From Pontederia crassipes (lineage: Eukaryota > Streptophyta > Magnoliopsida > Commelinales > Pontederiaceae): a DNA stretch of 64,000 bases. The notes beneath the pieces were generated by a model that was not told the DNA's origin, did no database searches, and was given only the letters and a program-made list of their open reading frames with translations. The position numbers and the translations under genes were made by a program. Numbering within the stretch: position 1 is the stretch's first letter; every line of letters starts with the position of its first letter. Below, piece by piece: positions 1 through 64,000 of this stretch. The stretch lies in the NCBI GenBank assembly GCA_030549335.1, contig CM060198.1, positions 47,705,353 through 47,769,352 on the forward strand, given 5' to 3'.

Positions 1-1407
1 TTATATTTGATCTGGTCTGTTTTATGTGTAAGTTGCTTATTGTGATACACTACTAGTAGTTGTGTTTCAGTAAGTTGTATGCATAAACTAAAAATTAAAA
101 GGAAGGCTTTTAAAGTTGTGATGACATGCCCGAATGTTGATTGGTTTTCAAATTGAATGTTTACTTAAGTCTGTAAAGAAGGTTTTGTTCACTTTGTGTC
201 ATGACATGCCCGAATCATTATGGCTTCCATCAAGCTATGAAATTAAAATTTCATAAATACAATTAATTATCATATTGTTTTGATAATTGGGTGAGACAGT
301 GGTTAGATGGACTGCCTTGTGTAATGGTAGAGTACCTATTCACAGGGTTTTTCTCCTCTTTCATGCATGCCAAAATTAAAAGTTCATGATCCATTTTTAA
401 ATTTAAAAATAAAGTTCTCTTTATCTTATACAATTTGTTGAGCTTGAAAATTGGAACAGGCTGAACAGGAAATGAACATAAGATTGATATTTCTTCTTCC
501 GAAGGATTTTTCCCTCACCCAGTATCAGGCGTTACCTCGGATGCAAACAAAACATATAAAAAGATAAGAGTATTCATTATACAAAATGTAGAGATTTTGA
601 CTACTGTACAAAAGTTTTACGTGGAAAACTTGAGAATTAAACGCTGAGCCAATTTATTAATTTACAGATTATAAATTATTATATTGTATAAATTTGCATC
701 CAGAATAAATTTTGCACTGCTGCTAGAGAGGATTTATTCATGATTAAGATGCAAATTGCTTACATGAGAATAGTTTGCCCGTATAGTGCAACCATTCTAC
801 GATTTACATGCAAATAGTTTGGTTTAAATAACAGAACTATATCAATATACGAGAACATAACAAATGCATGCAAGTGCAAAGCAAAGCAACACATAAATAT
901 ATCAAAAAAGAAAAAAAAAGATCATTTTGGAGCTGATAAGCTTTGTTGAAGCAATCTTACCTGTATCATGCGATAGCGGTTAAGGAGACAACAGCAGGCG
1001 GCTGGATGGCAGAGCAGAAGCAATGACCGATGGAGCAGCGATCGTAGTAGCAAGAGAAAAATTGAAGAGAGAAGGATATCAGAACTTACTATGTTTTCAT
1101 TCCTCTTTTCAGCTAAGATTTTAATAAGATTTTGTTCCTTCTATTTACTAAAGTTGTCAATCTTACAGTTAAATTGTAAGATCAAGAACACACCATAACA
1201 GTACAATGTGGTGCCATATTCGTACCAGCAATACATGATATCATATGTAAGTGAGAGAACATGAATAACTCCATTGAGGGGCCACAAATAATTCCAATGA
1301 CAATGGGTTGTTACAATTCTGACATAGTTATAAACATCGACCTTTGGGCGTAATTATACAGATCATCAATAAACATGTAATAAGGTAGCATCGGGTATGA
1401 TTGTCAA
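1..1407. other. 3' flank of the ENT gene, no confident gene
   Basis: I find no coding region with recognisable homology here. The sequence is AT-rich. A 15-bp direct repeat (ATGACATGCCCGAAT) occurs near 120-134 and 201-215. The segment about 958-1080 on the minus strand is richer in C and T and ends in ACAG followed by GTAAGATT, a good plant splice donor, so it may be a 5' untranslated exon of a gene that continues beyond the left edge. The bases next to 1407 probably include the 3' untranslated region of the transporter gene. Confidence 0.5.
958..1080 (-). other. Possible 5' untranslated exon of an off-window gene
   Basis: Read on the minus strand, this stretch is pyrimidine-rich and then GC-richer than its surroundings, and it ends at a strong donor (ACAG/GTAAGATT). 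It has the look of a plant 5' UTR exon, and its orientation matches the transporter gene upstream. No coding similarity supports it and the downstream exons cannot be identified. It could equally be chance. Confidence 0.2.
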
Positions 1408-4060
1408 TTAAATGACCCAAAACCATGATACTATTGAACCAGTTGCCAAGCCTAGTACCAGGAATAGTACAGCAACTATCCCAGCGGTCTCAGCATGCTG
1501 CAAGGACACGGCTTTGGGTGCTAGAATCAACAGAACAGATGTCAGGTAGCCATTTGTTAAACCCAGAAGACATGTCAATATTGTAACTGGAACTTCCGTA
1601 CGGAAGAATTTGGGCCCATGCAAACAACCGAGGAAAAGGGGATAAAACAGAAGCCTTGCTATGCAGGCAGCAACTGCAATGTTAGCATTCTCGAGAAGAT
1701 AGACTGCAGTCAAAGACTTTCCCACCATATCAAACACATTGTATCCAGCAATGAGAATAATCGGATACCAATCTTTGAGGACCTCAGAGTGCACATCCTC
1801 TGTAATGTATCCTGGGAATATGGAAAGAGTAACCACATAAATGAGAAAGATTCCGAAAACAAACCATTTGATCCTCCCCACAACATCCCACAGATTTGAT
1901 TTCCAAGCATTTGCACCCACGGTATCCTTCTTATTTAATTCTTCTTCCACAGCCTGCTGTTTAATTTCGTTGTAATATTGGATGACAGGAAGCCTGTCAG
2001 CTACATTATAGCAAACAATGCAGAGGAGCATCATAATGATACTGACACCAAAGTAGAGGTTTGCACTTTTCCTTAACCCATAAGCATCTTGTGTATATAT
2101 GGCTTTGGTAAATATCCGCATAAGTGAAACAATTACTCCTGTATTTAACAAAAGTACAGCATCAATTTCATATTTCCTTCTTGTGAGAAATGATGGATTT
2201 GGAATGCAGACCAGAAGATAAGAGGGCGGGCATTACCTATTATGCATTCAACGAAAAGATAGCACCTACTTTAATGTATAAGCAGATATACAGCAAACTT
2301 TCAGATGCTAAATTTGTGAATTTTCTAAGCAAAACAAGGTGAATGCAGCCACAAAATTTGCACAAATGATCAGAAAGTTTAAGCATGGATACAATGGCCA
2401 TATCCACCTAACTTGGTGTTACAAGCCCTTCCCACTAATAGAGCATGAAGTTTCCACTACAAATGGAAAAGTTATACCAAGATACGTGATGAATCATTAG
2501 TAACATTAGATTGTAACAGGAATACTTATTGATGAAGACAAAAGGTACAGATTTTAGAAACATACTTATTTATTGAATACATGAACTCCAGAAGGGCACT
2601 TCTATTTCCGAGAAAAAAGCCAAACAGAAATAAAGACAGCTAGGATTCTCAGTATGCTTTAATCTCTGATATGCAAATTAGGGACCAAGTATTATTTTTA
2701 CCCATAGTAGCTATAGTGGTTCCAAGAAAAATATATCTATGTGAAACAACTATGACAATTTGCAGAAAAAAAATCAAATAGTTTTCTTCCTTGGAAGTGC
2801 ATCATAAAAGTGAAATAGTCAGGTAAAAGATCTAAATTGAAGAATTGCACTCCTTGAGAGTGCATCGGATTGTTCTATCGCTTCCATAGTATGGATGTCC
2901 ATACATTTGATCTTCTCTGGCTGATAAGGGGCAATTACCATGGACCATCAATTTTGCTCTCTGTAGATTGCACACTTCCCAGAGGACCTAAGCCCAATTC
3001 TACTACCAGGAAAATGGCCAAAAAAATAGTTCGACTCATGTCAGTATCCTGATTGCATCTCCTTAACTAAGTCAGGCCATAAATCCTCCAATATCCACAT
3101 GGTACTTGAGAATTGGAGCAAAACAAAGAGGAGGAAAATCAGATTCGAAGACCTTCACTTTATAGGAGCTACAAAGAACCTGAGCCCTGAGGAAATTCTA
3201 GTACCAAAGTTTAATTCGAAGTTTGTCGTTGAAGGGGATGTTTTCGAGGAAATTCAGTAGTTTCAGAACAATAATTTCAACGATCTTAGTATTTTGTTCA
3301 ACATTTGGCCTCCCTTTTATTTTACTCTGATCCACCAACTGGCCACCACATAATCGTCGCGTTAACCCAAATCTTAAGCAATCTACATTTCCCCCCAAAT
3401 CAATCAAAGTCCAATTTTTTAATCGAAAAATCAGACAGATCTAGAGGAAAATCGAGCAAAGGACAAATTTTACTTCATACCGGAGGCGGCCGTTCCGGCG
3501 ACGCAAGCCTGCATGTACCTCCCAGGTAGCTCCCCGGCGGCCCCGATTAGGCTTCCCTGCACCAGGCCATCGGCAGCGCCGCAAAGCACGAGGGCAGCCA
3601 CGGTGACGACGTAGGCGTCGTAGCGTCCGGGCACGCCCTTGACGTAGACGGCGTCCATGAGGGGCACGACCAGAAGGGTGACGACGAAGAGGGCGAGGCC
3701 GGAGTTGATGCGGAGGCGGGCGCTGCTGCGGTGGGTGGCACCCCAAGCGACGATAGCGAGAAGGGCGGCGAAGGAGGAGGTCATGTATGCGACGGCAAAG
3801 ACGCGGTCAATGGAGGTGCCGGGGTAGAGGTAGGAGAAGTAGTCGACGGCGGTGATGAAGGCGTTCCATGGGAAGAGGTATCCGGCGCCCAAGGTGAAGT
3901 AGACCGCGTAGGCCAGGTGGAACGTGTCCTCCGGCGGACCCTTCCGGGAGGACAGGGCCTCCGCGGTCAGCGCAGAGGACTCCTCATCGCCGGCGCCGGC
4001 GCCGACGCCGGCGACTAGGAGGCGCTTCTTCTCCTCTTCTCCACCTCCCACAACGCCCAT
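1408..4060 (-). CDS. ENT1: Equilibrative nucleoside transporter, ENT1-like (two exons)
   Basis: This gene encodes a facilitative or proton-coupled transporter of nucleosides such as adenosine, at the tonoplast or plasma membrane by analogy with plant ENT1. Exon 1 is 4060-3481 and exon 2 is 2138-1408. The 1342-bp intron starts GTATGAAG, ends ATACAG, and splits a glycine codon in phase 1. The spliced product is 436 residues, close to the family's usual length of about 450. About eleven hydrophobic segments are visible. The first holds the hallmark YLFPWNAFITAVDYF (about residues 57-71). Later ones include WYPIILIAGYNVFDMVGKS and a C-terminal segment ending in WFWVI. Residues 10-15 (EKKRLL) form an acidic dileucine motif of the kind that directs proteins to the tonoplast. 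The ATG at 4060 is the first in frame and follows a pyrimidine-rich leader on the coding strand. Exon 1 is strongly GC-rich and exon 2 is not. I see no stop or frameshift, so the gene looks functional. Confidence 0.93.
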
Positions 4061-6124
4061 CTCTCTCCCCCCCGTTTGGTCTTCCTGTCTGGCTTAATTA
4101 CTTGAAAGTTGTAGTTTAATAATGCGTCACATGTATCATTTCTTCCTTTTTTTATTTATTTTTGTCTTGTCTATCATGCATTATTATAATTTAAGAAAAT
4201 TTAAAAGATTGATGCTTGAAAATAAAAATAAAAAAAATGTTAATATTAAGTATATTTACTATTTTTCTCATTCCATAAAAATATTAATAACGCCACGGAT
4301 GTAGACACTCTTTTCTCATTTATTACATATCACAACACTCTTTTTCATATAGATGTTATCAAAGATCTTTTTAGTCATAAACTTATAATTAATGATTTTT
4401 CTGGAAAAATCAATATATGCATATTTCCAAAATATTTTGAGCTGTAAAACGCTCGAGTTATGCTGAAATGGGATCAAGATTTTTGTTCCTCGACTTCAAT
4501 CTTTATATTTTATGATAAATTATTCATAGTTTGTGCTAGTCCATTAAAATTTGGGGGAAAATTACTACAATTTATAATAAGTAATGATTTATGGCTAACC
4601 AAATTTATTTATTTTTTAGAAAAAAAATTAGTCCTCCTCCTGCTTGTCTTTTTACTTATAAGTAAATTTTTATTTCCTTATCAACCACAATTTAGAATTA
4701 TAAGAAACTGAGTTTCCCATTTTTGAATTGCAACTAATGTTCAATCATCATATTGCAACTATATCAAAATTAAACAGCCAAACTGGACCACCATCACCGG
4801 ATATTTTCTATGGCTTCCTTTGATTTATTCTTTTTTATGAAATTAAACAGATAAAACTTGATAAAAGTAATTAAAGTGGTAAATGCATATTTTAAAAAAG
4901 AAATATATTCTAACCGGCATATGAAAAATTTAAAGAAGGATAAATGGATAAAATACTGGAAATTAGAAGATGAAATAAAAATGTAATATGGTTTAAAAGA
5001 GAAAATTGAAAATAATATAAGTTCTACTTATATTGCCAGCCACTCATAAATTCTAATAAAACCTCACTTATAAGTTATCTATAATCCAAAGCAAGTTACA
5101 CGCAAACTCAAGTTAGCGAGCTATGCATGTTTCTTTCATAAATAATAATTTATTTTTAGGGAACGACGCACGTTAAAAGTTTGCGGAGTTTCAAGGCTCG
5201 GAGAGTTCCAAGGGACATTTATTAACCAACTCGGTAACTATTTTTGTTATTCATCATTATAGATTTTTTTAGTATATATACATATATTAATAATAATCTG
5301 CCCTTAAGTTTTAAGTATATTATCTTAATCTTTGCAGAAAATAAAGATAAATTATAGTTTGAATATTAGTTATTTTGGTCAAAATTTTCATACTTTTCAA
5401 ATTATATAAAGATTTCAAATAATATATAGTGTTTCTGTTTCTAGTTATATTAGTTATAGATTTCAAATAATATATAGTGCAAAAGATATTTTGATTTTTA
5501 ACAGAACTTATTAATTCGAAAACATATAACGTAATAATTATTAGAAATTTATATTTGGCTCTATTGAGCTAGTCGTTAGACGACACGATGGAATAATGGT
5601 TAGTTTGGCTTATCTCATGCAAAATAGTTGATAAGTAATTTAATAATTATATTTAATTTTTTTAAAATAAGTAATTATGTGTTTGATATTAAAAAAATTT
5701 ATAAGTTATTATTTTAATCAAATGATAAAAAAGTTCTTAATATTATAATAAATAAAATATATGAAAAAAATTATATATATTATAAAGGTAAAATAGTACA
5801 TTGATCAAATAGATCAGTTTTTTTTCTCGTACAAAATTAAGTTGGGATCATTCAAATTATTTTTTTAACTTATAAATAAATAAAAAAATACTTTTCAATA
5901 TTTTTTATTGAGAAATATTTAAAATTTATTTATAAATTATTTTGAGTGACTTATAAATTTAGTCAAATAGTGAAGCATATCAATATTAGGTACGTCTCGC
6001 GTATTGATTACGAGATAGTACATACAATAATTGTTCGATTTATCTACTTAGGAATTAAGTCATTTTAAAAACTTTTAACTTCAACATTGAGAACATTTAA
6101 TTTTTCAACGTAAACTTCACGTGT
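4061..6124. other. AT-rich intergenic spacer, ENT promoter side
   Basis: The bases next to 4061 are the leader and promoter of the minus-strand transporter gene, and no clear TATA box stands out. The rest is AT-rich with homopolymer runs. I see no gene, LTR terminus or credible inverted repeat. The last five bases before the next element (6125-6129, AGTTT) are its target-site duplication. Confidence 0.6.
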
Positions 6125-6129
6125 AGTTT

Positions 6130-8042
6130 TGTAACGACCCCAAATCGATCAACATCATGTGGCGAGGATCTCTCCGAAGACGCTGCGAAAACATAATAAG
6201 TATAGACAATAATTTACTAAAACTCCACAAAAACGATAACAAATCAGTAATCAAAATAACAAGAAAACATAGGGTATCAAAATGACGGAAGTCTCAAAGT
6301 GTTACAAAATCTCCATCATAATCATAATATCTGTGTTACATCATAGCTCATAATGTGGAAATAAAGATAAAAATAATTATGCCCTCTGTCAGTTCATGTG
6401 CTTTAACATCATTCGAGCTGGTCGCGACACACGGTCTCAACACCATCACTGACCTGGCCCTGTAGAAATCAAACACAGGAAATGAGGTCCTCCCGTAAAC
6501 TATACAGCCTAGTGGGGATACATAAAGTACTCAATGCATAACAATAAATAGCAATAGTCAGAATCAGTAATCATTGATAACAAAATCAAATAGTGAGCAT
6601 AAGATCATTCGATTAGAGATATCAATGGATAGAAGAGATCATGGATCATATAATCATGAGAGGTTACCATAATCATGCAGGATTCATAATTATGATTCAC
6701 TTATCATCATCATTCTCATATCACTTGTAAATATTCTTTGTGCTTGTATCTTTCACTTAGCTTAGGTAACTTTGGATGTCTTTAACTTGTGGGGTTTTTA
6801 CGTCGAGCAAACAATACAGCCTTATGCAGCTAATGGGTGATTAAGTCATAGTTAAGGGAGCAATCCTTCACTTGTAAGCACTTAGCATGGACTGGCCACC
6901 CTCCCTTTATTTCTTTACTTTTCTTGCTTTAATCTCTTTATCAAATCATAACTCTTTCATTCAATAAGGGGATTAGAAAATGCACAGATCAATGACAAGA
7001 CAATTGATATGGTCACAACAATTCAATCAGTAGGAATATGCATAACACAATCATAGAAAGAATCTAGATTAAATCAGCAACCAATATGCATTCTATCAAG
7101 TTTCGGTCGATCGGTCCTCACTGATCGGTCGATCGATTTCTAGACACCGGTCGACCGATATCTCTGGATCGGTCGACCGATTGATCTTAATGCAATACAA
7201 TGGCTCTCGGTCTGCAAGTTCTGAGCATCGGTCGATCGATATCTCGGAATCGATCGACCGATAGTGCTTAGTCTGAAAAAGAAGCTTCGGTCGGAATGAA
7301 TGATCGGTCGACCGGTCTCTGTCGATCGATCGACCGATTCTCATATCACTGGTCGACCGATATTTTGAATCGGTCGACCGGTAGTAGTGAAAATAGAATC
7401 AGACATAATGCGATTTTCAGCGATTTTCAATCCAGAAATGAAATCAATGCTTACAAACAATCATCTAAGCATGAAAGACTAATACAGAACACATCCCTAG
7501 TCATAAGCAATCACAAAACATGAATCAAACATAAGAACACAACCAATCATTCTTTTTTTCACATCCTTTCAATAGTCAAGAACACATTACAAGATAAGAA
7601 CCCTAATTCTACCATATTGCTAATTAAGTTATGCAGTGGGATTTCGGATTCACCCACCTCCTTCTGGAGTGATTCTTGCTTGAAGTCTTTCCGATCACCG
7701 AGAACCACCCTCCCATTGTCGTTCTCCACCTAAGAAGCATTCCAATGGGGAGAAGAAGTGAGGGATTGACATAGAGATCAAGGGATGTAGAAATGGAGAT
7801 GAACCTTAAAGACAACCTTACTGAAACATCCATTTCTCTTGCTAGATTAGAGTGTGCTTTGGGAGGAAGAGAGAGAAGTGAGGGAGAGGAAATGAGTGGA
7901 TAAGAGAGGGCTTTATAGGTTGGAATTAGGGCCTAATGTGTTAATGGGCTCAATTATGGGCTAGGTTAATTGGCTTATTACTACTTGATTTTTATATTCA
8001 TTTATTTATTTATTTTATTCTTTTTTTTAACCGGGTATTACA
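6130..8042 (-). repeat. 3' LTR of gypsy element 1
   Basis: This 1913-bp LTR is the downstream copy of the LTR at 12923-14853. It starts TGTAACGACC and ends GGGTATTACA on the plus strand. The G-box palindrome near its 3' terminus has decayed (CATGTGGCG near 6159). The palindrome array is at 7099-7391. Confidence 0.93.
7099..7391. repeat. Array of GGTCGACC palindromes in the 3' LTR
   Basis: About ten variants of the palindrome ATCGGTCGACCGAT lie in under 300 bases, spaced roughly 15-60 bases apart and often paired. Spacers are unique rather than repeated, so this is not a simple tandem satellite. The other LTR of the element holds the same array with point changes. Confidence 0.85.
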
Positions 8043-8062
8043 TCATTATCCCCTTAAAAAAA
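8043..8062 (-). promoter_or_regulatory. Polypurine tract of gypsy element 1
   Basis: Directly upstream of the 3' LTR on the coding strand the sequence reads TTTAAGGGGATAATGA. It is the expected plus-strand priming site, although it is less purine-pure than in active relatives. Confidence 0.7.
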
Positions 8063-8069
8063 TTCGTTC

Positions 8070-9690
8070 TCAAATTTTGCATTAAATAGAGATCTTACCG
8101 AATAGATGCGGGAACTCCTGGCGCATCTCTAACTCGAGTTCCTATGTGGTCTCATCACCATGATGGAAACGCCAGGCTACTCTGACCATAGGCACATTCA
8201 TATTCTTCTAACATTGTATCTTCCGTTCCACTATATGCGTCGGGTACTCCGTGAAGGTCAAATCCGCAGCTAAATTTGGCTCTTCGATCTGTAAGACATT
8301 AACAGCATCATGCTTGTACTTCTTGAGCATGAAAACGTGAAACACATTATGCACTCGCCCATATGAAGGTGGCAAGGCTAGCCTGCATGCTGCTTCATCT
8401 ACTAACTCGAGTACCTCAAAGGTCCCACATAACGAGGGTTCAGCTTCCCTTCTTTACTGAATCTCATAACTCTCTTCATAGGAGACACCTTCAGCAAAAC
8501 CTGATCACCAGCCTGAAAGATCTACCAATGTCTACCCTTGTCAGCATAACTCTTCTGTCAGCCCTGAGCTGTCTTCATCATCTGCTTGATCAGTTCCACT
8601 TTCTCAGCATACTCTATTGTCTCCTTCACTTCCTTCTTGCTCATGATCTTCTCTTCACCTACTTCACCCCAATGAGCGGGTGAACACCAAGGTCTGCCAT
8701 ATAAAACCTCAAAGGGCACCCTGTCGATGCTGGAGTGGTAACTGTTATTATAAGCAAATTCAATTAGATGAATGTGCTCATCCCAGTTGCCTTGCCAATC
8801 TAGTACACAAGCTCGCAGCATGTCCTCTAATGTCTGAATAGTCCTCTCAGATTGCTCATCGGTCTGAGGGTGAAAAGCAGTGCTGAAACTCAGTATTGTA
8901 CCAAATGCTTCATGCATGCTCTTCCAGAATCTAGCAGTGAAACTGGGATCTCGATCAGAAACAATCGAGGCTGGGATGTCGTGTAGTCTAATCACCTTTC
9001 AAACATATAAGTCCAATAAACTCTCTACCGATTGCTTCCACCGGATAGGGATGAAGTGTGCTGCCTTCGTGAATCTGTCTACCACCACTCATACAGCATC
9101 ATGACCCTTCTTGGACCTGGGCAAGTTGGATACAAAATTCATAGTAATATTATCCCACTTCCACCGTGGAATATCTAAAGGCTTCAATTTCTCATATGCC
9201 TCTGATGCGCAATCTTCATCTGCTGACACACAAGACATCTAGATACATACTCAGATATCTTCCTCTTCATGTCAAGTCACCAATAGCTACACTGTACATC
9301 ATTGTACATCTCAGTGCTTCCGGGATGGATGGCAAACTCAGACTTATGGCACTCATCCATTACCTCCCGTCTGATGGTAGCATCTGTGGGAACCCATAAC
9401 CTGTCCTTGTACCGAATTTCTCCATCTATTGATATTTGGAAATTCTTCGGTTCATTCTGACATCTCTTCAGCACCTTCTGGTACTCCGGGTCCTCTTTTT
9501 GAGCAGCTATGATTCTGTCAATCATACTAGGTCTCATCTGATGCATCATCCATTTCGCTCCATTATTGTCAAGTCTGGAGCACCACTGATCTAACTCCTG
9601 TAACATCTCGTACTCCCGTACCCTGATGTAAGCTATTGAACTTTCCCATTTTTTGCTCAACGCATCCGCCACTGAATTTGCTTTATCAGG
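8070..9690 (-). pseudogene. Integrase and chromodomain of gypsy element 1 (broken)
   Basis: The HHCC zinc-binding region is visible around 9340-9230 (HPGSTEMY, then CLVCQQ). The catalytic core has lost frame in its first part, but retains SIVSDRDPSF near 8960 and the glutamate segment SERTIQTLEDML near 8860. The C-terminal chromodomain at about 8180-8070 contains VAWRFHHGDETT and EMRQEFPHLFGK. In living relatives it targets insertion to modified histones. Stops interrupt the core (near 9060-9240) and the chromodomain. Confidence 0.86.
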
Positions 9691-11487
9691 ATGGTAACTA
9701 ATAGCAAATTCGTAATTCTTCAGAAGTTTCAACCAATGATGTTGCCTCATATTAAGATCTCTTTGATAAAAAATATACTTGAGACTCTTATGATGTGTGA
9801 AGATCTCAAAAGTCTCCCCATAAAGTTAGTGCATCCATATCTTCAAAGCAAAAACTATAACAGCTAACTTCAGGTCATGCGTGGGATAGTTAACCTCGTG
9901 CTTCTTCAATTGGCGCGAAGCATAGGCCACTACTTTACCATGCTGCATTAGTACATACCCTAAGCCTGTCCCGCATGCATCACTGTAGACTACATATTCT
10001 CCGCTGCCTGTCGGGATGGTAAGGATAGATGCTAATGTCAGACGGTCCTTCAATATCTGAAAGCTCTGTTCACACTTATCAGATCAGATAAACTTCTCTC
10101 CTTTCTTCGTGAGGTTCGTGAGTGGTGCTGTAATTTTGGAGAAGTCTCTGATGAACCTCCTGTAATACCCTGTTAATCCCAGAAAACTACGGATCTCGAA
10201 TGCATTCTTTGGCCTTGCCCAATTAGTCACTGCTTCTACTTTTGCGGGGTTCACTAAAATGCCCTTCTTGGATACTATATGTCCAAGAAACATTATCTCC
10301 TTTAGCCAAAACTCACACTTCGAGAGTTTGCCGTACAATTTGTGTTGGCGCAGAGTCTCCAACACTATCTTGAGATGCTCCCGATGTTGCTCTAGGCTGG
10401 ACGAGTAGATCAGGATGTCATCCACGAACACTATGACGAACTGATCCAGGTAGGGCCTGAAGGTCCTGTTCATCAGATCCATACTGCAGGAGCGTTCGTC
10501 AGTCCAAACGGCATTACTAAAAACTTATAATGACCATACCTAGACCGAAAGGATGTCTTCGGTATGTCCTCCTCAGCAATCCTCAACTGATGATAGTCAC
10601 TTCGCAGATCGATCTTGGAGAATACCGATGCCTTGGACAACTGGTCAAAAAGATCATCGATGCAGGGCAGAGGGTACTTATTTTTCACCGTTACCTTATT
10701 AAGCATCATATAATCAATGCAAAGACGCATTGAACCATCTTTCTTTTTCACAAACAGTACATGCGCTTCCCACGGTGGGACACTCGGCCAAATGAAATCT
10801 TTGTCTAACAATTCCTGGATCTGCTTCTTCAACTCTTGCATCTCGGCAAGTGCCATGCAGTATGGTGCCTTGGAGATGGGTGCGGTGCTAAGTAGAAGTT
10901 CAATCTTGAAGTTTATCTCGCGCCTCGATGGTAATCCTAAAGTATCTTCAGGGAAAACATCTGAAAATTCATGCACTACATCTATCTATTGTAGTGTGGT
11001 GGCTGGTGCATCGGTCTTCACCACACTTGCCAAGTAGGCACAGTATCCCTTCTGGATCATCTTTTGAGCCTTCATAGCTGAGACAATCACCTTCTTGCTT
11101 TCTGATGCAGTGCCCCTGATAATTGCCTTAGGCTTGTCGTGTGCACGTATAGTGATCTTCTTCTGTTTGCAATATAGAGCTGCATCATGGTAAGAAAGTC
11201 AATCCATCCCTAGGATGACATCATAGTCCGTCATCGGGATGATAATAAGATCTGCAGAAAAATTTTTCTTTTTCACGATGACAGGTACATTCGGAATGTA
11301 CCTAGCCGTGTGAAGATCTCCCATAGGGCTGCAAAGACAAGCCAAGGACTTGGGCACACGACTCCGAAATAAACGAGTGCGTGGCCCCTGAATCAAACAA
11401 GATAACAACAGACATATCAGCAATAGTAAGGGTACCTTTGATAATATCGTTATCATTCTGAGTAGAATTTATCTCTATGTGGTGCAC
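9690..11487 (-). pseudogene. Protease, reverse transcriptase and RNase H of gypsy element 1 (broken)
   Basis: The aspartic protease has its active site at LFDSGATHSF (near 11400-11370), then changes frame before IIPMTDYDVILGMD (near 11200). The reverse transcriptase spans about 10976-10084, with [29 protein letters not shown] and MPFGLTNAP. After a frameshift near 10480 comes the catalytic FVDDILIYS (near 10425). RNase H follows at about 10080-9700 with [18 protein letters not shown] and ends in the conserved [13 protein letters not shown]. At least three stops and two frameshifts make it non-functional. Confidence 0.88.
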
Positions 11488-12755
11488 CCTGCCCTTTGCG
11501 CCTCTAGCACCCCGGTTATTATGACCCCTCCTAGCACGCTGGGGGCGATTTCGGACAAAATGTTCGAACTGTCCGCATTGGTTACACGCACCATTCCTCC
11601 TGCGGCATTCACCGTCATGATATCGCTCGCAATGTGGACAGAGAGGCTTCTATGGAACTACTGGTGCCGGTGGCTGAGGCTGGCGTGGAGGAGTCTTAGA
11701 GGCTGTTACATAGAGCGTGAGTTAATTGCCACGCTCTACACATTCCTAATTAACATTTTGAAATCTTTATACCTGATGTTGTGCTGGTGTTGAGCGCTGA
11801 TGAGGTGGAGCATAGCGAGGGCCTCTCTCTGGTACTAAGACCTATGACGGCGATCGCGACGATCGTCCCTCTTGAACGATCGACGATCTTCAGTCCGAGG
11901 CTGTTGCTGCTCTGCTGGCTTGGCTGTGGCTTTTGCTTTGCGCTCAGCCTGGTCATTCTCTATACGAGTAGCCAGTCTCACTGCCTTCTTCAGAGTGTCA
12001 CAGTCTCCAAATAGGACTTCAGTCTTCAAGTCCTATTGCAGTTCGTTGACGAACTTATTTGCCCTGATGCGGCCCACAAATAGCATTGGGCAGTGCTGCT
12101 CCAGCATAACAAATTGAGTGTGGTACTCCACCATAGACATGGTTCCTTGCACAAGCTCCAGGAATTCCTCATGCTTGCTGATCCGGTCGTGCTCAGGGGT
12201 GTAACAGTCAGCAAACGCCTCCTTAAATTCAGCCCATGATATCTCCTCTTCTTTCATCCCTCTAAACCTGGTGGCTCTCGTGATCTTCCACCATCCCATG
12301 GCGGTGTCAGCAATCATGTGGACAACATACATCACCTTCCGCTCTTCAGCACATTTCATCAGCTTAAATATGCGATCCAGGGTCTCTATCCATTGTTCAG
12401 CCTTAAAGAAATCCGCCTTTCCCTCAAACTGTGGAGGATGTAGCCTCAGAAAATGCCTCAATAGTATTTTCAGAAACCTCCTGTCGAGGTCCCTGCGTGC
12501 GGCGTCTGGTCGCGGGCCGGCCGCCTCTAGTTTGACTGCCCTCCGGTGGGTCAGTCTCATCAATGAGCTCATCCTGTGACTATGCCCTCGCACTAAGGCC
12601 TCGTTCTCGAGGCCTCGACCACGGCCCCATCCCCGACCTCACTAGGCTAAGGTCCGGGACTCATCAATTGGATCCTCTGGGCCTTCTGGCCCTTCAGGAG
12701 CAATGCGGGCCGACCCGGCCCCCCGCTCATGGATCCTCTCTGATCGTCTAGACAT
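11485..12755 (-). pseudogene. gag of gypsy element 1 (broken)
   Basis: This is the capsid and nucleocapsid protein that packages retrotransposon RNA. The likely start is the ATG at 12755 (MSRRSERIHERG). The retrotransposon gag domain is recognisable in FEGKADFFKAEQWIETLDRI and in the aligned region down to about 12033. A stop then precedes a basic linker (12029-11835). Two zinc knuckles follow near 11650-11560. The first reads CPHCERYHDGEC, and the second (CNQCGQFEHFVRNR) has lost its final cysteine. Stops near 12640 and 12030 break the frame. Confidence 0.85.
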
Positions 12756-12903
12756 CTTTATCCTTTAATCATAAAAGAACAATACATTAAAATCAATACA
12801 ATACAGTCCTCTTTTGATGGAGAGTGTGGCGACAGCTCAGTGATAGCACATGAACTTCTTTTATACCATACTATACAATAAGACATCAAAAGAGTCCGAA
12901 CAG

Positions 12904-12917
12904 CGACTCTGATACCA
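12904..12917 (-). promoter_or_regulatory. Primer-binding site, initiator tRNA-Met type
   Basis: On the minus strand the sequence TGGTATCAGAGT follows the 5' LTR after a short spacer. It matches the 12-base complement of plant initiator methionine tRNA (TGGTATCAGAGC) except at the last base. This fixes the 5' end and direction of the element. Confidence 0.88.
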
Positions 12918-12922
12918 ATAAA

Positions 12923-14853
12923 TGTAACGCCCCTAAATCGACCAACGCCACGTGGCGATGATCTCTCCGAAGGCACTACGAAAATATAATAACTATAGAC
13001 AACAATTTACTAAAACTCCACAAAAACGATAACAAATCGGCAATAAAAATAACAAGGAAACATAGGGTATCAAAATGGCGAAAGTCTCAAAGTGTTACAA
13101 AATCTTCACGATAGTCATAATATCTGAGTTATATCAAAGCTCATAATGCGAAAATAAAGATAAAGATAACTAGGCCCTCTGTCAGTTCATGTGTTTTAAC
13201 ATCGCTAGAGCTGGTCGCGGCACACGATCTCAACACCATAACTGACTTAGCCCTGTGGAAATCAAATATAGGGGAGGAGGTCCCCCTATAAGCTATACAG
13301 TCTAGTGGGGATCCATAAAGTGCTAAATGCATAACAATAAATAGCAATAGTCAGAATCAGTAATCATTGATAACAAAATCAAGTAGTGAGCATAAGATCA
13401 TTCGATTAGAGATATCAATAGATAGAAGAGATCATGGATCATATAATCATGAGAGGTTACCATAATCATGCAGGATTCATAATCATGATTCACTTATCAT
13501 CATCATTCTCATATCACTTGTACATATTCTTTGTGCTTGTATCTTTCACTTAGCTTAGGTGACTTTGGATGTCTTTAACTTTTGGGGGTTTTACGCCAAG
13601 CAAATAATATAACCTTGTGCAGCTAATGGATGATCAAGTCATGGCTAAGGGAGCGACCCTTCACTTGTAAGCACTTAGCATGGGCTGGCCACCCTCCCTT
13701 TATCTCTTTACTTTTCTTGCTTTAATCTCTTTATCAAATCATAACTCTTTCATTCGATAAGGGGATTAGATCAATGGACAAATCAATGATAAGACAATTG
13801 ATATGGTCACACAACAATTCAATCAGTAGGGATATGCATAACACAATCATAGAAAGAATCTAGATTAAATCAGCAACCAATATGCATTCTGTCAAGTTTC
13901 GATCGACCGGTCCTCACTGATCGATCGACCGATTTTCGGGCATCGATCGACCGATATCTCTGGATCGGTCGACTGGTTGGTCTTAATGCAATACAATGGC
14001 TCTCGGTATGCAAGTTCTGAGCATCTGTCGACCGATATCTCTTGATCGATTGACCGATAGTGCTTAGTCTGAAAAAGAAGCTTCGGTCAGAAGGAATGAT
14101 CGGTCGATCGGTCTCTATCGATCGGTCGACTGATTCTCATATCACAGGGCGACCGATTTGAATTGGTTAATTGGTCGTAGTGAAAACAGAATCAGACAGA
14201 ATGTGATTTTCAACGATTTTCAATTTAGAAATGAAATCAATGCATACAAACAATCATCTAAGCATGGAGGACTAATACAGAACACATCCCTAGTCATAAG
14301 CAATCACAAAACATGAATCAAACATAAGAACACAACCAATCATTCTTTTTTCCATATTCTTTCAATAGTCAAGAACGCATTGCAAGATAAGAACCATAAT
14401 TCTACCCTATTGCTAATTAAGTTATGCAGGGGGATTTCGAATTCACCCACCTCCTTCTGGAGTGATTCTTGCTTGAAGCCTTTTCGATCACCGAGAATCA
14501 CCCTCCCCTTGTCGTTCTCCACCTAAGAAGCATTTCAATGGGGGAGAAGAAGTGAGGGGTTGACATAGAGATAAATGGATGTAGAAATGGAGTTGAACCT
14601 TGAAGACAACCTTGCTGAAACACCCATTTCTTTTGCTGGATTAGAGTGTGCTTTGAGAGGAAAAGAGAGAAGTGAGGGAGAGGAAATGAGTGGATAAGAG
14701 AGGACTTTTGGGTGTAAATGCTTTTATAAGTTGGAATTAGGGCCTAATGTATTAATGGGCTCAATTATGGGCTAGGTTAATTAACTTTTTACTACTTGAT
14801 GTTTATATTCATTTATTTTATTTATTTTATTTTTTTTAAAACCGGGTATTACA
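12923..14853 (-). repeat. 5' LTR of gypsy element 1
   Basis: This 1931-bp LTR is upstream in the element's own orientation. It aligns along its whole length with 6130-8042, differing by scattered substitutions and small indels, so the insertion is not recent. A palindrome GCCACGTGGC containing a G-box lies at 12947-12956, about 25 bases from the LTR's 3' terminus. The segment 13898-14184 carries the palindrome array described separately. Confidence 0.93.
13898..14184. repeat. Array of GGTCGACC palindromes in the 5' LTR
   Basis: This is the counterpart of 7099-7391, with the same order and spacing. Several copies have lost symmetry through point changes, for example near 14150-14175, as expected after independent decay of the two LTRs. 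Confidence 0.83.
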
Positions 14854-14858
14854 AGTTT

Positions 14859-15658
14859 ACTTTTTAACCTTCAAATTTTATGTGTGAAATTATAATCAAA
14901 GAATCTACAAATACTTTACAATGAAAAAGATGATAAAAATGATGAACATTTCTTCAATAATACGTTAGATATCTTAGACATGAAACAAATAGTTCATATA
15001 AAAAAAAAACCTTTACTAATCGAATTTGAGTCAACATATTATCCAATTCAATCCAATTTAATAGATTTTAATCAAATCGAGTAATGGGATTCATAACGAA
15101 AGATATGGTCTAAATGGTTACGAAGAGACATATTATGCTTAGATTCTTAGTGGTTGTACCTAGGACGAAATTGTTTGATATTTCATGCAATAATTACAAT
15201 GTGGCGACCCCAAATAGTTCAAGCAACAATTCTATTAATTTCAACAATGCTAGTAATTATTCCACTTAACATTTGAATTGTTGGCAACTGTAGAATAATT
15301 AAATTCACAATAGAGAACACTAGTGAAAAAAAGTTAAATCCACATCTATCGATTTGTTGCCATGTTAAATTAGAGTAGCTACAAATTATTTCGAAAACTA
15401 AAGTTTATTTAATCGGATTTGAAATTTATATCCAATCGACTAAATTGGTTTCGGATCAATTCGACGAATTTATCGAGTCCACCTCGAAAAAATATGCAAA
15501 GTTTTTAAAGTTGAGAACTTGACAAATTAAAATTAATTGTGAACATCATCGGAAATCAAACATATTTTACATTTTAACTTAGGTTTATTTTCCTAAATTT
15601 TCCTTAAACTATTATGATTTTTTCGTATTTAATTTGAAAATATAAACTTACTTTAAAC
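14859..15658. other. AT-rich spacer
   Basis: I see no gene, terminal repeat or other organised feature between the right duplication of gypsy element 1 and the duplication of the MITE. Confidence 0.6.
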
Positions 15659-15666
15659 TTTATCAC

Positions 15667-16152
15667 CAAGGTTGTCAAGATCGGGATCTTATATAAGATC
15701 GGAGGGGGTCATAAGATCGAAGATCGTAAGATCGGATCGAGGATCGTAAGATTCTACCTATTAATAAAAATAATATATTTTTAAAATAATAAATATATTT
15801 TTAACAAATTTTTCGCATTGAAATTTTAAATGATACCCCACTAAGATATTTTTTTATCGATTTTTAAGTCAATTTATATGAAAACATATTAAAAATAAAA
15901 GAAAATATATTTAACTTCATATAAATTAATTTTTATTATCATAAATATATTTTAAATTAATATTTAAATGATTATATTAATTATATGAGATCGTATAGGA
16001 TCGGATAAGATCGTAAGATCGTATGACCAAAATTAAGATCGTATTAAGATCTTACACATAAGATCCGCAAGATAAGATCGAGATCGGAAGGAGTTCGTAA
16101 GATCGTAAAATCGTAAGATCTTAAGATATAGATCGAGATCTTGACAATCTTG
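15667..16152. mobile_element. hAT-like MITE with GATCGTAAGATC subterminal repeats
   Basis: This 486-bp non-autonomous element begins CAAGGTTGTCAAGATC and ends with the inverted sequence GATCTTGACAATCTTG, which matches at 15 of 16 positions. The perfect 8-bp duplication TTTATCAC lies at 15659-15666 and 16153-16160. An 8-bp duplication with CAAGG termini fits the hAT superfamily. Both ends are packed with copies of AAGATCGTAAGATCG-like motifs, while the middle is plain AT-rich DNA. There is no coding capacity. Confidence 0.88.
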
Positions 16153-16160
16153 TTTATCAC

Positions 16161-17467
16161 ATTCTTTATTTTAATTCTTTCTGTTAAGTTTCTATTAATT
16201 TTACTATTTTTTCATTTGCGAAAAGATTAAAATGTCCTTCGCACATAATAATTAAAAAATATATTATATTTTAGTGTTTAAAAAATAAGATAAAAAAATA
16301 ATATTAAAAAAATTGTTAACTATGAAGAGGATTATTTTTAATTTTTATATTATTTTATATTATTATATTAATTTATAAACATTAAAAGATAGTTTGTGTA
16401 TTTCAATTATTATGCTAGGAGGGTACTTTGTTTTCTTTAATAATAAAAAAGTTAATAGATTCACGAGGCAAAGTTTAATATAAGTTCATACTCAATTTTA
16501 TTAAGTTCGAAAATTTAAGTAAATTTATTTTTTGTCCAATAAACTCGAATAATCGAATAGTAAATTCAACTATTTAAATAGTTATTATGAACTTCCAAAC
16601 ACGTATGCATGATCTATAAATCATAAATAACTAAAAGTAATCAAAATGACAATATAATTTACAACTAAGAAATGTTAACTAATTTAGAAAATTTATAAAA
16701 TAACAAAAATAACTAAAATGGATGCACTAAAATCTATAACGATACTAATTTTAGTTTCAATCACAATTACATTAATCAAACAGAATAGTAAAGATTTTAC
16801 AGACCTACAAAATAAATAATTATTCGTAATTATATAGAATAGTATAAACTAGTATGAAATCATATTTTAAAATATTTTATAAAGTAATAATTATAAAAAA
16901 TATAAAAGTCTAAGTTATTTAAAAGTTTATATCCAATATGATTTGTTTTACTTATCAAAACACTTTAAATTTTAAGAATCTAACTCGATAGTTTAATAAT
17001 TTAGGAAGACATATCTATACTAACATTTTTCTCTAAAATATATTTCTCGTTGTAGATAAGGATTCCACGAGATCGCACTCGGTGTGCACGCCGGTGAGGT
17101 TACCGGCTCCTCCTTCCGTTAAAGTGACGTAACACCAACACTTTCGGACTTTGACGCCGGGAAACCCCAACGTGAGTGAGCAGACCGCATAAATGGATAA
17201 AAAAACTTTTAACAAATTTTCCGTAAAGAATGGAACAGAAGTGTTCCTTTTTTTAACGCAAATTCTTTTATTTCGTTCATCTGTTCGCGAACTGATGAAA
17301 ATTTTTCCCCCCAAATTGACGTAAACTTCCTCCGAATTCGAGCTTCCGATCTGAAACATTTTGGTTCATCCTTTCGTCTCTTCTACGTTCATGCAGAGGT
17401 TTTACGGATTTGCCGCCGATCTGATAGAGCTACTCAGGATAAGAGCTTCAAGGTTTCCTCCTTCCAG
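16161..17467. other. AT-rich spacer and upstream region of the PWWP gene
   Basis: 16161 to about 17030 is AT-rich without recognisable features. From about 17050 the base composition becomes balanced, and it includes GTGACGTAAC near 17125. This probably is the promoter and 5' untranslated region of the plus-strand PWWP gene that starts at 17468. Confidence 0.5.
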
Positions 17468-18115
17468 ATGGCGTTGACCCCGCCGGAGAACTCCGTCTCC
17501 GCCGCCGTCGGCGACGAAATCGGCCCCGACCTGCACTCGGAAGCCGGGGAGCGTCCTTCCGCATTTACGACCGGCCCTGCCGACGCAGCGTCAGGCTCCG
17601 GCACTGGAGGCGCCTCGACGCGCGAAGAGGAAGCTGCGAGGGACGGCGTCGCTGCGAAAACCGAGCCAGCGGCTGAAGCCGCCGAAGCTGGTGTCTCGGA
17701 GCGAGGTAAGAATGTGGGAAGCTCAGGCGAGGCTTTCGGCTACGGTGACGCGAGAAAGGTGTTTGTGGAAATGTGCCGACAGCAGGCCAGATTCGAAACC
17801 CTCGAGGAGAGTGCGGAAGGGGACAAAGGAGATGCTCAAATGGCTCAGACAGGCGAAGTGAAGAATGCTGAAGCAATTAGCGAGGAGACAACTGTGCTTA
17901 GTGTTGTTGGCGCGAAGGCAGTCATGGACGTGAACGCTGACACCTCAGTTGTTAGTGGTTCAGAGAAAACAGATAGTGCTAAATTACAGGTTGAGAGTGC
18001 GCATGCCCAAGGAGAATCGAAGAAAAGAAGGGGAAGACCTACGAAGTCCACTGTGAATGACATGTCAAACGTTGATGAACAGCCAAGTGGAGATCAGCAA
18101 CGCCCGGACAGTCAT
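17468..18115 (+). pseudogene. PWWP-domain gene, 5' part, cut by a retrotransposon
   Basis: This is the N-terminal 216 codons of a chromatin protein whose PWWP domain lies beyond the inserted element (27705-29434). The start at 17468 follows a pyrimidine-containing leader and opens a GC-rich, alanine- and glutamate-rich, probably disordered region. Near residues 178-186 it has an AT-hook-like KKRRGRPTK. Sequence before the insertion runs in frame up to AGTCAT at 18110-18115, where gypsy element 2 begins. The codons after 18115 belong to the LTR and not to the gene. The gene was probably functional before the insertion, but see the 3' part for further breaks. Confidence 0.8.
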
Positions 18116-20523
18116 TGTAACGCCTCTCTGTTTAAAAAAAAAAGAGGCAAAAAGGAAACGGCCGAGCCTCTCCCTCTTCCTCTTCAATGCATAGGCCAAC
18201 CATTCCTCTCTCCTCTTCTGCCGACTGTTCACTGGAAGGAGGAGGCCAAGGGACAACACATTCCCTTAAAACCCCTCTCCCCCATTCCCTCTCACGTTTT
18301 CTCCATTTCGATCTCTCACTCTCTGTTTCTCCTCGGGCGCACACGAGCAGCAGCGACACGCAGAGGTGTTCCGAGCGCTCTAGCAGGACCTCTCGACACG
18401 GACGACGGCGAGCAGCGGCCAGAGAACAAATCACCGTATGGACGAACCACAGATTCGTAGGCTTTAAGGTGTGATTTCGAGATTTATCTCATAGGTTAAG
18501 TTGCTGGACGATTACGCATGCTTAGGGCCGAATCTGAAATAGAATTCATGACTAGGAGACGAAGTCGACAAATTAAAAAATGCTTGATCTTTCATTCCTG
18601 CAAACCACTTGAAATTGTTTGTGTTATATACGTAGATTTTGAATTACCTAAACCGTTACATGTGTAGATCGTTTTCCTTATCGTTTAAATCATCATATAA
18701 TGCTTTAGATATGCTCACAAATCCGTAATATTGATGCATGATCACTTTGATCGTTGAAAAGAATGAAACGATTGTAAATCGTAAACTTACGTAGTTTTTT
18801 GTGAATAAAGAACTCGGCCCAGGTTACCCTCAACCCGGCCCGGATCATACCATCTCGGATCGAGTTTCCTTCAACTCTGCTCGAATCCGCCATTAACGAT
18901 CGATCGGTGCTCGGATCGCACCAGTGACCCGGCCCGAGCTCTACCTGACCCGACCCGGGTATCGATCGGAGAAGACGATCGGGCGGATCGACCTTTTCGA
19001 CCCGATCGCGTACTCAACTCGGCCCGGGTATAACCCTAACCCGGCCCGGGTTTTCACTCGGATTTTTCGAGACTGATTCCATCAGAAACTCGACCCGTGT
19101 TCACCTATACTCGGTCCGGGTTCTGACCAACAGAACGTAAACTCTATGATTTACGAATCTCCGATTACGGAATTGATATCTGATCTTTATAGAAAATTAA
19201 TTGTGCTCAACAGAACCATGTTTACCTCCTATCGAATTGAACGAAAATAACGAAACGCCAAACTTAATTATGACATCTTTGAAATGATAAATGGTCATCC
19301 GCTCCCTCTATGGACGATCATTAAAAAGAACATATGATGGACGGTCGTTTGACTTTCGGCATCCGTCACGTGGACAGGGGAATATAACCATAATCGAACC
19401 CTCTGATTTTAAGCTTCTGTCCACTTGATTAGTTAAAGAAAAGAAAGAACTCAAAGAATGATTCAGAGCTTCGCTCCATACGGCCTTGACCAATTTACGA
19501 ATTGGAAGATGGGTCCACATGATTCAGAGTTGTGCTCCGTACGACCTTGATCGACCTTTGGATTGAAAGAAAAATCCATTATGATGAGGGAAGTTAAGCA
19601 AGCCCTAAGCAAGGCACTTTCATACGGATTTTCATTTGTCCTATCTTGATGGGAGTTTTCTCCCTTATGGATGTTTTCTCATGGCACGAGGTCATCCCAG
19701 CTCGACGGGACTGGCCATGACATTGATCACCTACTGGCCCACAATAGTTTAGATAGTAGCACTATGAGTGCAAGCAATGGTATTTCCCTAAAAGAATGAA
19801 GAGCTCTTCCAATGGAATGGAAATGAAATCAAAAGAAAAGAAAAGAAAGAATAAAAAGAGAAAATGAACAAATGAATGAACGAAAGAAAAGAAGGAAAGG
19901 ACAATGAAAAGAGAGATATGAACCGTATTATACTCTCTATTATATGACTCACCTTCATATTCCATTATATTATGCTTATTCTGACAAAACTGATCTATGA
20001 TTTATACGAACTCACATTTAGTTTTATGCTAACGGTTGAGCTTGCTCCCCTGTGTGATCCCCGCAGGTACATGATGATTGATCATAACGTGATGGTGTGT
20101 GCGTGGCGATCTTGCTCTGGGTGGCACGTGCATATGGTTATGGTCATGTCTAGTATGAGTCGTGTGGTTGTCCGTTATATTAAGTGGTATATCTACTTGG
20201 ATGGATCTTATCATGTTATGGTCGACCGTCGTCATTTTTATGTTTAGTACTCATTTTTATCTTTACTACTTCAGACATGAGACTGTGGGATGTTATCTTT
20301 TGCTTCCGCACTATGTTTCTTATAACGACAGTTTGACATATTTTAACCCTTTTTGCTTTCGCATTCTCTCCTTATTATTGTATTATTTTATTTGACAAGT
20401 CTTCCGCTTACGTGTCACTTTCCTTGACCATTTGGGTTAACAAAAGAGTCAAATAGAAGAAGAATAGGGTAGCACACGAGAGGAGATCGTGCCACGTGGC
20501 GGGTTAAATTTCGGGGCGCTACA
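18116..20523 (+). repeat. 5' LTR of gypsy element 2
   Basis: This is the 2408-bp upstream LTR. It carries an array of ACCCGGCCCGGGT-like motifs around 18815-19130, a G-box palindrome GCCACGTGGC at 20491-20500 about 23 bases from its end, and A/G-rich simple repeats near 19810-19920. Several apparent 60-100 residue frames inside it are not genes. Confidence 0.93.
18815..19130. repeat. Array of ACCCGGCCCGGGT motifs in the 5' LTR
   Basis: About eight variants of the 13-base near-palindrome ACCCGGCCCGGGT occur in 315 bases, with unrelated spacers. The right LTR has the corresponding array at about 26020-26340. These GC-rich motifs contrast with the AT-rich surroundings. Confidence 0.78.
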
Positions 20524-20527
20524 TTTA

Positions 20528-20539
20528 TGGTATCAGAGT
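20528..20539 (+). promoter_or_regulatory. Primer-binding site of gypsy element 2
   Basis: TGGTATCAGAGT begins four bases after the 5' LTR. It is the initiator methionine tRNA type, with the same last-base difference as in gypsy element 1. Confidence 0.9.
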
Positions 20540-20707
20540 CTAACGCTAAGACTCTCTTGACGTCCTAGAAATATAGTTGAGTCTAAGTTATGGTCCATAT
20601 CCACCCACTAGAGCTATCGCCACACCCATCCGTCGCAGAGCAAGGCAAGGATCTTTATGCTTTTAAAGTTGTGATTATTTATTGAAATGAAATTGTCATG
20701 TTTATAG

Positions 20708-21860
20708 ATGGCTCCTACAACACGTTCAGTGGCCCGACGCGGCAGAGGCCATGGGCACGGACATGAAGGTGACCGAGTCATGGTTACCCCAGAGATTACT
20801 ATGGATGAACTTAATTCCGCCCCAAGAAGTCAAGTAAGAGAGGATGTACAGCAGGAGCTTCCTCCTGTGCAACCATAGGAGCTCCAGACGCCCTCACTAT
20901 AGTCGACGTACTCGGTACTTATGTACCAAATGCCGTTTCCACAGTAGCACTACCAATGGTTCCTCCTGATACGATTCAAGAATTTCTAAAACTACATCCG
21001 CCCTACTTTAGAGGGGTGGTGAATTATGAGGAGGCAGTCGAGTGACTCACTAAGATGGAGCAATTATTCATCACTGGCAGATGCGGCGAAGACAACAAGG
21101 TTTCTTACGCCATTCACATGCTCACCGGTCGGACCAGCGACTGGTGAGAGATAGCACGAGAGACTAGTTTCCCGAATCAAATGATTATTCCTTGGGCAAG
21201 ATTCAAGGAACTCTTTGAAGCTCAGTACGCTCCATCCTACAGGAGAAAGGAAAAACTCTTTGAAGCTCAGTACGCTCCATCCTACATGACCGTATTGGAA
21301 TATCATTTGCGCTTCATTCAATTGGAGCGCTACTGTAAGAGTCACATTGATGAGATTGAACGTGCCGAGCAATTCCTCGACGGCCTCCATCACACCGTCC
21401 GAGAGAGAATCATCTATGGGGCAGAAATTGACTTGCATGGAGCAGTTCGAATGGTGTATAGGATCGAACGAGAGATCGAAATGCGGCGTGAAGAATTGAA
21501 GAAAGAGCCGGCGCGAGCTACAGAGTCATCTAAGCCGAGGTGGGAGGATCATCGCCCAACTCGCAAGGATGCACGTCGCGACAATCGCCACCAACCCTAC
21601 CAGAGGTCGCAACGTGAGGCTCTTCGTCCATCAGCACCTTGCCAGGCTCAGTCTCAGCGATAGGCACCTGCACCGCAACCCCCACAACAACTACCGACAC
21701 CTCAGCAACAAGGCACACCAAATTGCACTTTCTGCCTAAAGTCCCATTCTGGAGAGGCGTTGGAAGAATGGTACATGCATCGGATGTGGCAAGACGGGGG
21801 ACTTTGTCCGGGATTGCCCCAGGAAGAATCGCAGAGGTGTAGGAGGAGTACCGGGACGAC
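20708..21860 (+). pseudogene. gag of gypsy element 2 (broken)
   Basis: The likely start is the ATG at 20708 (MAPTTRSVARRGRG). After two stops in the N-terminal linker the gag domain reads through PPYFRGVVNYEEAVE and continues to 21663. A 30-bp direct duplication at 21211-21240 and 21256-21285 repeats LFEAQYAPSY, a 15-residue in-frame insertion in the capsid region. The zinc knuckle near 21775-21825 reads CIGCGKTGDFVRDC, with aspartate in place of the zinc-binding histidine. It is not functional. Confidence 0.85.
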
Positions 21861-21929
21861 ACTACTCAGTCAGACATGGCTCTACAGGATAACGATGTTA
21901 TCTGAGGTACTCTTTTTATTGTAGGTTTA

Positions 21930-23730
21930 CCTATGCTTGTGCTTTTTGATTCGGGTGCTTCACACTTTTTTATTTCTGAGGCATGTGCTTCCTCCCTTAG
22001 TATACCTATTAAGGGAATGGAACATATAATTAACATAAAGACACCAATGGGGAATCTCCACACAGCAAGGCACTTTCCCGAAGTACTGATTGATGTGGAT
22101 GGAAAGAACTTCTCTGCTGATTTGATCGTAATCCCCATGATAGACTACGATGTCATCTTAGGTATGGACTGATTGTCATACCATGATGCATCAGTTATTT
22201 GTAAGCAAAAGAAAGTTGTGATCGGTAACCATGGCGGAAAGAAAATTGTGACCAGATGGACATTAAAGCCGGACAGCAAAATTATCTTATCAGCCATAAA
22301 GGCACACAAACTATTACAGAAGGGTTGTCGAGGATACCTAGCCAGCATAACCGTAGCCGATGCACTGATACTAGCTCTACAACAAGTTGACGTGGTTCGA
22401 GATTTTCCAAATGTCTTTCCAGAGGACATCTCCGGATTGCCGCCGCAAAGGGAGATCGACTTCAGAATTGATGTAGCACCAAGGACGACACCGATTTCCA
22501 AAGCTCCCTACCGAATGGCCCCGACGGAAATGTTAGAGCTGAAGAAACAGATACCGGAGTTACTCGACAAGGGGTTCATCCGACCTAGCGTCTCCCCTTG
22601 GGTGCTCCGGTTCTATTTGTAAAGAAAAAGGATGGATCGCTACGACTCTGCATCGATTACCAGATGCTGAATAAACTAATAATTAAGAACAAGTACCCAC
22701 TGCCCAAGATCGATGACTTGTTCGACCAGCAGTCCAAGGCTTCCGTATTTTCAAAGATCAACTTGAGAAGCGGCTATCACCAGCTGAGAGTTGCAGAGGA
22801 AGATGTGCCCAAGACTGCTTTTCGATCGTGGTATGACCACTATGAGTTTACGGTCATGCCCTTTGGACTAACAAGCGTTCATGGACCTGATGAACCGGGT
22901 ATTCAAGAAACACTTAGATTAGTTTGTGATCGTCTTTGTAGATGACATCTTGATCTACTCCCCTAGCCCGGAGCAACACTAAGAGCATTTACGGATTGTC
23001 TTGAAAACTTTGCATCAACATCGACTTTTCGCAAAGTTCTCCAAGTGCGAGTTTTGGATGGAACAAATGATGTTCCTGTGGCACATTGTGTCCAAACATG
23101 GCATAGCATGGATCCAGCAAAGGTCGAAGCAATGGCCAATTGGGTCAGACCAAAGAACGCGACGGAGATCCGCAGCTTCCTCGGTCTAGCGGTTATCGAC
23201 GTTTCATTCGGGATTTCTCGAAGATTGCGGCCCCGCTCACTCACCTCATTAAGAAGAATGAGAAGTTCGTCTGGACGGATAAGTGTGAGACCAGCTTCCA
23301 AGAGCTGAAAAATAGGTTGACCTCCGCTCCAATTCTTACTCTTCCATCGGGGAGCGGAGGGTACACCATCTCTACAGTGATGCTTGTGGTACCGGCCTGG
23401 GATGTGTCCTAATGCAGTATGGAAAGATACGCCTCGAGACAGCTGAAGAAACACGAGGTGAACTACCCGACACACGTCTCGAGTTAGCGGTGATTGTGTT
23501 CGCGCTAAAGATATGGAGGCACTACCTATACGGTGAAGAGTTTTAGGTGTTTACCGACCACAAGAGCCTAAAATACGTCTTCACCTAGAAGGATCTCAAC
23601 ATGCGGCAAAGACGATGGATGGAGTTTCTCAAGGACTACGAGTTCGCGATCAACTATCATTCTGGTAAGGCGAACTCGGTAGCCGACGCTCTTAGTCGAA
23701 AATGGGAAGCTTCACTGGCGTTCCTCCAGC
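21930..23730 (+). pseudogene. Protease, reverse transcriptase and RNase H of gypsy element 2 (broken)
   Basis: The protease retains VLFDSGASHFFIS (near 21936-21974) and ends at YDVILGMD before a TGA at 22170. The next frame (22173-22622) carries the linker and the start of reverse transcriptase (PISKAPYRMAP). A frameshift near 22610 leads to [18 protein letters not shown] second, near 22880, removes the usual NAPAAF segment but preserves the catalytic FVDDILIYS near 22935-22960. RNase H fragments follow from 23330, ending in [13 protein letters not shown] (about 23668-23706). Confidence 0.87.
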
Positions 23731-25310
23731 TACGAAGGTACGAATTGATCGAGGAACTCAACTACTGGAATCCACGAATTGTAGGACACAGTGATTTTAA
23801 TGATGCACCAACTACAACCAAGCCTCATCAGCAGAATCGTCATGGCACAGATGGTTGACGTCGAATATACGAAGATGTTCAAGAGATGCCAAGGCGAACC
23901 AGAAGACTTTAAAGTTGACAACGATAGAGGAATTAGATATCGGAACCGCCTCTGGGTTTCGAATGATACTACAGTCCAGCGAGAGGTGCTCGAGAAGGCC
24001 ACAAGTCGGAGTTTGCAATTCATCCGGGCAGCACCAAGATGTATAGAGACATCAAACGTAGTTTCTGATGGCATGACATGATAAGAGAGATTGCCAACTA
24101 CATCTCCAAATGTTTAGTATGCCAACAGGTGAAGGCCGAACACCAGCGATCTTATGGACTCATGAAGCCATTAGGAGTACTAGAATAGAAGTGGGAGAAC
24201 ATCACGATGGACTTTGTCTCTGGTCTTACCAAAACACAGAAGGGTCACGATGCCATTTGGGTCATGGTCAACAGGTTGACAAAGACGGCCCATTTCTTTC
24301 CGATCAAATGGAAGCAGTCAGTGGAAAGTCTATTAGAAGTGTATGTACGAGAGATTATCCAACTTCATGGTATTCTAGTCTCGATCGTGTCAGACCTTGA
24401 TCCCCGGTTCATATCGAGATTTTGGAAGAGTCTGCAGAAGGCTTTCGGCACTAAGTTGAGCTATAGTACAGCCTTTCACCCTCAGACTGATGGACAGTCA
24501 GAGATGACGACTTGGATGCTAGAGGACATGCTCCGAGCATGTGCTTTGGATTGGTTATGGTAGCTAGGACAAGCATCTACCGTTGATCGAGTTCTCATAT
24601 AATAATAGTTTCCACTCCAGCATCGGCATGGCGTCTTTTGAGGCGATGTATGGAAGACCTTGCCGTTCGCTCGCGCATTGGAACGAGGTCGGTGAGCGGG
24701 TAGCAATGAGCGAGGAGCTAGCAGTCCGAGCTCAGGAGTATGCGGATACGGTGGACATCATTCGGAAGAGGATGAAAGCCGCACAGTCACGATAGAAGAG
24801 CTACGCCGACAAGAAGCGTCGAGAGCAGATTTTCAAGGCCGGAAACCAGGTGTTATTGAAGGTGTCTTCGATGAAGGGAGTGATGAGATTCAGCAAATGA
24901 GGGAAGCTCAGCCCTCGATTTGTTGGTCCCTTCGAGGTCCTTGAATTAGTCGACGATGCAGCTTGCAGATTGGCCCTACCTCCTTCCTATGAAAAAGTTC
25001 ACAACATTTTTCACGTATCCATGCTCCGAAAGTACAAGCACGACGACGTCAATGTTGCGAGAATCGAAGAGCCGAATCTAAAAGAGGACCTGACCTATGT
25101 GGAGTACCCAACGAAGATCATGGACCTGAAGGTCCAATACAGGAAGGGCAAGGAAGTTTCGCTAGCCAAAGTCGCATGGAAGTACCACCACGGAAAGGAT
25201 GCGACATGGGAACTAGAATCCGAGATGCGCAAGGAATTTTCACACTTATTCGGTAAGCTCTATTCTTTACAAGATTCGAGGACGAATCCTTTTTTTATGA
25301 GAATTATATT
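23730..25310 (+). pseudogene. Integrase and chromodomain of gypsy element 2 (broken)
   Basis: The integrase zinc-binding part is frameshifted around 23990-24120. The core is open at 24207-24563 with MDFVSGLTKTQKGHDAIWVM, then SIVSDLDPRF, and HPQTDGQSE before the glutamate region. The segment 24583-24795 (SYNNSFHSSIGMASFEAMYG) continues it. The C-terminal open frame 24970-25314 contains a well-preserved chromodomain (KVAWKYHHGKDATWELESEM, about 25165-25230). No clean polypurine tract is left before the 3' LTR. Confidence 0.86.
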
Positions 25311-27699
25311 GTAATGCCTCTCTATTTAAAAAAAAGGAGGAAGGGAGGCGAAGAGGAAACGGCCGAGCCTCTCCCTCCTCCCCTTTAATGCATAGGCCAA
25401 CCATTCCTCTCCCCTCTTCAATGGCCGATTGTTCACTGGAAGGAGGCCAAGGGACAACACATTCCCTTAAAACCCCTCTCCCCCATTCCCTCTCACGTTT
25501 TCTCCTCTTCGATCTCTCACTCTCTGCTTCTCCTCCGACGCACACAAGCAGCAGCGACAGGCAGAGGTGTTCCGAGCGCTCCAGCAGGACCTTCCGACGC
25601 GGACGACGGCGAGCAGCAACCAGCGATCTAAGCACGAATCATAGCACGAACGAACCACAGATTCGTAGGCTTTAAGGTGTGATTTCGAGATCTATCTCAC
25701 AGGTTAAGTTACTGGACGATTAAGCATGCTTAGGGCTGAATCCGAAATAGAATTCATGACTAGGAGACGAAGTCGACAAATTTAGAAATGCTTGATCTTT
25801 CATTCCTTGCAAACCACTTGAAATTGTTTATGTGTTATAGACGTAGATTTCGAATTACCTAAACCGTTACATGTGTAGATCGTTTTCCTTATCATTTAAA
25901 TCATCATATAATGCTTTAGATATGCTCACAAATCCGTAATATTGATGCATGATAACTTTGAATGTTGAAAAGAATGAAACGATTGTAAATCGTAAACTTA
26001 CGCAGTTTTCTACGAATAAAGAACTTGGCCCGGGTTACCCTCAACTGCTCCGGATCAGACCACCCCGGATCGAGTTTCCTCCAACTCAGCTCGGATCCGC
26101 CATGAACGATCGATCAGAGCTCTAATCGCACCAGTGACCCGGCCCAGGCTCTGCCTGACCCGACCCGAGTATCGATCGGAGAAGATGATCGGGGGATCGA
26201 CCTTTCCGACCCGATCGCGTACTCAACTCGGCCCGGGTATAACCCTTACCCGGCCCGAGTTTTCACTCGAATTTTCCGAGACTGATTCCATTCGAAACTC
26301 GACCCGTGTTCACCTGTACTCGATTCGGGTTCTGACCAATAGAACGTAAACTCTATGATTTACGAATCCCCATTTACGGAATTGATATCTGATCTTTATA
26401 GAAAGTTAATTGTGTTCAACAGAACTATGTTTACCTCCTATCGAACTGAACAGAAAGAACGAAATGCCAAACTTAATTATGACATCTTTGAAATGATAAA
26501 TGGTCATCCGCTCCCTCTATGGACGACCATTAAAAAGAACATATGACGGACGGTCGTTTGACTTCCGGCGTCCGGTACGTGGACATGGGAATCTAACCGT
26601 AATCGAACCCTCTGATTTTAAGCTTCTCTCCACTTGATTAGTTAAAGAAAAGAAAGAACTCAAAGAATGATTTGGAGCTTCGCTCCATACAGCTTTGACC
26701 AATCTAAGAATTGGAAGATGGGTCCACATGATTCAGAGTTGTGCTCCGTACGACCTTGATCGACCTTTGGATTGAAAGAAAGATCCATTATGACGAGGGA
26801 AGTTAAGCGAGCTCTAATCAAGGCACTTCCACATGGATTTTTATTTCTTATCTAGATGTGAGTTCTCTCCCTTATGGATGTTTCCTCATGACATGAGGTC
26901 ATCCCAGCTCGACGGGGCTGGCCGTGACATTGATCACCCACTGGTCCACAATAGTTTAGATAGTAGCACTACGAGTGCAGACAATAGTATTTCCCTAAAA
27001 GAATGAAGAACTCTTCCAATGAAATGGAATGGAATGGAATGAAAATGAAATAAAAGAAATGAAATGAAATGAAATGAAAAGAGAAAATGAACAAATGAAT
27101 GAACGAAAGAAAAGAAGGAAAGGACAATGAAAAGAGAGATGAACCGTATTATACTCTCTACCATATGACTCGCCTTCATATTCCATTATACTATGCTTAT
27201 TCTGACAGAACTGATCTATGATTTATATGAACTCACATTTAGCTTTATGCTAACGGTTGAGCTTGCTCTTCTGTGTGATCCCCACAGGTACATGATGGTT
27301 GTTCATAACGTGATATGGTTATGGTCATGTCTAGTATGAGTCGTGTGTTTGTCAATTATATTAAGTGGTATACTTACTTGGATGGATCTTATCATGTTAT
27401 GGTCGACCGTCGTCGTTTTTATGTTTAGTACTCATACTTTTATCTTTACTACTTCAGACATGAGTCTATGGGATGTTATCTTCCGTACTATGTTTCTTAT
27501 AAAGACAGTTTGACATATTTTAACCCTTTTTGCTTCCGCATTCTCACCTTACTATTGTATTATTTTATTTTACAAGTCTTCCGCTTACTGTCACTTTCTT
27601 TGACCATTTGGGTCAACAAAGGAGTCAAATAGAAGAAGAATATGGTAGCGCACGAGAGGAGATCGCGCCACGTGGTGTGTCGAATTTCGGGGCGCTACA
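25311..27699 (+). repeat. 3' LTR of gypsy element 2
   Basis: This is the 2389-bp downstream LTR. It matches 18116-20523 apart from scattered changes. A GAAAT pentamer run has expanded at about 27035-27085 compared with the left copy. The G-box is GCCACGTGGT at 27667-27676. Because it lies just upstream of the PWWP ORF and in the same direction, it could serve as a promoter for it. Confidence 0.93.
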
Positions 27700-27704
27700 G
27701 TCAT

Positions 27705-29434
27705 CAATAAAAAAGAAGCAAGTAAGATTTCAGAATTTATCTATGGAGAACGTGGAGAATGCGGAGCACCTGCCTGATGAGACTGTGCAGTTAGAAGAAC
27801 ATTGATCGGGGATGAAGAGAAAGAGAGGAAGCTTCCAACATGCTTTCGAGGGCCCTGAACGTGGTGATGACTTGTATGATGAGACCGTGCAACTTCGAGA
27901 ACGATCTTCATCATTGCAGCATGCTGAACATGTTGATGACTTATTTGAAGAGAATGTGCAGGCAGGAGAACGACCATCACCCCAGAAGAAGAGGGGAAGG
28001 CCTGGACACCCCCTCATGGAGGAAACAGAACATGTAGGGGTTTTCTGTCCTTTTCAAGATGAGAAGAAAGAGAAATTTGCCGTTTCAGATTTGGTTTGGG
28101 GAAAAGTGAGGAGCCACCCTTGGTGGCCAGGCCAGATATTTGATGCTTCATATGCATCGAAGTTGGCATTGGATGTTCGTAAAAAGGACCAACTTCTGGT
28201 AGCTTATTTTGGGGATAAAACCTTTGCACGGTGTGATGAATCTCAATTGAAGCCTTTTCACAAACATTTTGCGCAGCTAGTGAAATGTTGCAGCCTAGAT
28301 ACATTTGTACTTGCTGTAGATGAAGCATTGGCAGAAGCCTCACGGCGCATAGAGCTGGGATTGGCATGCAGCTGCCTTAGTGATGACATATATATTGGCC
28401 TTACGGAACAAAAAATTGTCAATGCTGGAATACGTGAAGGAACAATCAGTACCATGGTTGACAGATTATGGATAGTGAATTCTTTTCAACCTGACAAACT
28501 CATGAATTATCTCTTTGTATCGGCCCGGGCTCCATATGAAACAACTGCCAGATTGGAATGTACAATAGCTAATGCGCAGGTGAAGGCTTTTCACCGCTCA
28601 AAAGGTTATCCCGAACTCCCTGTGTTTGTTCCGGGTAGAGGGTTGGAAAATGATGATCAATGCCCACTAACTAACGAGGGGAAATTTGATAAAAATGTTT
28701 CTCGTCCTACAAACCTTGTTTCTCGACATTCCCCGTCTGGTATAAAACAGCCTATGGGAAGAGGATATTCATCGTTTAGCCAGAAAGATGTTGCAGAGGA
28801 CAGTGGTAAAGAGAAAATTTTGTTTGACATGATAGAAAAGAATGCAGAGATGGACAGATTTGTAACAGGAACAGAAGCATCTTTGAATTCATCAGGTAGT
28901 AAACAAAAGGCTTTTGATTCTAGTGTTGCTGACTGGGATGCATCTAAGACCAAGAGGCCTGAAGCTGTGGGAGATATGGACATTAAATCAGCTACAAAAC
29001 TGCCAAAGATTGGGGAATGCATTTGCCGCATAGCAGGGCTGCGGACAAGGTCGCCTCCTATGCTGAAGTACAATGCTGAAGCAGTTAAACAGTGCACATC
29101 TAAGGTGAGGCTTAAGAAATCGTCTGCTATGCGCAAACCTCATCCTAAAGAAGAGAAAGGTGACTCGCAAGATGAAACCTTGTTACAATTGTGTTTAGAT
29201 ATGAAACTTTCAGAAATCATTGCTGGAAAACAAGGGAAGAAAAAATTGGCGAAATTGAAATCAAATTCCGTCGCATCTGACTGTGCACAGGATCCATGCT
29301 ATTTGGCACCATTGTTGATGATATCCCCAAGGAGGAACTTCTATCCAATGGCAAAAAACATCTTAGGCAACTGTGACGAAAGAAAAGACCGGGACGAGAA
29401 ACTAAGTTATATCTCCTCTGGGGCTCTATGTTAA
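27705..29434 (+). pseudogene. PWWP-domain gene, 3' part
   Basis: A 540-residue open frame starts at 27812 and ends at 29434. It contains a basic RGRP segment (KKRGRPGHP), then a PWWP domain of about 100 residues beginning DLVWGKVRSHPWWPGQIF and continuing with YFGDKTFARCDESQLKPF. PWWP domains bind methylated histone H3 tails together with DNA. The same frame extends upstream of 27812 but contains a TGA at 27803-27805. The frame coming from the 5' part would meet a TAA at once after the duplication, so the halves do not join cleanly. The downstream ORF could still be translated alone if a promoter in the adjacent LTR drives it. The C-terminal half has no domain I recognise. Confidence 0.82.
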
Positions 29435-29847
29435 TGACAAAGATACAGAAGTAGATTGAAGCAATTATCATGAAACATTTGGATGAAACAAATAGACATG
29501 GAGAATGATACTTTAGGCATGTAATGGAAGAATGATACTTCTGGCGTAGCCTCATTCGCTGGTTTTTCACACATTTCTAGATGTTGTACTATATGACATC
29601 TTTAACTTTCCTCCACGCGGGCAGCTTATTTCTTGCGATTTACTTGATGTTTCACCCCACCATCACCTTCGTCGTCCCAATATTCGTCTTAGTGCTCGAC
29701 GGCAGTAGTCACCCGATTGACGTTGCCATTCGTAGATCGCTTCGTCGTCTTGCCCTAAAGTCGTTTGTTGTTGGTTGGCGGCCTTTCCTCAATTGTTTGT
29801 ATGTCGACAGCCGTTGCTAGGTTTCCAGAGCTCTATTCTTACTTGCC
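29435..29847. other. Spacer after the PWWP ORF
   Basis: The near part probably is 3' untranslated sequence of the PWWP gene. I see no domain or repeat in the rest. A 79-codon open frame at 29581-29820 has no recognisable similarity and is not called. Confidence 0.5.
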
Positions 29848-30260
29848 TTGAAGAATGGCGTTGTGGAAGGTCATAAGGAGGTGCAACTAATGAGAAGAAG
29901 AATTATTAGTTCGTGGACAAAAAGTAACTTTGGCCATATGTTTTATGGTTGTCGAAATTTTGGTGAGTTTCCGAAATCTTTTTTCCTTGTTGTTTGGTTT
30001 TGTGCATGTTTATTCACAATTTCATTTGTGGGTATTTTCAGAGTATTCAAGCTTGTGATTACTTCGATTAGCTTAATCCACATATAAGAAGTGGGATGAT
30101 GATTAACAGAATGTTGCGAAAGATTGACAAGCAGGATCATGTGCTCGACGAGGAAAAGGAAATGAATCAATTACTGGAGTTAGAGATAGAAGCTCAAGGA
30201 GGTCACATTCGGAAATCGAAATTGAAAGCTGAGAAGGCAAAATGCTACCGAATCATGTAA
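29848..30260 (+). pseudogene. GRF-type zinc-finger protein, small and broken
   Basis: This resembles the short plant proteins made of one GRF zinc finger and a C-terminal coiled coil, a domain thought to bind nucleic acid. The first exon has SWTKSNFGHMFYGC, matching the GRF pattern of a serine-tryptophan-threonine segment followed by FYGC. A donor GTGAGT lies at 29963 and acceptors lie near 30041-30051. The second exon continues ACDYF with the last zinc ligand, then a charged coiled-coil tail ending at 30260. The codon after ACDYFD is TAG where tryptophan is usual, so the copy is probably dead. Such genes are often found in or beside MULEs, and one begins about 290 bases further on. Confidence 0.6.
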
Positions 30261-32506
30261 AACATGATTGCATTTTGTTTAGTCGTCCTTCTTTTGTATT
30301 TTTGTATCTAGTGACATTTATGTCGACAAAAACAGATTGTATCAGTAGTATCACTGGATTATATTAGTAGTATCTTCGGATTGTATTAGTGGTACTTTGT
30401 TTTCAATGAAAAATCTTATTGTTTGTGACACTTGTTCTAAAATTATCTTTGTTTTGCATTAGTGATATCTTATTTGTGTTTCTTGTATACATTTAGAACA
30501 TATTTTTTTAATGGGTTCGTGGACTAGCATGATTGTATCGAAAAGAAAATAAGGAAAATATTGATGTCCTCAACTTTCAAAAACAAAAGTAGCCTATTCT
30601 CCAACTTTTAATTCAAGCTTACATTACCTCCAACTTTTAGACGAGAAAGTAGATTGTCCTCCATTTTTAGCCTTGTGAAAGGCATTGCCCTCTAAGTTTA
30701 CACATAAAAGGTAAGATGCCTTCCAACTTATATATAGTTACGCATCTGCCCTTAAACTTTATGATTTTGTGTCAATATCCTTTACTTGCTTACAAGCTCA
30801 AATAATACAAGTAATTAAACGCGCTGAGAAAGCACAATTTTCACATCTACATATTTTGCGAAAGAACAAATGAAGAAACACAGAATAATAATGATAACAT
30901 CCAATTGTTGTACAAACACATAAATGATAACATCCAACTATTTGTCAACCTCCATCATCCACAACCTCCAATATCCACATAATGTTAACATCCCATAATC
31001 ATTTAATGAAACACATCCCACATCAAAATGATAACATCACAGCTAATTGTTTGTTAACATTATACATAAACATCTAAACTGAAATATAGCAGATTGTTCA
31101 TACATAACCAAAAGACTATTCTTAGATAAGTTCGATGTCTTTTTCTAGTTCTCCGCTTTGTCATCGTGCTTGCCTGAGAAGTTTGAGCATCATTAGTTAC
31201 ACCCTCACACGAGCCTATAGAAAAATATATAAGAATTAAGTTAGTTGTGAGTAAGACTTTAATATTCATGTTAACATTTATATTGCAGTTGACTGTTGAG
31301 AACTTTGAGTCCTTTGTCAATTTTCACTTCTTTTTTGCTACAAACCAGAAAAAAAAACACATTAGTTTTCAATAAGTAAATAGTAAAGATACAGATTGTC
31401 AGCATTATGTGAGATATTTTGTTGTGATCAATCTCTACACAAATGGTGCATTTCATTTGAACCTTTCCTCTCTTGGAGAGTTTTCCTTTCTTGGCCGAAG
31501 ATTTCTTAACCTTTTCTAATTCCTCCTCCTTTCTTCTAGATTTTTACTTTCTTCCTCTTCTTGTGTTAACGAATGATGGCGGATTGATATGTGTTGACTC
31601 CTCCATGACTGGCCACTGATCACATCCGTTCAGAGGCTCTATAATGTGGTCATATATTTTTAAGAAGGTTTCTATGGAGTAACACATATCTACATAAGCT
31701 ATGGGTCCTCGTTGTTTTCAGATATATACACAACTATATGTACACACTGGATCCCTATTAGTTGCCATCGTATGCAACTACAAGTCCTCATGTCCATGTC
31801 ATTTACGTATTGGGCACCTTCGCAGTTCACCCGTACCTTTAGGCCACCTGAATAAGTAAAGAAAAAGCAATTTGGATAGATTGAACATTATAATCACTAA
31901 AAGACATAGAAGTAGAAACAATTCAATAGCTGAATAAGTAGGCTTCTATATTATGGCCGCATTCTTAATGGCTTCTAACTTCTTGCAGATTTTGGGATTT
32001 CTTCATTGCCTCTCTTTTTTTTTAAATAGTCTTACCATCAATTTTGTATAAATGATTTTCATCATCGTTATTATCAAGTTGTTCCTGGCGTCAAGAAAGT
32101 ACTTGTTGTAACACTCGGATAGATTATTCAATAACATGTCACATTTGGGGACCTTCGAGAAACAAGTCATGCTCCATGAAGTAGTTGAATGCTCTCGAAT
32201 CCATTCCCTTTTCCAATTCATCCAAAAAATTGCATTATCTCCGGGAATGTTGCTTTAGCTATATTTCACAATAAATCTTTGTACTTCTTACTCTTGAAAC
32301 TCTTTGCTCGAAAATTTGTCCACAGGTGTCGAACACATTTGATGCTCAACAAACGGTAAAACATTAAGAATACTATTAACAAGTCCCTACACATTAAAAT
32401 TAGATTTCAATATTAACTTTAGGAAGAAATTTTGAGATGTCTAAGAATTACCTTTTGTCAATCACTCATCATTGTTCAACTCTATCATTATTCATATCAA
32501 GGTCCC

Positions 32507-33729
32507 TTGGATCTTTAACGACCAACTATTAATGCCAAGACAAAAAAAAAGATCATTAAAAATAGTCAATAGTGGCAAAAAAATATGAACATTATTAAAC
32601 ACATTATTAGCGAAAGAAAAAAAATGCTCGTCTCAAAAAAGTAAATTTTGGTCGTTAAAAGTGATTATTAATGACTATTAAATTTTGCCATCATTAATTA
32701 TTTATAAATTAAGATCAAGTAGGCATGCAATTAGAATTTCTCCCAAATTTTTTATAAAATTGAATATAAAAACCCAAATTATTATTGTTTTATAAATTTA
32801 AATGCCATAAAATGAGGGGTAAACATAAAAAAATGTATATAAAATAGTTTAACATTCATAAATTAAATAAATAGAAAAAATTAATTATTAAAAAAAATTA
32901 CAATAGAAAGTTACATTGTAATATAAAAAAATAAAGACAAAATTTAGTTATTAAATAAGTAGAACAAAAGAAACATATCTACAAGTGAATAATCCCACAT
33001 TAAAGACACTAAGAAAGTGAAAGCAACACATTCTCTATAAAATGGACCTCAGAAGTAAGTGATGGGCCAACACAAATTTTGGTTTAAAATAAAATTTTTA
33101 ACTTAACCGATTCACTCAGACCGATTTTGGCCGGTTCTATTCGATTTTGATCGGTTTTAAATGGTTCAAAATGATCTAATCTTCACTCTGGTTTTAGGAG
33201 TGATTTAGGATTGTTTTAATGACCGGTCGATGGTCCGATCGGTCCGGTCTGGTCGTGACAACATTGATTTTAGTGAACAGATTATTTCTGGTCGTTGATG
33301 ACCAATAACGATGAGATTACTAATCATTGAAGATTATCAACGACAAAGATATTTTTAGTCATTAATGTATTCGACGACCAACTAAATGGTTCTTATATAG
33401 TTTTAACGACTAAATTATTTTTGGTCATTGATGACTTTTAACGACGGGATTACTAGCCATTGACAATTATCAACGACAAAGATATTTTTAGTCATTAGTG
33501 TATTCAATGACCAACTAAATGGTCCTTATATAGTTTTAACGACCAGATTATTTTTGGTCGTTGATGACTTTTAATGGGCGACACCTTTAAGCCGTTGTTA
33601 TTGACTTTTAACGGCGGCATCTATAATGACGGGTGACGACGAAAAATGTTGGTCGCTAATGACCAATAACGATCGGAATTTAAATATTAACGACCAGATT
33701 TCCCTTCTCTAATGATATATTTTTTAGTG
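32507..33729. mobile_element. CACTA-like non-autonomous element inside the MULE transposase
   Basis: The right end reads CACTAAAAAATATATCATTA on the minus strand and stops at 33729, exactly where the transposase coding sequence is interrupted. Inside are many AACGACCA/TGGTCGTT motifs, the kind of subterminal repeat typical of plant CACTA elements. The left end is uncertain. The transposase resumes near 32507, but the left terminus has no clean CACTA and I could not confirm a 3-bp duplication. There is no transposase of its own. Confidence 0.6.
33276..33568. repeat. Two and a bit tandem copies of a ~133-bp unit
   Basis: Two diverged copies of a unit of about 133 bp, beginning near TTTCTGGTCGTTGATGAC and TTTTGGTCATTGATGAC, are followed by a partial third. 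Each contains ATCAACGACAAAGATATTTT and a TTTTAACGACYA motif. They form the subterminal repeat block of the CACTA-like element. Confidence 0.75.
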
Positions 33730-34939
33730 TTCGTAGGTGTTCTTGGTACCATGTCCATGTGGCTATGGACTCATTCTCGATGTATGCGTGCGCTATAAGA
33801 AACATGCAGTCATTCACATAAATTCCTACACTTGTTAGAAACTGTCATCCGTAAATCCCCTTTAAGAAACAACCATCTAAGCAGACAAGTGGTTTGCAAC
33901 CAGCCTCAAACCCATTTGAAAGTGCTTTGATGTATATGTACCAACTCTTCCATTGGAGTGCTTACCGAGTTTGCCTTCAACATCTCAGCCCGATATCTGT
34001 ACAATAACTTGTATTGTTCAACACCATCTCCATCAATCACCTTCAAAGCCAAATCTTTGGCTCTCCATGTATACATTCGGCTTATGGCATATGACATATC
34101 CTTCTTCACTTTGTCAAATAGATCCTTCCATCCAGAGTAACTACGAAAGTAAGACTCGTATTTTCTAGCAAGCCTCTTGGAAGTTATATGAAAATTCTTG
34201 AAATCTTTGAACACGTATGCATAGGTTGCAGCCTCTTTATTTGCCAAGTGGAATCCTTCAAGTTTTTCAAATTCTTTAGAGAGCACGCCACCCTCCATCC
34301 ACACTTTTTGTAGCATGCGACAACTACCCTTGTGCTATCACTATTTGGGAAGAACACTTGGAACCTATTTTTAATCAATACATAATGTAAATAATATGAA
34401 ATCTTGTAATATAATTGTGGAAATTAAACCCATACAAAACTACAAGAAAATAGTTAAAGAATAAGTAATAATCAATGCAAATTAACCAACCTAGTTCACT
34501 ACTACAAAACAAACAAGATAATACATATAAAGGGTAAACAATCACCTCTACTCCCTCGATCTCTTGTCATTGTCGTACAACTTTATTATGATTACGTATA
34601 GCTGCATAAAGAAGGAACATTTTCTAATTAGGGTTTCAGTGGACCACATTAGTAACAAAAGGTCACAAATTTTAGTCGCCTAATAGTACATAAGACAAAT
34701 AATCGGATAGGAACCACATGTTCTCAACATTTTAAAAGTATGGCTTCGTGGGATCAAGAAATTAGGGTTTCAGGATCGGTTACATGGGCCAACATTTTAA
34801 ACTCAACTGCATAAACAAAATTACATACCTGAAAGGAAAGTCGACAAGGTGAAAAGTTTGACGTCTTCTCCCTCGCTGCGATTCGTCTTCTCCCTCCCAC
34901 GATTGAACTTCCCCCTCCTATGAGCGACTTGGTGTTCCT

Positions 34940-37164
34940 TGATGTGTAAAAAGTTGTAGCAAAATAAATCCACTACCAAGTGCACTAATCGCTCAAGTAA
35001 TATAGTGAAAAGAGTAACAAGTGTCGAACCCACGAGGAACTATCTAAATTAATTCTATCCTAAAAATCTACTAAGAGAAGAAAAGGGATTTGTGTTCAAA
35101 ATAAAAGTTAAAGTATTGACAATGAAAAGTAAGTGGTGAAGAGCCCTAAGGATTATGGATGATCAAAAGTAAGGTCGACTCATGAAACAGAAAAGATTGA
35201 ATTTTTAACGATTAGAAATTCAGATGTTAATTCTCAAAATAGATTAGGATTACACGAAGTAACGATTTATGCACTGATTAAATCAGACTATCTTAGTTCC
35301 TGAATTTAAGAGATATCTAACGATGAGTAAACCCCTGATAAATAGAAAACTAAGACGCATGAAATTGAAAATCCTATACTAACAATTATTCTTGTTGGAT
35401 ATAATCTATTAGACCACAGAAGATCGAGTATTGTGTTGAATTACACGATTTTTGTTATGATTGAGTTAACCTAAAAGTTAAGATTTTATTTTCTAAAGAG
35501 TATAATGTTCTGAATTAAGTCACCCCAAAACTGGTTTGTAATCTAAACTCATAGCATGATATTTTCATAAAATAAGATGAAGCAAGCAACAATCATAATA
35601 TAAAAGAACTAGCAAATTTATTAATTCAATATAAATTGGTTCATGCAGTTTTCAGAAACAAATATAAATCTCTATCTCAAACTAAAATATTAAAAACAAA
35701 AATAAACAAGGAATATAGCATCTATAATAAGAAGAGATCAGAGATTCTTGCTTTAGACAATTTCTGGGAACTTGGAGTCCTAACGTTGAGTTGTTCCTCC
35801 TTCTTCTCCAGCAATCTTCCTCAAATTGAATTGATTTCTTCTGCAATAAGAACACCTCCTAGGGTCTCAAGCACAAATTTCCAAGTCTTCTGAGGTTTTC
35901 TATTTATATTTCCAAGGCCCCGATAAATCCCAATAAGTTGGGAGTCCAAAATTTATCCAAAGAATAATATGTAGTTAAAACATCTCTTTGATCTAGAGAT
36001 CTCATGATTTATCTCTAATTCTGAACTCTTATCATTAGATAAATCTTCTAGAAATTTTGGCACTGTTCTGGCATCTTAATTCAATCAAAATTCATTTGGA
36101 AAATCAATGACTAGGAAAAATCAACACTCCCAACGACCCATAATGAGGTGTTCACGGCCTAGTTCAATTCTGAGTAGGAGTTTCCATATCACTGTTACGA
36201 CTCATAAAAATGATGTTACAGCCTGTAACTCGGGCAGTTTTGTGTTTTTCTTCTGTGTGTGTCATGATAATTTCCTCATGGTGCGTAAGTTAGTCCATGA
36301 TATATGTCTTACGACCCGTAATAACTTCGACTTGCTCTTTTGCGAGCGTAATTTGCGATAGTTGATAGATATGCTAAATAACGGATCGTTAGATTCCTCT
36401 TATGACCTGTAATAGTTCTGGCAAAAGTTTACACCTTTTTGTATGCATCGTTATAACTTTCTTATGCCCCGTAATATAAGTCTGCCAAATTTTCATCTGA
36501 TTTTGTATAGACCGTTAGATAGATATTATGGTCGATAAGGATGGGGGATCGACTTTGGATATGGTTTGTAATGTCGAATGACGACTCGTTAAAATCTTAG
36601 CTGGAATCTTCATTCTGTGAGACCTGTTAGATTTGCGTTACGACCCGTCATATGTTCTGGCTCTCTTATACAATGATTTTGTGAGTACCGCAAAAACTTC
36701 ATGACGGCCCGTGAAATCGCTTCTGAGGTGTTAATGTCTCTCTATGCAATCCGTGAATTCTTGCTTACGGTCCGTATCTTCAATATATAAGAGCGTTAGA
36801 GATAGCTTATGACTGATGACGAGTACGAATACGTTCGATAATCTTTCTATGAGGGCCGTGAACTACATTTGGAAGCCCGTGAGAAATATCCAAAGGGGCG
36901 TTATTTATGCATTACGGGCCATGAGAAAAAAATTGTTTTCTCCACTAAGGTTCATTTCTTCCTTCTTTGCCACTCACATACTTTTCTTTGATAATTTCCA
37001 CCAAAGTAGGATATTTTTTTTTGTAAAATAATGCATACCTAGGTAGTTGGGGAATTTAAGAAAATGATTGTAATTAATAGAACAAAATGGATGCATGCCA
37101 TGAAAAAATTATGGAAATAAACCTAAACGAAACTTAAATTAAACATTATAAAATGCATGCATCA
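34940..37164. mobile_element. Solo LTR, Athila-like, 2225 bp
   Basis: It begins TGATGTGTAAAAAGTTG and ends TGCATGCATCA, with TTCCT duplications at 34935-34939 and 37165-37169. There is no internal retrotransposon sequence, so this is an LTR left after recombination between two LTRs. The start, the tandem AAGTGTCGAACCCACGAGG segment near 35013 and the length are typical of Athila-type LTRs, but I have no intact relative in this window to compare with. A motif array is present at about 36124-36935. Confidence 0.85.
36124..36935. repeat. Array of TTACG-NNN-CGTAA palindromes in the solo LTR
   Basis: About a dozen variants of TTACGACCCGTAA occur in 800 bases (for example near 36310, 36400, 36460, 36640, 36700, 36764 and 36925), with unrelated spacers of roughly 40-180 bases. 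Half-sites TTACG and CGTAA flank a three-base centre, most often ACC or GCC. Confidence 0.78.
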
Positions 37165-37564
37165 TTCCTCCCTTGTGCGATGACTGGTTGCAGTGGACAC
37201 CAACGAGTACTGAACTATTTCAGTAGGACGAAGGCGGTTGGGCGAAGACGACGACGAAAGTGAACGACGAAGGGGAGGGGAAACAATCGGGTCCACCAGC
37301 AAAGTTAGGTTAACTTTTTTACTAATGTGTATTTTGCACGAGAAAAGGGCATTAGTAAGGGATGTCCTGACACGTCGGATGCCTGATTGCATAGAGAAGT
37401 GAGAAAATTACCTTGTGGACGCCATGTCGACAACACAAGATCACATGTCAAAAGGACAATTGGTGAAATAAGTTAAAAGATGGATAACAGTCTAGTTACA
37501 AAATGAAGTTGAAGGGTAGTACTAGAAAAAATATCAAAGTTGGAGGGAATTTGATAAAATTTAT

Positions 37565-40500
37565 CTTACCTCAAAGAGAATATATTGAGATATTCCCATT
37601 GGTCATATCCTGCAACCAAACAACACCTAAGAAAATAAGTTATGCGAGTTCTCGTCTTGGAGTTTGAGTAGTGTAATATAGGGATAATTTTTTAGTTTCA
37701 TGGGGGTATCTGTGATGTTATATGAAGAGTTCATGTGTTAGAGTTGGGCGTGTTCAACAAAATGCTAAATGACTTTATCGGTTGATAACCTCTTGACAAT
37801 TGACTGACTGCTGCCAATTAGTTGCTGGTCTGAACTACAAGTTTTAAGCAACTCATTTATACCCTTATTTTAAAGTCATCATACTTTTAATCAATGCTTG
37901 CTAATTTTATCAAAGTTGAATGACAACTGAGTCCACTCTTGTGCTTTCTATTGTTCTGATATTTTGATGTATTATTTGGGATCAAATTTATTTTAATGGC
38001 CCTATTTTTAATTAGACATCACACAAATTTTGTGTTATTTTCATTATTTGCTTTGATAATCTCCCTCATGGTTAATTGGAATGACCAGTTGATCTCATGT
38101 AACAATAAATCAAAACATTGGCACGAACTAAAACTTCAAACATAATGTTATAAACACAATTAGAGGGTTCTTTGGCTGTGGCAAGAATAATAGTGGAACA
38201 CAAATTTTTTATCCTAAAATGTTCCTACAATGAGAACAAAACGGGAACAACAAAGTTCCAAGGGGAGGCAAGAACATTTCTATCGCTACTTTATGTTATT
38301 TTTGCAATCATTAAAAATGATCCCACATGATGTTCAAAACGGTTTTTGGATGAAAAAAAATAAGAACAACGGGTAATTCTTATTTGTTATGTGAAAGTAG
38401 TTCAGATTGATCTTCAGTACGAAATTGTCATTTTCGAGTCGATTTTAAATTAAAAAATAAAAATCACTAATCAATTTTTTTGAATGCTTTTTTGTAACCA
38501 TACTTTTATATAATTATATTTTAAAAATATACATAATAAATTAAAATTAACATAAAAATAATCAATTTTATAATTCAATATAAAATATACTATTGAAATT
38601 TTAAGCTTATGAATTTTGCATTTCATAATTTGATAGAAAAAATGAAGCTTTATATAAAAACTATTTTATCTCTAATATAAATTTAATAACTTATAAATTA
38701 ATTATATAAATAAAAATGGGCTCCATTGGGTCCTATGATTTTTTCGGATGGGCCATAGTTTTAGCGGTGAATTTTAATTTATTAAAAAGTCACCCTAAAT
38801 TATAATCAGGCTCCTATTTTTTTACTTTTTTGGATTGAATGATTTTTTCGGTTGGGTTAGATTTTCCTTTTTTCTCACTTAGATTATCCCCACTAAACGC
38901 CTCCAACACTTATGGAGATAAAGAGTCTATAAAAGGCAAAATATATGAACAGGCATCATAATTATCCTAGGAGTATGATTTATAATTTCTTATACCTTCT
39001 GATAGATTTTCCTTCCTGTATTTTATGAAAAAATATTCAATTATTGAAAATTTTTTTGTTAGAAGAAATCAAATTTCATTTTCTCTTAATTTATTTTATG
39101 ATTTAAAATTTCGAACTTGAATGTAACTTATACTTAATGCTCCTATATATATATATTCTTAGCAAGTAGACCTGAGTTTGGCACCAATTTAGTGAATAAT
39201 TGATCGAACAATGCATCAAAATTTGTTAACATGAAACTAGAGTCATCGATCAATTTAAGCTAGGTTCCTAATTAATTGGCCGACCTTGTTGACTTGAGCC
39301 GGGCTACAAACTTTGAAGGCTGAATATGGGCCAAGTCAAACCAAATCCGGTTCAAGTTCTACTGTACCCAAGTATCTTTTTTATTAATTTGACTCGAATA
39401 TTATTAATTATGGATCATTAATTATCTTATTTAATAACTAATAACTTAAATTGTCATCTAAATTTATCCTAATTAAGATTGAAAATTGATTTAGTTAACC
39501 ATTTTATTTGCTTTCTCATTTACTAAATGCTCAAATCTCTCATGTTGACATCATACTTCTTTTATTTCAAATCACAAATATATATTTTCTCTAACTAATT
39601 AATTAAGGTTAAAAACAAAGAAATCATTGTTCCTTATGGAATTAATTATTTTAAGCTATACTTTATCTTTGATATGATATGTTATACTTGCTAGTGTAAT
39701 TACACATAATTTGCATGAATCTACGTCAAAGAATCAATAATTAACTTGTAACGCCCAACTCCCTATTTCTATGGCACACATCAACTATAAAATGTCGATT
39801 TTATAACACAATGTTGAAGTAGCATTTTGGTCCGTAGGTAATGCTGGGCTTTGGTTGGTCGTGGTTTAAAGCCATTACCAACACCTTTATGTTTTTCTTT
39901 TGTTTCTTTTATCTTTCACTTTCTTATCTTTTATTCTTAATTTGAGCTACATCTTTTGCTATGTTTATAAACATATTATTTAAAATATATAATATCATGA
40001 ATTAAGATATGTATAAAACTACTAGTTTTAATCATTTGACATTATAGTAAGTAGCATATTAATATTTATTTCTAATAATGTATTTTACTATTTTATTCTT
40101 TAAATTGTAATACGTAATTAAATAATAATACGTTATGATGTTGAAAAGATATATTATAATATATTAATGTTTATAATGACATGCCAATCATTGTGATAAA
40201 ATAATAATAGTCAACCCATTAAAAAATGTCAAAGTTCTATTCCAAAAAAAAAAATAAATAATGAAAATAGTAATAATAAATCTAATATACTCTATAACAT
40301 CAAAATCTTGTAATGTATTAAAAATAAACATTTGTGAGTTTATAATTTGTAAATTTTAACATATTAATCATTCATGTTATCATAGTTTTTTTAAATATTT
40401 ATTATTATATTTGATGTGCAAAAACTATATCATTAAATTAATATTATATCTAAACTCTATGTATTTATGATATGATTCTATCCCCTCTAAAATGAGTTCA

Positions 40501-41520
40501 AGTATCTCGAATTTGACAACCTTCTTCATCTATGATAGAATTAAAGATTGGACAATTTTAATTCTAAAAAAAAACGATTGTAATATTTGCTTATCCTCAA
40601 TTAGGAGTGATATGATCTCACAAAAAAGTTGTGTAGACCTACGGTAGGCTAAATTTTGCAGGTGATCCCTTGAGTATAAGTGAATGAGTAAAATTTGCAG
40701 ATGATCCCCAATGAAAAGTCATCATTACAATAATCATAAATATTGCAATGAATTTATATATAGGTTGGATACTTTTATATTAACTATAAAAATAATATTA
40801 ATTGAATTAAATAATTCTCATATAATTTTTTTATAACTTACTTTTCTAATGTAGTTTCATGATAGCATAATAGTTAATTTAATTATGTGACCACTATATG
40901 AGGATATGATTCTCATATTTAGATTTGAGGGTGTTGGATGGATCTACCTAGTGAACAACTAGACCAAACCACCAAGGGTTGGGTCGATTAGCATTGAAAA
41001 AAAAATTAGAGTGGACCGAATGATCCGTTTTTTTATTTATGTGTAAAAATAATTATTTTTTACTTAGTTCAGAGAGTTTAGGTAATTTAAAATTTAAAAT
41101 ATATGAAAACAAACACTTATATAGAAAATATTTAAAATTTTAAGGAATTATTTTCATGGTTTAAACTAATTTTTTTAAAATTTTAAAACATAAAAAAATT
41201 TAATGTTAGTTGGGTAACTTGATCACCTGATTTCACTCAACCTAATCAGACAAAAAATCATTGGGTTGGGTTGGTTCACGTCCAACTCAACCCGAGAGCA
41301 TCCATATTTAAATTATAAGTTAATTACCTTCTATCTGTATTGAAAAAGAGAATCATATTTAGAAAACAACAACACTTTAAGGTTCATTTATCAAGTCATA
41401 TCATGGAAAGAAACTTCAAGCGCTGAGAGGTGGCATTTCTATAATAATAATCATGCTTATTTTTTAACACAAAAATGGGTTATCTATTGATTAATGTGCC
41501 AGAAATACAAAATACGAAGG
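37565..41520. other. AT-rich gene-free stretch
   Basis: I see no gene here. The sequence is strongly AT-rich. Near 39749 a segment begins TGTAACGCCCAACTCCC, like the LTR termini of the chromoviruses in this window, but no matching second terminus follows, so it may be an LTR fragment. At about 40930-41310 GGTTGGGT-like sequences appear in both orientations and may be a decayed MITE. Neither is called as a feature. Confidence 0.5.
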
Positions 41521-41529
41521 AGATCGTGA

Positions 41530-41867
41530 GGAGGGTCCCCATTCCAAAAGTTGTTCGAAGCACTACTCCTGTCTAAAGAAGCCAAAAAGTCTGCAATCAT
41601 GATTAAAATGCCCTACAATAATCCCCATGCTTCTAGTGCCAAAACTGAATCAACATTGTACTTCAAAGATCCTACAATGATAAAGGAAGAGTTAGGGGCA
41701 CGAATAAAGAAGCCTACTCCCCCTGAAAAGTCTAGGCCAACGAAGGACCAATTGAGAAGGACCCAATCGGCTACCATGGGCTCCCACCAGACTCGCATGG
41801 AGCCTTGGAGGTGAAATGTCTCAGACACAAGAGTGATTGCATATTCATTTGCCGATGCGATAGCCAA
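41530..41867 (-). pseudogene. RNase H-like fragment of a non-LTR retrotransposon type
   Basis: The minus-strand frame has the reverse-transcriptase-like RNase H pattern seen in plant LINEs and LINE-derived proteins. It has a W..P...W..LN opening, a GGVGFFIRAPNSSFIIV segment for the glycine-rich turn, and LALEAWGLL for the glutamate helix. The usual first catalytic aspartate (NVDG) is replaced by serine (NWSF). It is short and without neighbours of the same element, so it is a relic. Confidence 0.6.
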
Positions 41868-41984
41868 CTCCTAGACCCTATTGATCACCTCTTATTGTGC
41901 TCATAATTATTATAATTAAATCCATGAAATTACATAAAATTTGATCATATTTAAAGCACTTTTCACTTATTATTAGGAGGAAAT

Positions 41985-43400
41985 TGAATGAGTAAAAGTA
42001 GGAAATTGAATCAACATCTCAAAGATTTTTTTCGAAATATATGAGACAACAAAGCTAAATAGAGTCTCACAAGAAACATTGAGATTGAGAGTCTTTTCTT
42101 TTTCACTGAGGCAAAGCCAAACAATGGCTACAGTCGCTGGAACCCCGGGAATTAACCACCTAGGAACAACCGGTAAAAACTTTCTTGTCAGAATATTTTC
42201 CTCCAAATAAGATAATTAAGATCAGAAATCAAGTCATTAGTTTTGTTCAAAAAGATCAGGAAATATTGTACGAAACTTGGCAAAGGTTTAAGACATTACT
42301 AAGATCGTGTCACCATCACGGTTTGAGCAAATGAATTTTAGTTCAATCTTTCCACAATTGACTGAATTATGCTTAAAAAATGGCACTTGATGATGCTGCG
42401 GATGGTGTATTTATAAAGAAAAATGTAGACGAAGCATACCGACTTATAGAAAAAATAGTACGGAATCAGCATTTTCTAGCTCACTCAAGGTCCAATGAGC
42501 CAATTGCTTTCACTCAAACACGATTGGATTGTGAGGATTTTTCTTCTAAAGTGGAGTACATCGTTCAGAAGGCAATTAGTAGACTAGGACTCAATGAAGT
42601 TAATCCTACTGTTAATATGATAGTAAGATGCTGAGATATATGCAGTTCATCCGATCATATTTTCGTGCACCGTGAATTATTAAAGCAGCAATGACATCAA
42701 CATCAGGCAAACGTGATAGGCCCTTATCCTTCTAATAATGATCCATACTCCAACACTTTCAATCCTAGATGGAAGAATAATCCAAAGTTTTTCTATAGAG
42801 ACAACCCTTAGCAAGCTCAAGTTCCTACTTGGCAAAATAGATTCAATCAAAGAACACAACCTCAAAACTCTTCACCGGATCAAGGATCATCTTCTATGAG
42901 TAAGCTCGAAGTAATGATGGAAAAGTATATGTCAAAACAAGACACTTTGATGCAGAATATGTTTGAGAAGATTGAAAGCCTCTCCATTCATAACAAAATG
43001 TTAAAAACACAGATAGCCCAACAGGCAGCATCTTCTTCAAGACAACCAAGGATTTTACTTGGACAACCAGAGAAGAATCCAAAAGAATAAGTTCAAGTTG
43101 TCACCTTAAGAAGTGGGAAAACATTTGAAAATACTAAAAGAACAAGATTAGAGGCCTCGATAGTGGGAAACGAGGAAATTTCAGAACAAGATAAAGTAGT
43201 TCAACCAGAGGTTAAGCTGAATGAACAAAATGAAGTCAAGCAAAAGACTACAGAAGGACATTCTAGCTACTCTGCTCGAATACCGTTCCCTAAAGCCCTC
43301 AAAAAATCCAGACAAGATCAGCAGTTTGGCAAGTTTGTAGAAATCTTAAAGAAACTCTATATTAATGTACCCTTCGTTGAAGCCATACAAGAGATGCCGG
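41985..43400 (+). pseudogene. Athila gag, truncated and broken
   Basis: The gag domain begins without a start codon, around HLKDFF (about 42010). It continues through WLQSLEP (near 42126) and YETWQRFKTLL (near 42270) to MALDDAADGVFI (42380). Further on come an asparagine- and glutamine-rich linker (near 42720-42870), a coiled coil (MSKLEVMMEKYMSKQDTLMQ, 42896 on) and VTLRSGKTFE near 43105. It has stops and at least one frameshift in a T run near 42030. I do not see an intact zinc knuckle. Confidence 0.82.
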
Positions 43401-43479
43401 CCTAGGTAAAATCCCTCAAAAATATTCTATCAAAGAAAAGAAGGATACAAGAAAATGAAACAGTTGGTTAACTACTATA

Positions 43480-44769
43480 GTCAGTGCTATAATTCAAAAC
43501 AAATTGCCCCCGAAACTAAAAGACCCTGAGAGTTTTTCTATACCATGTGAAATTGGAAACAGATGAATACAAAGAGCTTTATGTGATCTTAGTGCTTCTG
43601 TGAGCATTATTCCCCTTTCATTATGCAGGAAATTTAAAATGAGTGATATTAAGCTCACAAATATGTCTCTGCAATTAGCAGACCGATCCATCAAAATTCC
43701 ACAAAGAATTCTGGAAGATATATCGATCAAAGTAGAAAATTTCTACATACCAGCTGACTTCGTAGTTCTAGATATGGATGAAGACAATCAAACTCCCATT
43801 CTGTTGGGAAGACCTTTCCTAGCTACTGCAGGAGCAGTAATAGATGTTAAACAACATCGTCTTACTTTTCAAATAGGTGATGACATAGTCGAATTTTGAT
43901 TGCATCATATTATCAACTATTTAGATATGAAAGATTACCACCTTCAACCTGAGCAAGTGGATCCTCTAATACAGAAGGTAGCATCAGTTATCCATATATC
44001 TGATCCTTTAGAAGTATCCCTCTAGGCTCAAGAATCAGCTTTATGGACAGAAGAAGAAGCCAACATACTTACAAGTCATATGCTCTCAACGTAGATACAA
44101 CACTTAGACAATTCACTGGAGGATCAATCTACCGATCTCTTGCAGCAGTCTAGCTCAAAGAAATCAATGAAACCCAAGTTGAAGAAACTTCCTCAAAATC
44201 TCAGATATAAATTCTTAGGAGAAGACTTGACTTACCTAGTGATTGTCAGCGCAAATTTAAAGACGAATCAACTTCAACAACTATTAGACAAGTTAAAAGC
44301 CTAGAAGTATGTTATCGACTATACACTGGACGATCTTAAAGGAATCAACCCTTCTATTTGCATGCATCGCATTCATATGGAAAAAGATTATAAACCTTCC
44401 ATAGAAGGACAAAGAAGGCTCAATCCAGCAATGAAAGAAGTAGTGAAAAAAGAAGTGATTAAACTTTTGGATGCTAGAATTATCAATCCCACATCAGACA
44501 GCCAACGGGTGAGCCCCATGCAGGTCGTGCCAAAAAAGGGTGGAATGACCGTAATAAAGACAGAGTCAAATAAACTCATCTCCACATGAACTATAACTAT
44601 GGAGGATGTGTATTGATTTCAGAAAGTTAAACAAAGCCCCTTGAAAGGACCACTTTCCCCTACCTTTCATCGATCAGATGTTAGAAAGGCTGACAAACCA
44701 CTCTTCTGCTATTTAAATGGATTTTCTGGATTCCATCAAATTCCTATTCATCCACATAATCAAGAAAAG
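43480..44769 (+). pseudogene. Athila protease and N-terminal half of reverse transcriptase
   Basis: The protease has ALCDLSASVSIIPLSLCRKF (43575-43634), keeping the catalytic aspartate but with serine where Athila usually has glycine. It ends after PILLGRPFLATAGAVIDV (near 43795-43850). The reverse transcriptase starts around 44362 with RRLNPAMKEVVKKEV, SDSQRVSPMQVVPKKGG and GFSGFHQIPIHPHNQEK (near 44722-44769). The frame breaks after 44769 in the middle of the polymerase domain. Confidence 0.82.
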
Positions 44770-44899
44770 TCTCACAGAAGTGCTCTACAAACATCATCTT
44801 TGCATAATCTTTCATTTAATTAACATAATAAATTAGTTTGGATGTTCATTTAGTGATATTTATATATAGTAATTAATATTCTGATTAGAGCATAATGAC

Positions 44900-47595
44900 T
44901 ACTTAACTGTCGATAAATTTTACAAAAGTAATTACATTAGTTTATTAGGAATAAATTGTGAGATTTTTAAATATTATAACATATATGTTTAAATAGGATT
45001 AAGTACGCTTAATTAGGGTTAAAACACTTAATTATGACAAAAAATGTGATTGGCCATCACTTAAGCTCTAAGTAGTTGAAGTAGACAAGTGAACAACTGC
45101 TTAGATGGATATTTTTTTTTAAACTGCCATATGACGTCAGAAAATACTAAAAACAATATATAAACAACTTAACTCTATCATTTGACGGCCAAAAAAATTC
45201 CAGAGGAAGAACTCGAGCAAAACGACCTGGGGAAAATCGAGAACATAGGCTATTCAAGGTGAGGTTTCGATCTGAAAATTATTCTTCTGATTGAGAGGAT
45301 CTTTCCTTCATGATTACCGAACCATAAATTATGAAATTTTGTATGGTTACTGCATACAAAGCTAGCTTTCCATGACCTCTGAAATCACCTAAAATAGAGT
45401 TTTATAGAGGATGTTATGTACTTAACTTCGCTGGTCACTCATCTTGTCCCGAGTCTGATATAGGTTCAACTTGTGAATTAGGGAACGGTTTGAATATAAT
45501 GAATTAGGACTTGGAATTTGGATATAATTAATTAGACATTCTCAGAGTTCGGTGAGAAGTTGAATCATCCTATTTGGACTTGTATTTTGGGAGAAATTAA
45601 TTTTTTATTTCATAGTGATGCTTCTGCGAGATTCCAGGACATGGACAAATCATGACCCTAATTAACTTTTTTTATAAGGTCATATAAGGAGTTAAATTCT
45701 ACAATTTTAATGCCTACACACTACTGAAGTCTAGATTCTAGAAAAATTAGGATCTCGTCAAATAGATAAGTATTGTTAAAGATATAAATTAATTATTCAG
45801 TGACACAAACCCTAAGTTAGATTTCCTGGGATATTTTGAATTACTCATTTGGACTTAGTTAATGATATTTATGATATTGGAAATCTTAGTAAGTCTAGTT
45901 TCTAATTTATCCAAAATCATGAGATTTGCCTTTGTGGTTAAGAAGTTATGAATTATTCATTGACAAGTACTCAGTCTGAAATCTTGAGAAAACACCTAGT
46001 CAAACTATGGATGATTGAGAAGTTCCAATTGTGAAATAGCCTATGAACATAAATACTTAGAAATTGGTACTAGAGGAGATTATAGGCATTTTAGGGTGCA
46101 TAAACATTCATGCATCATGAGCATGCATTGCATATTACCTTCTTAGATATTGAGAAGTAAAAATTACTTATAGGAAAACATCAAGTTGCAAGTGAAAGGG
46201 AGAAACTCTAATAAACCTTCTTGAAGGGATAAAATACAAGGTGAGTGGATAAATTTACAACATAGCAAAATGTTATATGTTAATTCATTAATTTATGATA
46301 TTATCTCAAGCAAAGATTATTATTATTATTATTGAAATATATATTGAGTTATGAAAGATATTTATGATATGTTTCAAGAATATCATATGAGATGGAGTAA
46401 CCTTTTACACAAAAATATTTTTAGGGAACAATGCTTGTGAAGTTAAAATAAGTTTTATTTAATAATGATATGGAAATTATGACATGAATACTTTGATATT
46501 ATTAAACTCCACATGTTCATTAATCATGCTGTTTGAAAAAAGTCTTTGGGACCGCTTTCGATATACATGAAGCCTTTGGAGCATGTATCGGGTGTCTTTG
46601 CCCTTTGAAGGTTGCTCTGCGTGCATATATTGACCCATGATATGCTCTGCGTATCTGAAAATCATGATTGGGTGACACACAATCATGATTGGGATAAGTA
46701 TTAACCCATGATTTGTTCTGCGTATTTGAGACTCTTTAATTGTGAAGCTCTGCTTAACTGTATGACACACAATCATGGAGGGATACGTATTGACCCATGA
46801 TTTGCTTTGCGTATCTGATACTCTTGATTATGAAGTTCTGCTTAACTGTATGACACATGATCATAGAGGGTTACGTATTGACCCATGATGAGTATGTGCA
46901 ATGATACATGTGTGGAGTTTAACTTTGAATATGATGATATCTTGAATAATTTTTATTTATGTAAAAGTTCATATGATTTAGAAACTTATGTGATATGAAT
47001 TATGATTTAAATGTTTTCTCACATGAAAAAACTATTTATTTAAATATTATATGCACTCGTATTGTTCCCCTATGTTGTACATTTATTTCACTCACTGAGC
47101 AAATGATTGTTGCTCACATTACCCTTGTTAAATTTTTCAGATGATTATAAGTTCTTGAGTTGAGTTGACTTGAAGCTTGGTTTGATGCATATAGAAGAGG
47201 TCGAACCGCTAGAGCATTGCTATTTTTCTTTCACTTTTATTTTTCTTTCACTTTTGTTTTTGAAACATGCATGTAATAGATAATCCTGATGTTGTAATTA
47301 AGTTGGTGAGAAAACATTTTGTAAAGTTGTATAAAACCTGATCCTGTGGGGTGTTATATGTGAGGTGGTTAGTGGAAAAAAAATTATAATGATAATATGT
47401 GAATGATATATCTTATAACTGTTTATTTAAACTTTGATGAATATATATATATATATGAATTCTTTGTATGTATTGGCAAATAATACAAAATAAATAAGGG
47501 ATGAGGTTTTGCTGATTTTATTTATAGAATTGCTAAACATAATTAAGAAAGGTAATAATTGAGATTAGAACTTAGTCACAGAGTGTGGTGTGACA
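44900..47595 (+). repeat. LTR-like part of the gypsy remnant
   Basis: It ends GTGTGGTGTGACA directly before a primer-binding site, which marks a 3' LTR terminus. The segment near 45195-45270 (CTCGAGCAAAACGACC onward) resembles the transcribed leader region of gypsy LTRs. Its start is not recognisable, so 44900 is nominal. It contains tandem repeats at 46618-46890. Confidence 0.55.
46618..46890. repeat. About three tandem copies of an 88-90-bp unit
   Basis: Two full units (46674-46763 and 46764-46851) are flanked by partial copies on both sides. Each contains GACACACAATCATG, GTATTGACCCATGAT and CTGCTTAACTGTAT. They lie within the LTR-like part of the gypsy remnant. Confidence 0.82.
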
Positions 47596-47600
47596 GATTT

Positions 47601-47612
47601 TGATATCAGAGC
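47601..47612 (+). promoter_or_regulatory. Primer-binding site of the gypsy remnant
   Basis: TGATATCAGAGC matches the initiator methionine tRNA site at 11 of 12 positions and lies five bases after the LTR end. Confidence 0.75.
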
Positions 47613-48269
47613 TTAGGTTATAAGATTCTGTAGACAGAATGACTTAAGTTTAAGGTTAGGTGACATTATGTGCATTAGATTAATAGTGCATGCTTTTGAT
47701 TACTTTTCTTCTTTTATTTTTAAGGGATAAAGATATCACCACTTGAGTAATGTGGTGAGGGACAATTTGATATTATTGGCATTTGTAAATTTGCTCCGCC
47801 TTATGGTCGACCTACTAGGAATTCATTTTTATCTCATGCATTATGCATCGGTACATGGTGTGACATTTGATACCAACAATGATCCTCCTTATGTGATGAT
47901 GTGATCATAATAGGTCCATCAATAATGTTTCATGATGGCAATGTTACAGATCAAACTAGTAGTACTTGCAAAAGATATAAATGAATATGGAGTTCAAAGG
48001 GACTAAGTGGGAAATGATGACATTTTTATTTCTTTAAATATCTAAGACTATAATGTCTTACCCGAAGGTGATTGATTAGTTCGTCAACATACCACTTCAC
48101 ATTATTTTAAAGAAAAAGTTTACTTTGAGTTATCAAGAATATTATGAGTTACATTTTCTGATAAATGTTAGAATTTTCTCCTTTTGCATTATTGATATAA
48201 TAATGACAGAGAAGTTAATTAAAAAGGAATGAGAAACTTACTTTGCTTTTGTCATCGAGATAAAGGTAA

Positions 48270-48900
48270 AAGGGGTCACAATTGGAAGATATTCCAATTA
48301 TATAAGAATTTGTAAAATATTCCTAGAAGATCTTCCTAAATTATGACCGAGGAGATAGAGGGATTTTTTATGGATCTAGTCCATAGAACTATTCCTACTT
48401 TTAAGACTCTTTATTGTAGAACATCTATAAGATTAAAAGACTATTGGAGCATTCCGATGAGATTTGTATTCAATCAAAATTCTAAGTTTCAAACTTATTC
48501 TTCAAGAAGAAAAATAAGTACCTTAGTTGGGCATGAATTATATACAATTCAAGTGATTGTGAAGAATCACTTAATAAGAATGGGTAACTTGATTGATGAA
48601 CTACAAGTACTACTAGATTCTCAAAAATGTCTTTAAGATATGGATACCATTAGCTAAAGTTAAAAAAAATGGTATATCTCAACCTCTATATACATGGAAC
48701 TTGATATGATCATTGTGAATTTTTGACCATCAAACCACTCATAAACTTATGATCTCTCAATTCCGAAGGTCGTGCACATCATGAGAGATATTTAAACATT
48801 ATTTCATAAAACTATTATGGAAAAAAAAAATAAAACTAAGAACCAAATTATGTGTGAGTTTTGGCTTGACCTCATAGTATTAGATCATGCCAATTCTAAG
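48270..48900 (+). pseudogene. Highly degenerate gypsy pol fragments
   Basis: At 48280-48420, when frames are switched, the sequence resembles the protease-polymerase linker of gypsy elements (ILEDLPKL, then MDLVHRTIPTFKTLYC). Near 48690-48720 MELDMIIVNF resembles the integrase core start. Stops and frameshifts are dense. The assignment rests on weak similarity. Confidence 0.4.
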
Positions 48901-50398
48901 AAAAACAAATCGTCCTTGGTATGTATGATCATCTGATATATCTGAATGTCTTTGATCAATTATTTATCATGTAATCTTTCTTCCTAATATAGAAAGGAAG
49001 TATGATGTGTTCCCTTGCCTCTAATCTCAGAAAATATGAAGTAATCATTTTATAATTGAGTACGAATAAGCTTGTTGATTGAAACAATAACTTGTCACAA
49101 AGAATAACTAATTTGCATCTTATATCAGAAAGAAAATGTAAAAGATAAGAAAAGTCACATCCTAAGATATTGTGTTATAAATGTTTTGCAATGAGACATT
49201 GTATTTTGGAATAAATACATTTGAACCTTATGAAGGTGTAATGAAAGGATATTTACAAGCTACCTTTCATAGTTTTGTATTTAACATACATTGGAATACC
49301 CATATGTATGAGAATCAGATAATAAATATGTATTACATCATTGTTATTCTAATTTTAACAATCGAATCTTTAGGTTTGAACACTATATTTGTTCGACTCT
49401 CTCAAGTGATTACGGTTATTCTAAATTTGTGAATATTATATGTATGAATTGACTTTGAAACTTAATTCTACAATATTGGGATTGATCCAAATAAAATATG
49501 TTGATAGAAAGATTAAAAAAAAGAATAAAGTGTATTATGTTGTTTTGAATAGTCAAAATCAATTTGCAAAATATGCTATAAATAACATAAGTGAAATATG
49601 AATATGATCATGAAAACTTTTAAAATATATATGAATGATCCTTAATATGAAATTAGAAATTACTTGTGTTGGATGTATAGATAGTAAAGTATAAATTTTC
49701 TTCTTTGGGTTTGAGAACATTAAATCTTAATAAGATTATACAGGATATTGAAAGTTCTATAAGGACAATCAATAAGAGAATAGATGCTTGTAATCATATA
49801 AGGACATTATGAGATGTTTATATTAATAAAAAATGGTAAACATTTTATAGAAATGAATAATAATATTAGACTACGCATAAGGGTTGGAAAATCAATTATC
49901 AAATCAGTTTAGTGTTGAAAATTGATACCTAGTTCATATGGTTCAAATTATGTGATGATCATTAAAGTATCATTGTCTAATGTGAATTATTATCAGTGGT
50001 TTTGAAATCACTATGAAACCTTGAATTGCTATTATTGATATAAGAATTATTGTCAACTTTTAATACATAGTTGTCAAACAACATTTATCATTATACATTC
50101 GAAATTATTGACGATTCTTGATTAGTTGTTATCGATTGCAATTCTTCATATTTGGGAAGTGATTTTACTCATCATTATCTATCACATCTCATATAGGGTG
50201 ATTGATTAAATCACCATTATCACTTCTTTATGGGTGATAAATGATTTGCCATTTCGGACTTTAGTACATCCACCAATTCTGGAAGTTTAAAGAGTTGTGA
50301 GAAAGCTTCTCGAAAGATTATTGGAGTGCTGCATCCTCTAGTTATCTATCGAGAACTTTAATTGGGTGTTCATCAATCACGAAATGTTGGTTGGATGT
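48900..50398. other. Unassigned right part of the gypsy remnant
   Basis: AT-rich sequence in which I recognise no domain. Short frames here have no similarity I can name. Confidence 0.4.
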
Positions 50399-51450
50399 AC
50401 CTTTACATGTCCTTATGAAACCTTCGCATATAGGAGAATGCCCTTTGGGCTATGCAGTGCTCCAGCAAGCTTCCAAAGATGCATAATGTCAATTTTTTTT
50501 ATTATATTGAAGAAATAATGGAAGTATTCTTGGATGACTTCTCAGTGTATGACACTTCCTTTGAAATTTGCTTGCAGAATCTTTGAAAAGTATTATAGAG
50601 ATGTGCCGAATCTAACCTAGTGTTGAACTGGGAGAAATGCCATTTTATGGTACAAGAAGGGGTAGTCCTAAGACACATTGTTTCAGGCAAGGGCATTGAA
50701 GTTGATAAAGCTAAGACAGAAATAATTGAAAAATTGCCTCCACCTACTAATATCAAGAGAATCAGAAGTTTCCTGGGACATGCAGGATTTTATCGACGTT
50801 TCATCATGGACTTTTCTCTTATTGCAAGACCCTTAACAAAACTCTTATCTAAAGAAGCAGAGTTTATATTCGATGAAGACTGTTTAAAAGCTTTTGAAAC
50901 TTTGAAAAGAGCTCTCACAACAGTCCCAATCATCCAACCGCCCGATTGGTCTTTACCCTTTGAAATCATGTGTGATGCTAGTGATCAAGCAGTGGGAGCG
51001 GTATTAGAACAAAGAAAGGATTAGAAGCAACATGCAATCTATTATGCCAGCAGAACTCTAGATGAGGCACAAATCAATTATGCCACAACAGAAAAAGAAT
51101 TCCTAACAGTTGTTTTTGCAATGGACAATTTCAAATCCTACCTAGTCATCTCTAAAGTCATTGTGTATACTAATCACCAAGCCATCCGATACTTGATTTC
51201 TAAAAAGGATGCAAAACCTAGACTAATTAGGTGGATCCTTTTATTACAAGAGTTCGATTTAGAAATTAAAGATAGAAAAGGAGCAGAAAATCAAGTAACT
51301 TATCACCTCTCTCGAATCCAACTATCAGAACAAGAAACTAATCCTAGAAATTATAGAGCTATTAATGATTCATTTCCTGATGATCAATTGTTCTCAATTC
51401 AGGAAGCACAACTTTCATGGTTCGCTGATTATGCCAACTATTTAGCCTAA
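50399..51450 (+). pseudogene. Athila reverse transcriptase C-terminal half and RNase H
   Basis: This resumes exactly where 44769 stops: TFTCPYETFAYRRMPFGLC at 50399, then the catalytic MEVFLDDFSVY near 50520-50550, and thumb residues in IRSFLGHAGFYRRFI. RNase H follows with IMCDASDQAVGAVLEQRKD (near 50968-51024), [18 protein letters not shown] and the end near 51318 ([12 protein letters not shown]). It has stops at about 50515, 50585 and 51022. Confidence 0.86.
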
Positions 51451-52702
51451 GGAGTTTTACGATCCGACTTATCCTATCAACAAAAGAAGAATTTTTTTTC
51501 AAACATTAGATACTATTTCTAGAATGAACCATTTCTCTTCAAAAATTGTGCTGATGGAATATATCAAAGGTGTGTACCAAAAGAGGAATAATCTGCCATA
51601 CTACAGGAGTGACATTCATCTCCTTAATTATGGTGGTCACTGAGGATACCAAAAGACAGTTTCTAAAGTTCTTCAATCAAGTTTTTATTGGCCTACTCTG
51701 TTCAAGAATGCAATTAATTTTGTCAAAACTTGCGATGCTTGTCAAAGAATTGGAAATATAGGCAGAAGAAATGAAGCACCCCAGCAACCTATACTCGAGA
51801 TAGAAATATTTGATGTGTGGAGAGTTGACTACATGGGACTCTTTCCTCCCTCATGCGGGTACAAGTTTATACTTCTAGCAGTTGATTATGTCTAAAAAAA
51901 GATTGAAGAACTTCCTACAATCTTAGCGAACTCAAAATCAGTTATCAAGCTCTTTAAAGATACAATCTTCCCAAGATTCGGGGTTCCTAGATTGGTTATC
52001 AGCGATGGAGGATCACATTTCATCGAACGAAGTTTTGAAAAATTGCTGCTTAAATATGGAGTCAAACATTGGATCTCTACCGCGTATCACCCTCAAACTA
52101 ATGGGCAAGCATAAGTTTCGAATAGAGAAATTAAAATTATTCTCGAGAAGATGATCTCAATAACTAGGAAAGACTGGCGCATGAAACTCATTGAAGCACT
52201 GTGAGTATACCGGACTGCATACAAAACACCAATAAGAACAACACCATTCAAGTTGATCTATGGCAAGCATTGTCATCTACCTGTGGAATTGGAACACAAG
52301 GCTTTCTGGGCAATCAAAATGCTAAATTATGATTTTCAAGCGGCCTCCAACAATCGATTACTGCAGCTCAATGAGTTAGATGAATTGAGATTAGATGCCT
52401 ACAACAACTCTCGCCTTTACAAAGAAAGAGCAAAGAAATGGCATGACATGCATATATTGAAAAAGGATTTTAAGGAAGGCGATCAAGTTTTGTTGTTTAA
52501 CTCCCGATTATGACTTTTTCTTGAGAAGTTAAGAACAAGATGATCCGGACCATTTACCGTTGAAAGAATATATCCTCGTGGCGCAGTAGATAACAAAAAT
52601 AGCAAGTCAGAAATTTTTAAGGTCAACGGGCAGAGATTGAAACGTTACAACCCATGCGCAACAAGGTTCAAAGAAGTTTTACACCTGCAACCGGACCACT
52701 AA
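51450..52702 (+). pseudogene. Athila integrase
   Basis: The HHCC zinc region spans GGHCGYQKTVSKVLQ to CDACQR (about 51628-51740). The catalytic core shows VDYMGLFPPS (near 51823), VISDGGSHF (near 51998) and YHPQTNGQA followed by a stop just before the glutamate helix (near 52085-52130). The C-terminal part YGKHCHLPVELEHKAFWA to RLKRYNPC is clear. Several stops make it inactive. It ends near 52702. Confidence 0.85.
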
Positions 52703-54295
52703 AAACATAAGATCGAGCCAACGATATTAAAAAAAGACACAATAGGGAGGCAACCCAACCAAATAAACGACTATCAGCCACGTCAGCACTCACACAAGGC
52801 CAAAAGTTATCAAAATACCACCTGAAAAGTACACCTTATAGATTTAGTTAAGAATCCCAACAGAATCTAGTACCGTATCTACCCAAGTACCCACTTTTTC
52901 AAATCCCACACGAGCACCCCTGTGTCGCCTCGTTTCTTCACACGACCCACTACTTCTTTTCCAACACCTATTGCACATAAACACGGCTACCCGAAATCTC
53001 TAATAGTTCTTTATCCTCCTCCGAGCACTCTGCAATCAACCTAGGCTTGCAGATATCATCGACACGGCCGACAATATGAAGAGGACGTGCACATCATCGG
53101 AATATGAGACAAACAGCTCCTTCGAATCCATCAGACGTCATCTACGCTCGGACGGCCTCTTGCACCAAACATCTAACATACGACAATCGAAAAATAGTGA
53201 GGAAACCCAACGCCTCCTAAACACCAGGTGCAGAAACTTATCCTCTACCAGATTTCCAAATTTTCCTATTCTCGAGCCTCTTGGGTTGTTTGATGATATC
53301 AGAACACTACTCCATCGATCTTGTCTTTTACCTTTCTTCATGAAACGATGGGACCTCTACAAAGAGGTATTTCAAGAGTTTCTAGGGACTGTATACTCCA
53401 CCAGCTTCAATGATGATGGTGTTCCAAACCAGATCGAATTTCGTCTGTGTAATCACGATCTCTCCATGAGCTTTGACACTTTTGCTCATTTTCTAAATCT
53501 CCCAAACACCGGCCACAGAACCCCTCCATCTGCTTTTCCTATATTTGAAGTCTGGTATCAACTCATCGGATGATGTACCGACAATATTTTTCATTTAGTC
53601 GGCCAACATCTTAAAACCTCTATCTTTTGGTACCTCCACATTCTCCTCACTAACACTATTTTAATCCGCCCGAATGACTATGAGAGAGATTTTGTCTCTG
53701 CTGACGAACTTTTTATCATTTGGTGTCTCCTCTCTAACACAAAGATTAACCTTGCATCATTCTTTATGCAAAGTTTGCTCAAGGAATCAACTCGCGAGTG
53801 TAATCAGATTCTTTGTGGCAATCTCATCACACCTATAGCCGAACATTATGTGTTCTTAGGAGACACCAATCCAACAGCTGCAACCCTGCTTGATTTAGAC
53901 TTCCTGACCCAAGTAGGAGTCCTCCTTACGGTCAATGGCGAACACTTCTGACGACAGTCTAACCCGTCTAATCTATTCTAGTTGCCCAATCCTCGACAAT
54001 CTTCTGTTCTGAAAGTCCGGAATTGGCGGATGAATGATTTCATCCAAGTTACATGACCTATCCCAATACTCCATCCGTTGCTCCTAGATTACATTATAGC
54101 TCTACGAATCCCACCTGGCCCAAGAACCCCCAGAAGGCATATTGTCACTTCTTCTTCATCAGCCCCAGATGCCTCACAATCTCTACCCTTTACTTCCTTT
54201 GATAAATTAGACATCATCTTGGAACAAGTTTCCAAACTTGCCGAGGCTACAGCTCGTCAACACCAAGACATACAGGCACTCAAGGACCAACTTCA

Positions 54296-55259
54296 TGTAG
54301 GATCGAAAGCACCAAGAGGGGGGGGGGGGGGTGAATTGGTGAAATTAAAATTTTCAAAAATTCACCTTCGGAGAAATCTGATAAAAACGATCACAATCAA
54401 ATAAGGATAATGCATAGAAGAAGAATAAAGAACAAATACAAGGAGCCACGATATGTTGATGAGGTTCAGCCCAAATACTTTGGCCTACGTCCCCGCTCTG
54501 CCTTCTCGACCTCGAGACCGCCGAAGATTCACTATGTTTCTCTTTTTTTTGTAGGGAGAGAACTATCCTCTTTAAACAATCATGCCTTCTTCTCTGCTCA
54601 AGAGGCTAGGCACACCTCTATACAAGGAGCTCTCAATCTCACTAAATTCAGAAAGGAAATGTTCCATCTAACTCTTTTCTTTTACAAAAACTTTTCTCAC
54701 ACTCAAGACTAAGAAAAGAAAAGGATAACTCTATGCTCAAAAACTTGAGAGGAGCTCTAGGATGTTCTCTCTTGCTTGGATGATTTTTCTTCAGGTTTTG
54801 ACACTCCTTTTATAGGCTCCTAGGGGTGAGATTTCGTTCAAAAAGTCTCCCCCAAATTTCTCCTCAAATTCTAGCCGTTACTGTTCATTTGATTGTTTCA
54901 TTTATGCGCTTTGGCGGTGTTCGGTCGACCGATCCTTCGACCGATATAATGACCGGTAATGTCTCGACGTCGACCGGTCTAAATTGCTGTCGACCGGTCT
55001 GTCGACCGGTATAGTCTCGATGTCAATAGGCATCTTATCATATTTCCTTCTACCGAATATCAGTCGACCGGTGCTTATGGTCGGTCGACCGGTCGGTCGA
55101 CCGATTGTGCTGAAAACTTTTCTTCCAACTTTAAATTTGGCGATTTTTTCGGCGAATCTGTTCATATCAATTCTACACCTGCATTATCACTACTTGAGCA
55201 TAAATTAGTAACTTTTATGTCCATTTTAATTTGTTATCATCAAAACATAGGATTTAACA
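54296..55259 (-). repeat. 3' LTR of the copia element
   Basis: This 964-bp LTR has the palindrome array at 54919-55112. About 30 bases at its end (near 55070-55105), holding two extra palindromes, are absent from the other LTR. Confidence 0.92.
54919..55112. repeat. GGTCGACC palindrome array in the copia 3' LTR
   Basis: About eight variants such as GTCGACCGGT and CGGTCGACCGAT occur in under 200 bases. The matching array of the other LTR (62868-63092) differs in copy number and in point changes. Confidence 0.82.
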
Positions 55260-55273
55260 ATCCCCCCTTTTTA
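55260..55273 (-). promoter_or_regulatory. Polypurine tract of the copia element
   Basis: TAAAAAGGGGGGAT on the minus strand abuts the 3' LTR and is the expected plus-strand primer. Confidence 0.85.
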
Positions 55274-55847
55274 ATGATGGCAAATTAATTGGACGATAAG
55301 GAGAAGAAAGAAAGGAATGAAATGTAAGTTTTACATAGAAAGTAATAAACAAGCTCCCCCTATATTTATGCATATTTTACTTTTTCTCTCCCTAAATAAG
55401 TGGCATTTATATTCTCATAATTGATATGAACATATGGCAAAAATAAATATGATATCAAAGGTGAAATCAAAAAGTCATCTCATAAGAAAAAGTCAAAAGT
55501 CATCACATAATAAAAATCATTCCATTACATAGGTAATAATACATCATGCACTAACAAATATGATTGAAGTCACTACAAAATGGTGCACGATATGCATGAT
55601 ACAAATGTAAACACTAAGACACATAACATACTAAGACACATAATATCGTCCTAGACTTCTCTCCCTTTTGACATCATCAAAGAGGAAGACAACCCAACTA
55701 CTCCTCATCGGGACTATCATCCTCACGAGCTACGGGCGGAACAAATCCCTGTGATGCATAATAGGCTTGTAGCGATCCAACAAGGTAGCGGGAGTCACGC
55801 TCCATCCGTCGAACACATCGATCTATCTGGGTCACACGATAGTCCAT
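55274..55847. other. Non-coding gap between copia ORF3 and the 3' LTR
   Basis: AT-rich sequence with no gene that I can recognise. The polypurine tract ends it on the left. Confidence 0.5.
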
Positions 55848-57048
55848 TTATGTCATATGATGGTCTATGGCGGCCACCTGCTGTGAAAGAGCCGTGAAGT
55901 CGTAGGTGCCATGGAAGTCTGAAGCACCATGCTTAGAAGTCCCAATATGCTCAGTGGGCGCCGATGGTGGAGGGAAGCTAGGGCCAGCCTCCTGAATGTC
56001 CATCGGTGCTGGCTCATCATTTGTGGCATCATCTCTATCCTCAGAATCTGGTGCCTCCTGCTCACTAAACCTAAAACCCATCCGGTGTAAAGTCCCAGAA
56101 CCAATGACGTCGGTGGGACGAGGTTGAATGTACTCCTCGTCAGCAGGGATGTCGACACCAAAGTGGAGTAAGATCTTCGTGATCCAAGCACCAAAATATA
56201 AGTGGTGCCGTCCACGAGCAGCAGAAGAGATCTTTTGAAAAGTGTAGTCCATGTGATAGAACACATAATGACCGAAATGTAGAAAGGAGGCATCACGGAT
56301 ATAGAGACAGTGAAGAAAGAAGAAATCAAAGTGAGTGACCTCTGTATAGTGCCCTGCTCGAGGAGTGATCATTCGGCTAAGAAGATGATGTGCCATTTTC
56401 ATAAGTGGATGAAGATGGCAATAGGTTGTTTCGACAGTATATTGGACGTCTTGTCCAGCAAAAATGGTCTGAATATCATCTGAGATGGGAAGATAGTCGG
56501 AAGGCCAACCATGAGTGACAAATGAATAAAGACCATGTAATGGGTACGCAACCCAAAAAAATGCGACAAAGATGGTCTGGATCAAAATGAATGGGCATGC
56601 CAAGGACATAGGTAATAATGGACTCTCTAGTGATTGTCATGTTCGCATAAAAATGACGAACAAGACGAGGGTACACACGCTCTGTGAGGGAGAGAAGTGG
56701 CATCCAACCAATGATTGCGAACATCTCTTGAACATCTGGAATGTTCAGAGCGTCTTAATCAATGGTATAGGCACGCCGGACTTCACGAGAGGCGTACAAG
56801 GTGTCGAACCTGACAGAGACGTCCCTAGTGACAAAGAGATGACTATCAAAATCAGCAGACTCGGGAGAGGATGGTTGACGAGTACGTCCATGGGATCGTC
56901 CTCGTCCACGGCCTCGTCCATGTTGGACAGGCGTGGGTTCGGGTTCTGGTTCAGGTGGGAGGACATGAATGGTACCACCGGAACCCGGGAAGCGATGAGG
57001 ACGCTGAAAGACCATCCGAACATGAGAATGTCCATTGTCGTCGGCCAT
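55848..57048 (-). pseudogene. Extra ORF of the copia element (ORF3)
   Basis: The ATG at 57048 opens MADDNGHSHVRMVF, followed by a proline-glutamate and arginine-glycine-rich linker (GRGRGRGRSHGRTR). A TAA interrupts at about 56755. The next part (YPRLVRHFYANMTITRES) and, after a frameshift near 56540, a helix-rich region to HFDFFFLHCLYIRD match the kind of domain annotated as putative plant transposon protein. The tail is acidic. The full reading would be about 400 residues. Its function is unknown. A CT-rich leader lies directly upstream (see 57060-57370). Confidence 0.6.
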
Positions 57049-57059
57049 GGGATTCAACA

Positions 57060-57370
57060 ATGGTGGTGGTCTGAAGTGAACGAAAGGTTGGAGCAGAAGG
57101 TCAGCGGCGGGAGAGGGAGAGTTGGCCGGAGAAGAGAGGGAGAGACGGCAGTTGACTGGAGAGAGAGATCGGCCGAGAGAGATAGAGAAGACTTGGCGGG
57201 ACGGTCGGCCGACGGTGACAGGGCGGCTGGCTGGAGAGAGAGACTAGCGAGGGAGAGAGAGAGAAGACTGGCGGGACGGTCAGCCGGCGGTGGCAGGGCG
57301 GCTGGCCGGAGAGAGAAAGGAGAAAAGAGTCAAAGATAGAGAGAAAGAGAGTCGAAGGTAAAGAGGGAGA
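57060..57370 (-). promoter_or_regulatory. CT-rich leader upstream of copia ORF3
   Basis: On the minus strand this 300-base stretch is a run of CTCTCTC and CCGGCCA-like sequence, like a plant mRNA leader. It contains a tandem duplication of about 75 bp (57187-57261 and 57262-57320). It suggests that ORF3 has its own transcript start rather than depending on the LTR. No TATA box is confirmed. Confidence 0.4.
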
Positions 57371-57915
57371 GAGAGTTTGACCTAGGCGGCGGCCGGTCGC
57401 TGGAGTCCGGCGATCGTGGTGTTGCCGGAGGAGGGGAGGTTGTCGGAAGAGGATCGGTCACCGAGGGTAAAATCCGAAAGTTAGGTCGACTGAATAGAGC
57501 GGTCGATTTCTATAGCTCGCGATTTTGGCATATACCGATCGACCGGACATGCCCCGCGGTCGACCGGACACTTCATTTCCAAACATATCATATAGCGGTT
57601 GATTCGATGTCAGCCGGTCGCAGTATATACCGATCGACCAATTTTTTCATATCGGTCGACCGATCATTTGTATGCGTATTGAACCTTCTATTGTATTCGA
57701 CCGGTCCTTTCAGGCGGTCGACCGGTCCTGCAAGTAGATCGACCGATCCCTGTATTTTTCAGATTTTGAACCATTTAAAAACATTAAAATTCATAAAAAT
57801 CATATTCCAAAAAGGATCATACGAATGTAAGTGTTGTGCAACACTTTTAATGTTCAATTCATGTCAAAAGTGATTTTGTATAACCAAGTCACTTTTACTT
57901 CGAACTGATATGCAA
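57370..57915. repeat. Internal GGTCGACC palindrome cluster of the copia element
   Basis: Between ORF3 and the pol end at 57916, about ten variants of CGGTCGACCG lie at 57483-57750. This is the third array of the same palindrome in the element, after those in the two LTRs. The rest of the interval has no coding sequence. Confidence 0.78.
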
Positions 57916-59594
57916 TCAAGAATTAATCATTCCTAATTCCCTTCTAAGCATGCAGAACCATTCTTCACTCAAGGGTTTTGTAAATATGTCTGCAGCAATT
58001 AAGTGTGATTCTTTGTGGGCGGATTGAAACCTAACACACAAACACACAATAAACATTATGTATGGCCTAGATGTCGTTAAATAGAGCAAACTACCAATCA
58101 TACCTCTGTACCTTTTTTATCAATGGACTTGCCTTTTTCGTCTTTATCCAATTTTGTAGTAGTGCTCATAGGTGTTGTGCTTGGCTTGCAGTCGTTCATC
58201 CCGAATCTTTTAAGCAGCTCCCTTGTATATTTTCCTTGATTGAGAAAGATGCCTTCCTTGGATTGTTTTACTTGTAGGCCTAGAAAGTAAGTGAGCTCTC
58301 CTACAAGACTCATTTCAAATTCTTGTTGCATAAGAGTTTCAAACTCTTTGCATAGGCATTCATTAGTAGCACCATAAACAATATCATCAACATAAATGTG
58401 AACTATTAAAATATCATTTTTAAAATGTTTTAAGAACAATGTGGTGTCAACTTTCCCTTTTTGAAAATCATTTTCAATTAAAAATGAACTCAATCTTTCA
58501 TACCAAGCTCGAGGGGCTTATTTCAATTCATAAAGAGCTTTTGAGAGTTTGAAAACATGATGGGGAAAATTTGGATTTTCAAAACCTTGAGGTTGTTCGA
58601 CATAAACTTCCTCATTTATAAAACCATTCAAGAAAGTCGATTTAACATCCATTTGAAAAAGTTTAAAACCTTTATTGCATGAAAAAGCCAAAAGCATTCG
58701 AATTATCTCAAGTCTAGCAACAGGAGCAAAAGTTTCATCAAAATCAATCCCTTCAATTTGTGAGTAACCCTTGGAGACTAATCTAGCCTTGTTCCTCACA
58801 ATGACACCATTTTCATCTAACTTGTTTCGAAATACCCATTTGGTTCCAATGATAGGATGGTTCTTGGATCTTTCTACAAGTTTCCACACTTGATTTCTTT
58901 CAAAGTTATTTAATTCCTCATGCATTGCATTTATCCAATTTGGATATTCAAGTGCTTCATCTATATTGTTGGGCTCATAATTTGCAAGAAAATCTGAAAA
59001 TGCACATAGATTTTTTAAAGAATTTCTAGTTTTTATGCCTTCATTTAACTTACCTATAACTTGATCAAGTGGGTGTGATGAGGCATGTCTCCAATTTCTT
59101 GGGATGATTTGATTCTCTTCTCTTTGAGGTACTTTCATTTCTTCCACCTTTGGAGTGTTATCTTTTGCTTCTTCTATGTCTACAACTTCAAGTTCTCTTT
59201 GTACTTCAACTATTTCTTCATCATCATCCTGTGCTTGTTTGCTCAAAGAATCATTAGTTTCATTGAATTTAACATTAATAGACTCTTCAACAACTAATGT
59301 TCTTTTGTTGTATACTCTATAGGCTTTACTTGTATTAGAATAACCAAGAAAAATACCATCATCACATTTATCGTCAAATTTGCCTAGTTTATTTTTAATG
59401 TTCAAGATATAACATTTACATCCAAAAACTTTAAAATAGGAGATGTTTGGTTTCTTACCAAATAGCATTTCAAAACAAGTTTTCTTTTTAAGAGGTCTAA
59501 GTAGAATTCTATTGAGAACATAGCAAGATGTGTTTACGGCTTCCGTCCAAAAATATTTTGGTAATTTGCTTTCGTTTAAGATTGTTCTAGCCAT
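57916..59594 (-). pseudogene. copia reverse transcriptase with RNase H mostly deleted
   Basis: 358 codons from 59594 hold the integrase C-terminus and the first half of reverse transcriptase (WINAMHEELNNFERNQVWKL, KWVFRNKLDENG, MDVKSTFLNGFINEEVYVEQ). A stop at 58518 splits it from the second half, with the catalytic YVDDIVYGA (near 58400-58375). The sequence then passes from KESHLI directly into ADIFTKPLSEE near 57990. In complete relatives about 150 or more residues of RNase H lie between these. The end is at 57916. Confidence 0.88.
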
Positions 59595-59599
59595 TTCTT

Positions 59600-61049
59600 G
59601 TATAGTTTTATTCTTTCTTTCTACTACTCCATTTTGTTGATGTGTTCTAGGAGTGGAAAAATTGTGAGTAATTCTATTTTCTTCGCAAAATAATTCAAAT
59701 TTATGATTTTCAAATTCTCCTCCATGATCACTTCTAATTTTTGAAATCCTTTGTTCAAATTCGTTTTACACTCTTTTTGCAAATTTGGAAAACATGTTTA
59801 GCGTCTTATCTTTACTAGCGAGAAAAATTGTCCAAGTGAAACGAGAGAAATCATCAACAATTACAAATACATATCTTTTTCCTCCTAAACTAGTCACATC
59901 AATAGGCCCAAACAAATCAAGATGTAAAAGTTCTAAGGCCCTATGTGTACTAATAACTCCTTTTAATTTAAAAGAACTTTTGGTTTGTTTACCTTTTAAA
60001 CATGAATCACAAACATTGTTTTTCTCAAATTTGATCTTAGGTAAGCCTCTAACCAATTCATGATTTGAGAGTTTATTTAGCAATTTATAATTTGCATGTC
60101 CTAATCTCCTATGCCACAAGTTTATGTCATCATGCATGACACTAAGACATTTTTCATTTTTCAAATTATCAAAATCAATTTCGTATACATTATTGTACAT
60201 AAATCATATGTGTAAAACTTTGTTATTTTCATCTAGTATCAAACATTTGTCCTTTTCAAATTTAACCAAATAATTTTTATCACAAAGTTGACTTATGCTA
60301 ATTAGATTATGTTTTAGATTTTCAACAAGCTAAACATTTTCTAAATACACTTTATCATTCTTACCAATATTACCTATATCAATTACTCTTCCTTTGCTAT
60401 TGTCTCCAAAAGTGACTTTTCTTCCATTTTTCTTTTCCAAATTTATGAAATTTGAGGCATCGCCGGTCATATGTCTTGAGCATCCACTATCCAAATACCA
60501 TTTACCTTCATTGTACATAGAAGCTTCCTACAAGAAAGAAGTTAGGAGTTTCATGTTTTTATTACCCAAACTCGTTTGGGTCCATCTTGGTTAGCCATGG
60601 TCCTTTTCGGGACCAAAATTTTCTTCATTCCTTTACTTATTCCTTTCCTAATTCTGCAATCATAAGAATAATGCCCTTCATATCCACAATGAAAATAAAC
60701 AATTTGTGATCTTGTGTAATCATGCGATGCTTTAACAAATAAGATTCTTTTGTCATTCTTCTTTTCAAAAGAGTGAAACCAAGTCCCTTTTTGTTTGAAA
60801 AAATTCTAGATCCACTAAGCATGGCATCTAACATTTTACTTCCATTTGAGAATTTTTCAAGTTCAAGTTTCAATTGATTAATTTCTTTGTTCAAACATGC
60901 ACTTTCTACAATTTGTCTTTTACATATTAATTTTAGTGCACTATTTTCCGTTTTCAATTCTTCAATTGAGAGTTCTAAGCTGGAGTTTTTTTATTCAATA
61001 TATCACACTTTTCACATCCTTTAACATTTTTATTTTGCAAATTTTTAAA
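59600..61049 (-). pseudogene. copia protease and integrase
   Basis: After a coiled-coil segment (about 60957-60800) and a second zinc knuckle (near 60700-60660) comes the protease active site WYLDSGCSRHMTGD (near 60500-60460). The pre-integrase zinc segment has LWHRRLGHANYKLL and CDSCLKGKQTKSSF (near 60110-59980). The core has HLDLFGPIDV (near 59917), RSDHGGEFE (near 59735) and NGVVERKNKT with the catalytic glutamate (near 59635). A stop near 59766 and frameshifts near 60780 break it. Confidence 0.85.
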
Positions 61050-62198
61050 CTATATTTTTATCTCATCGTATTTCTTTTTTAGGCATCCATATTTATTGAT
61101 TAGACCTCTAAACTCCTTATGCACATTGAAAGATTCACTATCAATATAGTTAGATGAGTTAGATGATACCTCATGGCTATTAGTCATTAGACATATGTAG
61201 GCTTCCTCGTCATCACTGGAAGAGGTGTTTGAGTCATTCTCTTCATCTTCACTTTCATCCCAAGTGATTTGGAGAGTCTTTTTCTTCCTTTTTAAGCTTT
61301 CTCCATCTTTCTCCTTTTTGATCAAATTTGGACATTCATTTTTGTAGTGTCTAATCTTTTTGCATTCAAAGCAAGTTATTTGGCTTTTGCTTAATGATCT
61401 TATCTTGGAATAGACTTTCTTCTTCTTAGCGAATCTGAGATATTTATCAAGCTTCTTTGCATATAGAGAAAGCTTCTTTTCATCAAGATCCTCATCTTCT
61501 TCACTTGTATCTTCCTCATCTTTGTTTGCTTTCAATACAAGTGTTTTTCTTTTTGGAGTATTTGCTTCTTCATCCTCCATGATTCCGATCTCATAGGTCA
61601 ATAGTGAACCTATAAGATCATCAAAGTCCAACTTATTTAAATTATTTTCTTCAATCACCGTCCTCTTTGTATGCCACTTGGAGGAGAGAGACCTGAGAAA
61701 CTTTTTCACTTTTTGAGGATTAGTCTTTGGCTCGCCCAAAGAGGCTAAGCCATTTATAATATCATTGAAACGAACAACCATCTCATTAATAGATTCATTT
61801 TTAAGCATTTTAAAAGAATCATATCGATGATTTAAAATATTTAATCTAGACTCCTTAACTTTATCCGTTCCTTCATGAGTAATAATGAGTTTTTTCCAAA
61901 TATCATTAGCACTTTCACAACTGGAAACTCGATTAAACTCTGTTGGATCCAAAGCACAATAAAAAATATTTTTAGCTTTCCAATCTAATTTTACCGAAAG
62001 TCTTTCTCCTTCGGTATATTCAAAAGGTTTTTTCTTACTTAAATCAAAACCATTTTGAATAATATCCCACATATCAATATCAATAGAACAAACATTGGCT
62101 TGCATCCTAATTTTCTAATATGCAAAATTCGATGCATTAAATAGTGGAGGACGATTAATAGATTGACCTTCGCAAAAATCGGAACCACTTGATGCCAT
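61050..62198 (-). pseudogene. copia gag
   Basis: The ATG at 62198 opens MASSGSDFCEGQSINRPPLF. A TAG follows in place of a tryptophan codon (near 62117). The 351-codon frame from 62105 carries the UBN2/gag domain (CALDPTEFNRVSSCESANDI, HEGTDKVKESRLNIL). It then has an acidic linker, the zinc knuckle CFECKKIRHYKNEC (near 61365-61325) with all four ligands, and a serine-aspartate-rich tail. The remainder of the polyprotein continues downstream past further stops. Confidence 0.86.
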
Positions 62199-62237
62199 AG
62201 TTCTAAAGATATTTTTAAATCTTAAAGCTATAGCAAC

Positions 62238-62252
62238 TTGGCTCAGATATCA
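62238..62252 (-). promoter_or_regulatory. Primer-binding site of the copia element
   Basis: On the minus strand TGATATCTGAGCCAAG follows the 5' LTR. It matches the initiator methionine site with two differences in the first 12 bases, so it has probably decayed. Confidence 0.65.
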
Positions 62253-62254
62253 AT

Positions 62255-63248
62255 TGTAGGATCGAAAGCACCAAGAGGGGGGGGGGGGGTGAATTGGTGA
62301 AATTAATTTTTTCAAAAATTCACCTTCGGAGAAATCCGATAAAAATGATCACAATCAAATAAGAATAATGCGTAGAAGAAGAATAAAGAACAAACACAAG
62401 GAGCCACGATATGTTGACGAGGTTCGGCCCAAATACTTTGGCCTACGTTCTCGCTCCGACTTCTCGACCTCGAGATCGCCGGAGATTCACTATCTTTCTC
62501 TTTTCTTGTAGGGAGAGAACAACCCTCTTTAAACAATCACGCCTTCTTCTCTACTCAAGAGGCTAGGCACACCTATATACAAGGAGCTCTCAATCTCACT
62601 AAATTCAGAAAGAAAATATTCCCTCTAAATCTTTTCTTTTACAAAAACGTTTCTCACACTCAAGACTAAGAAAAGAAAAGAGAAGAAATTTATAACTCTA
62701 TGCTAAAAAACTTGAGAGGAGCTCTAGGATGTTCTCTCTTGCTTGGATGATTTTTCTTCAAGCCTTGACACTCCTTTTATAGGATCCTAGGGGTGAGATT
62801 TCGTTCAAAAAATCTCCCCCAAATTTCTCCTCAAAATTCTAGCCATTACTGTTCATTTGACTGATGGGCCGATCGACCGCTGGGATGGACCGGTCGACCG
62901 GTCTATGTGACCGTTGTCTCATTTTTGCGCTTTGGCGGTGTCCGGTCGACCGGTCCTTTGATCGATATAACGACCGGTAATGTCTCGACGTCGATCGATC
63001 TAAATTGTTGTCTACTGGTCTGTCGATCGGTATAGTCTCGACGTCGACCGGCATCTTGTCGTCTTTCCTTCTATCGAATATCAGATCGACCAGTCGTGCT
63101 GAAAACTTTTCTTCCAACTTTAAATTTGGCGATTTCTTTGGCGAATCTGTTCGTATCAATTCTACACCTGCATTATCACTACTTGAGCATAGATTAGTAA
63201 CTTTTATGTCCATTTTAATTTGTTATCATCAAAACATAGGATTCAACA
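62255..63248 (-). repeat. 5' LTR of the copia element
   Basis: This 994-bp LTR contains a run of about 12 G near 62277 close to its 3' terminus in element orientation. It also contains a GGTCGACC palindrome array at 62868-63092. About 55 bases near 62860-62918 are absent from the other LTR. Confidence 0.92.
62868..63092. repeat. GGTCGACC palindrome array in the copia 5' LTR
   Basis: About nine variants, of which the first three (62870-62905) lie in the segment missing from the other LTR. Some are asymmetric through point changes. Confidence 0.82.
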
Positions 63249-63409
63249 CTTCACACTTTGAAGTAACAAGGCCTGGTGCATCAACAAGAAATTCAAGAAA
63301 TAGAGGTCATCCAAAACTCTGTTCAATCAGTGACATACAACAAGTCACTAATCGTTTATTTGAGCTGCAACCACCTCCTGATCCCTCTTTCCGGCATGAT
63401 CGACGCTGA

Positions 63410-64000
63410 GGACAGGGTCGATTCTAAGCTTGGGGGAGAGGACAACATGGTACATTTCTACTCTCTCCTTGATACATTCTTATTTATATTTTTCACAATC
63501 TCATTACTATTTTTCAATGAACAAACTATTTTGTGAAACCATACCACATTAACACATTGCAACATTTTATTTCTAATCAGTAAGGTAAGAGATGTTGATT
63601 TTGCCCCGTAGCCACAACTTGTTTTACAACCTCCTGAAACCATGTTCAAGAACACCTTGCTAATCCTGTCAAAATTTAACACACTTCACGATCTAATTCG
63701 GACCTTAAAAGCTTGACGACCAATCCTACTCATGCTCACCTCTCAATCATAAGACTGTTAATAATTATGTTAATGCTAACATCTTCAGTGCAGTATTAAG
63801 CCCAGTGAAAATGGACAAAACAAAAGTTAAAAGCAAAAGAAAAGAAGGCTGGTGTAATCCCAAAAGGTACAAAAAGGGTGCATTTCTGAACCTGGGTGAA
63901 TCTGGGTGAGTAGATCCGTAGGGGTTCATGCCTGGTACCCTAAGAGAAATTGCCCTGAGATGTGCCGATCAAAAACTCGCTACATAGACCACCCAGAATA
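63410..64000 (+). other. Athila 3' non-coding region
   Basis: The sequence TTCTAAGCTTGGGGGAG at 63423-63439 is the purine-rich signature that follows the third ORF in Athila elements. The rest to the window edge is non-coding, and the 3' LTR start is not visible. Confidence 0.6.

Follow-up and report, generated by a model that had tools for sequence, protein, structure and literature searches.

Short CG-rich palindromes are repeated in arrays within four families of long terminal repeats (LTRs) in the window, the whole 64,000-nt stretch of DNA analysed here, and these arrays look like a shared protein docking site, not like the outcome of chance or decay. Judging from the sequence, we hold it moderately probable that they are cis-regulatory platforms for a host-encoded, dimeric, sequence-specific DNA-binding protein. 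The initial annotation of the window overlooked that arrays with the exact decamer, CGGTCGACCG, have already been published for Sireviruses: it is the repeated motif (RM) of the Vitis Sirevirus of Bousios et al. 2010 (PMC2829016). Such arrays have been known from Sireviruses since that year, and the available part of that paper presents the RM as specific to Sireviruses when they are set against classic copia elements. The Sirevirus part is therefore known; what is new is the presence of decamer arrays in two Ty3/gypsy families as well as in Sirevirus, together with a rule for the spacing of the sites.

The motifs of all four families share the notation CGG-N(1-4)-CCG. In the window, CGGTCGACCG has 33 matches at ≤1 mismatch against 0.27 expected, ACCCGGCCCGGGT has 19 at ≤2 mismatches (both strands counted) against 0.22, and TTACGNNNCGTAA at ≤1 mismatch is weak (5 against 0.92 expected, a count reached in 1 of 100 shuffles). 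Inside the solo LTR, TTACGGNCCGTAA occurs at 7 sites with ≤2 mismatches against 0.04 expected and at 12 with ≤3 against 0.43. With the genome-wide pair counts given below, these figures bear out the claims that arrays exist in all four LTR families and that motif counts exceed the expectation from base composition; the element and LTR-pair limits proposed earlier (6130-14853, 18116-27699 and 54296-63248) were also confirmed. At least eight palindromes with the CGG-CCG core are present in the best-kept LTR of gypsy 1 (10 at ≤1 mismatch), gypsy 2 (8 at ≤3) and the solo LTR (12 at ≤3). The description of the sites as inverted half-sites needs qualification: the repeated motif is in excess, but many array sites are imperfect, and perfect inverted repeats with 5-bp arms exceed all 100 shuffles in only three of eight LTR or array segments, namely the solo LTR and the two LTRs of Sirevirus. 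Gypsy 1 LTR-A has 4 exact CGG-N-CCG cores, gypsy 1 LTR-B 0 and the solo LTR 2.

Apart from Sirevirus, the carriers are gypsy 1 and gypsy 2, both with gypsy-type gag, protease and RVT_1, and an unclassified solo LTR. Gypsy 1 (6130-14853, minus strand) has the following features, arrays being listed without a strand here and below.

6130-8042, minus strand: gypsy 1 LTR-A, 90.5% identical to its partner; AGTTT at both outer sides of the element
7102-7382: LTR-A array, 10 CGGTCGACCG sites (≤1 mismatch), 7 of 9 neighbours 21-23 bp apart
7912-7917, minus strand: TATAAA of LTR-A at LTR position 126, with a second TATAAA at 47; same two positions in LTR-B
12923-14853, minus strand: gypsy 1 LTR-B, the 5′ LTR; gag and RT open pieces lie on the minus strand
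13898-14157: LTR-B array, 9 sites used, 6 of 8 neighbours 22-23 bp apart

Gypsy 2 (18116-27699, plus strand) is a probable chromovirus: its Chromo match (E=0.0023) is sub-threshold at 18.2 bits against a Pfam cut-off of 25.1, and adjoins a clear SH3_Tf2-1. No clear TATA was found in its LTR.

18116-20523, plus strand: gypsy 2 LTR-A, target-site duplication (TSD) GTCAT
18812-19121: LTR-A array, 8 ACCCGGCCCGGGT sites (≤3 mismatches), four pairs 21-22 bp apart
25310-27699, plus strand: gypsy 2 LTR-B, forming the LTR pair
26023-26330: LTR-B array, 9 sites listed, of which the 7 used include three pairs at 21-22 bp

The solo LTR probably lies on the minus strand, as suggested by TATAAATAG at position 1257 of that strand. 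This is its likeliest TATA; the array is upstream of it, and weaker TATA-like words occur inside the array. The motif, first written TTACG-NNN-CGTAA, does form an array, but TTACGG-N-CCGTAA is the better notation.

34940-37164, minus strand: solo LTR, ends TGATG...CATCA, TSD TTCCT on both sides
36195-36924: solo-LTR array, 12 TTACGGNCCGTAA sites at ≤3 mismatches

The copia element (54296-63248, minus strand) is a Sirevirus. First, it has copia-type gag and pol with integrase ahead of RT (Retrotran_gag_2, gag_pre-integrs, rve, RVT_2). Second, its 5′ LTR end and primer-binding site (PBS) read CA/ATTGA-TATCTGAGC against the Sirevirus rule of CA/ATTGG plus TATCAGAGC, with two substitutions in this old copy. 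Third, the poly-C integrase signal that the rule asks for is present near the LTR 3′ end. The terminal polypurine tract (PPT) is less clear-cut: it keeps AT/TG, but its octamer, AAGGGGGG, differs at two positions from the AGGGGGAG of the rule, and of the extra upstream PPT copies that the rule asks for, one exact AGGGGGAG lies at 55354-55361.

54296-55259, minus strand: Sirevirus LTR-A, the 3′ LTR; CTTCA at both outer sides of the element; TATAAAAGG mid-LTR
54920-55105: LTR-A array, upstream of the TATA box
55848-56636, minus strand: open piece of the third ORF (env-like position), PF20167 below cut-off
57534-57747: internal array, flanked by pol and the third ORF; 7 sites used, with 4 of 6 neighbour distances at 21-22 bp
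58518-59765, minus strand: pol open piece with integrase end, SH3 and copia-type RT (RVT_2)
61050-62114, minus strand: gag, Retrotran_gag_2 in an ATG-started ORF
62255-63248, minus strand: Sirevirus LTR-B, the 5′ LTR; poly-C signal, PBS junction just inside
62868-63094: LTR-B array

Of the array reported for both LTRs of this element, that in LTR-A stands, but LTR-B shows no more than 5 sites when up to 4 mismatches in 14 are allowed. The TATA box CCTATAAAAGG lies near mid-LTR (449 in LTR-A, 471 in LTR-B), and the array precedes it, within 158-384. The internal array, outside any LTR, was overlooked in the initial annotation, as was the 20-23 bp pairing of the sites. All 20 Sirevirus copies chosen by a flanking stretch, among the best-scoring ones, carry 3-8 sites. 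This supports the presence of arrays in most family members for Sirevirus; for gypsy 1, where the motif itself served to find the loci, the support is weaker. In agreement with the available part of PMC2829016, the window's copia element shares its decamer with the Vitis element, its LTR array precedes TATA and a second cluster lies ahead of a third ORF; gypsy 1 has the decamer too, and gypsy 2 and the solo LTR fit CGG-N-CCG. The differences from that account are that the decamer also occurs here in two gypsy families and that the gypsy 1 array (LTR 661-941) is downstream of both TATA candidates (47 and 126), opposite to Sirevirus. The upstream positions in Sirevirus and the solo LTR fit a cis-regulatory view; the downstream position in gypsy 1 is a point against it.

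How are the sites spaced? We searched the 1.13-Gb genome for site pairs, with a composition-matched palindrome as control. Pairs of CGGTCGACCG 12-42 bp apart numbered 6587, against 3 for the control, and pairs of the gypsy 2 motif 224 (92 on one strand, 132 on the other), against 0; these counts are not independent, because the copies share ancestry. Spacings of 20-23 bp make up 44 of 50 among the CGGTCGACCG pairs listed and 25 of 31 by spacer groups (binomial 2e-17). For the gypsy 2 motif, 99 of 100 among the pairs listed are 20-22 bp apart, as are 9 of 10 spacer groups at 20-23 bp (binomial 9e-8). Across the 20 Sirevirus copies, which share ancestry, 24 of 28 neighbours within 12-42 bp stand at 21 bp and 4 at 12 bp, with 14 distinct spacers. 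The 20-23 bp excess is absent in the window's two Sirevirus LTR arrays taken alone (p=0.22 each) and among the better solo-LTR sites (p=0.28 and 0.17); weaker solo-LTR matches (≤4 mismatches) show excess spacings of 20-22 bp and 62-65 bp. We found no mention of such pairing in the available part of PMC2829016.

A regular spacing could arise if a 21-22 bp unit had been expanded by slippage into a functionless array, and both the 22-bp period found in gypsy 1 by Tandem Repeats Finder and the single extra 22-bp units in loci L001 and L010 are in keeping with this. However, flanking 7-nt spacers are only 0.24-0.45 identical within an array, the same spacing recurs with different motifs and dozens of spacers, CG-rich sites outlast spacers across loci, and in the second, decamer-bearing gypsy family longer siteless gaps (26-57 nt in locus L039) part the short-spaced pairs. 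We disfavour this by-product model as very unlikely.

Sites were better kept than spacers in 20 of 20 gypsy 1 loci and in 9 of 9 loci of the second decamer-bearing family, all found by motif. Conservation in the 20 gypsy 1 loci was 0.878 for sites, 0.687 for spacers and 0.735 for the rest of the LTR; in the nine loci of the second family it was 0.884, 0.686 and 0.758. The difference between sites and spacers persists without the best three sites per locus. As wholes, the window arrays differ more between paired LTRs than the remaining LTR does (0.113 against 0.082, 0.103 against 0.071, 0.130 against 0.055). Symmetric positions within sites did not covary, double changes numbering 12 among 636 sites (Fisher p=1), so selection for palindromy as such is not demonstrated.

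Across six LTR pairs, CpG transitions affected 25 of 314 positions inside sites and 102 of 669 outside them (p=0.0015); CpG change was lower in sites in all six pairs, about half as frequent as elsewhere, and CCG was equal. The initial annotation had offered dense symmetric methylation sites as one reading, and the arrays are indeed CpG-dense (113-141 CpG-bearing columns per kb inside, 20-50 outside). Nevertheless, site CpGs change less, not more, composition-matched palindrome pairs are nearly absent, and a spacing rule would be unexpected of a methylation target. As CCG is the sole CHG context within CGGTCGACCG and the CGs look protected rather than eroded, we do not favour this idea and regard it as highly improbable. 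Factor binding, deduced from sequence, is the better-supported half of the earlier interpretation, because sites are conserved and spacers are not and because two different motifs share the 20-23 bp pairing.

Might the palindromes act in RNA instead? Neighbouring identical ones could pair into a stem of 10-14 bp closed by a loop of 8-13 nt, and the structured transcripts could supply small-RNA silencing or act as its decoy, a proposal already made for maize Sireviruses. Array RNA is predicted to be far more stable than shuffles for most arrays: gypsy 1 (z -8.8), gypsy 2 (-4.0), Sirevirus LTR-A (-5.8), the Sirevirus internal array (-2.8) and the two strands of L039 (-7.3 and -6.6). A changed site also tends towards a changed partner (94 of 294 pairs both changed, odds ratio 2.0, p=0.003), which age alone could explain. 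In the available parts of PMC5311732 and PMC10760457, maize Sirevirus palindromes are small-RNA hotspots, and the 2016 study cited there resembles our case in that its LTR cis-regions hold clusters of palindromes for which strong RNA structure is predicted. Yet loop length should vary widely under this model, and spacing is mostly 20-23 bp among the pairs listed; every arm is itself palindromic, which a stem does not need; changes in one arm are not compensated base for base in the other (Fisher p=0.48 and 0.36); the solo-LTR array has no unusual predicted structure (z -1.3); and in Sirevirus the arrays precede the TATA box. We hold the RNA model to be unlikely but not negligible.

The protein might also be encoded by an element, with a Sirevirus product such as that of the third ORF binding LTR and internal arrays as an anti-silencing or activating factor in the manner of VANC, and the decamer-bearing gypsy elements riding along. 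The internal array lies just 5′ of the third ORF, as in nine env-bearing RM Sireviruses (PMC2829016, available part), and CpG change is reduced in sites. The VANC targets of VANDAL MULEs, as presented in the available part of PMC5735166, are likewise short, clustered, family-specific motifs in non-coding transposon DNA; an unrelated element also carries VANC6 motifs, and local CG hypomethylation coincides with VANC21 at binding sites, of which our case may show an indirect sign in the fewer CpG changes within sites. Unlike the elements here, VANDALs are DNA transposons that encode VANC, their motif YAGTATTAY is non-palindromic and their targets grow as tandem repeats; the paper makes no mention of palindromes. 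The VANC parallel drawn earlier is a fair analogy, but a Pfam domain search of 20 gypsy open pieces found no VANC-like gene. These pieces, 10 of the 29 of at least 60 aa in gypsy 1 and 10 of 35 in gypsy 2, gave gag-pol domains, no match, or two sub-threshold, chance-like matches (Meth_synt_1, E=0.043; STI1-HOP_DP, E=0.009). Gypsy 2 has a different motif and no extra domain in its pieces searched, the env-like gene is missing in 4 of 13 RM Sireviruses (PMC2829016, available part), and the third ORF, the one extra ORF among the window's elements, is in broken pieces with a sub-threshold Pfam match only, its open piece having no relative at E≤1e-3 among 102 candidates. We consider an element-encoded factor quite unlikely.

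We therefore return to a host protein on paired dimer sites. The protein is most likely host-encoded, because unrelated superfamilies share the decamer and the gypsy pieces searched hold only gag-pol. One dimer of it would sit on each palindrome; a distance of 20-23 bp between palindromes, equal to two helical turns, would place two dimers side by side on one DNA face, and repeated pairs would build a cooperative cluster in the LTR. Occupancy could drive or license LTR transcription and may locally exclude CG methylation, and one host protein would be exploited by several retrotransposon superfamilies.

Multimeric transcription factors of the p53 type bind as a dimer of dimers to two suitably placed palindromic decamers. 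This is an analogy only, p53 belonging to a different protein class and kingdom.

More tentatively, and with less than even probability, we speculate that the spacing is a code common to the copia and gypsy superfamilies, converged or captured, and read by one host family of dimeric proteins with members for CGG-TCGA-CCG, ACCCGG-C-CCGGGT and TTACGG-N-CCGTAA. Occupancy would then shield array CpGs from germline methylation, so that the arrays would serve as anti-silencing platforms powered by the host. A specific, testable handle on the protein is provided by the two-turn pairing and by the decamer common to copia and gypsy. Germline protection of array CpGs, if it occurs, would reveal a way for LTR elements to remain licensable although they encode no anti-silencing gene of their own.

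The window contains three elements with paired LTRs as well as a solo LTR, an inventory that agrees with that of the initial annotation, and all four carry arrays of short CG-rich palindromes:

6130-14853, minus strand: LTR element, gypsy 1
18116-27699, plus strand: LTR element, gypsy 2, TSD GTCAT
34940-37164: solo LTR, TSD TTCCT
54296-63248, minus strand: LTR element, copia (Sirevirus)

The arrays, as an observation, were confirmed and are extended here to loci of more families and to their spacing. Two of the motifs gave 33 and 19 hits in the window, far above the 0.27 and 0.22 expected from dinucleotide shuffles. The solo-LTR motif as first written was weak across the window (5 against 0.92), but in its rewritten form, TTACGGNCCGTAA, it was strong within that LTR, where seven sites occur when two mismatches are allowed (0.04 expected). 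Given TTACGGNCCGTAA for the solo LTR, the form CGG-N(1-4)-CCG fits all four families, the core being CGG-TCGA-CCG in gypsy 1 and the copia element, CGG-C-CCG in gypsy 2 and CGG-N-CCG in the solo LTR. Motif sites outnumber exact cores: the two LTRs of gypsy 1, LTR-A and LTR-B, hold 4 and 0, the gypsy-2 LTRs 5 and 2, the Sirevirus LTRs 3 and 2, an internal Sirevirus array 3 and the solo LTR 2. A motif-free search for perfect inverted repeats was rejected as an array detector, because many sites carry one altered half and the arrays separated poorly. An excess of such repeats turned up in the gypsy-1 interior (8043-12922), where no array was being sought: 30 with 5-bp arms, against at most 20 in any of 20 shuffles.

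Several other features of the window were noted. An AT-rich stretch at 15668-16152 (CpG observed/expected 1.7-2.0) is MITE-like: its ends, TTGTCAAGATC...GATCTTGACAA, are inverted, GATCGTAAGATCG is densely arrayed within it, and it has short CG palindromes of its own. Tandem 133-bp units occupy 33281-33574 in an AT-rich region, and AACGAC/GTCGTT words run on to about 33660. A GC-rich ORF (17468-18115) reaches the insertion point of gypsy 2, and on the far side of the element (27812-29434) the same strand carries an ORF of 540 aa with a PWWP domain; gypsy 2, with its TSD GTCAT, may have inserted in one host gene spanning both.

How much of this was already known? The known part is the Sirevirus identity of the copia element and its arrays of the published Sirevirus repeated motif (RM). 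The element has the hallmark PBS junction (with two substitutions), poly-C signal, AT/TG attachment and mid-LTR TATA, and its terminal PPT octamer is two bases off the published form. According to Bousios et al. 2010 (PMC2829016), CGGTCGACCG is the RM of a Vitis Sirevirus, the RM lies upstream of the TATA in Sirevirus LTRs, and additional copies lie upstream of the env-like gene in the nine env-bearing RM elements. The window element is like those described there in all three respects: it has decamer arrays within LTR positions 158-384, TATA downstream at 449 and 471, and an internal array at 57534-57747, overlooked by the initial annotation, that adjoins the third ORF. That ORF is broken, and the gypsy elements have no counterpart; the piece of it that was searched gave no relatives at E<=1e-3, and neither the motif pattern nor the pol piece had relatives among the viral contigs searched. 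Just outside the element, an ORF at 53076-53573 has a weak ATHILA ORF-1 match (PF03078, E=6e-5).

The same study terms the RM Sirevirus-specific, by comparison with classic copia elements. Here gypsy 1, which has gypsy-type gag, protease and RVT_1, also carries the decamer CGGTCGACCG. The occurrence of CGGTCGACCG in gypsy families is one new part of the findings; a search of mainly open-access literature turned up nothing published on palindrome arrays in the LTRs of gypsy elements. Among the 31 places at the top of the genome CGGTCGACCG-pair list, two (L001/L002 and L003) were gypsy-1 LTRs and 29 were further loci (L032-L040, L043-L062), some being the two LTRs of one element. Site-masked flanks assigned 15 of the 29 to gypsy 1 and 13 to a second gypsy family, in which gypsy-type gag or pol lies beside four of five ten-kb loci, and set one (L056) apart. 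L056 is 72-76% identical to the Sirevirus LTR over short stretches, and its Sirevirus-like array (801-890) is apparently broken off after the third site by the start of other LTR-like sequence (TGTAACACACCC). L037 initially resembled a second copia lineage bearing the array, a reading abandoned because its flanks, once the sites were masked, assign the array to an LTR of gypsy-1 type. The ten loci with the gypsy-2 motif, CCCGGCCCGGG, fall into four groups by site-masked flanks, none joining the gypsy 2 of the window. L068 and L069 overlap as one place (100% over 2828 bases) with a Sirevirus pol but an array layout that follows gypsy 2 at 67% identity, and this place is therefore read as a nested insertion; L072 lies near a stretch resembling the Sirevirus LTR.

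The pairing of sites at 20-23 bp is, alongside the decamer's occurrence in gypsy, the new part. Of the nine neighbour distances in gypsy-1 LTR-A, seven measure 21-23 bp, where random placement expects 1.0, and 6 of 8 in LTR-B fall in the same class. Close-spaced neighbours number 4 of 7 (p=0.0004) and 3 of 6 (p=0.003) in the gypsy-2 LTRs, A and B respectively, and 4 of 6 in the internal Sirevirus array (p=0.0008); no significant excess is seen when the Sirevirus LTR arrays of the window are taken by themselves (p=0.22 for each) or in the better-matching sites of the solo LTR (p=0.28 and 0.17). With solo-LTR hits at up to four mismatches, 20-22-bp (p=0.007) and 62-65-bp (p=0.0002) spacings exceed random placement. 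Apart from that last comparison, these tests used a picked set of sites, from which one overlapping weak site per gypsy-1 LTR, two of nine gypsy-2 LTR-B sites, six weak of 13 around the internal Sirevirus array, and any solo-LTR hit with more than 3 or 4 mismatches were dropped.

Genome-wide, CGGTCGACCG pairs 12-42 bp apart numbered 6587, against 3 for the reversed palindrome of matched composition, and 44 of the 50 listed were at 20-23 bp. CCCGGCCCGGG yielded 92 pairs on one strand and 132 on the other, compared with 0, and 99 of the 100 listed, which have 55 distinct spacers, were at 20-22 bp; the longer pattern TCGGTCGACCGAT-N(4-10)-TCGGTCGACCGA matched 276 times on one strand and 272 times on the other, again compared with 0. 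Clustering the listed pairs by the resemblance of their spacers put 25 of 31 (CGGTCGACCG) and 9 of 10 (CCCGGCCCGGG) groups at 20-23 bp (binomial 2e-17 and 9e-8). Twenty Sirevirus copies, chosen via a flanking stretch from 40 scored matches among 1745 candidates (omitting both copies in the window, two judged to be partner LTRs and the 16 with the lowest scores), each have 3-8 sites; their 28 neighbours within 12-42 bp lie at 21 bp (24) or 12 bp (4). In the second gypsy family, longer stretches without sites (26-57 nt in its reference locus, L039) lie between the close pairs, and therefore the unit is the pair and not a regular ladder. We rejected a strict helical phase for all neighbours and limit our claim to the pair rule, because the 20-23 bp class is strong but spacings of 45, 52 and 65-69 bp are not all multiples of 10.5. 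Single additional 22-bp units were seen in L001 and L010. The rule was not found in the literature searched, including passages of PMC2829016; a 2016 paper on Sirevirus palindromes could contain part of what is described here.

Within arrays, neighbouring 7-nt spacers are 0.24-0.45 identical and sites 0.65-0.85, a value inflated by site-finding. Compared with the window gypsy-1 LTR, the 20 of 59 examined loci that aligned across the array had identities of 0.878 in sites, 0.687 in spacers and 0.735 in the LTR remainder, sites exceeding spacers in 20/20. For the second family (nine of 11 loci given, compared with L039 as reference, whose partner L040 was excluded) the values were 0.884, 0.686 and 0.758, with sites above spacers in 9/9. 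The loci had been located by an exact site pair (L001-L031) or taken from the top of the pair list, which biases site conservation upward, and we therefore dropped the best two or three sites per locus; the result held (gypsy-1 loci minus three: 0.839, above spacers in 19/20). In the decamers of L001-L062, the outer cytosine of CCG changed most often (G3 to A, 104/636; C8 to T, 77/636); the six CpG positions average 31 changes, so that the ratios are about 3.4 and 2.5.

The main rival explanation is that neighbouring palindromes form hairpins. Structure prediction makes such hairpins stable (z as low as -8.8), and an altered site tends to have an altered partner (odds ratio 2.0, p=0.003), a tendency that could be due either to age or to joint use. 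However, hairpins would not demand a 20-23 bp spacing, and their arms lack base-for-base compensation. Covariation tests between half-sites were likewise negative, so that the symmetry argument for protein binding rests on the form of the motif: a palindrome of 10-14 bp would suit binding by a dimer, and two palindromes two helical turns apart would suit two dimers on one DNA face.

Between paired LTRs of six elements, CG transitions affected 25/314 positions in sites against 102/669 elsewhere (p=0.0015) and were rarer in sites in 6/6 pairs; the outer cytosines of CCG showed no such difference (25/114 against 37/163). A first pass over the whole arrays of three elements gave 24/189 against 60/286 for CG (p=0.027) and 29/79 against 13/52 for CCG (p=0.18). 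Since post-insertion changes should be near neutral, the fewer CG changes hint, in a small sample of partly related elements, that the sites are less CG-methylated; as counter-evidence, each window array as a whole diverges more between paired LTRs than the LTR remainder.

The initial annotation had considered binding by a factor, with transposon-encoded VANC proteins as the parallel, and dense symmetric methylation sites both possible, an interpretation supported in part: binding by a protein is kept as the proposed mechanism, and we prefer a host-encoded to an element-encoded one, since nothing beyond gag-pol functions came up in the gypsy pieces searched. The third ORF of the Sirevirus remains a candidate source of the predicted protein. 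The arrays lie upstream of the TATA in the Sirevirus and probably in the solo LTR, and downstream in gypsy 1; this variation suggests that a pure promoter-proximal activator would not be the whole story. The arrays of the window are of the Sirevirus RM kind, but they are spread over superfamilies and follow a spacing rule.
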